A stretch of DNA of 64,000 bases from Haliclystus octoradiatus. Lineage: Eukaryota > Cnidaria > Staurozoa > Stauromedusae > Haliclystidae. Each line of letters opens with the position of its first letter. The stretch's first letter is position 1. Shown one piece after another: positions 1 to 64,000 of the stretch. Position numbers and translations under genes: made by a program. The stretch lies in contig OU744447.1 of assembly GCA_916610825.1 (NCBI GenBank), forward strand, positions 7,881,402 to 7,945,401. The letters are read 5' to 3'. The notes under the pieces were generated by a model. The model searched no databases, had not been told where the DNA came from, and saw only the letters and a list, made by a program, of their open reading frames with translations.

Positions 1-119
1 TTTTAAGACAAAACTTTTATTCCTGCAATGTTTTTTCTTCAAGAAAACCCCAGTGAAAACAGTTTATAAACCTCAAATAACCCAAATTTTCATAATCCGT
101 TTGTGAACTGTTAATACCT

Positions 120-530
120 GTTAATAACTGTTAATAATATGGGGGTGAGACCTCGTACCCATGCAGAACCTTTATGTAAACGCCTTGGTATTCTTCAGTT
201 GGAGGATCTTTACACTTCTAAAGTCTTACTGTTTCTGCATAATGTCATCAAGGGTAAAGTTCCATCACATTTTAAAAAAGTTTTTGTCTTTCAGCCACGT
301 CATCGTCGAAAACAAAACATTTTTGTCGTACCTCATGCAAAAACATCTGCATTACAAAATTACCCCAGTTTTCAGTTTCTTTCCCTCTGGAATGGTTTCA
401 AGTTCAATTTTGATTTCAATATACCGACTCATGGTTTTTCTAGGAAGTTAAAAACATTGTTTCTAGAAAGATACTATGATGTCTGCACTGTCAAGAACTG
501 CAATATCTGTTGTGACTATTAAATCTTATT
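120..530 (+). pseudogene. LINE reverse transcriptase C-terminal fragment
   Basis: The open frame (LGILQLEDLYTSKVLLFLHN, later YPSFQFLSLWNGF) matches the C-terminal region of the LINE at 45264-45722 (LGILKFKDLYNLKVVSFMHR, LPSYRFPTLWNGF). Only the terminal third is present; a non-LTR element of CR1/Jockey-like type is likely. Confidence 0.65.
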
Positions 531-1132
531 TCTTCATTGCTCATTCTTCTAGTCCCCTTCATAATTCTTTCCTCCTCATTAACCATATAGTTGGTTTTCC
601 AACTGAGTTTATTATCTACTGTAATTAAATCATATTTTCAAATGTATTTCACACCTTTTATAATATTGTTTATTCTATATTTTCAAATGTATTTGAAACA
701 TTTTATAATTTATTCTGTTCATTTAGCCATATTTAATATTACTATTATTATCATTCTCATTGTTTACTATTCTTATTTAAATGTTGTTTTAAAGTTTACA
801 AATTATCTAAATATAACATTTCTTTAATCATTTTATAAATTTACAGGTATCCCAAATAAACAAGCATTGATTGCTTCAGGGATTAACCTTATCATGTATC
901 ACTAATTAACTTTCAACTACGTTGATTTGTAAATTATTATTATTAAGTGTTTTACATGATTAAATAAACATCTATCTAATAAAAACCAGGCCATTTAATG
1001 TTCATGAACTAGTCCATGAATGTGTATTTATGAAGTTTATAAACAATTCATGAACTGGAAAACAAATTTTCAAGAGAAATAAGACTTTAATGCCATCTGA
1101 AGCCTTCTGAGTGCCTCATAGCAACCTTTATA
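525..1132. other. AT-rich sequence without recognised gene
   Basis: A/T-rich. Nothing recognised apart from GTTCATGAAC motif debris near 990-1070. Confidence 0.5.
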
Positions 1133-1378
1133 TTACCCATATTGCACAATAAAGTGTTTTATACTTGGTTTATAAAATAGAAATATCCTGTACATCTTCA
1201 ACAAATCCTTCCCAGTGCATGTATGATCAAGCATATTGTTCAATATTGATTGTAAATTATCACGCGTATCGTTCAATATTTTGAGAAAATCTCGAATCGT
1301 CGAACCATGATTCAATTTAGTGTTCTTGTTCACCCCGGTTACCGTTCTTCGTAGCCAAGTCATGACATTACAATTCAT
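1133..1378 (-). CDS. Orphan ORF, 81 aa, unrecognised
   Basis: ATG at 1378; reads MNCNVMTWLRRTVTGVNK to KHFIVQYG, followed by stop TAA. A GTAATA overlaps the end and could be a donor. The N-terminus is basic and lacks acids for 30 residues, which would suit a mitochondrial presequence, but no family is recognised. It may be chance. Confidence 0.2.
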   Translation of the reverse strand: MNCNVMTWLRRTVTGVNKNTKLNHGSTIRDFLKILNDTRDNLQSILNNMLDHTCTGKDLLKMYRIFLFYKPSIKHFIVQYG

Positions 1379-1616
1379 TTTGAATCACAAATTGAAGAGT
1401 GTTTGTGTGGCGTTTTATTGACAACGTCTCAATGTTAGAGTTTTCTTGAAAGTTTCACTTGTTCTATATATTATAAAATGTATTATAGATGATCACCCGT
1501 ACCAACCCTCTTTTGCACTACATGTTTGCAGCATGAAGATCGCCACATATATTATTAAAAAATTTGCTTGACTTGATCTGAAGAGTTAATGTAATTTCAA
1601 GAATAGCAATTAACAA

Positions 1617-1826
1617 TTGGTGTAGTGGCTAGGGCGTTGGACCACAGCCCACAGGGTCTCAGGTTCAATCCCTGTCCAGAGCATTATAGGTTGCCTTCAG
1701 GAAGGGCATCCGGCTATTAAACGCACACAAGCTTCAAAATACTAACAAATTAACCAACCACCCCGGTGATAAAAAGTTGCAAGCTTACCCGGTTTGTGGA
1801 TACATGATAAAAAAAAAAAAAAAAAA
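1617..1826 (+). mobile_element. tRNA-derived SINE with poly(A) tail (family S1)
   Basis: Box A-like GTGTAGTGGCTAGGGCG and box B-like GGTTCAATCCC spaced as in tRNA, followed by GAAGGGCATCCGGC body sequence and an A-run at 1808-1826. Confidence 0.8.
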
Positions 1827-1846
1827 GAAATATGTCTATTTAACAA

Positions 1847-1945
1847 TTAGACAACAAGCGCGAGTTGGCTACCGTCGAATAGTCATCGAGGTCCTCCGAG
1901 GTGACTATTCAGGACGATAGCCAACAAGGGCGAGTTCTCTAATTG
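1847..1945. repeat. Hairpin MITE
   Basis: TTGGCTACCGTCGAATAGTC and its complement GACTATTCAGGACGATAGCCAA around ATCGAGGTCCTCCGAGGT, with outer CAATTAGA mirrored. Confidence 0.7.
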
Positions 1946-3004
1946 TTTTAGTAGAAACCAACTAGTGGTACAAGCCAAACACATCAAAAGAAATAAATTC
2001 CAACCATTTATTCGCTTCTTGCATAATTAATTTTTAATACAACCGTCAATCAAAAGCATCCATGACGACTGCAGTGTCGTGATTTGGAGGATGAATTTTA
2101 ATTTTACTTGATTCAGATTTAATTTTTAAAACAAAAATAGTTGGATATTAATACTGGCTACAAATTTACAGTGCCACAAAATAGCAAACTTGAGCAAGGT
2201 AACTATTGAGTATCTAAAGATACATAAATGTTTGCAGTTTGTAATGTAAATGTTTGTTGTTTATAAACTTTTGCTGACTAGTGAACTAATTTATATCTGC
2301 AATAAAGTAGCGACGAAAAAATTGCGAGAAGATTGTTAAATAAGATTAAAATTGTATATACATAGCCTACCATTAAACAACTTCATCTCATATTTTGTTG
2401 CTTGCTTTGTTTTCTCTGGCACGGAATTTATAAGACTCGACTCGTATAAAATTGATTCAGAAAAATTTGAGAATCGCTTGTTTACTTTAGAATTTTGCAA
2501 GGGAACTTGCCAGCGTTCACTATGAGAAAATAGTGAACGATTGAGCAACCAATCAGAATGCAGATCATCGAATAGTACCCTAGTCGGTTCGACTAAATAG
2601 ATATAGTTGATATTACGTCTTTAAAAATTTTAACTAAGATGGCTTAATGTTCTTAACGTTTTCTAAAGCATATTGCATATCATCTCACATGGATCATTTT
2701 ATTTTCAGATTTTCTTTGAAGACAGAAAACGAGAAATGCTAATTCAAGTTAAATCAAAATACACACTAAAGAACATTTTAGCTGATAAAAGGTTAGCAAA
2801 CTCAAAATAAAGCATTCAATAGAATATGTTCCTCCAGTTATGAAGAATATAAAAAGACTACACATTTTTAAAACGCAATAAAAATTTTGAATGCTGTTCT
2901 ACTGATTTGATTGGCTAGATTTGGTAGGATTCCGCAAGCCAAAACAACTTGAAAACCGTGATAGGGACAAACCACTGGGACAAACCATACACAATTTCCA
3001 AATA
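1946..3004. other. Intergenic sequence, nothing recognised
   Basis: No supported exon or repeat; a 70-aa ORF at 2336-2548 (minus) has no family features. Confidence 0.45.
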
Positions 3005-3184
3005 CAGTCAAACCTGTTATAACAGTCACCTCTATAAAGCAGCCACCTGTCTATAATGGTCACTCTTGCAATGTCTATCTAAAATAGTGTTTTCTATTGA
3101 ATCGAACCTGTATATAAAGGCCACCTGTCTATAGTGGTCAGTTTATCTACCCCTCGTAGCTGGCCGTATATACAGGTTTCACTG
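3005..3184. mobile_element. CAGT family MITE (type copy)
   Basis: 180-bp palindromic element: CAGTCAAACCTGTTATAACA at left, CAGGTTTCACTG at right, flanked by TA, with internal mirrored ACCTGTCTATAATGGTCA blocks. TA duplication and CAGT ends suggest a Tc1/mariner-type non-autonomous element. No coding capacity. Confidence 0.8.
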
Positions 3185-4142
3185 TAGTTGTAAGTGATCA
3201 CATTAAAATCAAGAATTAAAATCATTTCATTTCAATGTGGCATTGTTTGATTATATTAACTGATTTCAGACAATGAAACTATCGTAAATGAAACTATCAA
3301 AATCAAAAGTTGAACTCTGCATCCACACCAGTCATGTAATCATTCAAAAGCAGAGCTCTGTTATCAGACATGAGAATTCAGATTTCAAAAATAGTCTGAA
3401 ATCAAGAAAATCTAGAAATTTGTAATGGATTCCAAATGGAGGGAAAGGCAATACATAGAGTTAGTGAATAGAGGCTAAAATACAGGATAGAGGCAATGGA
3501 AATAGTCTGAAATCCGCTAAAAGTCTGAAAATTCTCATCTCTGTGTTATACAGCTATTAGGGATATTTGTAAAATGTCACAAGAGTCAAATGGCCCATGC
3601 AGAAAAAACACAGGGTTTGTGCATGACTGAATTGCTTCATCACAATTTGTTATCTGCATATGTGATGTTAGGAGACAGAAGTGTAGTGTAATGAATATCT
3701 GAGCATTGGACAAGCTTCCCGGAAGGGATAATTTTGAGCCTCAGACAAACATTTTATCATCAAATTTCAAATTTTTGAACAATTTTTTCAAATTATAGAA
3801 TTTCCAGACAAATAAGTCAGCCAATCAAATTGCTGGAGTGTGACATCATGTTTCATAATTTGTGTTTTAGGTACGTTGTACTTGGTGGGGCACCATCCTT
3901 TCTTGTCCTGTCATCAAAATCACCTTATACTCAGGAATTATTTAAAAAAGCTAAAATTGAGCCGTTCTGATTCAATTTATAAGGCTACCGAAATTTTATA
4001 ATGTAAAAACTGTTTCTAATTATACTATTTAATTGATAAAAAAATATATATCACATAATACATTACAAAAAATGTGTGTTAATGTTATGTATAATTCTAT
4101 AAACACATTTTTTATGGGGAAACAATTGATGTCAGTGCACTA

Positions 4143-4206
4143 CAGTGATACCTGTGTATAAAGGTCATATATAGAGTAGCTACCTGTCTATAATGGTCAT
4201 TTTATA
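4143..4206. mobile_element. CAGT family MITE fragment
   Basis: Left third only, about 60 bp before the complete copy at 4266. Confidence 0.6.
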
Positions 4207-4265
4207 ATGTTACAAATGATAAAAGTAAATATAACGCCTTGGGGGACACAACGGATTTGGATATA

Positions 4266-4440
4266 CAGTCAAACCTGTTATAACGGTCACCTCTATAAAG
4301 CGGCCACCTGTCTATAATGGTCACTCTTGCAATGTCTAAAATAGTGTTTTCTATTGAATCGAACCTGGATATAAAGGCCACCTGTCTATAGTGGTCAGTT
4401 TATCTACCTCGTAGCTGGCCGTTATATACAGGTTTCACTG
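4266..4440. mobile_element. CAGT family MITE
   Basis: Complete, TA on both sides, very close to the copy at 3005. Confidence 0.8.
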
Positions 4441-4918
4441 TAACTTTTTTCTATCCATACATGTCACGGTTGCATTTTTGCATAGCGCGTCTCTTTCCCC
4501 GTCAAAATTGGCCTTGAATTTGGTATTTTTGAGATTCTCATGTCCCATTTTTGAAACCAAATGGAACAATTTATTTGGACTCAGACTGGATTACAACCTT
4601 TTCATAGTTATGGATTGAAATTAAAATGATATCGGATGATTATTTATAAATTTGTATTGAATCAAGCTTCAGATCTTTAGTGTGTAGGTGCTTGGTCTCA
4701 GGGTTTGTATTATTCCTTCTACTAGCTTCGATTTGCGTGCTCTATGCTTTCTCTGCTATTGGCAAAGCTGTCACTCTCAAACATTATGGGCTAAAGTTGA
4801 ATTATATTGAGTGATGTTACATAAAACTGATTATCTCTGCTCCCTGGGGTACTACATACTACAAAATATTCACTATAGAAAATGTCAATGAAAAGTAACT
4901 TTGCTATTACATCTCCAA

Positions 4919-5089
4919 GGTCCGATAAAAGGTTCAGCCTTCTGGAATCTTGGAGACATTTCAACGTTTTCTTCTGAATTTTGTTGTTGATGTTTGATCA
5001 AAATATCATTAAAAACATCAATTTTCTTCTGAATTTTCTCTAGCCTTCCGGGATCTAGGATCCCATGGTCCCCACTTTTGTCGGACCCT
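4919..5089. mobile_element. GGTCCGAC family MITE (type copy)
   Basis: Inverted ends GGTCCGATAAAAGGTTCAGC and CACTTTTGTCGGACC. Interior has mirrored TTCTTCTGAATTT and a central ATGTTTGATC region. Non-coding; superfamily not determined. Confidence 0.75.
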
Positions 5090-5722
5090 GTACATCTCTG
5101 GTGTAGACCTCACGGGTAATAGAATTGGTTATGGAAATTAGTTTTCTCTGGCTGCCCCGTCTGTTTTAGTTTTGCTATGGGGCCCCTGATTGAATGTCAA
5201 TGGCAAGCTAGGACTGAGGCAAAATAGACATAATTACAAACATATTACATTACACTAAATATATTTATAAATTCAATCAATTCATCTTCAGAATTCTAAT
5301 AATACTAATTGATCATTTAAACATTTCATTTTTTTAAAGAAAAAAAGTTACAAAGTTATAAACTAGAAAATACTAGAAATACTACCACAATTTAATCAGT
5401 GGAGTTACTACGTAACAGTAGAAGAAATAAATTCTGGTTAATTATATAGTGCATGTTTGTCATTATTATTCTAATAAACTAATTGATTGATATCCTATTT
5501 CAACACCCTAATGAACCAAAATCTAAGTTTGATAAACGGGTTTGAAATTTTTGTTATATTTTATATTCCTCCAACCAACATCGTTTTTCATATCAGAATA
5601 TCGATCAATCAAAGCATCATTATAAAAATAACAAATATTTGTGAAATTGTTCAAGTCAATTATTTTTTCCTAAGAAATAATTCTGCCAACTATTACAACC
5701 ATGTTGCCATAGTAACATTTTA
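5090..5722. other. PIK3R downstream flank
   Basis: AT-rich 3' flank of PIK3R, presumably with its 3' UTR; no clear AATAAA seen on the minus strand. Confidence 0.4.
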
Positions 5723-5924
5723 TCACATGTAAATATCATCATCAGCAAAGTATTGAATTGGAAAGGCGAGAGTTGTATCTAAGTCTGCATTATGTATCCT
5801 TAACGATTGTTTGTGATAGTGATTAATCAGATCAGGTAACGTTTTGTACTTGTTGTAAGGTTCTGCAAATCCATAGCCGTCAGGACCACATTCGATTGTT
5901 ATATGTTTAATAGAGTTATCATGG
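5723..5924 (-). CDS. PIK3R1: PIK3R exon 23: end of cSH2 and stop
   Basis: Acceptor [29 protein letters not shown] matches p85 cSH2 ([15 protein letters not shown]), followed by TLAFPIQ as in TLAYPVY. The protein ends FADDDIYM, stop TGA at 5725-5723. I see no clear AATAAA immediately downstream. Confidence 0.95.
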
Positions 5925-8900
5925 CTACAAACAATTAAACATAATTAGGTATCACACAAAGTTAATCTCTTAATAACATCTATATTTTACATTCAGGGTG
6001 TAGGATTGTATGGAAACAAACTGTTTACTTTACTGGTTCCTTGAGAAGACACATTCTCAAATAGTTTCTATCAGATAACCTCTAACAATGGTCGATAAAT
6101 CTTCAACAAAGTTTTTGCTTGAAAGTCTCAGCAGATCGTTCAAATGACTGACATCATAGCTCCCCAGCAATGTGCCTGCAATAAGCAGTGCCACGGGTCT
6201 CCATTTCATTGAGCCCTGCCTATTGGGCTGTGTTAAGAAGTAGTATCAAGACCAACACAGTCACCCGTCCTGTTGAAAACAGGGACGTCAAGCAATATGC
6301 AATATGAGAGTTTGTATGGAAAATGAAAGCTAGAGTCAGCACTTGATTTTAATACATAAAAAGGTTCCCTAATAACTTTATTAGTTGCAAAACATCAAAA
6401 ATATGGATAAAACATATTGCGCAAAACTGTGAGTAACGGCGACAACATCTTATCTTTGCCTTTATTCCTAAAAAGGTTGTCATTGATCAGTTCACATTCA
6501 TAAAGCCTCAACTATCAAGCAATTGACACACAGTTTCCTATGAGGTATTGATATTTGGCTCACAAGAGGCACGCAAGGAGAAAACAAGAAGGCATCAGAT
6601 AATTACAAGCCACCTCGGCGAGTAATTTTTGCCCTCATGTTTTCTCCTGAAGTGACTCGAATGTGCCAAACATCAATAGCTCATAGAAAACTGTGCACCC
6701 ACTGCTTTGTATTATAACTAGCACAACTTTTATAAGCATCTACATGGCTTTATTGGTCATGAAGTGTTTTTAAAAACTCCTGATCAAAATGGAAATTCTC
6801 ATTTGTGATATCAAGTTCGATTTTGTAAGATAGTTTTTCGACCCTAATTTTGCTAATTTTGATCGAATCATATTCGTTATAATACAATACATTATGATGT
6901 CACCTAACAACTTACACAAGAGAGATGACGTTAATTTTAGAGTTTCGATCGCTTGTTCGCATTAAAAAAGTACCGTCTGGTTTACCATTCAGTTTTTCAT
7001 GAACATCGTATCTGAATATAAATAAGTACAAAGTTTATTGAAACAGCTTAGATCACCTGGTACTATCACAATGTTAACTTAGGGAAGTTCCAGACAGATG
7101 TTAGCTCATTTTTAATTACAGTCAAACTTGTTAAAACAGCCAACTGCCTATAGTGGTCATTTGAGCATCGGCCAATACAGTATTTTCTATTGAACTAACC
7201 CTGTATATAACGGTCACCTGCATACAGTGGTCAATTTATATACCTCTATAGCTGGCTGTTACAAACAGGTTTCAATGTATCTGATAAAAGTTTGAAAAAC
7301 CACTGAAATCCTAATATATAAGTACTACATTTACTGTTGTGAGATTTGTGTGTTTAATTGCATTGGCTGCCAGGGTCAATGATAGTATTAATTATAAGAT
7401 GGAACAAGACTTTAAGCACAATCAGCAAATTCTGACCTTGATGAGATAATATGACTAAAAATGGGATATATCTTATTAAGACGGCATTTAAATGTTAATA
7501 TTTTCAAAATTAGATGAATCGGTTGAACTGATTTGACGTACACCTCAATTACTTCGAAATACGCTGGGTTTATATTTGGTAAATGTGTTGGTCACCTTCA
7601 AAGGCCGTCAGTAATTTTTATGCCTTTAAGATGTTGACAGCAAATGAAAAATTTTCTGAACAACAAAATTAAAAGGAAGGCAGAATATATCTCACTTTGT
7701 AAATCGACCAGACATCATCCAACTTGACGGAGGTAATTCACTACTTCTGTCTTCTGGGGCTGGTAGAGGTTTTGTACGTAATTCGCTGTATATACTGTGA
7801 AGTAAGAAAGAATGTTACATTAAAGTATACATAAAACATTATTCAAAGTATTTAAAGTCCAATAAACTAAAAACACATCAATTTCAAAAACTTGGTTGAA
7901 TCAACAAAGCAGATACTCCTCCAGGTTTCACAGTCCCTCTCAGAAATGTTGTAACATTTTTAAGGATAATAGGCAAGGACATTGGCATAATATTTGAGAA
8001 ATCCAGTGAATAAAATACAGGATCCCAATAGAATTTTAGAATTAATTAGAACTTTGTTAACCCTATTTTACCTTTCGTATTCATTCGTTTCATTGTTGTC
8101 TCTAATGAAAACATAAAAAAGAATAGTTAATGCAACAAAATGTTGAAATTTGAGAGTACAGTGAAACATGTATATAACAGTCAGCTACGAGAGGTAGATA
8201 AATTGACCACTATAGACAGGTGGCCTTTATACACAGGTTTGATTCAATTTAAAATACTATTTTTGACATTGCAAGAAGTGACCGTTATAACAGGTTTGAC
8301 TTTATGTGATGTATATATGAGTGCTAGTTATGATGATTGTATTAGAATAGCTTTCATCATATTGTTAACACATAAATAATATTTATGTCTTAAGTCTGCT
8401 TTGAAATAGTTTAGGGGATAAAAATAGGTGATTGCCATAGACTCACTGACTCACATAGACTGCTGACGAGAGTATGAAACTCTTTTGCAATCTCAACTCT
8501 AAACACAATGTTTTCACACACTGGCATAGAAAGATAGTTTAAATAGGATTTCCCAGCCAGCGAAGCGAGATTAATTTGTAGAATCACAATAATTTTCAAA
8601 CACTTATGAATAATTCAAATTCACACCGAGGGATAAGAAAATATATAAATTAAAAAAATATTATTTATCTTCAATAATAATTAAAAGTATTATATAATTA
8701 ATAAAAAGGAATAGATTTTAATTCATGTAAATACATGGTTTGAAAGTTTGCGGTTTTCAAGGAGATCAGATGTTGGTTCGTCAGCATCATCATTATTTAT
8801 TCAGAACGTGATAGGCAAAAAAAATTAAAAGAGGTTAAAAATGGATGGTAGACTTACTGGTTACGCTGTTCTTGTGGATTCTTTTTCTTGACCTCTCTGT

Positions 8901-11900
8901 AAATAAAACAATAATCATGAAGTACTTGCAATGTTAATTTTTGAATTGGCTACAGTGTAATCCCATCAATATAGCTACTGTTAATATCACTCTATACTAG
9001 TGCTGTTTGATATATCAGGTTTTCCATATATCGGCTCCCGACATGGCCACTACATGATAATTTTCGATATACCGATATGTAATGTTTACATCGGGACCCA
9101 ATCGATATATTTTCTATTTCAATATTTTTCAACTTCGAAGTCAAAAATAATACTATTTCACAATGAATTAATTTATTATGAAAAAATTATAATGGATCGG
9201 TTTTTGGATAGTTAACATCGAACAGCACTATATCACTCATTATGACTAGCCTGCGTGCAGACAGACTTTTCTTTGTATAGTCCGTCTGCACATTAGCACC
9301 AAATTTAGTGTACTGATTGTTATTTCCACTGCCACTTTTTGACAGTAAATTGAGATTGCCTAATAAAATATATGAACAATTGGCCAGTATTTTAAAATAA
9401 AGGAAATTGATTAATGACAGGAAACCACACTATGTAACTATTTGATTTAATATGAATTCAGTACAAACATTTAATACGTGATACTTGGCGCCAACTTGCA
9501 GACGGACTATACAAAGGAGAAGTCTGTTTGCACGCAGGCTAATTATGACATGACATGTTGTAATTCGAATGTGCACTCAGTTATGATTGGCTAATTATTA
9601 ACGTATAGGCAAACGCAACTATGAATTATCGTTTCGAGCGTCAATCCATGAATTATCGTTTCAAACGTCATGATTCGAATCATTGAGCAGCTTCAAAATT
9701 AGCTTCAAAATATCCTCAAAAGATACTAATTTTGGTAATCATCCTGTCGTAAAACAAATATTGTAACGAATAGGGAGCTATGAATTACAGTCTGATACTT
9801 GCACTTGTGTGGCTGTGAGAACATTTTTGCGCAATTATCAGACTGTCATTCGTAGTTCTTTATTCATAATTTGATTATTCTTCAGAACAAGTTCTTATCA
9901 GATTTAACTACAGTATATCATTCCGGTCAATATCACAACCAGCTCATTACAACAGCATTTGGCTGCATAAGTATAATAGGCACAAGGTATAGAAATAAAT
10001 AGTAATGTTTTTGTCCAGAATAGCATATAATGAAACCTGTATATAACGGCCAGCTAAGAAAAGTAGATAAATTGACCACTATAGACAGATGGCCTTTATA
10101 TACAGGTTTGATTCAATAAAAAATACTGTTTTAGAGATTGAAAGAGTGACCACAATAGACAGGTGGACGCTGTATAGAGGTGACCGTTATAACAGGTTTG
10201 ACTGTAGTAGTAGATCTATTACATCAAACTATATATAAAAGTCAACTGTTTCAAGCAGTCAAATTATCTACTCTTACAGTTGGCAGTTATTACTGGTTTT
10301 GGCTGTTAATACTGATTATAAGTATGGTTTTAACAATTGATTTTGTAGATCAATTGACAAAGAGCCGCCCCGAGACTCATATCTCAAGCACAACTATCAT
10401 GTAAAAATTAAATCCGTTCCATAACAAACCTTGCCTATAATGAATTTAGATTCTCTAAGGTTTGAATCATAGCCTCACATACCAGCAGTTAGTAGACAGT
10501 TTAATTACTTAAATAATTGCTTCACTGCTAACATCGAAGCTGTCTAATGTGCTTCAAACTGTGTGCAGATATTCATGTGTTCCTTTATTATAAACAACGG
10601 TAGAGCTGGGTAAATTAGCCGAGTTCAAGGAATTAGAAAATGAAGTCCCAGCATTATTTATGTTGAAATTGATGTGCAGTGCTCTGCATGAGTCATGGAC
10701 AGGGACACAAGGGGCATCTGCCCCTCCTGTCCATGTAATCCACCTTTATTTCTAGATGAGTGGCTGTTTTGGCTGAGGGCAATGATGCTTGGTGCTCTTT
10801 ATGGATCTTAGACTCAACACCCCAGATCAACTTCGACAGATTTCATGGAAGATATGCCTCGATTGTCAATGCATATCGATGAACCGTAGCTACTCACAAT
10901 GCAATTCCCTCTGGACCCTTCCGTCCGCCATCTTTAGATTGTACCCATTTGAGATTTTAGATAAAGTCAAGGCTGAGTTGACCTTTGAAGGATTTGAACC
11001 ACAGTCGATCAGATATAATCAGATTTGAAGTCCGGTTGTTTGCCATCCAAGCTAATCCCTATGTGGAGTAGTATGGGTGCATTCGGTAGGGTATTTATTG
11101 AACCAAGCGTGGAAATGTTTTGAGAAAAATGACTCTTAAGTCTAGATCCCTGCCCTAACTGCTTCTGGCATCCCTGGTCATGCTTATTGGGTAGATATCA
11201 TCATAGCTCAACATGATAGAAGGAAGAGAGAGAGAGTGATACGGCGTATTCGGAAGGGTGTATTGTCTGAATCAAATAATAAATAGTACCTGTAGTACAG
11301 TCAAACTGTTATAACGCTCACCTCTATACAGCGGCCATCTGTCTATAGTGGTCACTCTAGCAATGTCTAGAAGAGTATTTTCTATTGTATCAACCCTGTA
11401 CATAAAGGCCACCTGCATATAATGGTCAATTGATCTACTTAACTATGAGTGCCTGGAGTAGGAAGTAGGAGCTTGACCAATTAAACTCATATAAACTTCT
11501 TTAAGTAAGGGGTAAAAAACAATTAAAATCTACTCGGTAATGACAGCAAGAATAAAACTGGTTTAAATGTTTATATTTAAATTTAAATGTTTATATTTAA
11601 ACTGTGAACATGATATAAAACCGTGATTTATACAAAAACCGTGATTTATTTTACATTTGAATGAAGTGTTTTATATAACCTTATCAAAACCTCAAAATAT
11701 AACCTGATCAAAATTGTAAGAATAAATGCATATACTATTTCAGTATATAAATTTAATGAAGGCTATACTGTATTTATTAATCTGATTTTAATATGTATTA
11801 AATGAGTAATTCTTATTTTATACTTTATTGATTTTAATACGGATATGCATATACCTAAGTCAAAATAGAAATTCAATGTAGCTTAATAATTATTGTGATT

Positions 11901-14900
11901 GCATATTTAATAAAGTACATTATAAAATATTTATTGAGATCACATGTTTATCTAAGCTGTTATTTCATATTATTCTTTCTTGTTTTCAAACTTTTAATTT
12001 TTTGTTGTTATATTGATCTATTTAATTTATTGATCTTTTTTAAAGTTTAAAGTGAAGTAATATAATCCATATCTTTAAATGATGTAATTAATTTAGGTAT
12101 TGATTTATGACATAGGAGAGACATCAATTCACTGCAATAAACATCAAATAATAAATAGTTAAAAATCGTAAAATACAGGAAAAACTTATTGTTTTTAGTA
12201 AATTGTCTGATGATTGCAAAATAAATGCAAAAAACTTTGAGCCAGTTAAAATTCCTAATACATACCTGCTTATGTCTTAGTTGATGTGGGAGGGAGGCAA
12301 ACACCTGCTGCTTGAACTTCACAAAGTATCAACGAATATTTGATATTTGTGGGCAATACCAATTTTAATATTCTATGCATCTATTGCCCAAAATTTTAGC
12401 AAGACCAAAAAGGGGAAATCAAAGATATGTTTGAACGTAACACATCTTATAAAATATTTATCATGTAGCATCCACAATTATACCGAGCACATGTACATAC
12501 CTTTCTAAACGATCATATGATTTTTCTAGTTCAGGTATTTCTGGTCGCATGAAGTTTAATTCTTTTTCGAGCCATGCGACATGAACAGATAAATGTTCAA
12601 AATGGTTGTCTAAACTCTCGAGGTTGTTCTTCTCTAGATTTAGGCTATCACTCAATCGTTTCTCGCTTTCTTCAAGTCTAAAGAGAAAATAATCAATATT
12701 CATTTAGAACTATTGAAATTGTAACATATCAAATTTAATTCTTGTAATTTGATTGGCTAAAGGTTTGATGCAAAATCATCATTTCATCACGAAATAAAAT
12801 TTAGTTAAAAAATATTCAAATTAGCGAACAGCAATACAACAGATAATTAAGTATGTAGTGGTGAAATGTTACCTATTATGGGTTGAAAAAAAGTTTAAGC
12901 ATTCTGAAATCCTACAACATTTCAACATTTTCTGTTAAATTATTTTGTTGATTTTTGGCCTATAAATCATAAATATATCAATTTCTTCTGAATTTGCTCT
13001 AGAGCCTAGCCTTCTGGAATCCAGTATTGCAAGATTCCATTTTCCCATTTTACTTGGACCATGATTTCCGACAATCTTACCAAGGCAATTTCAAAGTGAA
13101 TGTTGTACCCAGGCGGTTTATATACTGAGTATAATATACTTACATTGATTGATGTTGTCGACCTTTTTCTTTTACAAAACCAACCGTCAGCCTGAGTTGT
13201 TCTTCTAATAATGCAATTACTTCACTTTGAGCATCGACTAAAAATCTTGCCTCCTCCAGTTCCTTGAAGAAAAATATAAAATGTAATTGGTCGTTGTAAC
13301 TATAGGTGCATTAGCTTGTTATAATCAAACAAAGCAATAAACACTCAAACATAGCAATAAACACATCTGGAGAAGCTTGTATATAGGTAACAGTCCCGTA
13401 AGAGATGTAGCTAAATTGACAACTATAGACAGGCGGCCTTTATATAAAATGTAATTGGTCGTTGTAACTATAGGTGCATTAGCTTGTTATAATCAAACAT
13501 AGCAAGAAACACATCTGGAGAAGCTTGTATATAGGTAACAGTCCCGTAAGAGATGTAGCTAAATTGACAACCATAGACAGACGGCCTTTATATATAAATG
13601 TGATTAAAATGATTATGAAATGAAATTTTGATATTGAGTTTCTCACATAATAATGGATACTAACACGACAAATTTTGAAAATCTGAAACCTACTCAAAAC
13701 ATGCTGAAAACTTACTGAATTGGGCTCTAGTAGCTTTCCAATTTTAAGGTGCGTTTCAGTAGTTTTTCAGTAGATTGAGAAGAATTTAGATTTACTTATA
13801 TATACTTAATTAAGTGTCTGGTGAATTTCAGTGTGTTTTTAGTGTCCATTTCCATTCCAGTATGTTTTAGTAGATTTTCAGTAGCGATTCAGTATTATGG
13901 TATCCCAGATTCATAGTGTAACCTAATGACCTACAGTCATCTAATTTCTCCAGAACTACCATATTGTCTCAATTTATTATGTCACAAATGAAGACAACAG
14001 GAAATTCCAGGTTCAATTTTTCGAATAGAAAGCAAGAAAAATAAGAAACTTAATAACATGTTTTTATACTTCTGAAATGGCCACTATAGACAGGTGGTTA
14101 CTATAGACAGGTGGTTACTATATATAGATTGTTGTTATAGCGGGTGGACTGTATTCCTTGCAAAAAGAAGAAGAATTTTATTAATTTCATACTTACATCA
14201 GATGAAACAACAAGCTGATTTTGTAATGCACCAAAACGACCAAGTTTATCACTGACGCTGGCGAGTCTTTCTCTGAGTGAGTCTAAATCTTCAACGCCCA
14301 AACTATCACCCTATGAAAAATTAATCAAATAATGGTAATCTAAACAGTGGCTGATAATCAGGATTCGACAAAGGTATAATTTACAGATCTATTCAGCATC
14401 ATTCAGCAATGCGATTATAAGCAATGATGCATCACCCCGCATCAAAGCAATACAATATATGATAGCCTTATTTTCTCCATAAACAGAAAAATATTATTTG
14501 ATTTGTTACAGTTTAAATCAATAACATATATTAAGTAGATAAAGATTAAACTTTTAATTAATCGTCCAAGTTGATTACTGCATAAATTTTGTCACATACC
14601 TCTTGTCGTGGCAAAGGATCACCAAGTTTTACGTCTAATTGTGGATTATATTCCAGTAGAGAATTTGTACGAAAATAATCCACCAAATTAATAACTGAAT
14701 TGAATTTGAGATCATCTGTACTAAATCCATATTTGCCATCTTTATGATAAATCTTTATTAATTTGTTACTACCACCCTTCCTGTTAACAATAACAAATGT
14801 CACTGATTGGGTATCTATGTTGCACTATAAATCTCGGATATACTGAATTGCTACTGAAAACCTACTAAAAGCATACTGGAATGGGATTGAGTATTAAAGC

Positions 14901-17900
14901 CATACTGAAACTCACAAGATACTGTAACATAGATTTTCTCATTTGACTGAGCTGAAACGCACCTAAAAAATAGCCCAATTCACAGTAGCCAATTATTCAG
15001 TAAATTTTCAGTAGGTTTCAGTAGGTTTTCAGATTTTCAAAATTCATAGTGTAATTACATACAAGAGATAATATTTCAATATTTTATCAGGTTTACACAT
15101 ATTTATTCAAACTAGTTTACGGTTATTGACATTCTCCCAAGGGAAAAACACCGTAATACTGGAGAGACCTTGTGCTGCATACCAAACCTGTTCTCAGACA
15201 AGTTCAAATGTATGGTTACATGAGATTTCAACCAGGACTAAACCCAAATTTTCAGGATCCTACTGTGTAGTGTGATTGTAATAAGAAATATGCAATATTC
15301 ACAGTATTGACCAAAGTAAGTAAGGCTTGTGCAGTCATACCCTGCTCATTACATCCCATTCACCCACAAAGCACAAGTGCCAAAACCATTTTACTAATGA
15401 TAACAAGTTTGAATGGTAGTCCTACCAACTTATTATACTTCCAAGAGAGTAACATTTCTATAAAGTAAGTAATGTAGACGGTGTCGCCCTACCGAAGGCA
15501 CCCGTACCACTCCTCTATATCTAGATGAGTGGCTTTTTTCGCTGAGAGCAATGATTTTAAACGCTCTTTGTTGATCTCAGCCGCGACACTGCAGATCAGT
15601 TTCAACAGATTTCATGGCAGATAGGTCTTGATTGTCAATGCGCAACGATGCGCCGCAGCTACTCACAATGCAATTCCCTCAAGACCATTCCATCTGCCAT
15701 CCTCAGATGGTACTCATTTGATGTTTCAGATAAAGTCAAGGCTGAGTTGACCTTGGGGGGATTTGAACCACGATCGATCAGATATGATCCGATCTGAATT
15801 TCGGTTGCTCTGCCATCTGAGCTAATCCCAACATTTCTATGAGTTTTATAACAATTTAGCAATTGCCTTTCCTAAGTTACTTAATCAGAATTTTGGGCAA
15901 AATTTCATATTCTATTACACAACAATTTATAAAACATTGAACAATAGCATATTCAGTAACAATGAACAATATTTATGCGATATAGAACGGATAAGGAGGC
16001 GATATTTGAGAAAACGTTCAAAGGCTTGTAAACACAAATGTGATATAATATGGAACTTAATTATAATTATGGGCTGTATAGTGCTCTATTAGCACTTATG
16101 CAGCCAAACAGTTTGACAATGTCCACCCACAACAGGCCAACCAATTTTTTATGTAGCGTTTTGAAAACTGTTGATGAAATGTGATTTTTATTCTAACACG
16201 AGCGGTGCGTAGGTGTGTAATGAGTCACAATAGAAGGGTTAAAAAATGCGAGATATCACATTAATTTATGAAATTACATAGCTCAATCATTTAGAATTAA
16301 TTTAAATTTATTTATTTGTGTTCTATTTGAAGTCTTTGAATATTTTATGAAATACCAATATTGATGTATTCGATATATTAGAATATGTTGCCGTTGAATT
16401 TATGCCTCTATAGCCCAAATCCATGTCTGTATATCTTTTCTGTCTTTTTCAAAAGGCCTTTTGACCAATCGCAGTTAGAAGAAAACATTTGACGATTTTA
16501 TAAGTTTTACATACCCTACGCATTTATTGATTGGGAATGATCTTACGAACATCCAGGTTGCTTACCTTAAAGTCAGTGTGTATTCCCCAGGCGTAGATGA
16601 ATCCCTTACGAGAAAAGTGCCATCGGCTGTGTCACGTAATTCTTCAGATGCTGTTTCCCTGGTAACATAATAACAAATATAGTTTAGAAAATACCCTGAA
16701 TCTAGTTGCGGATTAAACTAACAACAAAGTGATGTACAAATTCAGTAGCAAATCTTGAGTGAAATCTAGATAATTGGAACAATGAGTATGTTACATCGAT
16801 TTTTAACCTGTAGTATGCATCATTTCCTGTTGTTTAGTTGAACTATATGTGATGATTCGTGTCAAAATCAACATTTCAATGAATTTTAATTTATTTTCAA
16901 ATCTTCAAATTTGTTTTCATTTTGGTCGACTTTATCTCATTTTAATTATTAAAATATGTTTAAATTCTCAATCCTTTTCCATCGAACTTGCCGCCAAACT
17001 GTGCAATTGGATTTTTCCCAGATTGATGATTCCGACACAAACCGTCATCTATACCACATTACATAAACATTGATTGTGATTAACGTGTGAGCGACAAGTA
17101 GAGTAAAACAACTTTATGTCTAACTCTCAATCAACTTCCTGTTATTTCAACCTCACGAAACTCTAGCAAAGACAAAAGACCCAAAATTACATGAGATACA
17201 AAGATAAACAGAATTCTGGCAGTTGAAAAAGCGTTTTCCTGCTAATCATTGTCCATCGTATGATGTATACACACATTGTAAAAGCCATTGTATTTCATGA
17301 TTCTATTTAATCAAGCAAAAAGATGAGTTTCAAATGTGTAATAGACATTCCTAGCTAGGCTGATTTTTGATGCCCGAAAAGTTCGGAAAAGGAGGTACCC
17401 TACACTTTTTTTATAATTCTGACATCACCCTTATCCTAATGTAAGCCGTCTTGCTATTTCAACTGTTTTTCCGATTTTTGAAAAAGTGAAATGATCGAAA
17501 ATAGTGTACTTTTCACATTAACTGTACATCAAATATTTCCGCTTCTATGTGTCCAAATTGAAATATCATTTTTACCATCCTTCAACATCAGCTATTTGAA
17601 TTAGAGCTGAAATTTTTTAGTGTTATGTGCACCTTAATTTTTCGGAAACAATATGTGTAAAGTAAAGTAATGTGGACGGTGTCGCCCTACCGAAGGCACC
17701 CGTACCACTCCTCTATTTCTAGAAGAGTGGCTCTTTTCGCTAAGAGCAATGATGTTAAACGCTCCTTAGATCTCAGCCGCGACACTGCAGATCAATTTCA
17801 ACAGATTTCATGGCAGATAGGCCTTGATTGTCAATGCGCAACGATGCGCCGCAGCTACCCACAATGCAATTCCTTCTGAACCATTCCATCCGCCATCCTT

Positions 17901-20900
17901 AGATGGTACTCATTTGATGTTTCAGATAAAGTCAAGGCTGAGTTGACCTGAGGGGGATTTGAACCACAGTCGATGAGATATGATACGATCTGAAGTTCGG
18001 TTGCTTTGCCAACTGAGCTAATCACCCCTTAGCAATATGTGTAATTGATTGCTGGTTTAGTAGAATAGACATATGTCTCATACCTTGTAATATTTCCCCA
18101 ATACCAGGGTACATCCCAAAGTGGAGAGCTTGTTTTCGATGTGCTTGCAACTCGGCTGATTGTTTTTCTTTTCGGTGGTATGATTGCTGCTGCGCGGAAC
18201 AATAACATCAAAATAATTAGTGGGTATAAATATAAAAATTATGAACCAATACATTCCAATTGTTAATTAACACATATACCACTATTGACGTATCGCTTTT
18301 AAAGAAAAGATCTGATTCAATATATGTAGATTACTTAATGCTGTTGCATGTAATTCGGGTGACATTAAATTTGGAATGAGTGAAACACGTGGTTGAATTT
18401 CAGTCCGCGGGTGATGTCAGAAAAGATCGATGTTGACTATGAACTAATGCCGACCTCCAAGCACCTAGGCTAAATTCTAGATATCTTAGACAGTTAAATT
18501 TGATGTGACATTGCCACTATAGGTAGGTTACAGGTAACTGTTATATAGAGGTGGGTGTAATAGCAGGTTAAATAGAATGAAATTTAATTATTTAATAAAT
18601 GTGGTATGGAACAGTACAGGTACAATACAGGTTGAATAGCATTGTATTAATATATGGTGTGCTGTGAGACACATCATCCAACCACAGCCACATATAATTT
18701 TGTCAATTCACATGTTTTGTCTCACTATGGATTATGGGTGTCAATACATTACAGCCATCTTGCCCTTTCTGTATCGCATTAATAGTGTAGTACCGATAGT
18801 AATAATATCTCAAACCTGGTGATTGTTGACTTTCGAGATAATCGTGAAGAAATACTTTCATAACAGTATAATGTTGATCAAGGTTTTGTACAAGTAGCCT
18901 GTAAAGCACAATAACAATTATTACCTAGTTATCTATTGCATTCAGAAAACAAATCCGCATTTTTTTTGTATTCAAACTCAGCTTTCTCCATCCTTTATTT
19001 ATTTTTATTTACTCTGTGATGTTTCCAAGAAGAAAAACAATATAAATTTACAAAAGCATTTTTACAAGGAACAAGCAAAAACCAAAACACAATTAGCAGA
19101 AGAAGCTGATTTTCTGATAATTATACAAATCCACAAGGCGCAGTGGAGGTGTTGAACTGATCAAACAACGCAATCACAGTATGACAGCTTTTACAAGGAC
19201 AGAAATTTTACTCTCAAAACCTTCTTAGTTCAAATGAATGTAAAATAGTCATAGAACTATTATCTGAATACAAAATAGACTTTCAGGTTTTCAAGTCTAA
19301 AAATGTCTAAAAGGTTTGTACTGGGAGTGTTTTGTTGTTTTACTAAGAATGCCAGCTGTGAATTGGTCTTGGATGAACGACTGCGCCTAGCAAATTGAAC
19401 AATCAAAAAATTAAATTACAGTACTAACTTGTTATCTTGCCAACAAGGCCGGAGCAACACAGTTGCAAACATTTTTGCAATTTTTTCAATATTTGTTTCA
19501 ACTTGGTTAGAAAGGCATATTACCCTAAAACATAGAAATGACAAAAAAATAATATGCAATTAAACCTGTATGCAGCAGCCACTTATAAGATTTAATTAAT
19601 TAAATCAACCACTATAAACATGCGGTTTCAATATATATATATATGTTTCATATAATATTACTGAAGTAGCTAGTATATAGACATGTGGCCACTATGTAGA
19701 GGCTGTTTATTGTATAGATTATACTGGCAGGTATGATTCCCTTTTAAACATTGACTCTATCTCATCTAATTTTATCGGTTTCACTGTTGACATCACATTG
19801 GACCATACATTCTGGGTGTGTATCATATATTCTCATGGTAAAATTCACTTTGAAGAGAATTAAAAACAGCTAACTACGAGATATAGATAAACTGACCACT
19901 ATATGCAGATGGCCTTTATATACAGGTTTGATTCAATAAAAAATAGTCACTATAGATAGGTGGCCGGTGTATAGGGCGTTTTCACATCGGCAATGCTGGT
20001 GTCCCATAACAATACATCCCGGGGTATCGGTCTTTTCAAACTACACCACCTGCAGGGTTATAAATCCTTTCTTTTAATAATTTTGAAGGTACTCATCGGG
20101 TATCTGTGAAAATGCGCTATAGATGTGTCGTCATAACAGATTTGACTGAAAATTGAAATTTCACACAACAAAATTGCATTTCATTAATTACAGTACATTT
20201 ACTGCAATAAATAAATAAAATAAATAAAGCATTTAAAGGAGAAACATTTACGGGCGGTTGATACGAGCTCAACTTGAATTATGATTAGCGTAAATTTAAC
20301 GATCAATGTCATTCATGGCTTCAGTATGGCTTCAAATAAGTTTCAGCATGGTGTCAGGCACAGAAACAACACAAACGACAAACACGCATGTGACTCTAAG
20401 CGCGTAGAGCCCACCGGTTATTTTTCCCCTTCAAGGGCAAAATGAATTTACAAACAACTGAGAAACAAATATGTTCAATGGTGAGCAATCTCTCACCCTC
20501 TGGTTGCTTATCCTTATATGCGATGCAGGTACTCTATTAAAAATCATTATTTTACTGACCAGAATGATATGGATGTAATAGTTGTAGACATATACTTATC
20601 ATTTACCTGGCAAGATGATTCATAATATAATCAAAGAACATTTGATTGAATGATGATAATTCTGTCTTTTGCCGAAGTAATGAATTGGTATCACTATCAC
20701 AGTTCATCAAGTCTAAAATGTTATAATCAAGAAATTATAATAATATAATATAATATGTGGTGAACACATGTATGTGAGAGTGCTCAATGTTTGTTAAGAC
20801 AGAGCATAATATAGAATAGACACACAAAGATGAGTCAAAAGCCTTTTTCCTTACTCGGAGTTTCACACGTTTACTTTGCATTCATCAGACGGTTTGATGA

Positions 20901-23900
20901 CGACAAACCGTCTGATGAACGCAAAGTAAACGCGTGAAAGTTCAAGTAACGGAAAAGGCTTTTGCCTCATCTTTGTGTCTATTCTAATTAAGATATTACA
21001 ATTATATAATTAACTGTAACTGTTGAGTCAAACAAAAGACATAAGAACAATCAAGAGTATCTTTAACTAGTGATTCATTACATAGACATAGGTGCATATA
21101 GACTGCTGATCCCATTAACCAACTTTAAGGAAACATATAGCTACTGTAGGCATTCAGCTTGAAAAAATCATAGAATATTTCAAGCCACACATCCAGCAGC
21201 TTTTGTTTCGAAATGAACTATGTTTTTCATTGACGAAAGAGTTATTCCTGACTTACAAATCCATGTTATGAGGTAGATTATCCCTTTCTTAAACGTTTTT
21301 GCAAGGGGATAGTATTGAATAAATTAATTTTTTTATTCCTCTGTCTCTTGGAGTGATATCAAAATATTCATAAATGATTAGATGAAAATGTGGTTGTAGG
21401 AGAAAATATTACTTCAATGACTGGAAAATTGCAATTAAGTTATCTTTTTACGATAGTGAGAACATAACATTTTAAATTTTTTGTAGTTAAATGAAATTTT
21501 ACTGAGGTTAAACACTATCTTTGAATCCCGCTGCTTAGCTCTCTTGTTAACTGGCACAAAGTCTACTTGTAGACAAGCAATCTGCCTTGCTGCTGAATTG
21601 AGCACATGTAACAGCATGACCCTGTTAGTTCCTACTTCCTAGGACCCTAGATTAAGCCACTTATCAGTGCAGTTCGGGACTATATCGTTCTTTCGTTGCT
21701 TCAGCGCGCCGCTGAATGGTTTAGGAAAGTTAATGAGGAGTTTATGCTTGTCGAGTGGTTTGTTTGATCTCTGACTGTATTTATCCTATGATCTGTTATG
21801 TCAAGCCATTCATCTCACAAATGATGTCTAGTTTGTATATTGACACAATTTTAATGCTGTTGCTATTGTTATTTGTTGATGTGGTTAATTTAATTGCTGC
21901 TGATATTTTATTATTTACTTTTCCCCCTCCCTTCCCATCCCTTGTTGGTTGACAAAGGTAAGTATAACTAGGAATTCCACTGACTTAGCAGTGTGACTGG
22001 AGCTTGGTTGGTGGTGTCAGGTCTGCTATTGGTCAACTAGCTATTGTGTTTGTTTTGCTGCCAACCTCCCACCAACCAAGCACCTAGGCCAAATTATTGT
22101 GATGTTAAGGATTTGAGATAAAGGGTTTAAGACTTGAAAAACTGCAGGGAAAAGCGGAAAAGTAAGTTGTAAAAGTCAGCTATCTTCGTTGTCATCAGCG
22201 TCCAACAATACCTAGCAGCCTGCCAAAACAGTTTCTGGAAGGCTGGCAAAACTCTGAAGAAAATTAGTGCTTTTTCTTATTTGTATTGAATTGAAATATC
22301 GAATCGAAATATTTTTCGCTAATTAGAACATAAAAATATGCTTAAAACTCTTTTGTGTAAAATGTTATAATTAAAAAATTTAAAATTCAAGTTTCTGGAA
22401 AGAGAAAATATTTATTGGACTCAGTTTCCCATGTTGTATACTCTTGCCAGCACTCTATATAAGTCTATGATTTGACAGTACCGGGTATATGGTTTTAAAC
22501 ATCAAACATACAAATGTAGCAATCAGTTACCTGCATTACTAGGTTACCGCAAATTACTGTGATACGTTACTGGAATGTTTTTTTTTCAGAAACATGGAAT
22601 TTTATCTATGAAAGGCCGATGTCTCTTAATTAATCTAATGGCAGAATCAATAAGCTACTTTAAACTTTTGATTTCATGATATTTGGACGTTGCTGAACTG
22701 TAGTAAGGATTTTCACAAATTGTTGTTAATGCAACCTAGTACAATCTTCAACGCCCCTCGTAGAAGAGGACAACAATCACTAGTCAATTCACACATTGTA
22801 AACATTACTCACATCATAAACATTACTGAAAGCAAAGATGAGTTTGTTTTACTTACTTGCGGCTACCATAAAATTATCATAAGCAGAAGATTGAATAACA
22901 GGGGTTGGTAATTCCAATAAATATTGTCTCAAAACAGCAGCTATACAAGAGCAATCGCCATAGTCATCGGATTGAAATTGAACACTTTCAGGTTCTACAT
23001 GAAAATATAAGATTGAATAGAACAACATATTTTAAAATAATCGTCATCAAGATCAAAGAATATTCATACTCAATTACTCATCGATCACTAGAATCTCCAG
23101 TTCAATATGCTTTCAAATATCACATACCGTAGCTGTAAAATTTTTGTTCAAGTACTAGTGTTAAATGGACTGATGTTTCATTAGAATATCAAATCCAAAT
23201 TTGAAAGTACATACACAAACTGGCACAGTAAAACCTATATAAACAGCCAGCTATGAGGTGTAGATAAATTGACCAATATATGCAGGTGGTCTTTATACAC
23301 AGGGTTGATTCAATAGAAAATATTATTTCAGACACTGCAAGGGTGACTAGGATATACAGGTGACTGCTGTACAGAGGTGACTGTTATAACAGGTTTGAAT
23401 GTAGCAGGTACTGAATCAAAACCTCAATAAATAAGTAAAGCCACAATATTCTTAGGAATTAAGAGAAAATAGATATGATAATGTAACAATCAAAACATAT
23501 TGAAACCCAGTGCTGGTTTCAAATTTCAGGGGAGTAACGGCGCTCGACTTCAAGGAGACCTGTATTAGGGATTGTGAAACCAGGCAAACTACCAGGTTGG
23601 CAGCCTTTATAGTTCTCCGAAATAGACGCCGATTAGAAAAAGCAGCTGTTTTGCTTTGAATTCTCCTCACAAAATTAATAAATATATTTTATAAACACAA
23701 TATCAACGTGGCTTCATATTATACAATTCAGCATTTTTGTCGTTGTCATAAAACAGTTTTACGAAGATAAAGAGATGCTTCCCAATTCGATGTGGTTTAT
23801 AATTTTGTGGGGCCTATGCTGAAGCCTAGTCTGCTTATGGGTTAATCTGGCACTGTTGAAACCAACAAAAACAGTAAACATATGAAAATTACAACAAAAT

Positions 23901-26900
23901 CGCTTAAAGTTTACCTTGATTTAGAGCAGTGCGTAACGTTTGAAAACCAGAATATTGTGGATATACAAAGTAACAGTCTTTCTGCAGTGACCCTCGCTTC
24001 TCCAATACTTCAAGGCATTTACATACTATTGGTGGGAGAAGTTCATTTATCTGAGGCTCGATTCCAAACGATGGGACTGAAAATAAAATATAAAAGATCT
24101 TCAGATGACAAGAATTATCACCAGTCTTTTATGACAAACCCTTATGTAAATGATTGCTATTTTCTTTGATTGAGATTGGGCTAAAAGAAATGCAAATATT
24201 TTTTCTGGCCCCTTTTTGTTAAGTTTATACATCAAAGCCAGAAAAAAACAAATGAATACAAAGACTTTATGTTTTATCTATCTGGTCCTACGGGTTTGAT
24301 TCCTCCTCAATGCACACATGTTTGTATATATGTCTGTGAATGTGTTATTAGCTCTGAAAAGCGCATTGTCATACTTGATGACAACTCTTTGTCAAGAACA
24401 CGTCATGTATATTAGTACGGTATGTCTCCACGATGAACTGATGGTATGAAGTAGCACATAAAATAGATCATCAACTCAGTGGAGATATTGTATCACACAT
24501 TGATTCCTCTGGAATATATTCCGGCCCTCTTAAACGCAAGAGATCAAAACAAAACAACTAAAATTTACATCATCGAATCAAGTGAAATTTCTTTCTAGAT
24601 TTGTAAAGAGTGTCTGCTGACAGGCACAGACAGGCAGTTTTACTGCTACAAAACAGTTTATAGCTACAATGAACAAGCACTTGTCCCTACAGGGTGACTA
24701 TCAGTTAATTAACTGCAAATGGAATATTATTGTTGATCTGAATTGGATATAAAGGTCTACAGTTGGGACATATGATGTTGTAATCTGTTTGAAGAAATCA
24801 AAATATCTGAAGTTTGATAATACTTTTATCATATTCCTTCGTCTCAAATTATTATAATTACTTTCAAACAGTTATGTTCAAATCAATATTGTGACTGATT
24901 CTGTGATTTTCTTAATTGGAAATTGATTGAACTAACGTGCATTACACTGAATTCTATGTGTAACAGCCACCTATAAGGTCTAGATAAATTGACCACTATA
25001 GACAGGTGGTTTTTTAACAGGGTTTTTTTAACTCTGTTTACTCATCACATCCATCAATAAAAATATCATTTTCTTCTGAATTTACTCAAATCTTCTGGCA
25101 TTAGGTTTCTTTTGGTTGGACTCTTTACAAGAGTATGCTAAACATAACGTACCTTCTGGGTCGCTTGAACGCCGTCCACGTCGATATTTCTTTTCACAAA
25201 AATCTGTCGTACTTTTGCCACAGTATCGATGACACTGCAAGCCACAATCTTCAAAAAGAAGAAAAAAAAATATTTGTTCGCCACTTAATGGGTTTGATAG
25301 TAGAAGACTCCAGTATTCTAAGTATTGTTTCATTTGAAGAGATCAGGAGACGCTGGGGGATATTTAACAATGTGAAATTGAAAAAGGTAACATTCAAAAT
25401 TGTGAATCTTTCTTTAAAATACAAAAAGGACATATAAGAATAGAAATGAATTTTATATAACGAAGCAATATCCCAACATTCGAGATATACACTTTAATTT
25501 TATATAATATTATTTATCAAAGTAACATATCGCACTACAATGAAACCTGTATATATTATAGTAGCCAGCTAAGAGAGGTAGAGAAATTGACCAATATAAA
25601 CAGGTGGCCTTTCTATACAGGTTGATTCAATAGAAAATACTGTTTTAGACAAGACCACTCTAGACAGGTGGCCGCTGTATAGAGGTGACTGTTATATAGT
25701 CAAACCTGTTATAATGGTCACCTCTATACAGCGGCCACCTGTCTATAGTGGTCACTCTTGCAATGCCTAAAATAGTATTTTCTATTGAATCAAACCTGTA
25801 TATAAAGGCCACCTGTCTATAGTGGTCAATTTATCTATCTCTAGAAACTGGCCGTTATATACAGGTTTGACTGTAATAGGTTTGATTGTACCTACCTGTA
25901 CATATCAAAGCTTGTTTTAGAACTCCCAAAATCATCTTCCGGCATATGTCACAAAATTGAAATGATGAGAATGTGTGATCTTTAAAAGCGTGTTTGACAA
26001 CTAGAGATTCTAAAAGATTAAACAAATAAATAAATATGTGTTTCTCACCTTATATCAGTGTTCGTTTATACCTGGCATTTACACAAATACATCTAAGTAT
26101 TACCCAAGTTTTAAGTGATTTCTACTCGATGAAAACCGCGTAAATTCAGTGAAAAACATTTGAACAATTTGTTATGTCCCTTGAAACCTTGTATTGTTAT
26201 AACCTATAACGTGTAAGAGGTCAACACATTTTCCCGTAGAAATCCTTCCAATCAAGATCAGACAAAAACAAAACTCTTGCTGTGATTTTTATTCAGAAAA
26301 TTAAGCAATTGAATCTATAGTATACAAATGCAAGATCAAGTTGGCTTTGAAATATACAATTTTTGTTGCTATAAAAAGATTGAAATCAGAACAGAGTGCA
26401 TTATTACTATGATTACGAAAACACAAAGTATTTTATAATTTTACAGGGTATGTAATCTACTGCTGCCTAGTCTGTCCATGGGTTAATCAGACACTGGGTG
26501 AGGCAGGCAGCAGAATTAATAATCAATGTTTACCTTTGCTATCCGTTTTAAAAACTGATAATAGATCTGTTGGAGGATTCATTTCATTCTAAAAATTCAA
26601 AACAAATTACCGTTGAATTTGCATGTAATAGCTAGCTGTTGGAATCACAATGTGACAGCTACAGATAGGTAGCCTAAACATCTTATTAAAGAATATTTAA
26701 ATGAGAACCAAATTATTTGTAAGATTTAAAGGACTTACAGTCGAACTCAGTTAATATCCCCTCTTTTAATGTCCCACCTTGCTTAATATCCCCACATGAA
26801 ACTGATATTTATGTTCAATAATACATACAAACTTTCATATTCTACCTCTCTTAACACTCAATATCCTACTTGGGGCTTAATGTCCCACTTTTCATCCGTA

Positions 26901-29900
26901 CACGAGGGGGGGGATTAAGCAAGTTCAACTGTACTATGGAATAGTGAACAGCGGACACTATCATCAGTTGGACATTGAAGCATGTTTTAACTACAACAAG
27001 TAACCAATGGGGACTTCAATTACCACTGTATGGGTCATCCAGAAATCTTGTCTGGGATGTTTGTGTGTAGAATTTCTCCTATATTCAGAAAGTGGGTTTG
27101 ATCTAGCAGCTATTTATCAGAGCAATTGCTTAAAAGATTAATAAATGAGAATATATAGATATTACACATATTCTGATAGCTTAAGTTAGAGTGAGGAAGA
27201 AAAGTGAAAAGGTTTTATTCAATTTGGATGCATATAAGTGGCGATATTTAATATAGAAAGTACGCTATTTTTGACAATTCCCTTTCTCAAAACTCCAAAC
27301 GAAAATCGGAATGACGAGAGGGCTTACTATAGGAGAAAGATTGTCACTCCTTTCACAAAACCAAAATTTTCAAAGTCAGACTTCCTACACCTTTGGGCCC
27401 TTTTCTTTGCTTGAAATGTTTTAAAATTATTACGAAATAAATGAACCACAAGGGCTTTTAGTAGAAGAAAAATCGTAGTCAAAAAATGCTGTTTTAGATC
27501 AACAGTCCCTTTCAATGCATTAGCGTGTGAGCATTGTACAAAGATGTGTTTACCTTTTTCGTATCTAGAAAGGATTCAAATAAACAATATCCAATCATTT
27601 TGACGTGGACATCGTATGGTATACCAATATGCTAAAAAGATCAAAATAACTACATAAATTCATCAGGGCCAACCTAATTAATTAACATAATTACCAGCAA
27701 TAATTAATTATTCAGTCTTCTAGAATCCTAAGAACACTTCAACATTTTCTTCTGATTTTCTTTTGTTTAAAGGCAATTAAGAGAATTTATAAATCATAAA
27801 AATATCAATTTTCTTCTGAATTTGATCTAGCCTTTCGGAATCTAAGACTCCTACCTTTGTCGGACCTTGATCATTACATTATAATAAAGGGTTTAATTTG
27901 AATTCTATGCGAAAAATAGACAATATGGCATGACTCCAAATAATTAAAATGGCAAATTTACAGGTCAGTTTTACAAGTTTACAGAAAGCTGCAAACATTT
28001 TTATTGCAGGATAGCCCAATGACCCGGAGATGTGATTTGCAGAACAAATTAGAACGCTTTTTACTAAAAATATTAATAACATCATTTTCTTATTTAAAAT
28101 CAGCTTTGTTGGATTTCAATTGAATTTCTTCTTAAATACATGTTAGTCATCATGAATCATGCTTCAAGGTTAGTAAAATTTTAACAACTTCTGGTACCGT
28201 AATATTTCTTCTAAAATTTCTAACTTAAGAAGATAAAAATAATTAAAGAAGGTTGTCATAGATCTAACCGTCTGGTTCTTCTAAAACAGGCGGCTAGGTA
28301 CAACAAGTACACCTCTTTTGCTTTAAATTGATTCAACACATGCGATTATGAACAATACGTAACTTAGAAATATTACCTAAACATAAATAATGAATAACGA
28401 TTATAAATTAATATTATCTAGAGACGGTACAAGGACTTGAACCTGTTAACTCCACACATTAGTCAGACGCATTAACCGCTACGCTATAACTGCTAATAAC
28501 TTATGAGACACAAAAGTATTTAAACATGACCAGGTTGTATCACGTGACTGGACCCTAAGTCATAGCGGGTTCCTAACATCCTTGATCTAGTTTCGAGCCT
28601 TGTGATGGTCTACCGTGATCAAATGTTGAGCCTTGTGATGATCTGCTCTGAGCTACTGTCAAGCCGTGATGATTCGGCTAGGCCGACGTGTTCTACCTAT
28701 CCGCTTGTTTCTTTTAAGATTAACACCATTGCGACTGACATTTTGGATAGCCCAATTCAGAATTAAATCAATTTATGAAACCCCATCAAGTATACATAAA
28801 TAGTACCAGCCCTGAGTTTTATTGGGAGGTTTAAAAATGCTTGGGGTGGTACGCAGGCTACATGAATAGCTGAAATAAAGAATATTTCACCTTAAAATCA
28901 CCATCTTGCATTACAAGCAATTCAGCGCCACTAATTTTAGCATCTTTGAAAAGGAAAAGGTACTCATGAAACCTAAGCGCTGCTAACCATTCTAAAACCT
29001 CACTAACAGACCAATCTTTACAATCCTAAAACAAAATGACATAATTTAAAAATAAATTAGAATACAAGTTAAATTTATGTATCAAGTTTTTGTTTCATGT
29101 TTCGTGGTTTGACTTGTACAAGAAAATTCTGAGTCCCAGGATCTAAGATCCCGGAAGTCTGAGCTAAACTGACGAAAATCAGAAGTTTGTAGCTTTTGTT
29201 AAACAAATTTAGTAGGATTTGAATAGACCTCTTGACTTCAAAAATTTTTTTTCGATTCCGAAGCTAGATCACAACATTTTATTTGTGAATTGTGATGTAA
29301 ATTGGATTTGATTTTCTTTTAGATGATTTTAATATAAGACTTTGGAATTGGAAATGAACAATCAAGGATGATTTATGCAGCAAAAGTATTCAGTAATTTA
29401 TGCAGTAAGATTCTGCCCCAGTTGATGTCACTCTTGGAATCCATTGAAATCGGATTGTTTTAATGTATTAATTAATTTGTTAATAATAATTAATAATTAA
29501 TTGTCTTATTTTTGTCATTGGACCCTGTCTGGGCCTAGTCTGCCATGATCACTAAAGCAAGCACTTTACCTTCTTTCTTAGGTCTCAGTGGAATGAAATG
29601 AATATGAAATCACTATCGAATTCATACCCGCAGTCAATTTTCTGTCTATCCAATCTGAAGCACACCTTTACTCCACAACAATTAACATCATAGGATCTTT
29701 AAATAATAAATCTTTCTAATTCTTAAGTATTTTGAAAAAAACATACACAACAATTTAAAACAAAATGCTTGTTTCCCTGAAAGCAAAAATCTTTACGACA
29801 CCACGAGGCTAGAGTTACACTCACCTTTGTTATATCATTCATATCCATGGGTGACAAAGCAAGATTCTTTTCACATTTGTTTTCTCGGAAACATCTCCAA

Positions 29901-32900
29901 CACTCTGAATGAACTATTAAATGACATTCTGTGAAATTGGAGAAAATTAAAATGTCAATGTTTATGCTACTGCAATCAATATTAAATTACATTTTTGCAA
30001 ACGTTAGAAATTAAGCAAGGCAGAATATGAGAGCTTACATAGAGAATCAGAACTACAGGCAAACCTGTATATAGCAGCCACCCATGAGAGGTAGATAATT
30101 GACCATTATAAGCAGGGTACGATAAAAGCAGGAATCCTGGAATCCTACATTTGAAAGTTAGAGCAAATTCAGAAGAAAATTGATAAAGTGATGATTTATT
30201 GGTCAAACATCAACAAAAAAATTCAGAAGAAAATGTTGAAATGCCTCTAGGATTCCAGAAGGCTGAACCTTTAATCGGACCCTGATTATAAACAAGTGGC
30301 TTTTATATACAGGGTGGATTCAATAGAAATCACAGAGAGTGACCACTATAGGCAAGTGGCCACTGCATAGAGATAACTGTTGTAATAAATTTGATTGTAG
30401 AAATCAGTCAGGATCGTTTTTGCACATTCTGGGGTAGGGTAGGCACTTTTCTGTGTGGAGGGATGGTGTACTGTACAATAAAACCTGTATATAGCAGCCA
30501 TATACAAGAGGTAGATAAATTGACTGTTTTATGCAGGTGGATTTTATAATACAGGGTCATTTCAATAGAAAATACTATTTTGGATAACTATAACAACAAT
30601 GACTAATATAAACAGGCGGATGCTATAACAGGTTTTAACTGTACTGGAGCTCATACAAATTTTAAAATTTGCCTTGCTTTCTATAATTAGCTTAATTTTG
30701 TTCAAAATATCAATTAACAATATATACACAGTCATAATGGTTACTACTATAAAGAAACAGCGACCACTACAGGAGTTACGAGTCCCCCCATTATTTTTTG
30801 CCATATAATATCACTGATCTCAGGTGCATTAAATTCCAACTGCAATAAAATAATAATTGAGACGGTATCACCCTACCGGTGGCACCCGTACCATTCCTCT
30901 ATTTCTAGAGGAGTGGCTCTTTTCACTGAGAGCTATGATGATAAATGCTCTTTATTGATCCCAACCTCGAAACTGCATATTAATTTCAACAGATTTCATG
31001 GCAGATAGGCCTCGATTGTCAATGCGCATTGAAGCGTCTCAGCTACTCACAATGGAATTCCCTCTGGACCATTCCATCCACCATTCTTAGATGGTACTGA
31101 TTGATGTTTTAGATAAAATCAATGCTGAATTGACTTTCCAGGGATTTGAACCACAGTTGATCAGATCTGATCTGATCTGAAGTTCGCTTGACATCTGAGC
31201 TAATCCTCCATCAAAGCATTTCATAATGTTACTACATATCATTTAGTAGAAGTTAAACACCAGGCCTTTTGGGGTCCGCAGTACGGCCCACACAGTTTTT
31301 CTAGTTTGCTGTTGCATTGCTTGGAGGCGTGGCGTTAGATACCGCAAGGAATGCATGCACGGGAATTGCCTCGTACGAAAGCTGGCATTGTATGGCCAAT
31401 CTCTTGTCCATGGCATAGGGTAAGTCTTGTGACATAGTAGGGCGTAATCATTCTTGCATGTGCTAGCCTGCTAGTAAGTAAGACACGAACGAACGATAAT
31501 CAATTGAAATTATTATTTAGTTATGCCTCGACTTTCACGTAATAGTCGCGATGCTAATGCTTCTGCACCTTATGTTATTCCTGCGGCTTCTACGCTGCAG
31601 TCTCCTGTTCAATCACCGTCTTTTACAACTTTCTTTGGAGATGCTCAACAACGTCAGAATTTTGTGAATGATGTGGCACAGGCGGTCGTGGCAGCATCAA
31701 GACCTCCAACATCAACGTCGGTAAGCGCTTCTTCAGCTGGTACCGTACCTACAGTGAACGTAAACATGGATCAAGGTATGTCAGAACCTATATCTTTGCC
31801 ACCATTTGTAAATACTTTCTCCTCTCCGCTTCCCAATGGTGATGCCGTTGCAGCTGCCTCTGCCTTTTTATCGGGTACTTCGGTCATCAATCAACAGGAG
31901 AATACGGCCACCACCAGCAGTCCATTTCCAACATCGTCGCTAGTGTTTGCACCGTGTATCATAGGACCTGGGTACGCCCCTATTCCTTCAAAATTGGTAG
32001 GTCAAATTGTCAGTGGTCGTTTCGTAGACCTGGCAGAACTGTTGTCTCCCTCAGTGGTGGATGTCGAAGCTCAACCTCAGTTGATCATGGATGGTCTAGC
32101 GGTTTTGATTGCCAAGCCCAAATCAAACCGTCGTAAGATCGACAACATCGTAGGATGGATAGAGGCGTTCACGATTTATACGTCTATTATGACTACTCAC
32201 TGCCCTGAACGCTGGAAAGACTTGTCGTCCTACAAACTGGTTATTATTAAACTCTTTCGACAATTCAGTGGCTGGGCATGGTTGTCGTATGACACAGCCT
32301 TTCGACAACATGCCTACGCTAGTCGGTTATTTGATTGGTCACTGATCAACAACCAACTTTACACTTACCATACGGCTGGAGCAGCTGTCCGTCCTCGACT
32401 GGATCGGAACCAACAGGAAAAAATCAGTAGAGAGGCACGAGGTACCCCCAATGGCCCACGAGTTTGTCCTTCATGGAACGAAGGAAGATGTTCCTCGCGT
32501 TATGCAATTTGCCGATGGAGCCACATTTGTTCTACCTGCTCAGAAGGGCATCGCAGTATGGACTGTCCTCGAGAGTCAAAGCAGTTCATCGCCCCAGCTA
32601 CGATACCTCCAGTCAAGGCCTCTGACGGCAGGCAGTGGCAACGGCGTTAACTCGTTGACATGTTACTTTAATATTTTGTGTTTTATAATAATTCTGCTAT
32701 TGGACGTGATGATTCAGCAAACCATCAATTGTTAGCTAAATTTATATTCACTGTGTTCACAGTCCTATTCTGTAATTATTGTGTAGCTCACTTTGTTTTT
32801 CTTATCATTATTACCATTGTTTTTTTTTTTTTTTTTTCTTTACTGTTGGAATATTTTACTTGCAATCGATACAGTTCAGTTTTTATTTTTAATTTAATTT

Positions 32901-35900
32901 TATTTTTAATTTTCGTCTGTTTGTTTGAACTTTGATTCGTAAGTTGCTTTTACCATTAACGTTAAGAGCCCTTCGAAAAGCCACCACTTTCGTCTGTCCA
33001 ATTCAGGATCTTGCTGTTTATAGTAAAAGGCCAGTCAATAGGAAATTATTTTTTATTTATTTCCAGTTCCTCCTATACAAAAATATATAGAGGTGGTCTG
33101 TCAGCACAGTTTCGCAGCTATACGCTCTGTTATTTAACAAGACTCAAGTTGACTGGTTCTAGAGCGTATTAGATGTACTGAGGCTTTCTTGATATTTATA
33201 TCGACGACATGCGATCGAGTTTAGGCATTAATACATTTCCGTACGATGGTCTCTTTTATAAGGCAATATAATCCCAGTTCGTCCGACAAGGTAGACCAAA
33301 CGAAGGTTACGTTTGAGCAAGTCGTCTATTTTCGTCCAACAAGGCACAACGTCACGGACAAATTAAATGTTACTAGAATACCTGACTTTCATCTTCACCA
33401 CGAAGACAAATAACTCGGTAGATGTGTGAGTGAAAATTTAAGGCAATCCAACGAATTGTATGGTCGAGAGGCTTATTTGATAATCAATAATTGCGATAAC
33501 TCGAGCGATATTAGTAGATTTGATAACGCAAACTAAGAATTTTTCAGCAATAGTTGTAGCTCCATCTGATTGGTTCCTCAAAGCTTTTCAAGATTCCGAT
33601 TGGTTGAGACAACTCTCCTTTGTTTCTGTAGTGTTGATGCATCGAGATTGTGTGAAAAATTTAACAAATACAAGTACCGCCGATACAGGTTTTTGTCTGT
33701 CAAGAAAACCGGATTGGTACCGAAAACCGTCACCGGTTTCATATCGGATTCCGTGTCGGTTTCCGTATGATTTTTTTTTTTTTTTTTACTTCCTTTGTCA
33801 AATGTTCATCTCATGGTTCTTATCATTATTATAGTTAGTAATTTACTTTAATTTTTATCTATTTTTTACATTATTACTTTTATTTTATGATGATCTTCTA
33901 AGTTTTATTTATTTTTAATTTATTTTTAATTAATTTATTTTCTTTTATTTTTTTGTTTTTTATTATTTATTTTTTATTTATTTTTTTATTATTTTTATTA
34001 TTTTTTTTATTTTTTTTTTCCCAAGTTTGCCTATTACCTTCAATGGCACAGACGACATTAGAAGGACTGCTATTAACCTTTCATGACTTTATTTATTTTT
34101 TCTAGCCTGCTGCATTTTGCCGCCGATTTCCTCAATAACTCCTCTGAAAGCGGATCGCTTTGCCTATTATTTGGCCTATCATCCTAATCCTCATTTTACC
34201 AATTATGTTGTGAATGGTATCCAAGCAGGCTTCAAACTTGGTTTCAATCATCGGCAGAGTCTGAAACCAGCCAAAAAGAACAATCAGTCAGCCCATAAGT
34301 ATTCTTCAGTAATTGACGCTTACTTGAGTAACGAAGTACAATTAGGAAGAGTGGCTGGTCCTTTTCGCAATCCACCGGTTGAAGGAATTCAAGTCAGTAG
34401 CTTCGGTGTTATACCTAAGAAGAACCAACCCGGAAAATGGCGTCTTATTGTGGATTTATCAGCACCTACAGGTTTAAGTGTAAATGATGGCATCAACAAG
34501 CTGGACTTCAATTTTAATTATGTCCAGCTAGATCAAATCATATCAATGGTGAAAGATCTCGGTGTTGGGGCCTTGATGGCTAAGTTCGATGTTGAATCGG
34601 CTTACAGGAACATTCCGGTTCATCCAGACGATCGGTTTTTGTTAGGTATGAAATGGCGAAACAACTACTTCATGGACTTGACTCTTCCATTTGGGCTGAG
34701 ATCTGCACCATTCATATTTAATTCGGTTGCCGAAGCAGTTGAATGGATTCTTTCCTACCACTTTCATGTGTCAAATATTGTACATTACCTGGACGACTTT
34801 GTCATGGCAGGACCAGCCAAATCAGATATATGTCTTCGCCAATGGTCTCTAGCCCAAGAAGTTGGCAAGGAATTGGGCTTACCACTGAACCCTAAAAAAT
34901 GTGAAGGTCCGTCCACGTCTATGCTGGTTTTGGGAATTGAATTGGACTCGGCAACTCAGACCGCTCGTCTCCCAGCAGACAAACTGGCCAACCTTCACTC
35001 CTTGATTCAATCTTGGGTTCTTAAGCAAGGATGCAATCGTAACCAATTGGAGTCTTTAATAGGTCATCTACACCACGCCGCTAAGGTAGTGTGGCCAGGC
35101 CGCACATTTATACGTCGGATGCTAGATTTACTCAGCTGTTTTCGATCAAGACGCCATCCAATTCGACTGAATCAGGAGTTTCGACAGGATCTGTTCTGGT
35201 GGCGTGACTTTCTTCATCAATGGAATGGAGTCAGTTTTTGGTTATTTCCAGGAATGCCTACTGACTCTAAGTTTGAAATGTTTTCTGATGCTTCAGGTCA
35301 GGCTGGGTATGGGGCCTACTACCAAGGAAACTGGTTTAATGGTCACTGGACTCCTTATCAAGCAAAGCAATCAATCGCTTATAAAGAACTTTTCCCCATT
35401 GAAGTGGCAGCACACACATGGGGTTCAGACTGGACACGCAGCCAAGTCCTGTTTCGTTGCGATAATATAGCAGTGGTTCATATTCTTAATTGCAGGACGT
35501 CCAAGGTTCCAATAATTATGCGTCTTGTAAGAAACTTATTATTTGTTGCAGCCAAATTGAACTTTTCTTTCTCTTCACAGCACATTGCTGGAGTCAACAA
35601 CGGGATTGCTGATGCCTTGTCTCGTTTTCATTGGCAGGCATTTTACAACAGGGCACCCACAGCCAAGAACCATCTAATGCAGCTCGACAACCAATTATTG
35701 ATGAAGTTGGCTTGAATCATCTGGAAAGAAAGTATCAACTTTTCATGGCAAACAGTTTGGCCCCTTCAACTAGACGCACCTACGCCTCAGCCCAACATCG
35801 GTTCATAGCATTCTCAGCGCACCTGGGTCATGCGACTCCATGTCCAGCCAATGAATCAATGCTATGTTCGTTCGTGACACATCTTACAGACTCACTAAAG

Positions 35901-38900
35901 CTCCCTTCAATCAAGGTATATTTATCGGCTGTCAGAGCGCTTCATATTGAGCAAGGTTTTGCAGACCCACTACTACATTGTCCTCGCCTACATAGACTAT
36001 GTCAAGGAATCAAACGATCTCAGATCAACAAAACAAATCCTAGGGTACCAATAACGGACTCAATTATGAAAATTATTCATCAGTCATTAAATCTGCTCCA
36101 GGACGACCACATTATGTTTTGGGCGGCCTGTACGTTGGCCTATTTTTGATTTCTTCGGTCATCAGAATACACAGTAACAAATTTGCTAAGTTTTGACCCT
36201 GCAATTCATTTACAGCCTGCTGATCTATCATTTGATTCACAGTCAACACCAACTTGCATGCGGATTCGGATCAAGGCATCAAAGACGGATCAGTTTAGAC
36301 AAGGTTGCTACATTCATATCGGCCTTGGCTCATCCAGTATCTGTGCTATTTCAGCAATGTCAGCTTACCTTCACAAGCGAGGTGATAAATCTGGACCTCT
36401 TTTCCTTCTTTCATCTGGTCATCCCTTGTCTCGTAACTACCTGTCCAACTGGCTGCGCTCCATATTAGTGGATAATCAAATTCCTGGATATTTCTCAACC
36501 CATAGCTTTCGAATTGGGGCTGCAACAGTGGCGGCTCGTAATGGGATTCCAGATCATGCCATCAAGGCAATGGGCTGCTGGCGTAGCCAAGCTTATCAGC
36601 TGTATACAAGGACGTCTCCAGCATCGCTGTCAAGCTTCTCCCAAGTCCTATCATAGATTGGGTTCTTAAGAAATTGCTGCTGTTAGGTGCTTGGACATGA
36701 TGGGGTGGGAGTTACAGACGAGGAACCTGTACCTCCTCTCCAAGCACACTGGAGACAATGTTGGGGGAAACAGGTTAGCACGAGCTTAGCTGCCTAACGA
36801 ACGAATGAGTAACTCCCACCAACCAAGCACCAATCCCAAAACCCCACCAAAGGGTGAGGAGTTTAAATGTTACTACATATCATTTAGTAGAAGTTAAACA
36901 CCAGGCCTTTTGGGGTCCGCAGTACGGCCCACACAGTTTTTCTAGTTTGCTGTTGCATTGCTTGGAGGCGTGGCGTTAGATACCGCAAGGAATGCATGCA
37001 CGGGAATTGCCTCGTACGAAAGCTGGCATTGTATGGCCAATCTCTTGTCCATGGCATAGGGTAAGTCTTGTGACATAGTAGGGCGTAATCATTCTTGCAT
37101 GTGCTAGCCTGCTAGTAAGTAAGACACGAACGAACGATAATCAATTGAAATTATTATTTAGTTATGCCTCGACTTTCACGTAATAGTCGCGATGCTAATG
37201 CTTCCCAGCCCACCCTCACCATAAGTCAATAGGTCATGTTTGTCAAGTTTACTTTAAGTAGCTACAGATTAACTTTTATTTCAACAGGGTAGTTGTAATT
37301 TTTCCACTGATTATCAGTGTGACGGTGCTTGGTTCGAGTGGGGGAAACAGGTTAGCACGAGCTTAGCTGCCTAACGAACGAATGAGTAACTCCCACCAAC
37401 CAAGCACCAATCCCAAAACCCCACCAAAGGGTGAGGAGTTTAAATTTGTACAAAACGTACGCATCAGAAACATAAGGCGTGTGATGGCGTGCGATTTGTT
37501 ACTGGTGATAAATACTAGCTAAACATCAAGTTTATTATTTAAAGTTGAAGATTTTATATGCATGGTAAAAAGAAATTCTGCTTTTTTTGATGTAATATTA
37601 AAACAAACATAATTTTGAAAACACTCCTGCCTGATGATCTCAATTCACAATTATTCGCTTGGTTGATTCTAATGAAAACAGGAAATTGAAAGGAGATAAC
37701 TTTCTAACAATAGTACAGAAGGTGTTGAATTTCAATGCAATAAACTATATGCTTTGTTTGCTTTATTAATGAAGCTTCACATTGATAAATTCGAAAATGG
37801 GAAGGAAAGAATTTTAAGTCAAGTTAATATTCAAATGAATATCGGTACCAACAAAATAATGAAAAACGACATGAGTCAAATGAAAAAAAAAAAAAATGTT
37901 TATAATCTTTTTATTGGAAAGTAGGCGTGCAAAATATATTGCACGCCTTGTAAGGTGTGCGCGTGCGATCGCACGCCTCGGAATACAAGCCATGTTTGTA
38001 ATTGGAAGAATGGAAAAGAATTTCACAATTGGTTTATGTCATAACCAGCACATTTCAATGGTGTCAAAATTATTGATTTGAAAATATTTTGATTCAAATC
38101 AAGCGCATATTCTCCTATTTTCATGACAGGACTTCCAGTTCTTTGACATGAGGAATAGTACCACAATATGTATTTAAGAGAATCTCAAAGAATTCTAATG
38201 TCGATTCTAGCCTTCAGTGAAAAGGTATTCTCATAGCTGGTGTGCTATGGCATGTTTGTCTGAATTTCAAGACATTTTTTTTTTGACCAATTAGATTCAG
38301 GAATAAGATGTAAAATTTTATTCACCGATTATGTGAAAATGAATATATGATAAACTGTCTATCAGTCCCCGAGAATGAAAAGATATATAGTAGAAATATT
38401 GTGTTACCTGTACAGTAATATGAGAAACGGTTCTTTCCCCATATGAATTCTTCACCTGTAATCAATGAGATGTAAAATTAGTAATGTAATCAAACACTTA
38501 ATGGAGGCAATATGGAGGTTTAGAATTAGTACAGGTACAGCTACGAGTACAACTTTCTCGTTGCGCATCACTTCTGCGCATTGGGGGAAGCCACTTTGCT
38601 CTGACACATGTACTATCTTCCTCGTTTCGGAACACCTTTCGGCGCGCGAAACATGAACCATGGAGTAGGCCTACATGTTTTGATTTCATTGTTTTGGTTT
38701 ATTTTGGTTTTACTTTCGCCATTTTTTGAATAAAATTGTCCCCATAAAATTTATACATTAAATCATAATGCTGTAATAATTTCTGAATTTTGTTTTTACC
38801 TGGAAAACAGAAACTGAGGTTTTACTTTATTGTATCTAGATGTCTTGTTTTGAAAGAAGGAGTACCGGTATAACCCAGTCTTCCTATCGAATAAACATGA

Positions 38901-41900
38901 CCTTGAACCGGTACCGGTACTAAATCTAATCCTCCTTAATAGCCTCTACATCATCAGGGTCCGACAAAGGTTCAGCCTTCTGGAATCCTACAGACATTTC
39001 AACAACTTCATTCAAATTTTTTGTTGAAATTTTACCAATAAATCATAAAAATATTACTTTTCTTCTGAAATTTGCCCTAACCTTCCGGAATCTAGGAATT
39101 CATGATTCTTATTTTTGTTGAACCATGAATATAGGCTACAATTAAATCTTACAGGTGGCATTACATTATAGTGATAAGCTATGTGATCTAATTATTGACA
39201 CTATGAATCTTGGATATACGTGCAACCTGGCTCGATATGTGCAACTCAATTTATTATGGTGTACCAAGTTACCTTATTGAGAGCAAAATATGAACATGTC
39301 ACACCTATACTGTATGAACTTCACTGGTTACCAGTTAAAGTGCACATGACAAGAAAAAAAATTATCACAGATTCGAGTAGCTGAAGCTAAATGATGAAGA
39401 ATGGTGATTAATGATTTCTTAGTTTGAACGCGTATAATGCGGGTATCAGCGGCTTTCCCGGGGGGTGACCCCCGGGGTTTGCAAAACAACCTGTGCAAAA
39501 GTCAATTAACCCCCTGGGGTATGGGAGTAATAATTTCCAATAATCCCCCTCCCCCAGGAACAAAAAAACGTATTGAAAATGATGATTTTTTTAAATTTTC
39601 TTACAAAAGATTCAACAACAATACACAGATAATTACACAATTGTACAAAACTTGTTATAATTTTAATTGTTGTTGTTATAACTTTTATTAAAATATCAAA
39701 ATTCCATGCGTTGGAGATAGGCATATGCGAATATTAAAGATTACATGTCAAGTCAAAAAGGGCAATTGAAAAATTCCCTCAGAGGAACATGTTCTGTAGC
39801 AGATCTCAACTAATCCCCCTGGGGTCACACCCCCCCCGGAAAGCCGCTGATACCCGCATAAGCAGACTAGCAGAGACATTTTATGTTGCATTACCCTATT
39901 AAACTCATCCACTGATGAGCTCTGGCCTAGGTGCTTGGTTGGTGGGATATCTATTTTATACTTTATGCTCTATATATTTTATGCTTTCAACATGCTTTTA
40001 TACTCTATAAGCTTTTATGCTCTTTATGCTTTTATGCTCTATATGCTTTTATGCTCTATATGCTTTCTATATGCTTTTATGCTTTCTATATGCTTTTATG
40101 CTGCTATTGCTACTGCCGAACCTGTCACACTCCATATATGGATCCCTGTCCAACCAAGCACCTGTCACACTGATAACCAGTGGAATTAACTATCATTAAT
40201 CAACTTACCAACACTTACCCATATGTGGACAAAAGAACTTACCAACCTGAAAACCTAAAACATTGCAAGGGAAAGGGAGGGTGGGGGAAATCGAGTTATG
40301 TGAATAATATATATAATAAAAAATTTAAGAATAATAATAACAGTAAAAATTGCTCTGCCAAAAAACTTGCACACAAAAGGCTCAATCAAACTTTTGCTAC
40401 CGCTAACAACGCTTTCCTCTAAAGGAGTGACTAACCCAAAACAAGGTGTGCCTAAAGTAGCACATTGTTTCATCCTTCTTACCCAGGCTCTTCCATCTGT
40501 GCTGCTTACCTTATTTGGTATAAAATAGCTTCCCACGCTGTTATCTAAACTTTGTTACTTACGTCCGTAATCTAACGGATGTGAACTAACTCCCACCTAC
40601 GAAATGAAAGCTAGCCCCACTAGAAAGGAGGGGTTTCGATGAGCTCTGGCCTAGGTGCTTGGTTGGTGGGATATCTATTATATACTTTATGCTCTATATA
40701 TTTTATGCTTTCAACATGCTTTTATGCTCTATTGCTCTGTATGCTTTCATGCTTTTGTAATGCTTTTATGCTCTATAAGCTTTTATGCTCTATATGCTTT
40801 TATGCTCTATATGCTTTCTATATGCTTTTATGCTTTCTAAATGCTTTTATGCTGCTATTGCTACTGGCGAACCTGTCACACTCCAAAACTGGAATGGTAT
40901 TGAGTATTGAACTGGTACTAAAATTCCCCAGAAACATTGATATAGGTTCTGCTCATTAACTCTACTGTACTGTGGAAATTGGAAATACTGATAGGTACTG
41001 TAATATAAATTTAAAAGCTACCATTGAGCATTGTGGCAATTCAGTATAGAATATCCTATTCAATACACTTTCAGTAAGTTTACAGTATATTTCAGTTTAG
41101 TGTGAGCTGATTGTGATAGACTGACAAGGCCTTTATGAAGTCATTGTCTTCAATCTTAATATATAAAAGGGAGCTGCCGAAGCTGTACGTTTATCCATTA
41201 ATTTGTCATCTTCAATCAATTTTTTTGTAAATTGTACAATTATAACCATTGATTTAAATAAACAAGAATAGCCAAAGTAACAAGTTATGTTTCTATTTGC
41301 TATTTATCTGTGCAGTTCATTAAGAGGTATGATATTTCAGCATGCGACTATATAATTACACTATACAGTACTGTACATTACTTATTCTAAATATTGCTAT
41401 TAGACAATTTTACTTACAGTATTTACACCATGTTGCTTTGACTATTGATTCTGTTTTCACATAATGACCATTTACAAGAACTTTGGTACGTTTTTCTGAA
41501 TGATAAAAGATAAAACAGTTTTTAAATTTTGCAAGCCTATCAGTAGATGCTATTCAGATCTATGTAAGTAAGGCATATGCAACAGACTACAGATATAAAA
41601 ACTGTTAAAAAAGAAACTTCGTGGAATATTCGTGGCTGCTGGTTCTGCATAAGTTTAATATTTAAGCCAATATCGCATATAGAAGATTTAAGCAACATTG
41701 GCAATTGAAATCTACAATGTCTATCAACAGGGTAGCCTATGGCATGGCTCACTCAGTTGTTTTTTATTACCATGGACTGCAGAGTCTTATGTTTTATATG
41801 TGTCAAAATCACATGACATCTACACAGGGCTATCTGCAGTATGATTACTGTGCTAGGTAAGCATGCCTACAAAAGTTCTGCTAAGTGACGGCCGTACAGT

Positions 41901-42714
41901 AGCCTGCATAGTATAGCAGCAGAAGTGCGCCTGACACAATGAGGTCCAAAAGTTTCCCGTTATTTTTCGGTAAATGTTCAATATTTTCTAATCTCGTAGT
42001 GTGAAATGAGATTTTTCCACAATTGAGGCATTTTGAAATTGTTATATTTCCTGACAGATAGAGAGGTTTACCTCGATAGTCGCTATTTAAAATTTATCTC
42101 TTAATGTTAACTACGATATTGACTTGATGACCCTGGAGACAAACTGTATCATTTGCTACTGCAGACCTTTTGGCTATTTTGCCTATTCATGGATCTGGAA
42201 TATGGATGAAAAGTTTCTTGGAAAACATCATACTTTTCCACACAAATTTAAATTAAAATAATATTTTTGCTTTTGTATTGAGAGTAGGCCAGCCTATACA
42301 CTATACTATTTTAAAATTCATTTACATTTGTTTTGGAAACACAGCAGCGCATCTACGGAAGCGTCATAGCGATTGTAAACAACGGATTATCTGAAACGCC
42401 AGGACATTTATTGAAATTGAGTTACGTAGACGTTCATAAAACAACATTTGATTTGGCCACCTACCGGGACTCTTGACGGAGCCAGGTTTTGTTGATCTAG
42501 GTGGACGAGGAGGAAGACTAACATGATTACAATAGTTCCCTGGAAATTCACCAATTTCTCCTGTTGTTTTATTTTCTCCTTGCAGCCAACCTAGTGTATT
42601 CGCAACAGTTCCCGTTACTATACAGATATCGTTTTTCTTCAAAGCAATCCTACCAGTTGTGTCAGGTATATAATCTGAATGAGCTACAAAACGTGTAACA
42701 CCAGTATTAGACAT
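5723..42714 (-). CDS. PIK3R1: PI3-kinase regulatory subunit p85-like gene (whole model, 23 coding exons)
   Basis: Class IA PI3K regulatory subunit: binds and restrains the p110 catalytic subunit through iSH2 and recruits it to phosphotyrosine proteins through two SH2 domains at the membrane. Exons (minus strand, 5' to 3'): 42465-42714, 41418-41495, 38408-38455, 29825-29928, 28891-29025, 27554-27631, 26534-26588, 25896-26009, 25153-25248, 23915-24076, 22857-22994, 20607-20712, 18816-18898, 18084-18186, 16566-16658, 14600-14780, 14197-14310, 13144-13262, 12501-12677, 8858-8896, 7696-7794, 6916-7011, 5723-5924. All junctions are GT-AG, phases agree and the sum is 2670 nt (889 aa plus stop). Domains: SH3 about 7-66, C1 94-144, SAM about 164-228, C1 256-305, BH about 324-475, nSH2 about 508-604, iSH2 about 609-757, cSH2 about 783-880. 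It is the single ortholog-like counterpart of vertebrate PIK3R1/2/3. The C1-SAM-C1 block is not in vertebrate p85. Exon 1 may be preceded by untranslated exons. Confidence 0.9.
6525..6700. repeat. Hairpin element in PIK3R intron
   Basis: Imperfect palindrome: CACAGTTTCCTATGAGGTAT mirrors ATAGCTCATAGAAAACTGTG; arms about 75 bp. Confidence 0.7.
6916..7011 (-). CDS. PIK3R1: PIK3R exon 22: cSH2 with FLMR
   Basis: Acceptor TTTATATTCAG, donor [21 protein letters not shown] is the SH2 phosphotyrosine pocket. The invariant arginine (R809) is kept although FLVR is FLMR. Confidence 0.92.
7119..7277. mobile_element. CAGT family MITE in PIK3R intron
   Basis: Complete but diverged (CAGTCAAACTTGTTAAAAC, TTTCAATG), about 100 bp upstream of cSH2 exon 22. 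Confidence 0.7.
7696..7794 (-). CDS. PIK3R1: PIK3R exon 21: inter-SH2 tail and start of cSH2
   Basis: Acceptor CTTCACAG, donor GTGAGA. A proline-containing linker ([17 protein letters not shown]) leads into WMMSGRFTK, the first strand and helix of cSH2. Confidence 0.8.
8159..8302. mobile_element. CAGT family MITE in PIK3R intron
   Basis: Opposite orientation (CAGTGAAACATGTATATAAC first), with a short internal deletion. Confidence 0.7.
8858..8896 (-). CDS. PIK3R1: PIK3R exon 20: end of iSH2 (micro-exon)
   Basis: A 39-nt exon with acceptor TTATTTACAG and donor GTAAGT. It encodes [12 protein letters not shown] and has the phase-2 entry required by exon 19 and a phase-2 exit matching the next exon. 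Confidence 0.7.
8998..9229. mobile_element. Short TIR element, hAT-like
   Basis: Ends TAGTGCTGTTTGAT and complement TAGTGCTGTTCGAT, with TATCACTC near both outer flanks. A further TIR element lies directly to the right. Confidence 0.6.
9247..9541. mobile_element. hAT-like MITE with 8-bp duplication
   Basis: 295 bp with about 45-bp inverted ends (TAGCCTGCGTGCAGACAGAC and mirror) and ATTATGAC on both sides (9239-9246, 9542-9549), the 8-bp target duplication typical of hAT. Confidence 0.85.
10029..10204. mobile_element. CAGT family MITE in PIK3R intron
   Basis: Complete copy ending AACAGGTTTGACTG-TA. A degraded second fragment follows to about 10306. Confidence 0.75.
10742..11060 (-). mobile_element. 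tRNA-derived SINE (family S2), diverged copy
   Basis: Right end reads on the minus strand as GGATTAGCTTGGATGGCA (box A) with GGTTCAAATCC (box B) near 11000. Body shared with 15472-15830. Confidence 0.7.
11298..11448. mobile_element. CAGT family MITE in PIK3R intron
   Basis: Left end complete, right end lost after AATGGTCAATTGATCTACTT. Confidence 0.7.
12501..12677 (-). CDS. PIK3R1: PIK3R exon 19: iSH2 coiled coil, second helix
   Basis: Acceptor TCTTTAG, donor GTATGT. It encodes [16 protein letters not shown], then [18 protein letters not shown]. The motif M-R/K-P-x3-L-x-K resembles NSIKPDLIQLRKTRDQY of p85 iSH2, including the region that contacts the p110 C2 domain. Confidence 0.85.
12892..13068. 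mobile_element. GGTCCGAC family MITE, diverged
   Basis: ATTCTGAAATCCTAC...TTTACTTGGACCATG; left end degraded. Just left of iSH2 exon 18. Confidence 0.6.
13144..13262 (-). CDS. PIK3R1: PIK3R exon 18: iSH2 coiled coil, middle
   Basis: Acceptor TTTTTCTTCAAG, donor GTAAGT. A charged helix [20 protein letters not shown] and further EEQLRLTV continue the iSH2 coil. Sequence identity is low, as usual for iSH2. Confidence 0.8.
13276..13596. repeat. Tandem duplication carrying half of a CAGT MITE
   Basis: 13276-13445 and 13446-13596 are direct repeats (ATAAAATGTAATTGGTCGTT start), each ending in a CAGT-family half element (GACAGGCGGCCTTTATATA). It lies directly upstream of iSH2 exon 18 in the intron. 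Confidence 0.7.
13672..13918. mobile_element. CAGTAG-rich TIR element (first copy)
   Basis: GAAAATCTGAAACCTACTC at left, CCCAGATTCATAGTG at right, many TTTTCAGTAG units inside. Confidence 0.6.
14197..14310 (-). CDS. PIK3R1: PIK3R exon 17: iSH2 coiled coil, start
   Basis: 38 codons, phase 0 at both ends, acceptor TTTTTCATAG, donor GTAAGT. Heptad-rich [19 protein letters not shown] occupies the place of the first iSH2 helix that grips p110. Confidence 0.8.
14600..14780 (-). CDS. PIK3R1: PIK3R exon 16: nSH2 C-terminal half
   Basis: Acceptor TTGTTAACAG, donor [26 protein letters not shown] and the later [12 protein letters not shown] match p85 nSH2 (KGGNNKLIKI, YNPKLDVKL). This is the strongest single identification in the gene. 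Confidence 0.96.
14823..15052. mobile_element. CAGTAG-rich TIR element (second copy)
   Basis: CACTATAAATCTCGG at left and AAATTCATAGTG at right; lies 43 bp upstream of nSH2 exon 16's acceptor. Confidence 0.65.
15472..15830 (-). mobile_element. tRNA-derived SINE (family S2)
   Basis: Minus strand begins TGGGATTAGCTCAGATGGCA, a clear tRNA box A, then GGTTCAAATCC box B. The 3' part ends at GGCGACACCGTC. Best-preserved copy; lies in the PIK3R intron between exons 15 and 16. Confidence 0.82.
16566..16658 (-). CDS. PIK3R1: PIK3R exon 15: nSH2 with FLVR
   Basis: Acceptor GTTACCAG, donor [21 protein letters not shown] is nearly identical to p85 nSH2, with the phosphotyrosine-binding arginine at residue 535. 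Confidence 0.95.
17663..18026 (-). mobile_element. tRNA-derived SINE (family S2), beside PIK3R exon 14
   Basis: Same body as 15472-15830. Its tRNA end lies only about 58 bp downstream of the exon 14 donor. Confidence 0.8.
18084..18186 (-). CDS. PIK3R1: PIK3R exon 14: linker and start of nSH2
   Basis: A basic PPKRK linker and a serine-rich stretch precede [11 protein letters not shown], which matches the WYWG-I-R start of p85 nSH2. Donor GTATGA. The acceptor is a tandem CAGCAG (NAGNAG), allowing inclusion or omission of one alanine. Confidence 0.9.
18816..18898 (-). CDS. PIK3R1: PIK3R exon 13: end of BH domain
   Basis: Acceptor TGCTTTACAG, donor GTTTGA (weak). It encodes [20 protein letters not shown], resembling the final helix of RhoGAP domains, then a polar linker towards nSH2. 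Phases fit both neighbours. Confidence 0.65.
19865..20145. mobile_element. CAGT family MITE split by a nested element
   Basis: Left part 19865-19977 and right part 20114-20145 are parts of one copy. The insertion between them is described at 19978-20108. Confidence 0.7.
19978..20108. mobile_element. Nested TIR element with TATAG duplication
   Basis: Ends GGCGTTTTCACA and (complement) GCGCATTTTCACA, flanked by TATAG on both sides inside the CAGT MITE. About 130 bp, non-coding. Confidence 0.7.
20236..20440. repeat. Dispersed repeat R3
   Basis: GAGCTCAACTTGAATTATGA...ACGATCAATGTCATTCATG...GCGCGTAGAGCCCACC. Shared with 46921-47120 and, inverted, 63263-63475. Confidence 0.7.
20607..20712 (-). 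CDS. PIK3R1: PIK3R exon 12: BH domain, divergent helices
   Basis: Acceptor CATTTTAG, donor GTAAAT. About 35 residues including [17 protein letters not shown]. Alignment to other BH domains is weak here, and the segment corresponding to the RhoGAP N-L-x2-V-F-G-P-x-L helix is not obvious. Support is open frame, splice sites and phase (1 in, 2 out). Confidence 0.65.
20817..20987. repeat. Long hairpin element beside BH exon 12
   Basis: AGACACAAAGATGAGTCAAA and mirror at the outside, AAACCGTCTGATGAACGCAA near the centre. Near-perfect stem of about 80 bp, about 105 bp upstream (transcript sense) of exon 12. Confidence 0.8.
21650..22095 (+). repeat. Degenerate Ngaro-related terminal region
   Basis: ATTCCACTGACTTAGCAGTG then GAGCTTGGTTGGTGG and CCCACCAACCAAGCACC, as in the Ngaro right end. 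Confidence 0.5.
22857..22994 (-). CDS. PIK3R1: PIK3R exon 11: BH/RhoGAP-like domain core
   Basis: Acceptor TTCTACATGTAG region, donor [23 protein letters not shown] is very close to the p85 BH helix with YLLDLPNPVI and to the LK-x-YLRELPEPL block of RhoGAPs. This exon identifies the region as a p85 BH domain. Confidence 0.88.
23226..23401. mobile_element. CAGT family MITE in PIK3R intron
   Basis: Complete, diverged copy between BH exons 10 and 11. Confidence 0.75.
23915..24076 (-). CDS. PIK3R1: PIK3R exon 10: N-terminal part of BH/RhoGAP-like domain
   Basis: Acceptor ATTTTCAG, donor GTAAAC, phase 1 in and out. It opens with [15 protein letters not shown] and a helix ending LEKRG, the start of a RhoGAP fold. 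The catalytic loop of active RhoGAPs (G-I-x-R-x-S-G) is replaced at residues 353-363 by [11 protein letters not shown], which has no arginine. Confidence 0.82.
25153..25248 (-). CDS. PIK3R1: PIK3R exon 9: end of second C1 domain, basic tail
   Basis: Acceptor TTCTTTTTGAAG, donor GTACGT. It completes the second C1 with [10 protein letters not shown] and a last cysteine after seven residues (C305), then a basic stretch [10 protein letters not shown]. The full pattern over exons 8-9 is H-X12-C-X2-C-X13-C-X2-C-X4-H-X2-C-X7-C. Confidence 0.88.
25540..25693. mobile_element. CAGT family MITE (first of an adjacent pair)
   Basis: Reverse orientation, right end truncated by the neighbouring copy. Confidence 0.72.
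25697..25873. mobile_element. CAGT family MITE (second of the pair)
   Basis: Complete. It ends 22 bp from the donor of C1 exon 8 (25896), so it forms the beginning of that intron. Confidence 0.78.
25896..26009 (-). CDS. PIK3R1: PIK3R exon 8: second C1 domain, N-terminal two thirds
   Basis: Acceptor TTAATCTTTTAG, donor GTAGGT. It encodes H256, twelve residues, C, two residues, C, thirteen residues, C. Key pieces are [13 protein letters not shown] and the final ICT before the split codon. The spacing is exactly canonical for a C1 (PKC conserved region 1) finger. Confidence 0.88.
26534..26588 (-). CDS. PIK3R1: PIK3R exon 7: linker between SAM and second C1
   Basis: A 55-nt exon with acceptor GAATTTTTAG and donor GTAAAC. 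It encodes about 18 linker residues ([18 protein letters not shown]). Support is splice sites and phase (0 in, 1 out) only, since the linker itself has no recognisable domain. Confidence 0.6.
26738..26931. mobile_element. CAGTCGAAC TIR element (mariner-like MITE)
   Basis: Ends CAGTCGAACT and AGTTCAACTG with TA outside. Interior repeats of TTAATATCCC and mirrored GGGATTAAGC. 194 bp. Confidence 0.7.
27554..27631 (-). CDS. PIK3R1: PIK3R exon 6: SAM domain, C-terminal helix
   Basis: 26 codons, phase 0 at both ends, acceptor CTTTTTTAG, donor GTAAAC. It begins [13 protein letters not shown], the G-I-x4-H-x2-x-I pattern of the last SAM helix, directly continuing exon 5. Confidence 0.78.
27713..27868. 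mobile_element. GGTCCGAC family MITE, left end degraded
   Basis: TTCAGTCTTCTAGAATCCTA at left and CTTTGTCGGACC at right. Confidence 0.65.
28427..28500 (-). repeat. tRNA-like sequence (SINE head or tRNA pseudogene)
   Basis: Minus strand has TAGCGTAGCGGTTAATGCG (box A-like) and AGGTTCAAGTCCTTG (box B) at tRNA spacing, but the acceptor-stem ends do not pair well. Confidence 0.5.
28891..29025 (-). CDS. PIK3R1: PIK3R exon 5: SAM domain, first two thirds
   Basis: Exactly 45 codons, phase 0 at both ends, acceptor TTGTTTTAG. The residues [15 protein letters not shown] begin a sterile alpha motif: W-S-V-x2-V-x2-WL-x2-L, then an F-x-Y-x3-F helix, an I-S-G-x2-L-L helix and an acidic D-x-D turn. SAM domains usually self-associate or bind other SAM domains. 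Confidence 0.82.
29825..29928 (-). CDS. PIK3R1: PIK3R exon 4: end of first C1 domain and linker
   Basis: Acceptor AATTTCACAG, donor GTGAGT. It completes the first C1 finger: C127-H128...H132-x2-C135, with the last cysteine after eight rather than seven residues (C144). A linker [13 protein letters not shown] leads to the SAM domain. The intron upstream (29929-38407, 8.5 kb) contains the Ngaro/DIRS element. Confidence 0.8.
30058..30401. mobile_element. CAGT family MITE split by a GGTCCGAC MITE
   Basis: Halves 30058-30114 and 30284-30401 flank a complete GGTCCGAC family element at 30115-30283. Confidence 0.7.
30115..30283. mobile_element. GGTCCGAC family MITE nested in a CAGT MITE
   Basis: Complete, reverse orientation, ends GGGTACGATAAAAGC and TTAATCGGACCCTG. 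Confidence 0.72.
30475..30641. mobile_element. CAGT family MITE in PIK3R intron 4-side repeats
   Basis: Diverged complete copy about 220 bp left of a SINE. Confidence 0.68.
30861..31210 (-). mobile_element. tRNA-derived SINE (family S2) adjoining the Ngaro element
   Basis: Box A region is partly deleted (AGCTCAGATGTCAAGCG on minus). Ends 16 nt before Ngaro repeat A1. Confidence 0.78.
31227..31563 (+). repeat. Ngaro left repeat A1
   Basis: It begins TGTTACTACATATCATTTAG and extends 41 nt into the gag ORF. Repeated at 36868-37204. It probably holds the promoter. Confidence 0.92.
31523..32650 (+). CDS. Ngaro ORF1, gag-like protein
   Basis: 375 aa from ATG 31523. A low-complexity Ser/Thr/Pro N-terminal half is followed by a conserved middle ([20 protein letters not shown]) of the kind found in DIRS/Ngaro gag proteins. 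A C-terminal cysteine/histidine cluster follows: [19 protein letters not shown], then [16 protein letters not shown], a zinc-knuckle-like nucleic-acid binder. The start codon lies inside repeat A1. No break was seen. Confidence 0.85.
   Translation: MPRLSRNSRDANASAPYVIPAASTLQSPVQSPSFTTFFGDAQQRQNFVNDVAQAVVAASRPPTSTSVSASSAGTVPTVNVNMDQGMSEPISLPPFVNTFSSPLPNGDAVAAASAFLSGTSVINQQENTATTSSPFPTSSLVFAPCIIGPGYAPIPSKLVGQIVSGRFVDLAELLSPSVVDVEAQPQLIMDGLAVLIAKPKSNRRKIDNIVGWIEAFTIYTSIMTTHCPERWKDLSSYKLVIIKLFRQFSGWAWLSYDTAFRQHAYASRLFDWSLINNQLYTYHTAGAAVRPRLDRNQQEKISREARGTPNGPRVCPSWNEGRCSSRYAICRWSHICSTCSEGHRSMDCPRESKQFIAPATIPPVKASDGRQWQRR
32651..34116 (+). other. Ngaro gag-RT spacer with T-rich tract
   Basis: About 1.47 kb without a supported ORF. 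It contains a GTAAGT at 32939-32944 and an almost pure A/T, T-dominated tract at 33768-34019 just before the RT frame. Possibly an intron-like region; the function is unknown. Confidence 0.5.
34117..35715 (+). CDS. Ngaro ORF2, reverse transcriptase and RNase H
   Basis: 532 aa open frame. RT motifs in order: [33 protein letters not shown], and the catalytic YLDD box in [10 protein letters not shown]. RNase H follows with [28 protein letters not shown] and GIADALSRF, giving the acidic residues of the active site. The frame shows no ATG before TTG 34117, and the open region is preceded at about 34104 by a T-rich stretch and TCTAG that look like a splice acceptor. ORF3 overlaps its 3' end in another frame. 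Confidence 0.92.
   Translation: MPPISSITPLKADRFAYYLAYHPNPHFTNYVVNGIQAGFKLGFNHRQSLKPAKKNNQSAHKYSSVIDAYLSNEVQLGRVAGPFRNPPVEGIQVSSFGVIPKKNQPGKWRLIVDLSAPTGLSVNDGINKLDFNFNYVQLDQIISMVKDLGVGALMAKFDVESAYRNIPVHPDDRFLLGMKWRNNYFMDLTLPFGLRSAPFIFNSVAEAVEWILSYHFHVSNIVHYLDDFVMAGPAKSDICLRQWSLAQEVGKELGLPLNPKKCEGPSTSMLVLGIELDSATQTARLPADKLANLHSLIQSWVLKQGCNRNQLESLIGHLHHAAKVVWPGRTFIRRMLDLLSCFRSRRHPIRLNQEFRQDLFWWRDFLHQWNGVSFWLFPGMPTDSKFEMFSDASGQAGYGAYYQGNWFNGHWTPYQAKQSIAYKELFPIEVAAHTWGSDWTRSQVLFRCDNIAVVHILNCRTSKVPIIMRLVRNLLFVAAKLNFSFSSQHIAGVNNGIADALSRFHWQAFYNRAPTAKNHLMQLDNQLLMKLA
35631..36656 (+). pseudogene. Ngaro ORF3, tyrosine recombinase with one internal TGA
   Basis: It overlaps ORF2 by 85 nt. The N-terminal part has a core-binding region ([19 protein letters not shown]). 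The catalytic half has [15 protein letters not shown], the GCWRS motif and the nucleophile tyrosine in YQLYTRTS. Arginine I lies in FLRSSEYT, just after an in-frame TGA at 36147-36149 that interrupts [11 protein letters not shown]. Frame is kept on both sides, so this is a single nonsense change (or readthrough) rather than decay. Confidence 0.88.
36763..36867 (+). repeat. Ngaro repeat B1
   Basis: It starts GGGGGAAACAGGTTAGCACG and ends at AGGAGTTTAAA. It contains CCCACCAACCAAGCACC, a motif scattered elsewhere in the window. Confidence 0.9.
36868..37204 (+). repeat. Ngaro internal repeat A2
   Basis: Second copy of A1. It abuts B1 directly at 36867/36868, so the B1-A2 junction mimics the joined ends of a circular intermediate. 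Confidence 0.92.
37340..37444 (+). repeat. Ngaro terminal repeat B2
   Basis: Second copy of B1. It ends the element, followed by TTTGTACAAAACG. Confidence 0.9.
38408..38455 (-). CDS. PIK3R1: PIK3R exon 3: middle of first C1 domain
   Basis: A 48-nt exon, acceptor TGATTACAG, donor GTAAC. The split codon from exon 2 gives the second cysteine of the C1 pattern, then [14 protein letters not shown], so the third cysteine follows after 13 residues as in canonical C1 domains. The IWG corresponds to the L-x-G loop common in C1 domains. Confidence 0.75.
38957..39127. mobile_element. GGTCCGAC family MITE in PIK3R intron 2
   Basis: Left end GGGTCCGACAAAGGTTCAGC exact, right end diverged (TTTTGTTGAACCAT). 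Confidence 0.72.
39438..39858. mobile_element. GC-ended TIR element with TAA duplication
   Basis: 421 bp, inverted ends TGCGGGTATCAGCGGCTTTC plus C/G runs, TAA on both sides. A 3-bp TAA duplication suggests Harbinger-type. Sits in PIK3R intron 2. Confidence 0.78.
39914..40890. repeat. Direct duplication with ATGCTTTTATGCTCTAT simple repeats
   Basis: 39914-40120 and 40638-40870 share GATGAGCTCTGGCCTAGGTG, a run of TATGCTTTTATGCTCTATA units and GAACCTGTCACACTCC, offset by about 724 bp. Confidence 0.75.
41418..41495 (-). CDS. PIK3R1: PIK3R exon 2: N-terminal half of first C1 domain
   Basis: Acceptor ATCATTCAG and donor GTAAGT. Only the frame demanded by exon 1 is open throughout. It encodes the start of a C1 zinc finger: histidine 94, twelve residues, then the first cysteine (ATWCKY). 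The exon is too short for ordinary ORF finding but is supported by phase on both sides. Confidence 0.8.
42465..42714 (-). CDS. PIK3R1: PIK3R exon 1: start codon and SH3 domain
   Basis: The ATG is at 42714-42712. The 83 residues form an SH3 domain. The segment [19 protein letters not shown] matches the p85 SH3 signature (GWL-G-N-TTGE-G-FPG-Y). A proline-rich stretch PPRPPR follows at residues 68-73, as in p85 where such motifs contact SH3 domains. The donor is GTAGGT and the exon ends in phase 1, matching the next exon. Confidence 0.92.
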
Positions 42715-43447
42715 GATTTATTCAACATCATCTATTAATAAAACCATTATGTATTCAAAATAATAGAGAAGGTTTCAAGTTGATAAAGCTTTCACATTTG
42801 ATAGAAATAATACATTTAGTTCCGGGCTCTCTATCAAGCACCAATTACGTGTTAACAACTCCATTTTTTCTACCCATATTCTCCATTGATTATTTCATTT
42901 GAATACTGGCTTTTTAAGGCAATCTATTAGGTTATAAGATAAGAAAATAGGTTTAATAACGGTCCAATTTTCACTTCAGACGCCCAACGGCAACACCAAA
43001 GTTGTTAGTTCAGGAAATCGAAGCAAAAGCAATACGCATGGTGATGAGGCTTTTAAGTTTACAAGAGGCTTATCTAAAAGGATGTTAAGCTTTACCAGCC
43101 TCGTGATGTCTAAGGGCTTGAGTAAGCCTAGCATAAGTCTGAATTTTGCACGAGATATATACTACAATATAATTATGCTAGTTATTTATTACTGTGTAAA
43201 CTTACAAATGCATACATTTCGGGAATTATTTCTCCCATCACAGGTTTTTGAACATGGTTTTGTTTGAATATGGATGGTCTAATAAATGTTCTGTAAATAA
43301 TATGGGCATGATTGTGGAGTTCGTTCGCCATGGCGCTTTTGTAGGCCTGGCCTGTGTTAAGCCCATAAGCCTGTGTTTCAGTTACATAACCGAAAATCTG
43401 AACAGACAGAATTGACAAGATCAGTCTTTCTGTTGCTAATTTGGATC
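42715..43447. promoter_or_regulatory. Shared 5' region between PIK3R and COA7
   Basis: PIK3R (leftward) and COA7 (rightward) start codons are 733 bp apart in head-to-head arrangement, so this stretch must hold both transcription starts unless untranslated exons extend further. No TATA box or CpG-rich core stands out by eye and no transposon was recognised in it. A bidirectional promoter is an inference from geometry. Confidence 0.5.
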
Positions 43448-43568
43448 ATGGATAAAATCAAATCTTTTTTAGGAAAGAAAGAAGAAAACAAACTCAACCC
43501 AGAAGAGCATATAAAAAGGCTCAGAGAAGTTTTGCAACCAGAATGCGAAGTTCGAGGAAGTGTGGATG
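43448..43568 (+). CDS. COA7: COA7 exon 1
   Basis: Start ATG at 43448. It encodes a lysine-rich N-terminus and LREVLQPECEVRGSVD, containing the first repeat cysteine. Donor GTAAAG, phase 1. This start is preferred because no other upstream in-frame ATG precedes the conserved region. Confidence 0.85.
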
Positions 43569-46500
43569 GTAAAGTGTAATCATCATCATCATTATTTATT
43601 CAGGACTTGAATAGGGCCCAGCCACCTAAGCTATAAGACAAGCAAGACTGATTTATATATATATAAATATAATAGCACTAAGACAGTAAGACTTATCTAT
43701 ATAATATTTATACTGTAGCTAAAAATAAAGTATTGCAAAATCCGTGTGTGTCTTTGGCCATTTATTTGTGCTGTCTTATAATATTGGTGAAGACCTCAAT
43801 CAATCTGTAGGCTACTCCATATTTGTAAATTGTAACTTTTTTTTCTAAAATTTCCAGCCTGTCATCAATTGGGTGAATTCTATCAAATAGTTGAGAAGAA
43901 CTTGCAAATGGCGGATACAACATGGAGAACAAATTGTTATGATCGAGATGTGGGTGAAAGCTGTTTTTCATTAGGTTATATGCTTCTGAGCAAGAAAGGT
44001 ATGTAGGCCTTAGAATCAATCATTCAAGGGTCGCTTTTTAAATAATACCCACCGATCATCCTACATGGCAAGCAGTTTTATTTGATGAAGCTTTATCTAG
44101 TTTTTCGGTGGGTGTAAAATACCGACTCGCCGACCACACAGACCAGATTGATTTAATCTAGAATTTCAGGGTTGACATGACGAATACTTCACGGCGTTGT
44201 CAGAATATTTTGTAAGAACTTTCTGCTGAAGATTTATAAATTTTCTTTAATAGGTATGTTCTCCGTCGAATTAATTCTTCCAATTTGTTCAGCTCAACAA
44301 TTCAACTGAGAAAGCATCGACACAATTATGACACGCACATCAATCCACGTTGTTTATGTTTCGTAGTAATACATATTTACGAGATGTGGATTGTTATTAT
44401 TCCTGTTATTGTTATGTGGGACCTTGACTGTAAATTTCATGTAAATTTAAACAGTTATTCAAGTTTTCACTACGAAACATAAACAACGTGGATTGATGTG
44501 CGTGTCATAATTGTGTCGATGCTTTCCCAGTTGAATTGTTGAGCTGAACAAATTGGAAGAATTAATTCGACAGAGAACATACCTATTAAAGAAAATTTAT
44601 AAATCTTCAGGACTTCAGCAGACATCGTATTTATTTGCAAGATAATAAATAACGGAGTGAAGCAAAAGTTGCACTTGCACGGACCGTCGGACGAATGTGT
44701 ACATTCCCATCAAAATCATATACAGTATGGCTTGGAAGTTTCAATTCTAGCCTATTCATGCTTTAAGGGTCACTAAATATGAAGCATAACACACTTTTTT
44801 TGCTGATGATACAACATTACAATGGTCCTCAAATAACAAGGAAGACCTTGAAAATGAAATAAACAAAGAATTGAAATCTGTGGCGCGTTGGTTTTACGAA
44901 AATCATTTGACTCTACACCCAGACAAATGTAAATATATGCTTTTCAACCATGCCAGACTTTTATCTATATCTTTATCACTTGATGGTCATGCTCTGGAAC
45001 ATTGCGGTTCTCTACAAAAGAATCATTTCATTAAATTTGTAGGTGTACTGATCGATGATGATCTCAGTTGGAAAGCCCATGCCAATTTTGTTGCTTCCAA
45101 ATTACGTAAAACAATCTTCACCCTAATTCGTCTAAAAAATTTCTTAACTTTGAAGCATAAATTAATAATTTACAATTCTTTATGCAAACCTCACTTTGAG
45201 TATTGTATTGAGATCTGGGGTCATGCAAATGTTTCACGGTTAGAGTTGCTGTAGAAAAAGTGTGTGAGGATTATAATGAACGCAAAGTACCTATCCCATG
45301 CCGATCCACTGATGAAATATTTAGGTATCTTGAAATTCAAAGATTTATACAATTTAAAGGTGGTTTCTTTTATGCATAGATTGTTAATTGCCAATGATTC
45401 TGTCCCATCTTTTTTACTATCAATGTTTAATTTTTTTGAATCCAGATTCAGAAAGTTGAATGTCTTCGAAATTCCTTTTGCAACTAAAAAAATGCTACAA
45501 TCATTACCAAGTTATAGATTTCCAACACTTTGGAATGGTTTCACTTATACCTTTCCTGAAAATTTATATTCATTGTCTAATACTTTCATCAACTATATTC
45601 GAAAGAACATTTTAAAATCCTACTATTCGGTTTGCATACAAAGACTGTTATGTATGTTGCTAAATTGTATTATTTTTTTTATATTAGCCTATGTTAACTT
45701 CTTAATTACAATTATTTTTTGAATTTTCTTTACTGTAGTTTAAATTCACCATTTTTATTTTAATCTTTTACCCATGTCATTCATAAACTCTATAGCGCCT
45801 CTCAATAGACAAGCAAGTTTTGCTTACGAGATGACGTCAACCACTGTATATCATATTTCATAAATCAATGTCTTTAGTCTGTAAATATTTTTTTTTATCA
45901 TGTGGTTGAAATAAAATTCTATTCTATTCTATTCTATACTATACATATTTAAACCACATGCTAAAATTTTACATATTTTTGTATCATTATGTCCCGTGTG
46001 AAAAAAGTTCAGGAATTCATGAACGGCTCATGAACAATGAAAATTTGAGTCATTTAACGTACATGAACTCCTGAACTGTTTTTTGCTGGGGATGAACCCT
46101 ACAAATAAAATTGGCTAGCATTAACCCAGACTAAGAAATACATTGAGTTCATGAACAATGAAAATTTGGGGCGATTTAACATTCATGAACAGTTCATGAA
46201 CAATGAAAATTTTGGGCGAGTTAACGTTCATGAACAGTTCATGAACAATAAAATTTGGGGTGATTTAACGTTCATGAACGATGAAAATTTGAGGCCATTT
46301 AATGTTCATGAACAATGAAAATTTGGGGCCATTTAAAGTTCATGAATTCCTGATCTATTTTTCGCTGGGGATGAACCCTTCGATTAATTTGGCTGGCATT
46401 AACACAGACTAACAAATACATCAAGTTCATGAACTTCGTAAACTGTTCATGTGTTAGTCTTTCTTTAAAACAGAGACATGTTTTGTTGATATTCCTAATT

Positions 46501-47605
46501 TAATTATACGTTGTAGTTTCCTGTCCTTCATCAGCACTCTGCCAAAATTTTATCATAAAATTTCAACATAAATTTTGAAAATTGCTTATCCTGAAAATTT
46601 CCAAGCAAATCTACTAGCTAATAAAATTGCAGGATAACGTTCAATTATTATGTCTTATTTAAGAGTAACAGTTCATGGACAGTTCCTGACATTTGAGCGT
46701 CTTAACGTCCATGAACTGTTTTCACGGGAGTAATTCATGAACTAGTTCACACCTTTGAAAATCATCAAGCAAGCCAAAAACAGTTGAAAATTTCATCTGA
46801 GCCTGTGTAGACTCCGTCTAAAGATCACATAAAGGTTGACACATTGAGTATCAAACAAGTGTAGTCATTGGTTTTACTTATTAATTTATTAAGTACTCTG
46901 TAATTTATTGACATTGAGCACCTTAATGGAACAACATTGACCAGCGGTCGCTACGGGCTCAACTCAAATTAAGCGTAGTGTAAATTCAACGATCAATGTC
47001 AGTCATAACTTCGATAAGACTTCAAATTTAAAGTTTCAGCATGGTTTCAGGTTTCAGGCACAAAAGAATAAAAACAACAAACACACACATAACGCTAAGC
47101 ACGTAGAGCCCTTTGCCCCTTCAACACTGCATTCGGATCAACAGTTCAACACAATCTTGTAATTAACAGTCTTGCTATAAACTTTTTTGTGATAGACGAC
47201 AAAGATGTTACGGAAGCATTAACATTGTTTGAGAAAGCATGTAAACAAGATGTTTGGGGTGCATGTCATAATGCTGGACTTTTATATCATTCCACAATGA
47301 AAGATATGCCTGATATCAAAACTGATTCAAAAAAAGCTATCGAGAACTTTACAAAAGCATGTGATGGTGGATATAGAAACTCTTGTTTTTATTTAAGTGC
47401 AATTTATTTAAATGGTACAGACGATGTTAATAAAGATTTGAAGAAAGCACAGGAATATTCTGTTACTAGTTGTGATATGGGTCACGGATGGGCTTGTGCT
47501 AATTTAGCTAGAATGTATATGATAGGAGATGGTGTTGAAAAAGATGAAAATAAAGCAAGTGCTTATAAAAAGAAAGCGAAACAACTTATGAAAGGCAATC
47601 AATAA
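43448..47605 (+). CDS. COA7: Cytochrome c oxidase assembly factor 7 (Sel1-repeat), three exons
   Basis: COA7 is a soluble mitochondrial intermembrane-space protein of Sel1-like repeats stabilised by disulfides and needed for respiratory complex assembly. Exons: 43448-43568, 43858-43998, 47196-47605; phases 1 and 1; total 672 nt, 223 aa (human COA7 is 231 aa). Diagnostic blocks are ACHNAGLLYHS, ACDGGYRNSCFYLSAIYL, CDMGHGWACANLARMY and GDGVEKDENKA, closely matching human COA7 in order and spacing, with paired cysteines in each repeat. The N-terminus (MDKIKSFLGKKEE) has no convincing cleavable presequence, as known for the family. Exon 3 starts after acceptor GTGATAG, giving a GAC codon. A possible ATTAAA polyadenylation signal lies at 47675-47680. 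Confidence 0.93.
43858..43998 (+). CDS. COA7: COA7 exon 2
   Basis: Acceptor AAATTTCCAG, donor GTATGT. ACHQLGEFYQIVEKN and GESCFSLGYMLLSKK are Sel1 helices corresponding to human GCYRLVDYL and DSCYKLGAYYV. Phase 1 in and out. Confidence 0.88.
44223..44623. repeat. Large near-perfect palindrome in COA7 intron 2
   Basis: Arms 44223-44370 and about 44471-44623 are reverse complements with few mismatches, separated by about 100 nt. It starts CTGCTGAAGATTTATAAATT and mirrors at the right. A transcript could fold into a stem of about 150 bp. No ORF of note was seen. Confidence 0.85.
44790..45945 (+). mobile_element. 5'-truncated LINE in COA7 intron 2
   Basis: It begins within the RT domain at FADDTTL (the F-A-D-D catalytic box), continues with SVARWFYENHLTLHPDKCKY, FVGVLIDDDLSW and KPHFEYCIEIWG, and has a TAG stop at 45253-45255 separating two open parts. 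A short (ATTCT)n tail ends the element at about 45945, typical of CR1/Jockey-like LINE 3' ends. Same strand as COA7. Confidence 0.8.
46010..46340. repeat. GTTCATGAAC minisatellite
   Basis: Repeated units of roughly 35-55 nt built of GTTCATGAAC palindromes, CAATGAAAATTTGGGG and ATTTAACG. Looser copies of the motif are at 990-1070, 46430-46760, 48785-48890 and 53230-53320. Confidence 0.75.
46921..47120. repeat. Dispersed repeat R3 in COA7 intron 2
   Basis: Ends about 75 bp before COA7 exon 3, contributing the region just upstream of its branch/acceptor area. Confidence 0.7.
47196..47605 (+). CDS. COA7: COA7 exon 3 and stop
   Basis: 136 codons including stop TAA. It holds the three best conserved Sel1 repeats, ending KKAKQLMKGNQ. 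The preceding intron (43999-47195, 3.2 kb) contains a large palindrome, a LINE 3' end and a GTTCATGAAC minisatellite. Confidence 0.93.
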
Positions 47606-48879
47606 TGATTCACAATGTTAATTGATTTTATTTATTGTTAGATTTTTATATTATAATATCTTGATATTACCTATATTAAAAACTGAGGGCCACATATCTA
47701 AAACAGAAAGCTTCACAGATAAACTTGCCGTTTTAGATCTGTTGCTCTCGGTCTGTTATTGTTGGTAAAAGAATAGGGTTCTGTTAATTTGTCAAAAAAA
47801 TATATGTAAAATGATAATACTGAGAATATATTTTACCAGCAATGACTTACCCTCCTTCCTGGGTTCAATGTGGGCAGGGTTGTTGATTGGAGAGATCAAT
47901 GGGGAGTTTTAGTTATGAACTCTATGGTTATGAAGTAGCCTGCACACAGACCTTACCGGATCAAAATCTAACTTTCTCGTTAGTAAGGTCTGCGCACCTG
48001 AGCGAAATCTCTTGTTCTGATAGAAAGTTTGATTTGGTCATGTAAGGTCTGCGCACAAAATAGAAGTAAAGCCTCAAAGACGGCAAAATGAAATGAGATT
48101 TTTTTTTTCGTAATAAAGAATGTAAAAAAAAGGAAGATCCAATTAAAAAACAAATATCAAACACAGTGATACTAATGATACTAATTCTGTACATTTTGAT
48201 GGATAATTTTGAGAGTTATTAGCGTACATACGTTTGAAGCAACTCTCTTTTATATGTTAAGATATACGGTGTAATCCGATTAAATGCAATTATACTGCCA
48301 TGTGCAATGTTCATGTATTGCATTCCATCACATTCTAAAAGCAACATTAAACACATACCGAACATGTTGTTCATTCATTCATTCATTTTATTTATTTAAC
48401 CTCGTATTTTACTGTGGCAATACAAGAATACCGCAGTTACCGCGTGGGTACGTTTTACAAAATAACGAGCTAAAACCTATTTATATACTGACGTCAAATC
48501 ACGTTTAAAAATTTGAATTAAAGTAAATAAATAATAACAATAATAAATAAATAACTATTGTGATAATTAAAGTAGAAACAAGTTGATAAAATTTGATTCA
48601 TCAGATTGAATGTTTGCGAGTTCATATCCATCACATTCTAAAAGCAACAATAAAACGAATTCCGAACACTTTGCAATTTAGTCTCATTCTATTATTTCTA
48701 TTTGAATTATTCATCAGATTAATTCCAAATTTGTTTGATCAGATCTTACAAATTTATGACCTTTCTCTTGAGCCCTGTGGATAAAGTTCATGAGTTCATG
48801 AACATAAAATTGCCTAAATGTTCATGAACAGTTTATGGAATGTTCATGAAAATCTAGGCAATTTCACTTTCATGAATCG
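47606..48879. other. COA7 3' flank
   Basis: Possible ATTAAA signal at 47675. GGTCTGCGCAC repeats at 47958-48056 (one inverted hAT-like end, TAGCCTGCACACAGACC) and a duplicated CATCACATTCTAAAAGCAAC at 48325 and 48630. No gene. Confidence 0.5.
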
Positions 48880-48990
48880 GTTTATGAACATCATCATCAT
48901 TTATTCAGAACCTGATAAGTCCACATAGAACTTTTTTCACAGGACTGATTGTAAAACTAAAATATATGATATACAGTAATAAAAACATTA
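48880..48990 (-). repeat. Retroelement 3' tail
   Basis: CATCATCATTTATTCAGAAC followed by TGATAAGTCCACATAGAACT, matching 61990-62060; similar shorter tails at 8788-8810, 43577-43605 and 57375-57412. Read on the complement, they end in CTGAATAAATGATGATG. Confidence 0.6.
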
Positions 48991-49029
48991 AATTATACAC
49001 ATTATTAGTAATATCAATTAATATAATCT

Positions 49030-49187
49030 TAAAACAAAAGAGCCAATGCTTACGTTGGCGTTTAAATGCTTCTCAAGGGGACGTTTGATACTTGTCCGTC
49101 TGGAAACCTCCTTCATTGTAGACGGGACATCCTTTAACTTATGCACACCAGCATTTGAAATGAATGGCAATTGCTTGAACTGGTGTA
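49030..49187. repeat. Left half of the repeat that received the Harbinger array
   Basis: The sequence up to GGTGTAA is similar to about 63040-63185. The right half resumes at 53086 (ATGTCATTG...GGTATGTGG). Confidence 0.6.
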
Positions 49188-49323
49188 AAGCCGGGTTTCC
49201 ACTTGACGAAAATTTCGCTGCAGCGAAAAATTCGCGGCTACTTTCGCGACGAAATTTTCGCTGGTTCATTTCCACTTGAAATTTTTTTCGCGCGCCAAAA
49301 TCTACGTTTTATGAAAATCCATC

Positions 49324-49982
49324 ATGGAACCAGTCAATTTGGAAGCTGTATTGCTTGCACGACTACAAATTATTCAAATGTTTCTGCTCAGAAGACGTAG
49401 AGTTTATGCAAGAAAATACAGTAAACCATTCTGGATCCGGAAATTATTTGAAGAGAGGAAAGAGAAAGGAGAGTTTCATTTACTCGTAAAGGAAATGAAG
49501 CTCTACGACATCGAATATTTTTACCGTTCTCTTCGAAAATATGTCATTCGACATTTGAACAATTTTATGTAATGATTGGTCTAAAGATTGAAAAGAACGA
49601 TACTCACATGAGAAAACCATGTGTTTGTTTGCGTTATTTGGTGACTGGAGAATGGAGATTCACAATTGACAAAATACAGGCTACAAATTTCAGGCAACAA
49701 AGCAATACAGGCTACAAATTTCATCCCGCCATCTTGTTTGCTGAAAATGTCATGACAACTTCATTTTCAGATGATTTGCATTGGTTTGATTCACTTTTCG
49801 CTGCAGCGAATCGCAAAAAAGTAGGATCAATTCCAACTACTTTTTTCGCTTCAGCGAAAGTTGCAGCGAAACCTGCGTGGTCCAAAATTGTGTGCAACGT
49901 CACACAGCGCATGCGTACTTTGCTTTTTAGCCGCGAAAATTTCGCTGCAGCGAATTTTTCGTCAAGTGGAAACCGGGCTTAA
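49324..49982 (+). pseudogene. Harbinger transposase N-terminal remnant, array copy 1
   Basis: Two overlapping frames, 49324-49572 (82 aa) and 49572-49982. Homology to Harbinger transposase passes from the first to the second frame near 49535, so one frameshift separates them. After LRYLVTGE the similarity stops and the sequence becomes terminal non-coding element DNA read through. The same break recurs in the other copies, so it predates amplification. Confidence 0.7.
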
Positions 49983-50116
49983 AGCCGGGTTTCCACTTGA
50001 CGAAAATTTCGCTGCAGCGAAAAATTCGCGGCTACTTTCGCGGCGAAATTTTCGCTGGTTCATTTCCACTTGAAATTTTTTCGCGCGCCAAAATCTACAT
50101 TTTATGAAAATCCATC

Positions 50117-50799
50117 ATGGCACCAGTCAATTTGGAAGCTGTATTGCTTGCACGACTACAAATTATTCAAATGTTTCTGCTCAGAAGACGTAGAGTTTAT
50201 GCAGGAAAATACAGTAAACCATTCTGGGTCCGGAAATTATTTGAAGAGAGGAAAGAGAAAGGAGAGTTTCATTTACTCGTAATGGAAATGAAGCTCTACG
50301 ACATCGAATATTTTTAACGTTCTCTTCGAAAATTTGTCATTCGACATTTGAACAATTTTATGTAATGATTGGTCTAAAAATTGAAAAGAACGATACTCAC
50401 ATGAGAAAACCATGTGTTTGTTTGCGTTATTTGGTGACTGGAGAATGGAGATTCACAATTGACAAAATACAGGCTACAAATTTCAGGCAACAAAGCAATA
50501 CAGGCTACAAATTTCATCCCGCCATCTTGTTTGCTGAAAATGTCATGACAACTTCATTTTCAGATGATTTGCATTGGTTTGATTCACTTTTCGCTGCAGC
50601 GAATCGCAAAAAAGTAGGATCAATTCCAACTACTTTTTTCGCTTCAGCGAAAGTTGCAGCGAAACCTGCGTGGTCCAAAATTGTGTGCAACGTCACACAG
50701 CGCATGCGTACTTTGCTTTTTAGCCGCGAAAATTTCGCTGCAGCGAAAAATTCGCGGCTACTTTCGCGGCGAAATTTTCGCTGGTTCATTTCCACTTGA
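50117..50799 (+). pseudogene. Harbinger transposase remnant, array copy 2
   Basis: Same arrangement as copy 1, but the first frame ends early (stop after DIEYF at 50315-50317 where other copies have a tyrosine). The right terminal repeat is fused with the left one of copy 3. Confidence 0.65.
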
Positions 50800-50843
50800 A
50801 ATTTTTTTCGCGCGCCAAAATCTACATTTTATGAGAATCCATC

Positions 50844-51520
50844 ATGGCACCAGTCAATTTGGAAGCTGTATTGCTTGCACGACTACAAATCATTCAAATG
50901 TTTCTGCTCAGAAGACGTAGAGTTTATGCAAGAAAATACAGTAAACCATTCTGGATCCGGAAATTATTTGAAGAGAGGAAAGAGAAAGGAGAGTTTCATT
51001 TACTCGTAAAGGAAATGAAGCTCTACGACATCGAATATTTTTACCGTTCTCTTCGAAAATATGTCATTCGACATTTGAACAATTTTATGTAATGATTGGT
51101 CTAAAGATTGAAAAGAACGATACTCACATGAGAAAACCATGTGTTTGTTTGCGTTATTTGGTGACTGGAGAATGGAGATTCACAATTGACAAAATACAGG
51201 CTACAAATTTCAGGCAACAAAGCAATACAGGCTACAAATTTCATCCCGCCATCTTGTTTGCTGAAAATGTCATGACAACTTCATTTTCAGATGATTTGCA
51301 TTGGTTTGATTCACTTTTCGCTGCAGCGAATCGCAAAAAAGTAGGATCAATTCCAACTACTTTTTTCGCTTCAGCGAAAGTTGCAGCGAAACCTGCGTGG
51401 TCCAAAATTGTGTGCAACGTCACACAGCGCATGCGTACTTTGCTTTTTAGCCGCGAAAATTTCGCTGCAGCGAATTTTTCGTCAAGTGGAAACCGGGCTT
51501 TAAGCCGGGTTTCCACTTGA
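50844..51520 (+). pseudogene. Harbinger transposase remnant, array copy 3
   Basis: 82-aa first frame 50844-51092 and second frame from 51092. Nearly identical to copy 4. Confidence 0.65.
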
Positions 51521-51637
51521 CGAAAATTTCGCTGCAGCGAAAAATTCGCGGCTACTTTCGCGGCGAAATTTTCGCTGGTTCATTTCCACTTGAAATTTTT
51601 TTCGCGCGCCAAAATCTACATTTTATGAGAATCCATC

Positions 51638-52314
51638 ATGGCACCAGTCAATTTGGAAGCTGTATTGCTTGCACGACTACAAATCATTCAAATGTTTCTG
51701 CTCAGAAGACGTAGAGTTTATGCAAGAAAATACAGTAAACCATTCTGGATCCGGAAATTATTTGAAGAGAGGAAAGAGAAAGGAGAGTTTCATTTACTCG
51801 TAAAGGAAATGAAGCTCTACGACATCGAATATTTTTACCGTTCTCTTCGAAAATATGTCATTCGACATTTGAACAATTTTATGTAATGATTGGTCTAAAG
51901 ATTGAAAAGAACGATACTCACATGAGAAAACCATGTGTTTGTTTGCGTTATTTGGTGACTGGAGAATGGAGATTCACAATTGACAAAATACAGGCTACAA
52001 ATTTCAGGCAACAAAGCAATACAGGCTACAAATTTCATCCCGCCATCTTGTTTGCTGAAAATGTCATGACAACTTCATTTTCAGATGATTTGCATTGGTT
52101 TGATTCACTTTTCGCTGCAGCGAATCGCAAAAAAGTAGGATCAATTCCAACTACTTTTTTCGCTTCAGCGAAAGTTGCAGCGAAACCTGCGTGGTCCAAA
52201 ATTGTGTGCAACGTCACACAGCGCATGCGTACTTTGCTTTTTAGCCGCGAAAATTTCGCTGCAGCGAATTTTTCGTCAAGTGGAAACCGGGCTTTAAGCC
52301 GGGTTTCCACTTGA
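51638..52314 (+). pseudogene. Harbinger transposase remnant, array copy 4
   Basis: First frame 51638-51886, second frame 51886-52314. Protein-level identical to copy 3 as far as can be read. Confidence 0.65.
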
Positions 52315-52431
52315 CGAAAATTTCGCTACAGCGAAAAATTCGCGGCTACTTTCGCGGCGAAATTTTCGCTGGTTCATTTCCACTTGAAATTTTTTTCGCG
52401 CGCCAAAATCTACAATTTATGAGAATCCATC

Positions 52432-53189
52432 ATGGCACCAGTCAATTTGGAAGCTGTATTGCTTGCACGACTACAAATCATTCAAATGTTTCTGCTCAGA
52501 AGACGTAGAGAAGACGTTTATGCAAGAAAATACAGTAAACCATTCTGGATCCGGAAATTATTTGAAGAGAGGAAAGAGAAAGGAGAGTTTCATTTACTCG
52601 TAAAGGAAATGAAGATCTACGACATCGAATATTTTTACCGTTCTCTTCGAAAATATGTCATTCGACATTTGAACAATTTTATGTAATGATTGGTCTAAAA
52701 TTTGAAAAGAACGATACTCACATGAGAAAACCATGTGTTTGTTTGCGTTATTTGGTGACTGGATTCACAATTGACAAAATACAGGCTACAAATTTCAGGC
52801 AACAAAGCAATACAGGCTACAAATTTCATCCCGCCATCTTGTTTGCTGAAAATGTCATGACAACATCATTTTCAGATGATTTGCATTGGTTTGATTCACT
52901 TTTCGCTGCAGCGAATCGCAAAAAAGTAGGATCAATTCCAACTACTTTTTTCGCTTCAGCGAAAGTTGCAGCGAAACCTGCGTGGTCCAAAATTGTGTGC
53001 AACGTCACACAGCGCATGCGTACTTGGCTTTTTAGCCGCGAAATTTTCGCTGCAGCGAATTTTTCGTCAAGTGGAAACCGGGCTTTAAATGTCATTGTGG
53101 GTGTAAGATTGTGTTCTGGAGGTATGTGGTTTACAAAACATATGGAACAGCCGAGGAGGAGCTACGTTGAATTTGATTTTATGGGTTAA
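52432..53189 (+). pseudogene. Harbinger transposase remnant, array copy 5
   Basis: Carries a 6-nt in-frame duplication (RRRREDVYAR) and a 6-nt deletion after LVTG. The second frame runs out of the element into the flanking repeat. It is the most diverged unit. Confidence 0.65.
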
Positions 53190-53336
53190 CATTAATTGAT
53201 TAATCAATTAATTAATTAATTAACATTAATTCAGTTTTTGACAGTTCATAGAATTTTCATGAAAATCTGGGCAATTTCACATCTACGAATCAGTTCATGA
53301 ACTGTTCATAACTGTTCAGTGTTCATTAGCTCACCA

Positions 53337-53465
53337 GGGTCTGAAGAAAGGACCTTCTGGAATCATCCAGAACATTTCAATATTTTCTTTCTAGAATCTA
53401 CGACTGTAGGAATTAATCTGCTCTAGCTTTCTAGAATCTAGGATTCCACTTTTGTTAGACCCTGG
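53337..53465. mobile_element. GGTCCGAC family MITE between array and RAD23
   Basis: GGGTCTGAAGAAAGGACCTT at left, TTTTGTTAGACCCTGG at right, shortened interior. Confidence 0.68.
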
Positions 53466-53781
53466 ATGACGATTGAAGGTTTAGATATCTGTAGGCATAT
53501 CAAAACAAGACACTATTTAAAAGTACTGATATTGATTTGGGTTGTTTTAATAATCAATTCAGTATTTTCTATCAATTGCATTAAAAATAATACAAGCAAT
53601 AATATCAGCAATAATCACTTTCAAACCAAAATAATGAAATATTGTCTTTTTATAACTTTTGAAAAACAGCAAAGTAGTAAAGTAGACTCAATATTGTGTT
53701 CTCGTTTACATGTTGAGAATTTGTTCTTTGAAGACATTAAATGGATCTGAATAATTTGTTGATTTGATATTAAATTTAAAA

Positions 53782-53892
53782 TTAATCATCAAATCCTTGA
53801 GATAGCAAGAAATTTGCAGCCAGATTTTCATTCTTGTCACATGCAAAATAGGCTTGAACCACTAGATTTTCATTGAATCCCAAAGCTTTTAA
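53782..53892 (-). CDS. RAD23B: RAD23 exon 11: UBA2 and stop
   Basis: [20 protein letters not shown] and NLAANFLL match UBA2, ending SQGFDD and stop TAA at 53784-53782. It is separated from the previous exon by 474 bp that hold an old hAT-like insertion. Confidence 0.95.
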
Positions 53893-56800
53893 CTAAAATG
53901 GAGATACAAAAAGCATGTCAGTATATTATGCTCAGTTTCAATGTTATCACATATCATTTAGTAGAAGTTAAACGCCAGGCTTTCAAGGGGTTCGCTAGCC
54001 TGCGTACCAGCCCCAATGTTTTTTCTGAAACCATAGGGTTTATGAAATGTGTCATTTTTAGCCAAACATGTTCCCATGAGTTTGGAATATAATTTATGCA
54101 TTACCATTATGTCGTATTATCATTCAAGATCATTGTCGCGGATGATAACTATGACGTGTTGTGATTTATGACAAATTATGTTTTGCGACAGAATGTGATC
54201 GGGGTTGAATAATTGATTAATTTACCAAATTTATATAGGTGTTATTTTCGATGGGCTGAAAATCACACATTAGTTCAAAGACCCTATAGTTTCAGAAACA
54301 AACCTCGGGGGCTGGTTCGCAGGCTGGGAGTTTGCAGCCTTTGGGTTTGCCTACTTGTTGTCTTACCCTTTCAATTGCTTCTTTTTCTGGTTGAGTGACT
54401 TGTATATAATCAACTCCTGCTTGCCCTCCTGCTCCGCCAGAAGGTACAGCACCGCCAGCAGTTGCAGCAGCTGCACCAGATCCGCTCTCGGCTGAAGGTT
54501 GATCAGTTATAGGCTCATTAAGCATTGCTATGAATGCTTCTTGGTTTTGACTAATAATCTGAAATTGAACACATTCTATTAGATACAGTGTTGAAACATG
54601 CAATTTCATGAACCAATCTGTAATATTAATAAGATGAACAATATTGTTCCTGGGGTGTATACTTGAAATATGGGCTGCCGCTAATCTAACAAAGGTCAAT
54701 CAATGGTGATACTTGTAAATGTATGCATCAGTCTAATGCACAACATAACAGCACAAGAAAACGAAATGATTTAATAGGAATTGACCGGTAAAAACCCACA
54801 ACATATTATTGCTGTGTCTGTGAACATCCTGGCTGTCACAAATGTGGGATCCCCTGGGCATCTTGTTCCGAGAAAGCCAGCACAAAACGAGATGATTTTC
54901 AATTATTAGTTTCGTTTCAATTTTTAGAATTGAATGTAAACGAGCAATGTACTCATATTGAAAACTTAATCAAAGTAAATTACACACACACAATCATATA
55001 TGTCTTCTCATGGAATTCATGATATCAAACTTTGATGTATCTTTGATCATCGAAACAACAAGTAAAATTTTAGCTATTTAAATAACGGTTCTTCAGATTT
55101 TTGAACCATTCTGAAAATCAAGTTTTGCCTGGCAAAAGACTTATGACACCCCAGCTGTGACATTGATCGACAACCAATATTTCTCTTAAAGCTGACAATG
55201 TAAATTACGTTTGTTTTTATGCAAGAAAATGTACAACTCAGTAGACCATTACGGGACTAATTGAAAGGAGAGTGACAAACAACTTTTTTTAAAACAATTA
55301 GGAGAGTGCTGACCAGCTGTCACTCAACTTAAAGTTGAAACGCTTTGCAGATATTCAGATATTCTAAGAAGTCTATTATTTACATTGCGGTTGTCGTTCA
55401 AATTATTTCGATGTCTGAAATTTGAAATTTGAAGGAAAGATTTTGAAAACCGCTAAGCCTGTTTCAATTTGAGCTCGTAGTGGCTGCCGGTTAACATTGT
55501 TCCTTCAAGAAAACTTTCCCGTAAAGGTCTGACTCATGTTTTGAAATATGTTTAGTTTTTTTGTTGTTGTATTTTTAAGATTTATTATAAACCATGAGAT
55601 ATATCGTTACAAATGTTATGTTTACCTGTAATAGTTGTGGGTTAGCTGTACCAAGTTGTTGCAATAACTGTGGCAATATTGCTGGATTCTGTTGGACGTG
55701 ACGTCTCATTTCATTAAATTGAGGTAATTGTGAAAGAAATGCTAGTTGACTTTCACTGCTTTCTTCTGGTTGACTTTCTAAAAATGATAAAATTTGACAT
55801 AATAAGAAATTAAAAAATTGATTATATCGAGTGTAAACTCAGATACACATATGTATATGAAAGTGCTCAGTAGTGCTGTGTAAAACAGAGCATTATAGAA
55901 TAATTCCAGTAATTAACTTTTATAATAATAACAATGAGGATCAAGCAGGAAATGATTTTACTTTAATACGCACCTTCACCTTCTGCAGCTGGCTGTGGTT
56001 CTTCGACATTTTCAGGAATACTCTATTATAAAAGACATACGATTTGTTACATGTGCCTACGCATAGGGTCAGAAAAAAGTAGGAATCCTGGAGCAAATTC
56101 AGAAGAAAATTGATATTTTTAATGATTTATTGGTCAAACATCTACAAAAAATTCAGAAGAAAATGTGGAAATCCCTCTAGGATTCCAGAAGGCTGAGCCT
56201 TTTGTTGGATCCTGCCTATGTGTGTTACAGGAAAGCTGTTTATAACAGTCACCCTATAGATACAGCCACATGTCTATAACGGTCACTCAAAATGTTTTAA
56301 ATGTTAATTTCTATCAAATTCACCTTTCATAGAAAGGGCACCTCCCTGATCAAATCTTATAACTAGCCGTTATAGACAAGGTTCACTGTATTGTGTTATG
56401 CCATGTACCCTTCACGGTGCCAACCTATAATGCTTTCTTTATATTACAGAAACACGCCACAATAAAAAGTTTCAAACATTTCATCAGATACAATAGAAGC
56501 TGTTTATAGTGTCATCTTTTATAACGTATTATTGTTTATACAGTAACATACTGTACTGAATTTAGCTGGTGTTCCTTCTTGGTGAAGTTTTTTTATTCTT
56601 CTAAATAACTGGCTATAACGACACATCGCCTATTTCCATATTGGTGCCGTTATAGACAGTTTCTACTGCACATATATCAAAATCTAGCTTTGATGATTTC
56701 AATAATTTTTAATTTACAATCAATGAAAACATGTCAAATACAGTCAAACCTGTTACAATGGTCACCTCTATACAGTGACCACCTATCTATATGGTCACTC

Positions 56801-59800
56801 TAGAAATATCTAAAATAGGGGAACATCACTTTCTACTGAATAACATCTGTATATAAAGGCCATCTGCAAAGAACAACAGTGAATTTTGTATTGTAATTAA
56901 CATTGTTACGTACAGTTTGTAAATATTCAAATGCTCTATCAGGATTGTTGAAACTTGCGGTTAGAGCGCTAACGACCCTGTCTCGTTCGTATCCAAGCGA
57001 CATCAGCTCAAGCACCATTTTCTCATAATCTTCTCCGACCACTAAACAATTAGAGAATCAAAATGTATTTATGATAAGAAAAATAATAATAATATCTACA
57101 AATAAATATTGTAATTAATTATACGCTTAATCATTTTATATTGCTATTTGGCTATTTATTAAAGGGAGAATACTGACCGGGGAACATTGCGCGTTCTACA
57201 AACTTGTGCGTCATCAATTCACACAAAGCCATGAAAAAAGCTGCTATGTGTGTGCTTGATTTCCTTTTACTATTCTGGTCATATGTTGCTTTAATGGTAA
57301 AATATTCCAAAGGAACAAATTAAAATCACAATAATTTAATCAGTCCTTTGAAAAAAGTTATGTATAACTTGAAGGTTTCTGAATAAATGATGATGATGAT
57401 GATGATGATGATGAAAATCACAATAAGGCAGCAAGATTACGTACTTTGGTCTGTAAGGAATAAATCATGATTTCAAAATACAGTATTGATTCGTGAATGA
57501 GTTCATGGATTTGATTATTCTTCCTGTCACATGTTTTGGATTAATTCCTTTAAAACAATAGAATTGAAGCGAGGCCAAGGTGATTCAAAACCAGTGCTTT
57601 AAAAGGTTATTAACTTTTCAAAGTTTCCGCGCAATGTTCTGCGATCTGTATTCTCCCTTTAACTTATTTGTATACTGTTTTATTGTATGAACCATCCCTT
57701 TTTGAAAAAAGTTATCATTTATTTTGGTGGCTTCAAGGCATCTCAATAAATGATGGTGATGATGGTGATGATGATATATTACACCAATCCATCCTTATAA
57801 TTAATGATAATACTGAAAATCTTGTTTTTCAAATTTTATTTCATTAATGGTCTTGGATTAACTTGAGCTCTGAGCAAACGGCAACAACATTTACACAACT
57901 TTTAAATCCTCCAACTCGTTTAGCCACTCATTCGATTTTGTCTAACGTTGTTCATTGTGTATCTCTCTTCTTATATTATGTTTAATGGTTACCAAACATT
58001 TTCCAAGTATTTTTTAATTGTATGTCTTCGTCATTCCTTTTGAACCATTTTGTTTGAACCCTTTTGATGTTGTGGCTTTGATAAAAGTATGAAATTAGCC
58101 TAATTCCATAACGGCCTTCAACTCAACGCAGACGCTACAATGTGGGCCTAGTGAAATTTTACGGAGCAAAGTGAAGTTATGCATTTAAAATGGCTGAGGC
58201 AGCAAAATCTACCTGGCCAATCACAGAGCAGAACGCTCTGTGGTGGGCATAAACTCAATGATGATTGGCTCTTTTACTTTAAGAAAACAAAGGAAGCTTT
58301 TTTGCGTCCAGGGTTTCAAATTTTGGTTTTGCAAATAAACAACAAACTTTGATACGGAAACTTTATTAAATGATTTAATCTAGCTTCTTCTTCAAGCAAA
58401 TAGGAAAAATAGAAGGAAAATTTGGCTTCAATTCCACACACACAATACTGAGCAGTATTTTTAAGAGGAATATCTGATTTAATATATATATAATATGGCA
58501 AATCATAGGTAAAAAGATACCCACGCTAGATGAATTTGGCCACAATATCCACAAGCATATTATCTAAGTTTACATTCACCGGATATTTTTATTGGTGCTG
58601 CTTGTGCGCAATATTGTTGATTTTTGATATCTATTTGATTTGTAAAATGTACAAACACTGTGCAATTTTGGCCGTGATAGCCACAAGTATCTAATAAGGG
58701 ATTACATCACTCTTGTGAGTGGGTTATCGGAATTTAGATCTACGAGTTCACTAACAACAAACGAGGAATCCATATCGTAAACGAGGCCGTCGAATTTACG
58801 ATGTGGATTTCGAGTTTGTTGTTAGAGAACCAGTGGGTCTAAATTTCAATGGCCCACGAACAAAGAGTGATGTAATCATTTTAATAATCATGTAACATAG
58901 CCTCTGTCTGGAACATCAATTATCTCTCATCAATTTCACTACAACAATGAATTGTTTTCTAATTCAATGGGTCATTGCTTTTTCATTAAATAGAATTTTA
59001 ATGAAATTTGTTACGAATATCATTTAAAAATATAACGCTAAGAATTCAACATGTTTGCAATATTAGAAATATATAGTAAAAGTTACATCTAAATATAGCA
59101 AATCCCAAGCTGTTACGTTTTTTAATTTCTAAATTGAAGTTTCAATTACAGAGTATACATTTAAGTTGATATTTTGAAATATATTCATGTCGCAGCTCAT
59201 CGCCATTTTCAAAACATATGTTCTAGTTGTTTGGCTAAAACCGTGCAGGCATAGGTCTATAACCGCACACGTGCGGGTATAGACCTATGCCTGCACGCTT
59301 TTAGGGGTTGCCATGGAATTTCGTGGGTTGTCTTGACATAACTGCTAAACACGTGGTACAAATCCACCAATCATGATACAAGTTTTTTTCAAGTGATTAT
59401 TAATATTATATATAATCCATCAGCCCGTAAATTAGATATTCTTTATTGGTGCATTTGTGGTTAATATTGTGTTCGATTATGACAATTAATATTGTGTTCG
59501 CGTCAGCCACAAAAGCTTATTATCAAAGACTCCTCACAACTTGCCTCGTTGAACAGTTTAGATTTACTCGAAAGATAAAATCATATTCAATTTGAAACAA
59601 AAACTAAAAAGTCATATGATTGAATCCCACCTGATAAAATATGGCCAGGTAGATTTTTCCTGCTTGGCAGCCATTCTGAACGCATCACTTTGCTCCCTCA
59701 AATTTTATTAGGTCCTCATAGTAGCGTCTGTGTGGAGTTGAGGGCCGTTATTGAATGAGGCTAATATTAAATATTGGAACCCTGTTAAATTGGCCTCGTA

Positions 59801-62800
59801 TATGACCTCGTATTCGAAAAATCCAGAGACTGGTTTCTATGACATCAAAAATATATTATTACTTACCTAATGCTGATTCTGCTGACATCACCGGAGAATC
59901 ATCTGCTGTGGATGTAGTTGTAGCACTATAAAAAAATAAAAAGAATATAATCCAAACAGAAAATAAAACAGTTAAACCAATGGGGTTTTTTCACTGATCT
60001 GTATAAAAGGCTAGGTAGAGTATTTCATTAAGAATCATATCAAATTTTGAAGCCACAACGTCTGACGATTTGTGCACGTCTGACGCTTTGCGCTTACTCA
60101 AACAAACTGGCATCCGTTTATTTACAAAAGCAAATTGAGGGGTTGAATCGTAGTGAAGATACTGAACGGTGGACGATTTCATACATTGAAATAAATGAGA
60201 AATGGAAAGGCCGCCTCTGTTATAGCTATAAATTTTAAACATTTATCAATCAAACAATTCTAACACCAATAAACATAAAACCAATTTGAGCGTGAGGCAT
60301 CAAAAATGTTGAAATGCGTCAAGAATTAAGCGTCTTTATAGAATTCATTTGTGGTAAGGCAGGTGTCAGACGCCATTTTATTATAATTTTATAGACGCTA
60401 TTTTCGTTCCGTCAAACCCAGGCTTGTAAAATTTGAATTGATCTTAAATGAACATTTAAGTGAGGTTAAAATCATGTATGTCAAGACGATGTTAGTAAAT
60501 AGAGAACACATTTAATTATCTGCCGATGCTAACAGCATTCAATCATGATAGCCGGATCAGGTCAGTGGTTCAAGCGCCTTACTAGAGAGCATGCATTATC
60601 ATATGGGTGTAATTATATCTGGTAAGTGTAATCTCTTGTTTGCGCATGTCCGAGATGCTAGGGTGGGGTAATCACTCTTGCCATCGTGATCTAGCGTGCT
60701 AGTCGCATTTGAGTTATTGTCCATCAGAATTTGGTTTTTATCAAATTACTATCTTGATTTTATCTTGCTTTCACGGATTCTTATTCATTGCTTATTCCTC
60801 ATTGAGTGCACATTTAACATGACTCTCTTGACTGATCAGGTTTATATTGCTTCAAGCACTAATGGTTGACTTGCTATACTGCACATTATACATGTTTTAT
60901 TATTTCCACTCCCTCCCTTCTCTTTCAATTGGTAAGGTAAGTATATTAGGTATTCCACTGACATAGCAGTGTGACTGGTGCTTGGCCTTGGTGGTGACAG
61001 GTTATAAAAAGTGACACTATAAACAGTTTCTACTGTGAATGATGATAAGCCTTACCTAGCTGGAGTTGATTCAGCAGCAGTTGACGTAGCAACTGGTTGA
61101 GCTGACCCTGTCGATCCTTGTGTAGTACTTTCAATCGTTGAAGAAGGCTGGCTGGCGGCAGAGGAAGATGACGATGAAGTACTTGTCTATTCAACGACAA
61201 AAACATTTAACATTTAGCTTAATATGCAAGGAAATACAGTTGAACCTGTCATAGCAGTCAACTCTATACAACGACCACCTGCCTTTAGTGGTCACTCTTG
61301 GTATGTCTAAAATAGTATTTTATATTGAGTCAAACCTGATATAACTGAATGTGGTATGTTTATATAACTCTCATATCTGGCTGTTATATACAGGTTCCAC
61401 TGTACATACAACATTCTATTCAAGAATATTACAAAATACATTTCATAATGTACTGTAGCACTATGAATATTAAGTACTGAAACAATGCTAACACAGTACT
61501 GATGTTTTAGATGGAGATTATACAAGTGTGCTGTTTTCTATAAACTAGAAATAGGTATAAAATAGAAGAAAGGTGTTGACAGATTTTGTTTTTCTTCAAC
61601 ATTGCTTGATTTGTTCTGCTTATATTTCCAACCAAAAATGTACAATAAACCACTGTCTATATAATTGGTTGTTTATTTCAACAACTAGCTTCCAATCAAT
61701 ATTTTTAATCATTCTAAGTGAATGGTGGAAAATAAAATCTGTAAAAACCTTTACATAACAACAAACCACATACTTGTACAATCTGCCATGATCAAAGTGA
61801 AAGTCATACATTCAAATGAAATCATTTTCAAGCACAAGTCTCAATCATCAGTACAGTCAAACCTGTTATAACGGTCACCTCTATATAGTGGCCACCTGTC
61901 TATAGTGGTCAATTGATCTACCTCTCGTAGCTGGCTGTTATATACAGGTTTCACTGTACTCTTATAATTTAATACTGCATTTTTCATATTCATCATCATC
62001 ATCATTCATTCAGGACCTGATAAGTTCACATAGAACTTTTTTCACAGGTCAGATTTTTATTGCATTTCAGCACTAATCTAGAGGGGCTCTGAGCGCCCAC
62101 TTCCAGATATTTTCGAAATAAAAGTTTTGAACTATTCAATTATTAGAACAATAAAATGTGTTACCAAAAAGATAAAAAAAAATTGGACCAGTCTAATATA
62201 GAGGTATTGATTGAAATTGTACTGGAAATGTTGATCAGTATTAGCTTGTACCTGTGAAGTTGGTGCTGGTGTCTCTTTCTTAGCTTCTGGTGCTGGTGCA
62301 GCTTTTGGCTAAAAAAATAACCGACAAGTAACATTCCTTTATTATTTATATATTCCTGCAGCGCCTTCATTAGCGACGGACGCGCTTTTGCACGCTTCAG
62401 GGAGTCGGTTCCTTTATCATTTATCTTTATCTAACTTTTTATTTATGGTTGATTTACTGTGATGTTTGAATATTTAATTTACAGTTAATTTGTTTATTAA
62501 TTGTATATAATCTGGTTACAAGCCAGTTAACATCATTCATTTTTCAGAAACAGTTTCTATCAAACTCAACTATTTCACTCCGGTTAATCATCATGATCCG
62601 GCTAATATCACTGTATAGTATATTCTAAATATTTCTTAGTTTAAATTCAATCATTATACACAGTATTTATCACATGTAATTGAAGGGCGGTATGTAAGCA
62701 GGAGCCTTAGTTTTCCCTGTACTCGCCCAACAAGTTTTAAACTATTGACGAATAAAACAACAACACCAACCTACCTTTGTCACCATGACAACAACAAAAC

Positions 62801-63606
62801 TCTTGGCAGGGTCAATTCCATAATCTTTGATATGTTTCTCATTATCAAGGATTTTACCTGTTGAAAATAAAATTAAACTCTTCCAAAATCTAAACAATTT
62901 TAAAAACCAAAAAACAACACAAGGTTATAAATGCTAAATTATATTATGTGAAGTACTACCAAAGTAAAAGGAAGATATGAGCATGTGAAATAATTATTTC
63001 TATTAAGTATTTCAAATTTTGCTTCCCAAAATTTACAGAATAATTATAATAACACTTCAAAATAGTAGACGTTTGAAAGTCGGTCTGTTTGATACTTTCG
63101 TACTATTGTAGACTGTAGAAGTAGATCGCTCACTTGTGAGTCCCAGCATTTTGATATGAATGGCAATGACTTGACCTGATGTAAATGGCATTGTACATCT
63201 TGTGGTAGTGGGATGCTATTCTGGTGGTATGTGGTCATTGAAGTAAAATGGAAAGCAAAGGGGGAGATTCTCTAACGGGGCAGAAACGACAGGTGGGCTC
63301 TACGCTCTTAGAGTCATGTGCGTGTTTGTCGTTTGTATTGTTTCTGTGTATGAAACCATGCTGAAACTTGATATTTGAAGCCATGCTAAGCCATGACTGA
63401 CATTGATCTTTATCTTTGAATTTACACTAAGCTTAATTCAAGTTGAACTCGTAGCGAGTGCCCGCCAATCTTCCTCCTTTAAACATATTCTACAAGGTAT
63501 TTTAATGCAAGAAAAAATAAGCTCTACCTGCATGAATTAATTTCTGTCCTGCTATTGGAAAATCTGCTCCTTTCTCTTTTTCAATTTTTTCTTTCACAAC
63601 TTGGAC
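53782..63606 (-). CDS. RAD23B: UV excision repair protein RAD23, 5' end missing (ten exons in window)
   Basis: RAD23 shuttles ubiquitylated proteins to the proteasome and stabilises XPC in nucleotide excision repair. Exons (5' to 3'): 63528-63606, 62775-62857, 62252-62308, 61056-61186, 59867-59925, 56914-57041, 55974-56022, 55626-55777, 54367-54558, 53782-53892; 1041 nt, 346 aa plus stop, all GT-AG and in phase. Order: UBL (partial), Ala/Ser/Thr-rich linker, UBA1, XPC-binding STI1-like domain, glycine/alanine-rich linker, UBA2. The first coding exon (about 20 residues of UBL in relatives) is not found in 63607-64000 and should lie beyond the edge. It is equally related to RAD23A and RAD23B, so the paralog letter is not meaningful in an invertebrate. 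Confidence 0.94.
53940..54350 (+). mobile_element. Ngaro A-repeat remnant split by a hAT-like element in the last RAD23 intron
   Basis: 53941-53995 matches the start of Ngaro A1 (ATCATTTAGTAGAAGTTAAA) and resumes at about 54328. Between them, 53996-54327 has inverted ends TAGCCTGCGTACCAGCCCC and mirror, with GGGTTCGC/GAGTTTGC as a decayed 8-bp duplication. Confidence 0.65.
54367..54558 (-). CDS. RAD23B: RAD23 exon 10: end of XPC-binding domain, start of UBA2
   Basis: [15 protein letters not shown] finishes the XPC-binding domain. A glycine/alanine linker follows, then [15 protein letters not shown], the strand and first helix of UBA2. 64 codons, phase 0 at both ends. Confidence 0.95.
54700..55625. 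other. RAD23 intron, little recognised
   Basis: A partial R3-like piece near 55440-55515 (TTTGAGCTCGTAGTGGCTGCCGG); otherwise nothing recognised. Confidence 0.45.
55626..55777 (-). CDS. RAD23B: RAD23 exon 9: XPC-binding domain
   Basis: [20 protein letters not shown], then [12 protein letters not shown] and NPQLLQ, match the STI1-like XPC-binding domain (FLRNQPQFQQMRQIIQQNP...LLQQIG-NPQLLQ). Acceptor CATTTTTAG, donor GTAAAC. Confidence 0.95.
55974..56022 (-). CDS. RAD23B: RAD23 exon 8: linker after UBA1
   Basis: It encodes [16 protein letters not shown], corresponding to the GIPG linker that follows UBA1. Acceptor TATAATAG, donor GTGCGT. Confidence 0.82.
56065..56214. mobile_element. GGTCCGAC family MITE in RAD23 intron
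   Basis: Reverse orientation, ends AGGGTCAGAAAAAAG and CTTTTGTTGGATCCTG. Confidence 0.7.
56228..56393. mobile_element. CAGT family MITE in RAD23 intron
   Basis: Strongly diverged (AACAGTCACCCTATAGATAC), recognised by the mirrored ends and internal GTCTATAACGGTCACT. Confidence 0.6.
56741..56872. mobile_element. CAGT family MITE next to RAD23 UBA1 exon
   Basis: Left two thirds of an element ending about 40 bp from exon 7. Confidence 0.68.
56914..57041 (-). CDS. RAD23B: RAD23 exon 7: UBA1
   Basis: [20 protein letters not shown] and [12 protein letters not shown] match UBA1 of RAD23 ([26 protein letters not shown]), including the MGY-type ubiquitin-binding loop (here LGY). Acceptor AATTGTTTAG, donor GTACGT. 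Confidence 0.95.
57163..57658. mobile_element. TTAA-flanked TIR element in RAD23 intron
   Basis: Ends AGGGAGAATACTGACCGGGG and mirror, each flanked by TTAA, as in piggyBac or Kolobok elements. It contains a nested retroelement tail ending in a (ATG)n run at about 57383-57412. No transposase ORF. Confidence 0.72.
58694..58877. repeat. Hairpin inside the 1.66-kb TIR element
   Basis: GATTACATCACTCTTGTGAG mirrors CGAACAAAGAGTGATGTAATC. Interior ACTAACAACAAACGAGGAATCC mirrored around 58790, imperfect. Confidence 0.75.
59239..59302. repeat. Perfect GC-rich hairpin
   Basis: GTGCAGGCATAGGTCTATA and its complement flank CCGCACACGTGCGGG; nearly uninterrupted stem. Confidence 0.85.
59867..59925 (-). 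CDS. RAD23B: RAD23 exon 6: linker before UBA1
   Basis: It encodes [20 protein letters not shown], which ends at the position of the SALVTG motif preceding UBA1 in vertebrate RAD23. Acceptor TTTTTATAG, donor GTAAGT. Confidence 0.83.
60590..61005 (+). repeat. Degenerate Ngaro terminal region
   Basis: AATCTCTTGTTTGCGCATG, GGGGTAATCACTCTTGC and CTAGCGTGCTAGT parallel A1. At 60953-60983 ATTCCACTGACATAGCAGTG and GGTGCTTGG parallel the A2-B2 spacer. No ORF remains. Confidence 0.6.
61056..61186 (-). CDS. RAD23B: RAD23 exon 5: Ser/Thr-rich linker
   Basis: Low-complexity serine, threonine and alanine linker starting [20 protein letters not shown], as expected between UBL and UBA1. Acceptor TTGAATAG, donor GTAAGG, phase 2 out. 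Confidence 0.85.
61237..61402. mobile_element. CAGT family MITE in RAD23 intron
   Basis: Complete with diverged interior. Confidence 0.7.
61854..61956. mobile_element. CAGT family MITE with internal deletion
   Basis: 103 bp, both ends exact (CAGTCAAACCTGTTATAACG, GGTTTCACTG) and TA flanks, centre removed. Confidence 0.75.
61990..62070 (-). repeat. Retroelement 3' tail in RAD23 intron
   Basis: (CAT)n, then TTCAGGACCTGATAAGTTC and ACATAGAACTTTTTTCACAG, as at 48880-48950. Confidence 0.6.
62252..62308 (-). CDS. RAD23B: RAD23 exon 4: linker
   Basis: 19 codons, [19 protein letters not shown], the flexible proline/alanine linker after the UBL. Acceptor TTTTTTAG, donor GTACAA. Confidence 0.85.
62775..62857 (-). 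CDS. RAD23B: RAD23 exon 3: end of UBL
   Basis: [16 protein letters not shown] and SFVVVMVTK are the hallmark end of the RAD23 UBL (GKIL-D...NFVVVMVTK). Acceptor TTCAACAG, donor GTAGGT, phase 0 out. Confidence 0.95.
63040..63240. repeat. Paralogous empty site of the Harbinger target repeat
   Basis: GAATGGCAATGACTTGACCT followed by GATGTAAATGGCATTG matches left plus right flanks of the array at 49160-49188/53086-53100 without the insertion, and continues into GGTGGTATGTGGT as at 53119-53132. Confidence 0.65.
63263..63475. repeat. Dispersed repeat R3, inverted, in RAD23 intron
   Basis: GTGGGCTCTACGCTCTTAGA through GAACTCGTAGCGAGTGCCCGCC. Confidence 0.7.
63528..63606 (-). CDS. RAD23B: RAD23 exon 2: ubiquitin-like domain
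   Basis: [20 protein letters not shown] matches RAD23 UBL (LKEKIESEKG...FPVAGQKLIYAG). Acceptor TTACTTCAG, donor GTAGAG, phase 1 out. Confidence 0.93.
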
Positions 63607-64000
63607 CTGAAGTAAGATAAAATAAATAATAATAATATCTATAATATAAGCCGCACCGTTTTTGTGTGTGTGAGTGTGTGTGTATGTGTCCTCATTTTGT
63701 TGTTATTGATTCGCGCTCTCCACGGATAATGCACAACATCCAAATTTTACAGGAATGTTCTCCAGCTACCTGGTCGGGTTTTAGGCTTACTTTAATGTCC
63801 AATGTCGTTCTCAATTTCAATCCAAATCTAGAGGAAGATTTTCTTTTTTCCGTACTTGCGCATCTCGTGGCCTAAACGACATTTTGTTTGTTCGTTTGCT
63901 GCTCCTGCTCATGTGCTCAGGCTATTGTTCCAAGTGTTCTCAAGTATGGCAACAAATCTTAGAATATAAATCCTGAAGTTTACCACAACATTTTGTCATT
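63607..64000. other. RAD23 first intron (part)
   Basis: GT-rich microsatellite at about 63663-63690. A 69-aa plus-strand ORF at 63666-63875 has no recognisable family and begins in the microsatellite. The first RAD23 coding exon was not found here. Confidence 0.5.

Follow-up and report, generated by a model that had tools for sequence, protein, structure and literature searches.

Within the window, by which we mean the whole 64,000-nucleotide stretch of Haliclystus octoradiatus DNA that was analysed, a p85-type gene is predicted on the minus strand, running from 42714 to 5723 in 24 exons (Table 1). GT-AG borders and a consistent phase are found at all junctions of the model (23/23), the start ATG at 42714 has an in-frame stop two codons upstream, and the only stop in the 900 codons is the one at the end, finishing at 5723. 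The encoded domains follow one another in the order SH3 - C1a - SAM - C1b - RhoGAP-like BH - nSH2 - iSH2 - cSH2. An earlier note on this DNA had described a p85 subunit with an inserted C1-SAM-C1 module at 25153..42714, a span that coincides exactly with exons 1-9 of the 24-exon model, and its assignment of C1, SAM and C1 domains to exons 2-9 is matched by both the gene model and Pfam. Its counts of 889 codons and 16 exons were too low. As a gene model derived from sequence, the p85 gene with C1-SAM-C1 is well supported, and we regard that observation as confirmed. An open stretch at 12131-12047 (minus strand), in phase after exon 19 and closed by a stop, could serve as an alternative terminal exon of a form that lacks cSH2; we judged it probably to be a chance occurrence.

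Table 1. Exons of the predicted p85-type gene and the retroelement within its intron 3 (window positions; Pfam cut-offs in brackets beside the scores).
Feature	Position	Strand	Content and evidence
Exon 1	42465..42714	-	Start codon, SH3, short proline-rich end (PPRPPR); SH3_1 28.6 bits (22.9)
Exon 2	41418..41495	-	C1a, first part (H-X12-C-X2-C)
Exon 3 (48 nt)	38408..38455	-	C1a, middle (X13-C)
Retroelement, presumably DIRS/Ngaro-like	31225..37445	+	Inside intron 3; not part of the p85 product
Exon 4	29825..29928	-	C1a, last part (C-X4-H-X2-C-X8-C); exons 2-4 joined, C1_1 36.3 bits (26.5)
Exon 5	28891..29025	-	SAM, first part
Exon 6	27554..27631	-	SAM, last part; exons 5-7, SAM_1 33.3 bits (23), SAM_2 33.5 bits (20.5)
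Exon 7	26534..26588	-	Linker
Exon 8	25896..26009	-	C1b, first part (H-X12-C-X2-C-X13-C)
Exon 9	25153..25248	-	C1b, last part (C-X4-H-X2-C-X7-C), and linker; exons 8-9, C1_1 41.5 bits (26.5)
Exon 10	23915..24076	-	BH (RhoGAP-like) start; catalytic Arg replaced
Exon 11	22857..22994	-	BH
Exon 12	20607..20712	-	BH
Exon 13	18816..18898	-	BH end and linker
Exon 14	18084..18189	-	Linker and nSH2 start
Exon 15	16566..16658	-	nSH2 (FLVRD)
Exon 16	14600..14780	-	nSH2, last part
Exon 17	14197..14310	-	iSH2 start
Exon 18	13144..13262	-	iSH2
Exon 19	12501..12677	-	iSH2, includes the position matching p85alpha Asn564
Exon 20	8858..8896	-	Linker; short, placed by phase and splice sites only
Exon 21	8072..8101	-	Linker; short, placed by phase and splice sites only
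Exon 22	7696..7794	-	Linker and cSH2 start
Exon 23	6916..7011	-	cSH2
Exon 24	5723..5924	-	cSH2 end and stop codon

The complete protein and five separate pieces of it were scanned with Pfam, a check that the earlier note had proposed, and each of the five pieces passes its cut-off. Specifically, the SH3 domain occupies residues 10-58, the two C1 domains and the SAM domain score above their cut-offs in their own pieces (Table 1), and the BH domain matches RhoGAP with 67.7 bits (24.5). The whole protein gives SH2 in two stretches and PI3K_P85_iSH2 with 31.8 bits, barely above the cut-off of 31.5. The best solved relative is p85alpha (8.7e-79; taken as human), which aligns in three collinear pieces; for the nSH2-iSH2-cSH2 core the alignment covers 459-890. 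The nSH2 motifs FLVRD and NKLIK are preserved in this comparison, and the SH3 pattern GWL-G-N-TTGE-G-FPG-Y is common to the p85alpha SH3. The positions matching D560, N564 and K567 of iSH2 and K379 of nSH2, which we take to be p110-contact residues in p85alpha, read E, N, R and K, two being identical and two conservative, so that this contact set is kept. The protein has the nSH2-iSH2-cSH2 core of a class IA PI3K regulatory subunit (PIK3R) and also the SH3 and BH that characterise long p85, and the identification of the gene product as a p85-type subunit holds. For the SAM domain, which is recognised by its profile, the nearest solved relatives are those of liprin-beta-1, neurabin-1, DGKdelta and Shank3 (E 1.8e-4 to 2.3e-3).

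Compared with known subunits, the protein shares the SH2-iSH2-SH2 core with Drosophila p60 and similar short subunits, which are not known to have SH3, C1, SAM or BH. Human PIK3R1 p85alpha has the same SH3, BH, nSH2, iSH2 and cSH2 in the same order, but human p85 is without C1 or SAM according to passages of PMC12817958, whereas the present protein has two C1 domains and a SAM. A review of p85 (PMC7458397) gives the standard architecture, and the words invertebrate, Drosophila and chimaerin do not occur in its main text as far as that was available. Relatives of the 60-aa exon 16 protein were confirmed for 0/5 pattern stretches in the viral_contigs collection and 0/193 in genome_contigs, and none was found in the phages collection; these collections do not hold animal genomes as such.

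Whether the C1-SAM-C1 exons belong to the p85 gene can be judged from phase, strand, frame and coding bias, all of which support it. The exon 1 to 2 and exon 9 to 10 junctions are both phase 1 and both fit, and exons 2-9 form a cassette of 236 codons (708 nt) with phase-1 introns on either side. With exons 10-24 and their introns as the coding reference and the null, the codon usage of exons 2-9 scores 0.078 bits per codon in the correct frame, compared with -0.45 and -0.34 in the other two. When 1000 intron pieces of equal length were scored in the same way, their average was -0.355 and their maximum -0.058, and the exons exceeded 1000/1000 of them, although the test is a modest one because the pieces were drawn from the same introns that served as null. 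One could suppose that exons 2-9 constitute a separate gene nested within the p85 gene, given that the large intron 3 carries a transposon. However, these exons lie on the same strand as p85 with phases that fit at both ends, the open frame around exon 2 contains no ATG upstream before its stop, and the C1b-BH junction (exon 9/10) reproduces the C1-RhoGAP spacing of chimaerin; on these grounds we rejected a nested gene as very improbable.

The weakest link of the model is exon 3, which adjoins the 8.5-kb intron 3 and supplies the missing part of the C1a zinc pattern. No other candidate exon of 48 or 51 nt in an 11.5-kb stretch does so. Some C1a-completing exon of this size arises in 13/200 dinucleotide shuffles, but in 0/200 when an acceptor score of at least 2 and a donor score of at least 5 are demanded; the real exon 3 scores 3.1 and 7.6. 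The large size of intron 3 is explained by the retroelement inside it, which accounts for ~6.2 of the 8.5 kb. This element, which we take to be DIRS/Ngaro-like, has a reverse transcriptase ORF (64.4 bits) and a tyrosine recombinase that a stop divides into two frames, the second part scoring 31.2 bits. Its split direct repeats are identical over 300 and 107 nt, and the element is therefore probably a young insertion.

The cassette that we assign to the p85 gene could nevertheless be optional: the gene would make both the long form and a plain p85 (SH3-BH-SH2-iSH2-SH2), with splicing choosing between them. Skipping exons 2-9 leaves the frame to the normal stop intact, and the same is true of exons 8-9, 5-6 or 2-7; therefore, a short p85 form may also exist. 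Yet the phase symmetry of the cassette (1-1) also arises from exon history without present skipping, and we consider an optional cassette a credible but somewhat unlikely arrangement.

To place the gene in its genomic context, the 262-Mb genome, in which the window corresponds to C2:7881402-7945401, was searched with parts of the protein. The nSH2-iSH2 search returned 10 matches, of which 5 are the p85 gene's own exons and the remaining 5 are weaker SH2 matches with 31-47% identity elsewhere in the genome. Six matches come from the p85 gene both in the C1b-BH search (9 in all) and in the search with exons 2-7 (9 in all, the other 3 being weak). A single p110-type p85-binding domain was found, with 62.3 bits. 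Since the searches score exon by exon and keep the best candidates only, all of these counts are lower bounds. When the iSH2 family was used as query, 3 matches were returned, all below the cut-off and none from the p85 gene, probably since its exons are short. Judging from the searches, the animal appears to have no p85 besides the long form.

Both C1 domains retain all eight zinc ligands. Taking the C1 zinc pattern to be H-X12-C-X2-C-X13/14-C-X2-C-X4-H-X2-C-X7-C, we find that C1b fits it exactly and that C1a fits it except for X8, that is, one residue extra before the last Cys. The consensus of C1 domains that respond to DAG or phorbol esters is presumably Pro-11, Gly-23 and Gln-27, and by this consensus neither domain is of the typical responsive kind: the three positions read F-G-Q in C1b (2/3) and A-G-F in C1a (1/3). 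In addition, position 22 of C1b is Leu instead of Trp. The earlier note had suggested that the subunit could sense such lipids, a proposal that is weakened by the absence of Pro-11 from C1b and of both Pro-11 and Gln-27 from C1a, while Gly-23 and Gln-27 of C1b still speak for it.

In its full form, that proposal would make p85 a DAG/phorbol-ester sensor whose C1 domains bring PI3K to membranes with active phospholipase C. It could draw on the complete zinc ligands of both domains, on the canonical spacing of C1b with its Gly-23 and Gln-27, and on the nearest solved relatives of C1b, PKCdelta and chimaerin (the match of C1b alone to PKCdelta being slightly better), both of which bind DAG. Set against this are Phe for Pro-11 and Leu for Trp-22 in C1b and, in C1a, the additional residue as well as Ala at position 11 and Phe at position 27. 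Furthermore, shrimp p85alpha expressed alone in High Five cells was mostly cytoplasmic, in an experiment for which the passages of PMC12817958 mention no DAG treatment. Because C1b keeps two and C1a one of the three consensus residues, DAG sensing by C1b may be possible, though it is not the likeliest role, and as a description of the whole subunit we find the sensor proposal unlikely. On the consensus, passages of a review (PMC5067486) speak only of select residues.

Two further observations concern C1 sequences in this genome. C1a and C1b each have an intron after C1 position 32, and since 9/32 genome C1 matches end at 32-34, this position looks like a general C1 feature. Separately, an identical score of 27.5 bits over positions 13-47 recurs in 12 of the 32 matches to the C1 profile, which lie in open frames of 170-461 aa across contigs; these 12 probably belong to a repeat family that encodes a zinc finger and are not C1 domains.

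The BH domain was compared, by alignment, with proteins of solved structure, C1-RhoGAP proteins among them. C1b and BH together align in one piece with the C1-RhoGAP part of beta2-chimaerin (8.4e-22) and with N-chimaerin (1.1e-20); for the latter the aligned lengths are 204 and 202 residues, and there are two gap positions. The BH domain alone matches chimaerin with 38.7 bits, ARHGAP15 with 35.1, structure 1f7c (which we take to be GRAF) with 33.8 and p85 with 33.7. For the BH domain of p85alpha alone, the best relatives outside p85 are myosin-IXb, ARHGAP15 and the chimaerins; two of these three are C1-RhoGAP proteins (myosin-IXb presumably has a C1 next to its RhoGAP), which fits a descent of BH from a C1-RhoGAP protein. 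RACGAP1, in our understanding also a C1 plus RhoGAP protein, is weak against both BH domains (at best 23.7 and 19.9 bits). The earlier note's hint that the p85 BH domain descends from a C1-RhoGAP protein thus gains support, short of proof, from the collinearity of C1b-BH with chimaerin, but BH alone does not single out chimaerin.

The protein differs from the chimaerins in several respects. The arginine-finger site of the BH domain (LYR in chimaerin) carries Phe in the chimaerin alignment and Val in the p85alpha alignment, with Arg in neither, whereas p85alpha BH retains an Arg aligned with the finger. Because the arginine finger is gone, GAP activity of the present BH is unlikely. Pro-11, Trp-22 and the catalytic Arg are all found in chimaerin and all missing from C1b-BH, although alpha- and beta-chimaerins have a collinear C1-RhoGAP. 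Chimaerins have an SH2 and an active GAP in the order SH2-C1-RhoGAP and are not known to have SH3, SAM or iSH2, unlike the present protein, in which no SH2 precedes C1b. Near C5:15338.3 kb of the same genome lies a chimaerin-like RhoGAP exon whose borders match those of exon 11 (both phase 1 by eye); as a mark of chimaerin descent these borders were rejected, given that similar edges (profile start 37-54, end 82-86) occur in 9 further of 42 genome RhoGAP matches. Over 18 kb upstream of that RhoGAP exon, tblastn and a pattern scan, which can overlook a split C1, gave no C1.

Our main reading, to which we assign a probability of about 0.8, is that the gene at this locus is intact and encodes a class IA PI3K regulatory subunit, with no second such gene found in the genome and with the order SH3 - C1 - SAM - C1 - BH - nSH2 - iSH2 - cSH2, in which the C-terminal half would act as p85, the extra half as a membrane/scaffold arm, and the module would be ancestral. 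The analysis itself shows a modelled gene structure, the domains, a copy number from searches and the collinearity with chimaerin, and p110 binding, the scaffold role and the age of the module are what we infer. In the predicted mechanism, iSH2 would bind p110 and nSH2 would hold it inactive until the SH2 domains dock on phosphotyrosine and p110 is released. The extra half probably serves as a membrane and scaffold arm. Within it, C1b and BH would form a chimaerin-type C1-RhoGAP unit minus the catalytic arginine, and because that arginine is lost, the unit would bind a small GTPase rather than switch it off. The SAM domain is predicted to pair with itself or with another SAM protein, and the C1 domains would add zinc-stabilised membrane or protein contacts.

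The earlier note had supposed that automated predictions in other invertebrates might already contain this architecture undescribed; it has, however, been described. Passages of a 2025 paper (PMC12817958) report that Penaeus vannamei PI3Kp85alpha, cloned as a full ORF (GenBank MH397365.1), has two additional C1 domains and a SAM that are absent from human p85. The shrimp protein is therefore p85-type with two C1 and a SAM like the present one, a likeness of domain set as those passages describe it; the SAM is there called N-terminal. The same passages speculate that the extra domains help virus use the protein, and do not propose them as ancestral. Hence the architecture is not wholly new, but of a known, barely described kind, at least as these passages present it. 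Passages of another shrimp paper (PMC13252836) mention the SH2 domains of p85 and not C1 or SAM. For Daphnia, a p85/p60 entry in the part of PMC2978223 that was available carries the figure 395; if this counts residues, it would point to a short p85 form, actual or predicted, in another crustacean, one that could not accommodate the long architecture.

Given the report, in the passages cited, of one SAM and two C1 domains in shrimp p85alpha, the module was most likely already present in the last ancestor shared by cnidarians and arthropods and disappeared on the lineage to vertebrate p85; this dating draws on two species. The module may thus predate the cnidarian-bilaterian split, and the presence of the long form in a cnidarian, as the only p85 found in its genome, suggests a great age of the architecture. 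Against common descent, it could be argued that exon shuffling assembled the module twice, independently in the cnidarian and the shrimp, since C1, SAM and SH3 are generally known as mobile domains, the phase 1-1 ends of the cassette are typical of shuffled modules, and the shrimp likeness, as described, is one of domain set. However, the same unusual set of two C1 and one SAM would then have entered the same gene family in two phyla, and we consider a separate origin improbable.

Building on common descent, we tentatively propose, at somewhat below even odds, that the ancestral animal p85 was the long form, made by fusion of a p60-like SH2-iSH2-SH2 core with a C1-RhoGAP protein of chimaerin-like type in which C1 and SAM were present beforehand. 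Cnidarians and at least some crustaceans would have kept this form, and the vertebrate BH would be the stump left after loss of C1a, SAM and C1b, so that human p85 may be a reduced form. PI3K would then first have been wired to membrane-lipid and oligomer scaffolds besides phosphotyrosine. Few signalling adaptors have been studied as much as p85, and the reason for its little-active RhoGAP-like domain is an old puzzle, to which BH as remnant of a C1-RhoGAP unit in a reduced vertebrate p85 would be a testable answer. It would also mean that PI3K control in invertebrates is not simply readable from the human or fly protein.

Several features were noted elsewhere in the window. A Sel1-repeat ORF at 47099-47602 (plus strand, 63.2 bits), by eye like the assembly factor COA7, is the neighbour of p85 on the opposite strand, and at 54295-55838 on the minus strand two pieces of an XPC-binding domain, one with 51.2 bits and the other, under the cut-off, with 20.5 bits, look by eye like a RAD23 gene. 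A LINE-type reverse transcriptase fragment lies at 44790-45719 (plus strand; 23.5 bits, below the Pfam cut-off). Five head-to-tail copies of a unit of ~0.73-0.80 kb occupy ~49190-53060; they are 67-100% alike depending on the register, with the last copy most diverged, and have recurring open frames of ~85 and 180 aa, one frame of 84 aa being without a Pfam match.

The assembly also contains an 18.3-kb mitochondrial contig (C33). AGA or AGG stands at three COX1 positions that we take to be conserved Arg, and TGA occurs inside the frame 8 times and is read as Trp. Two tRNAs were found, one of which ARAGORN names selenocysteine (anticodon tca) and which we read as tryptophan. A family-B DNA polymerase ORF (56.5 bits) runs off one end, an open frame without a Pfam match at the other end continues it by eye, and there is an inverted repeat of 0.74 kb. 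Arg for AGA/AGG in COX1, Trp for TGA, few tRNAs, a DNA polymerase B ORF and inverted repeats are, in our understanding, medusozoan traits, and the contig looks like a linear medusozoan mitochondrial genome that was closed on itself by the assembly.
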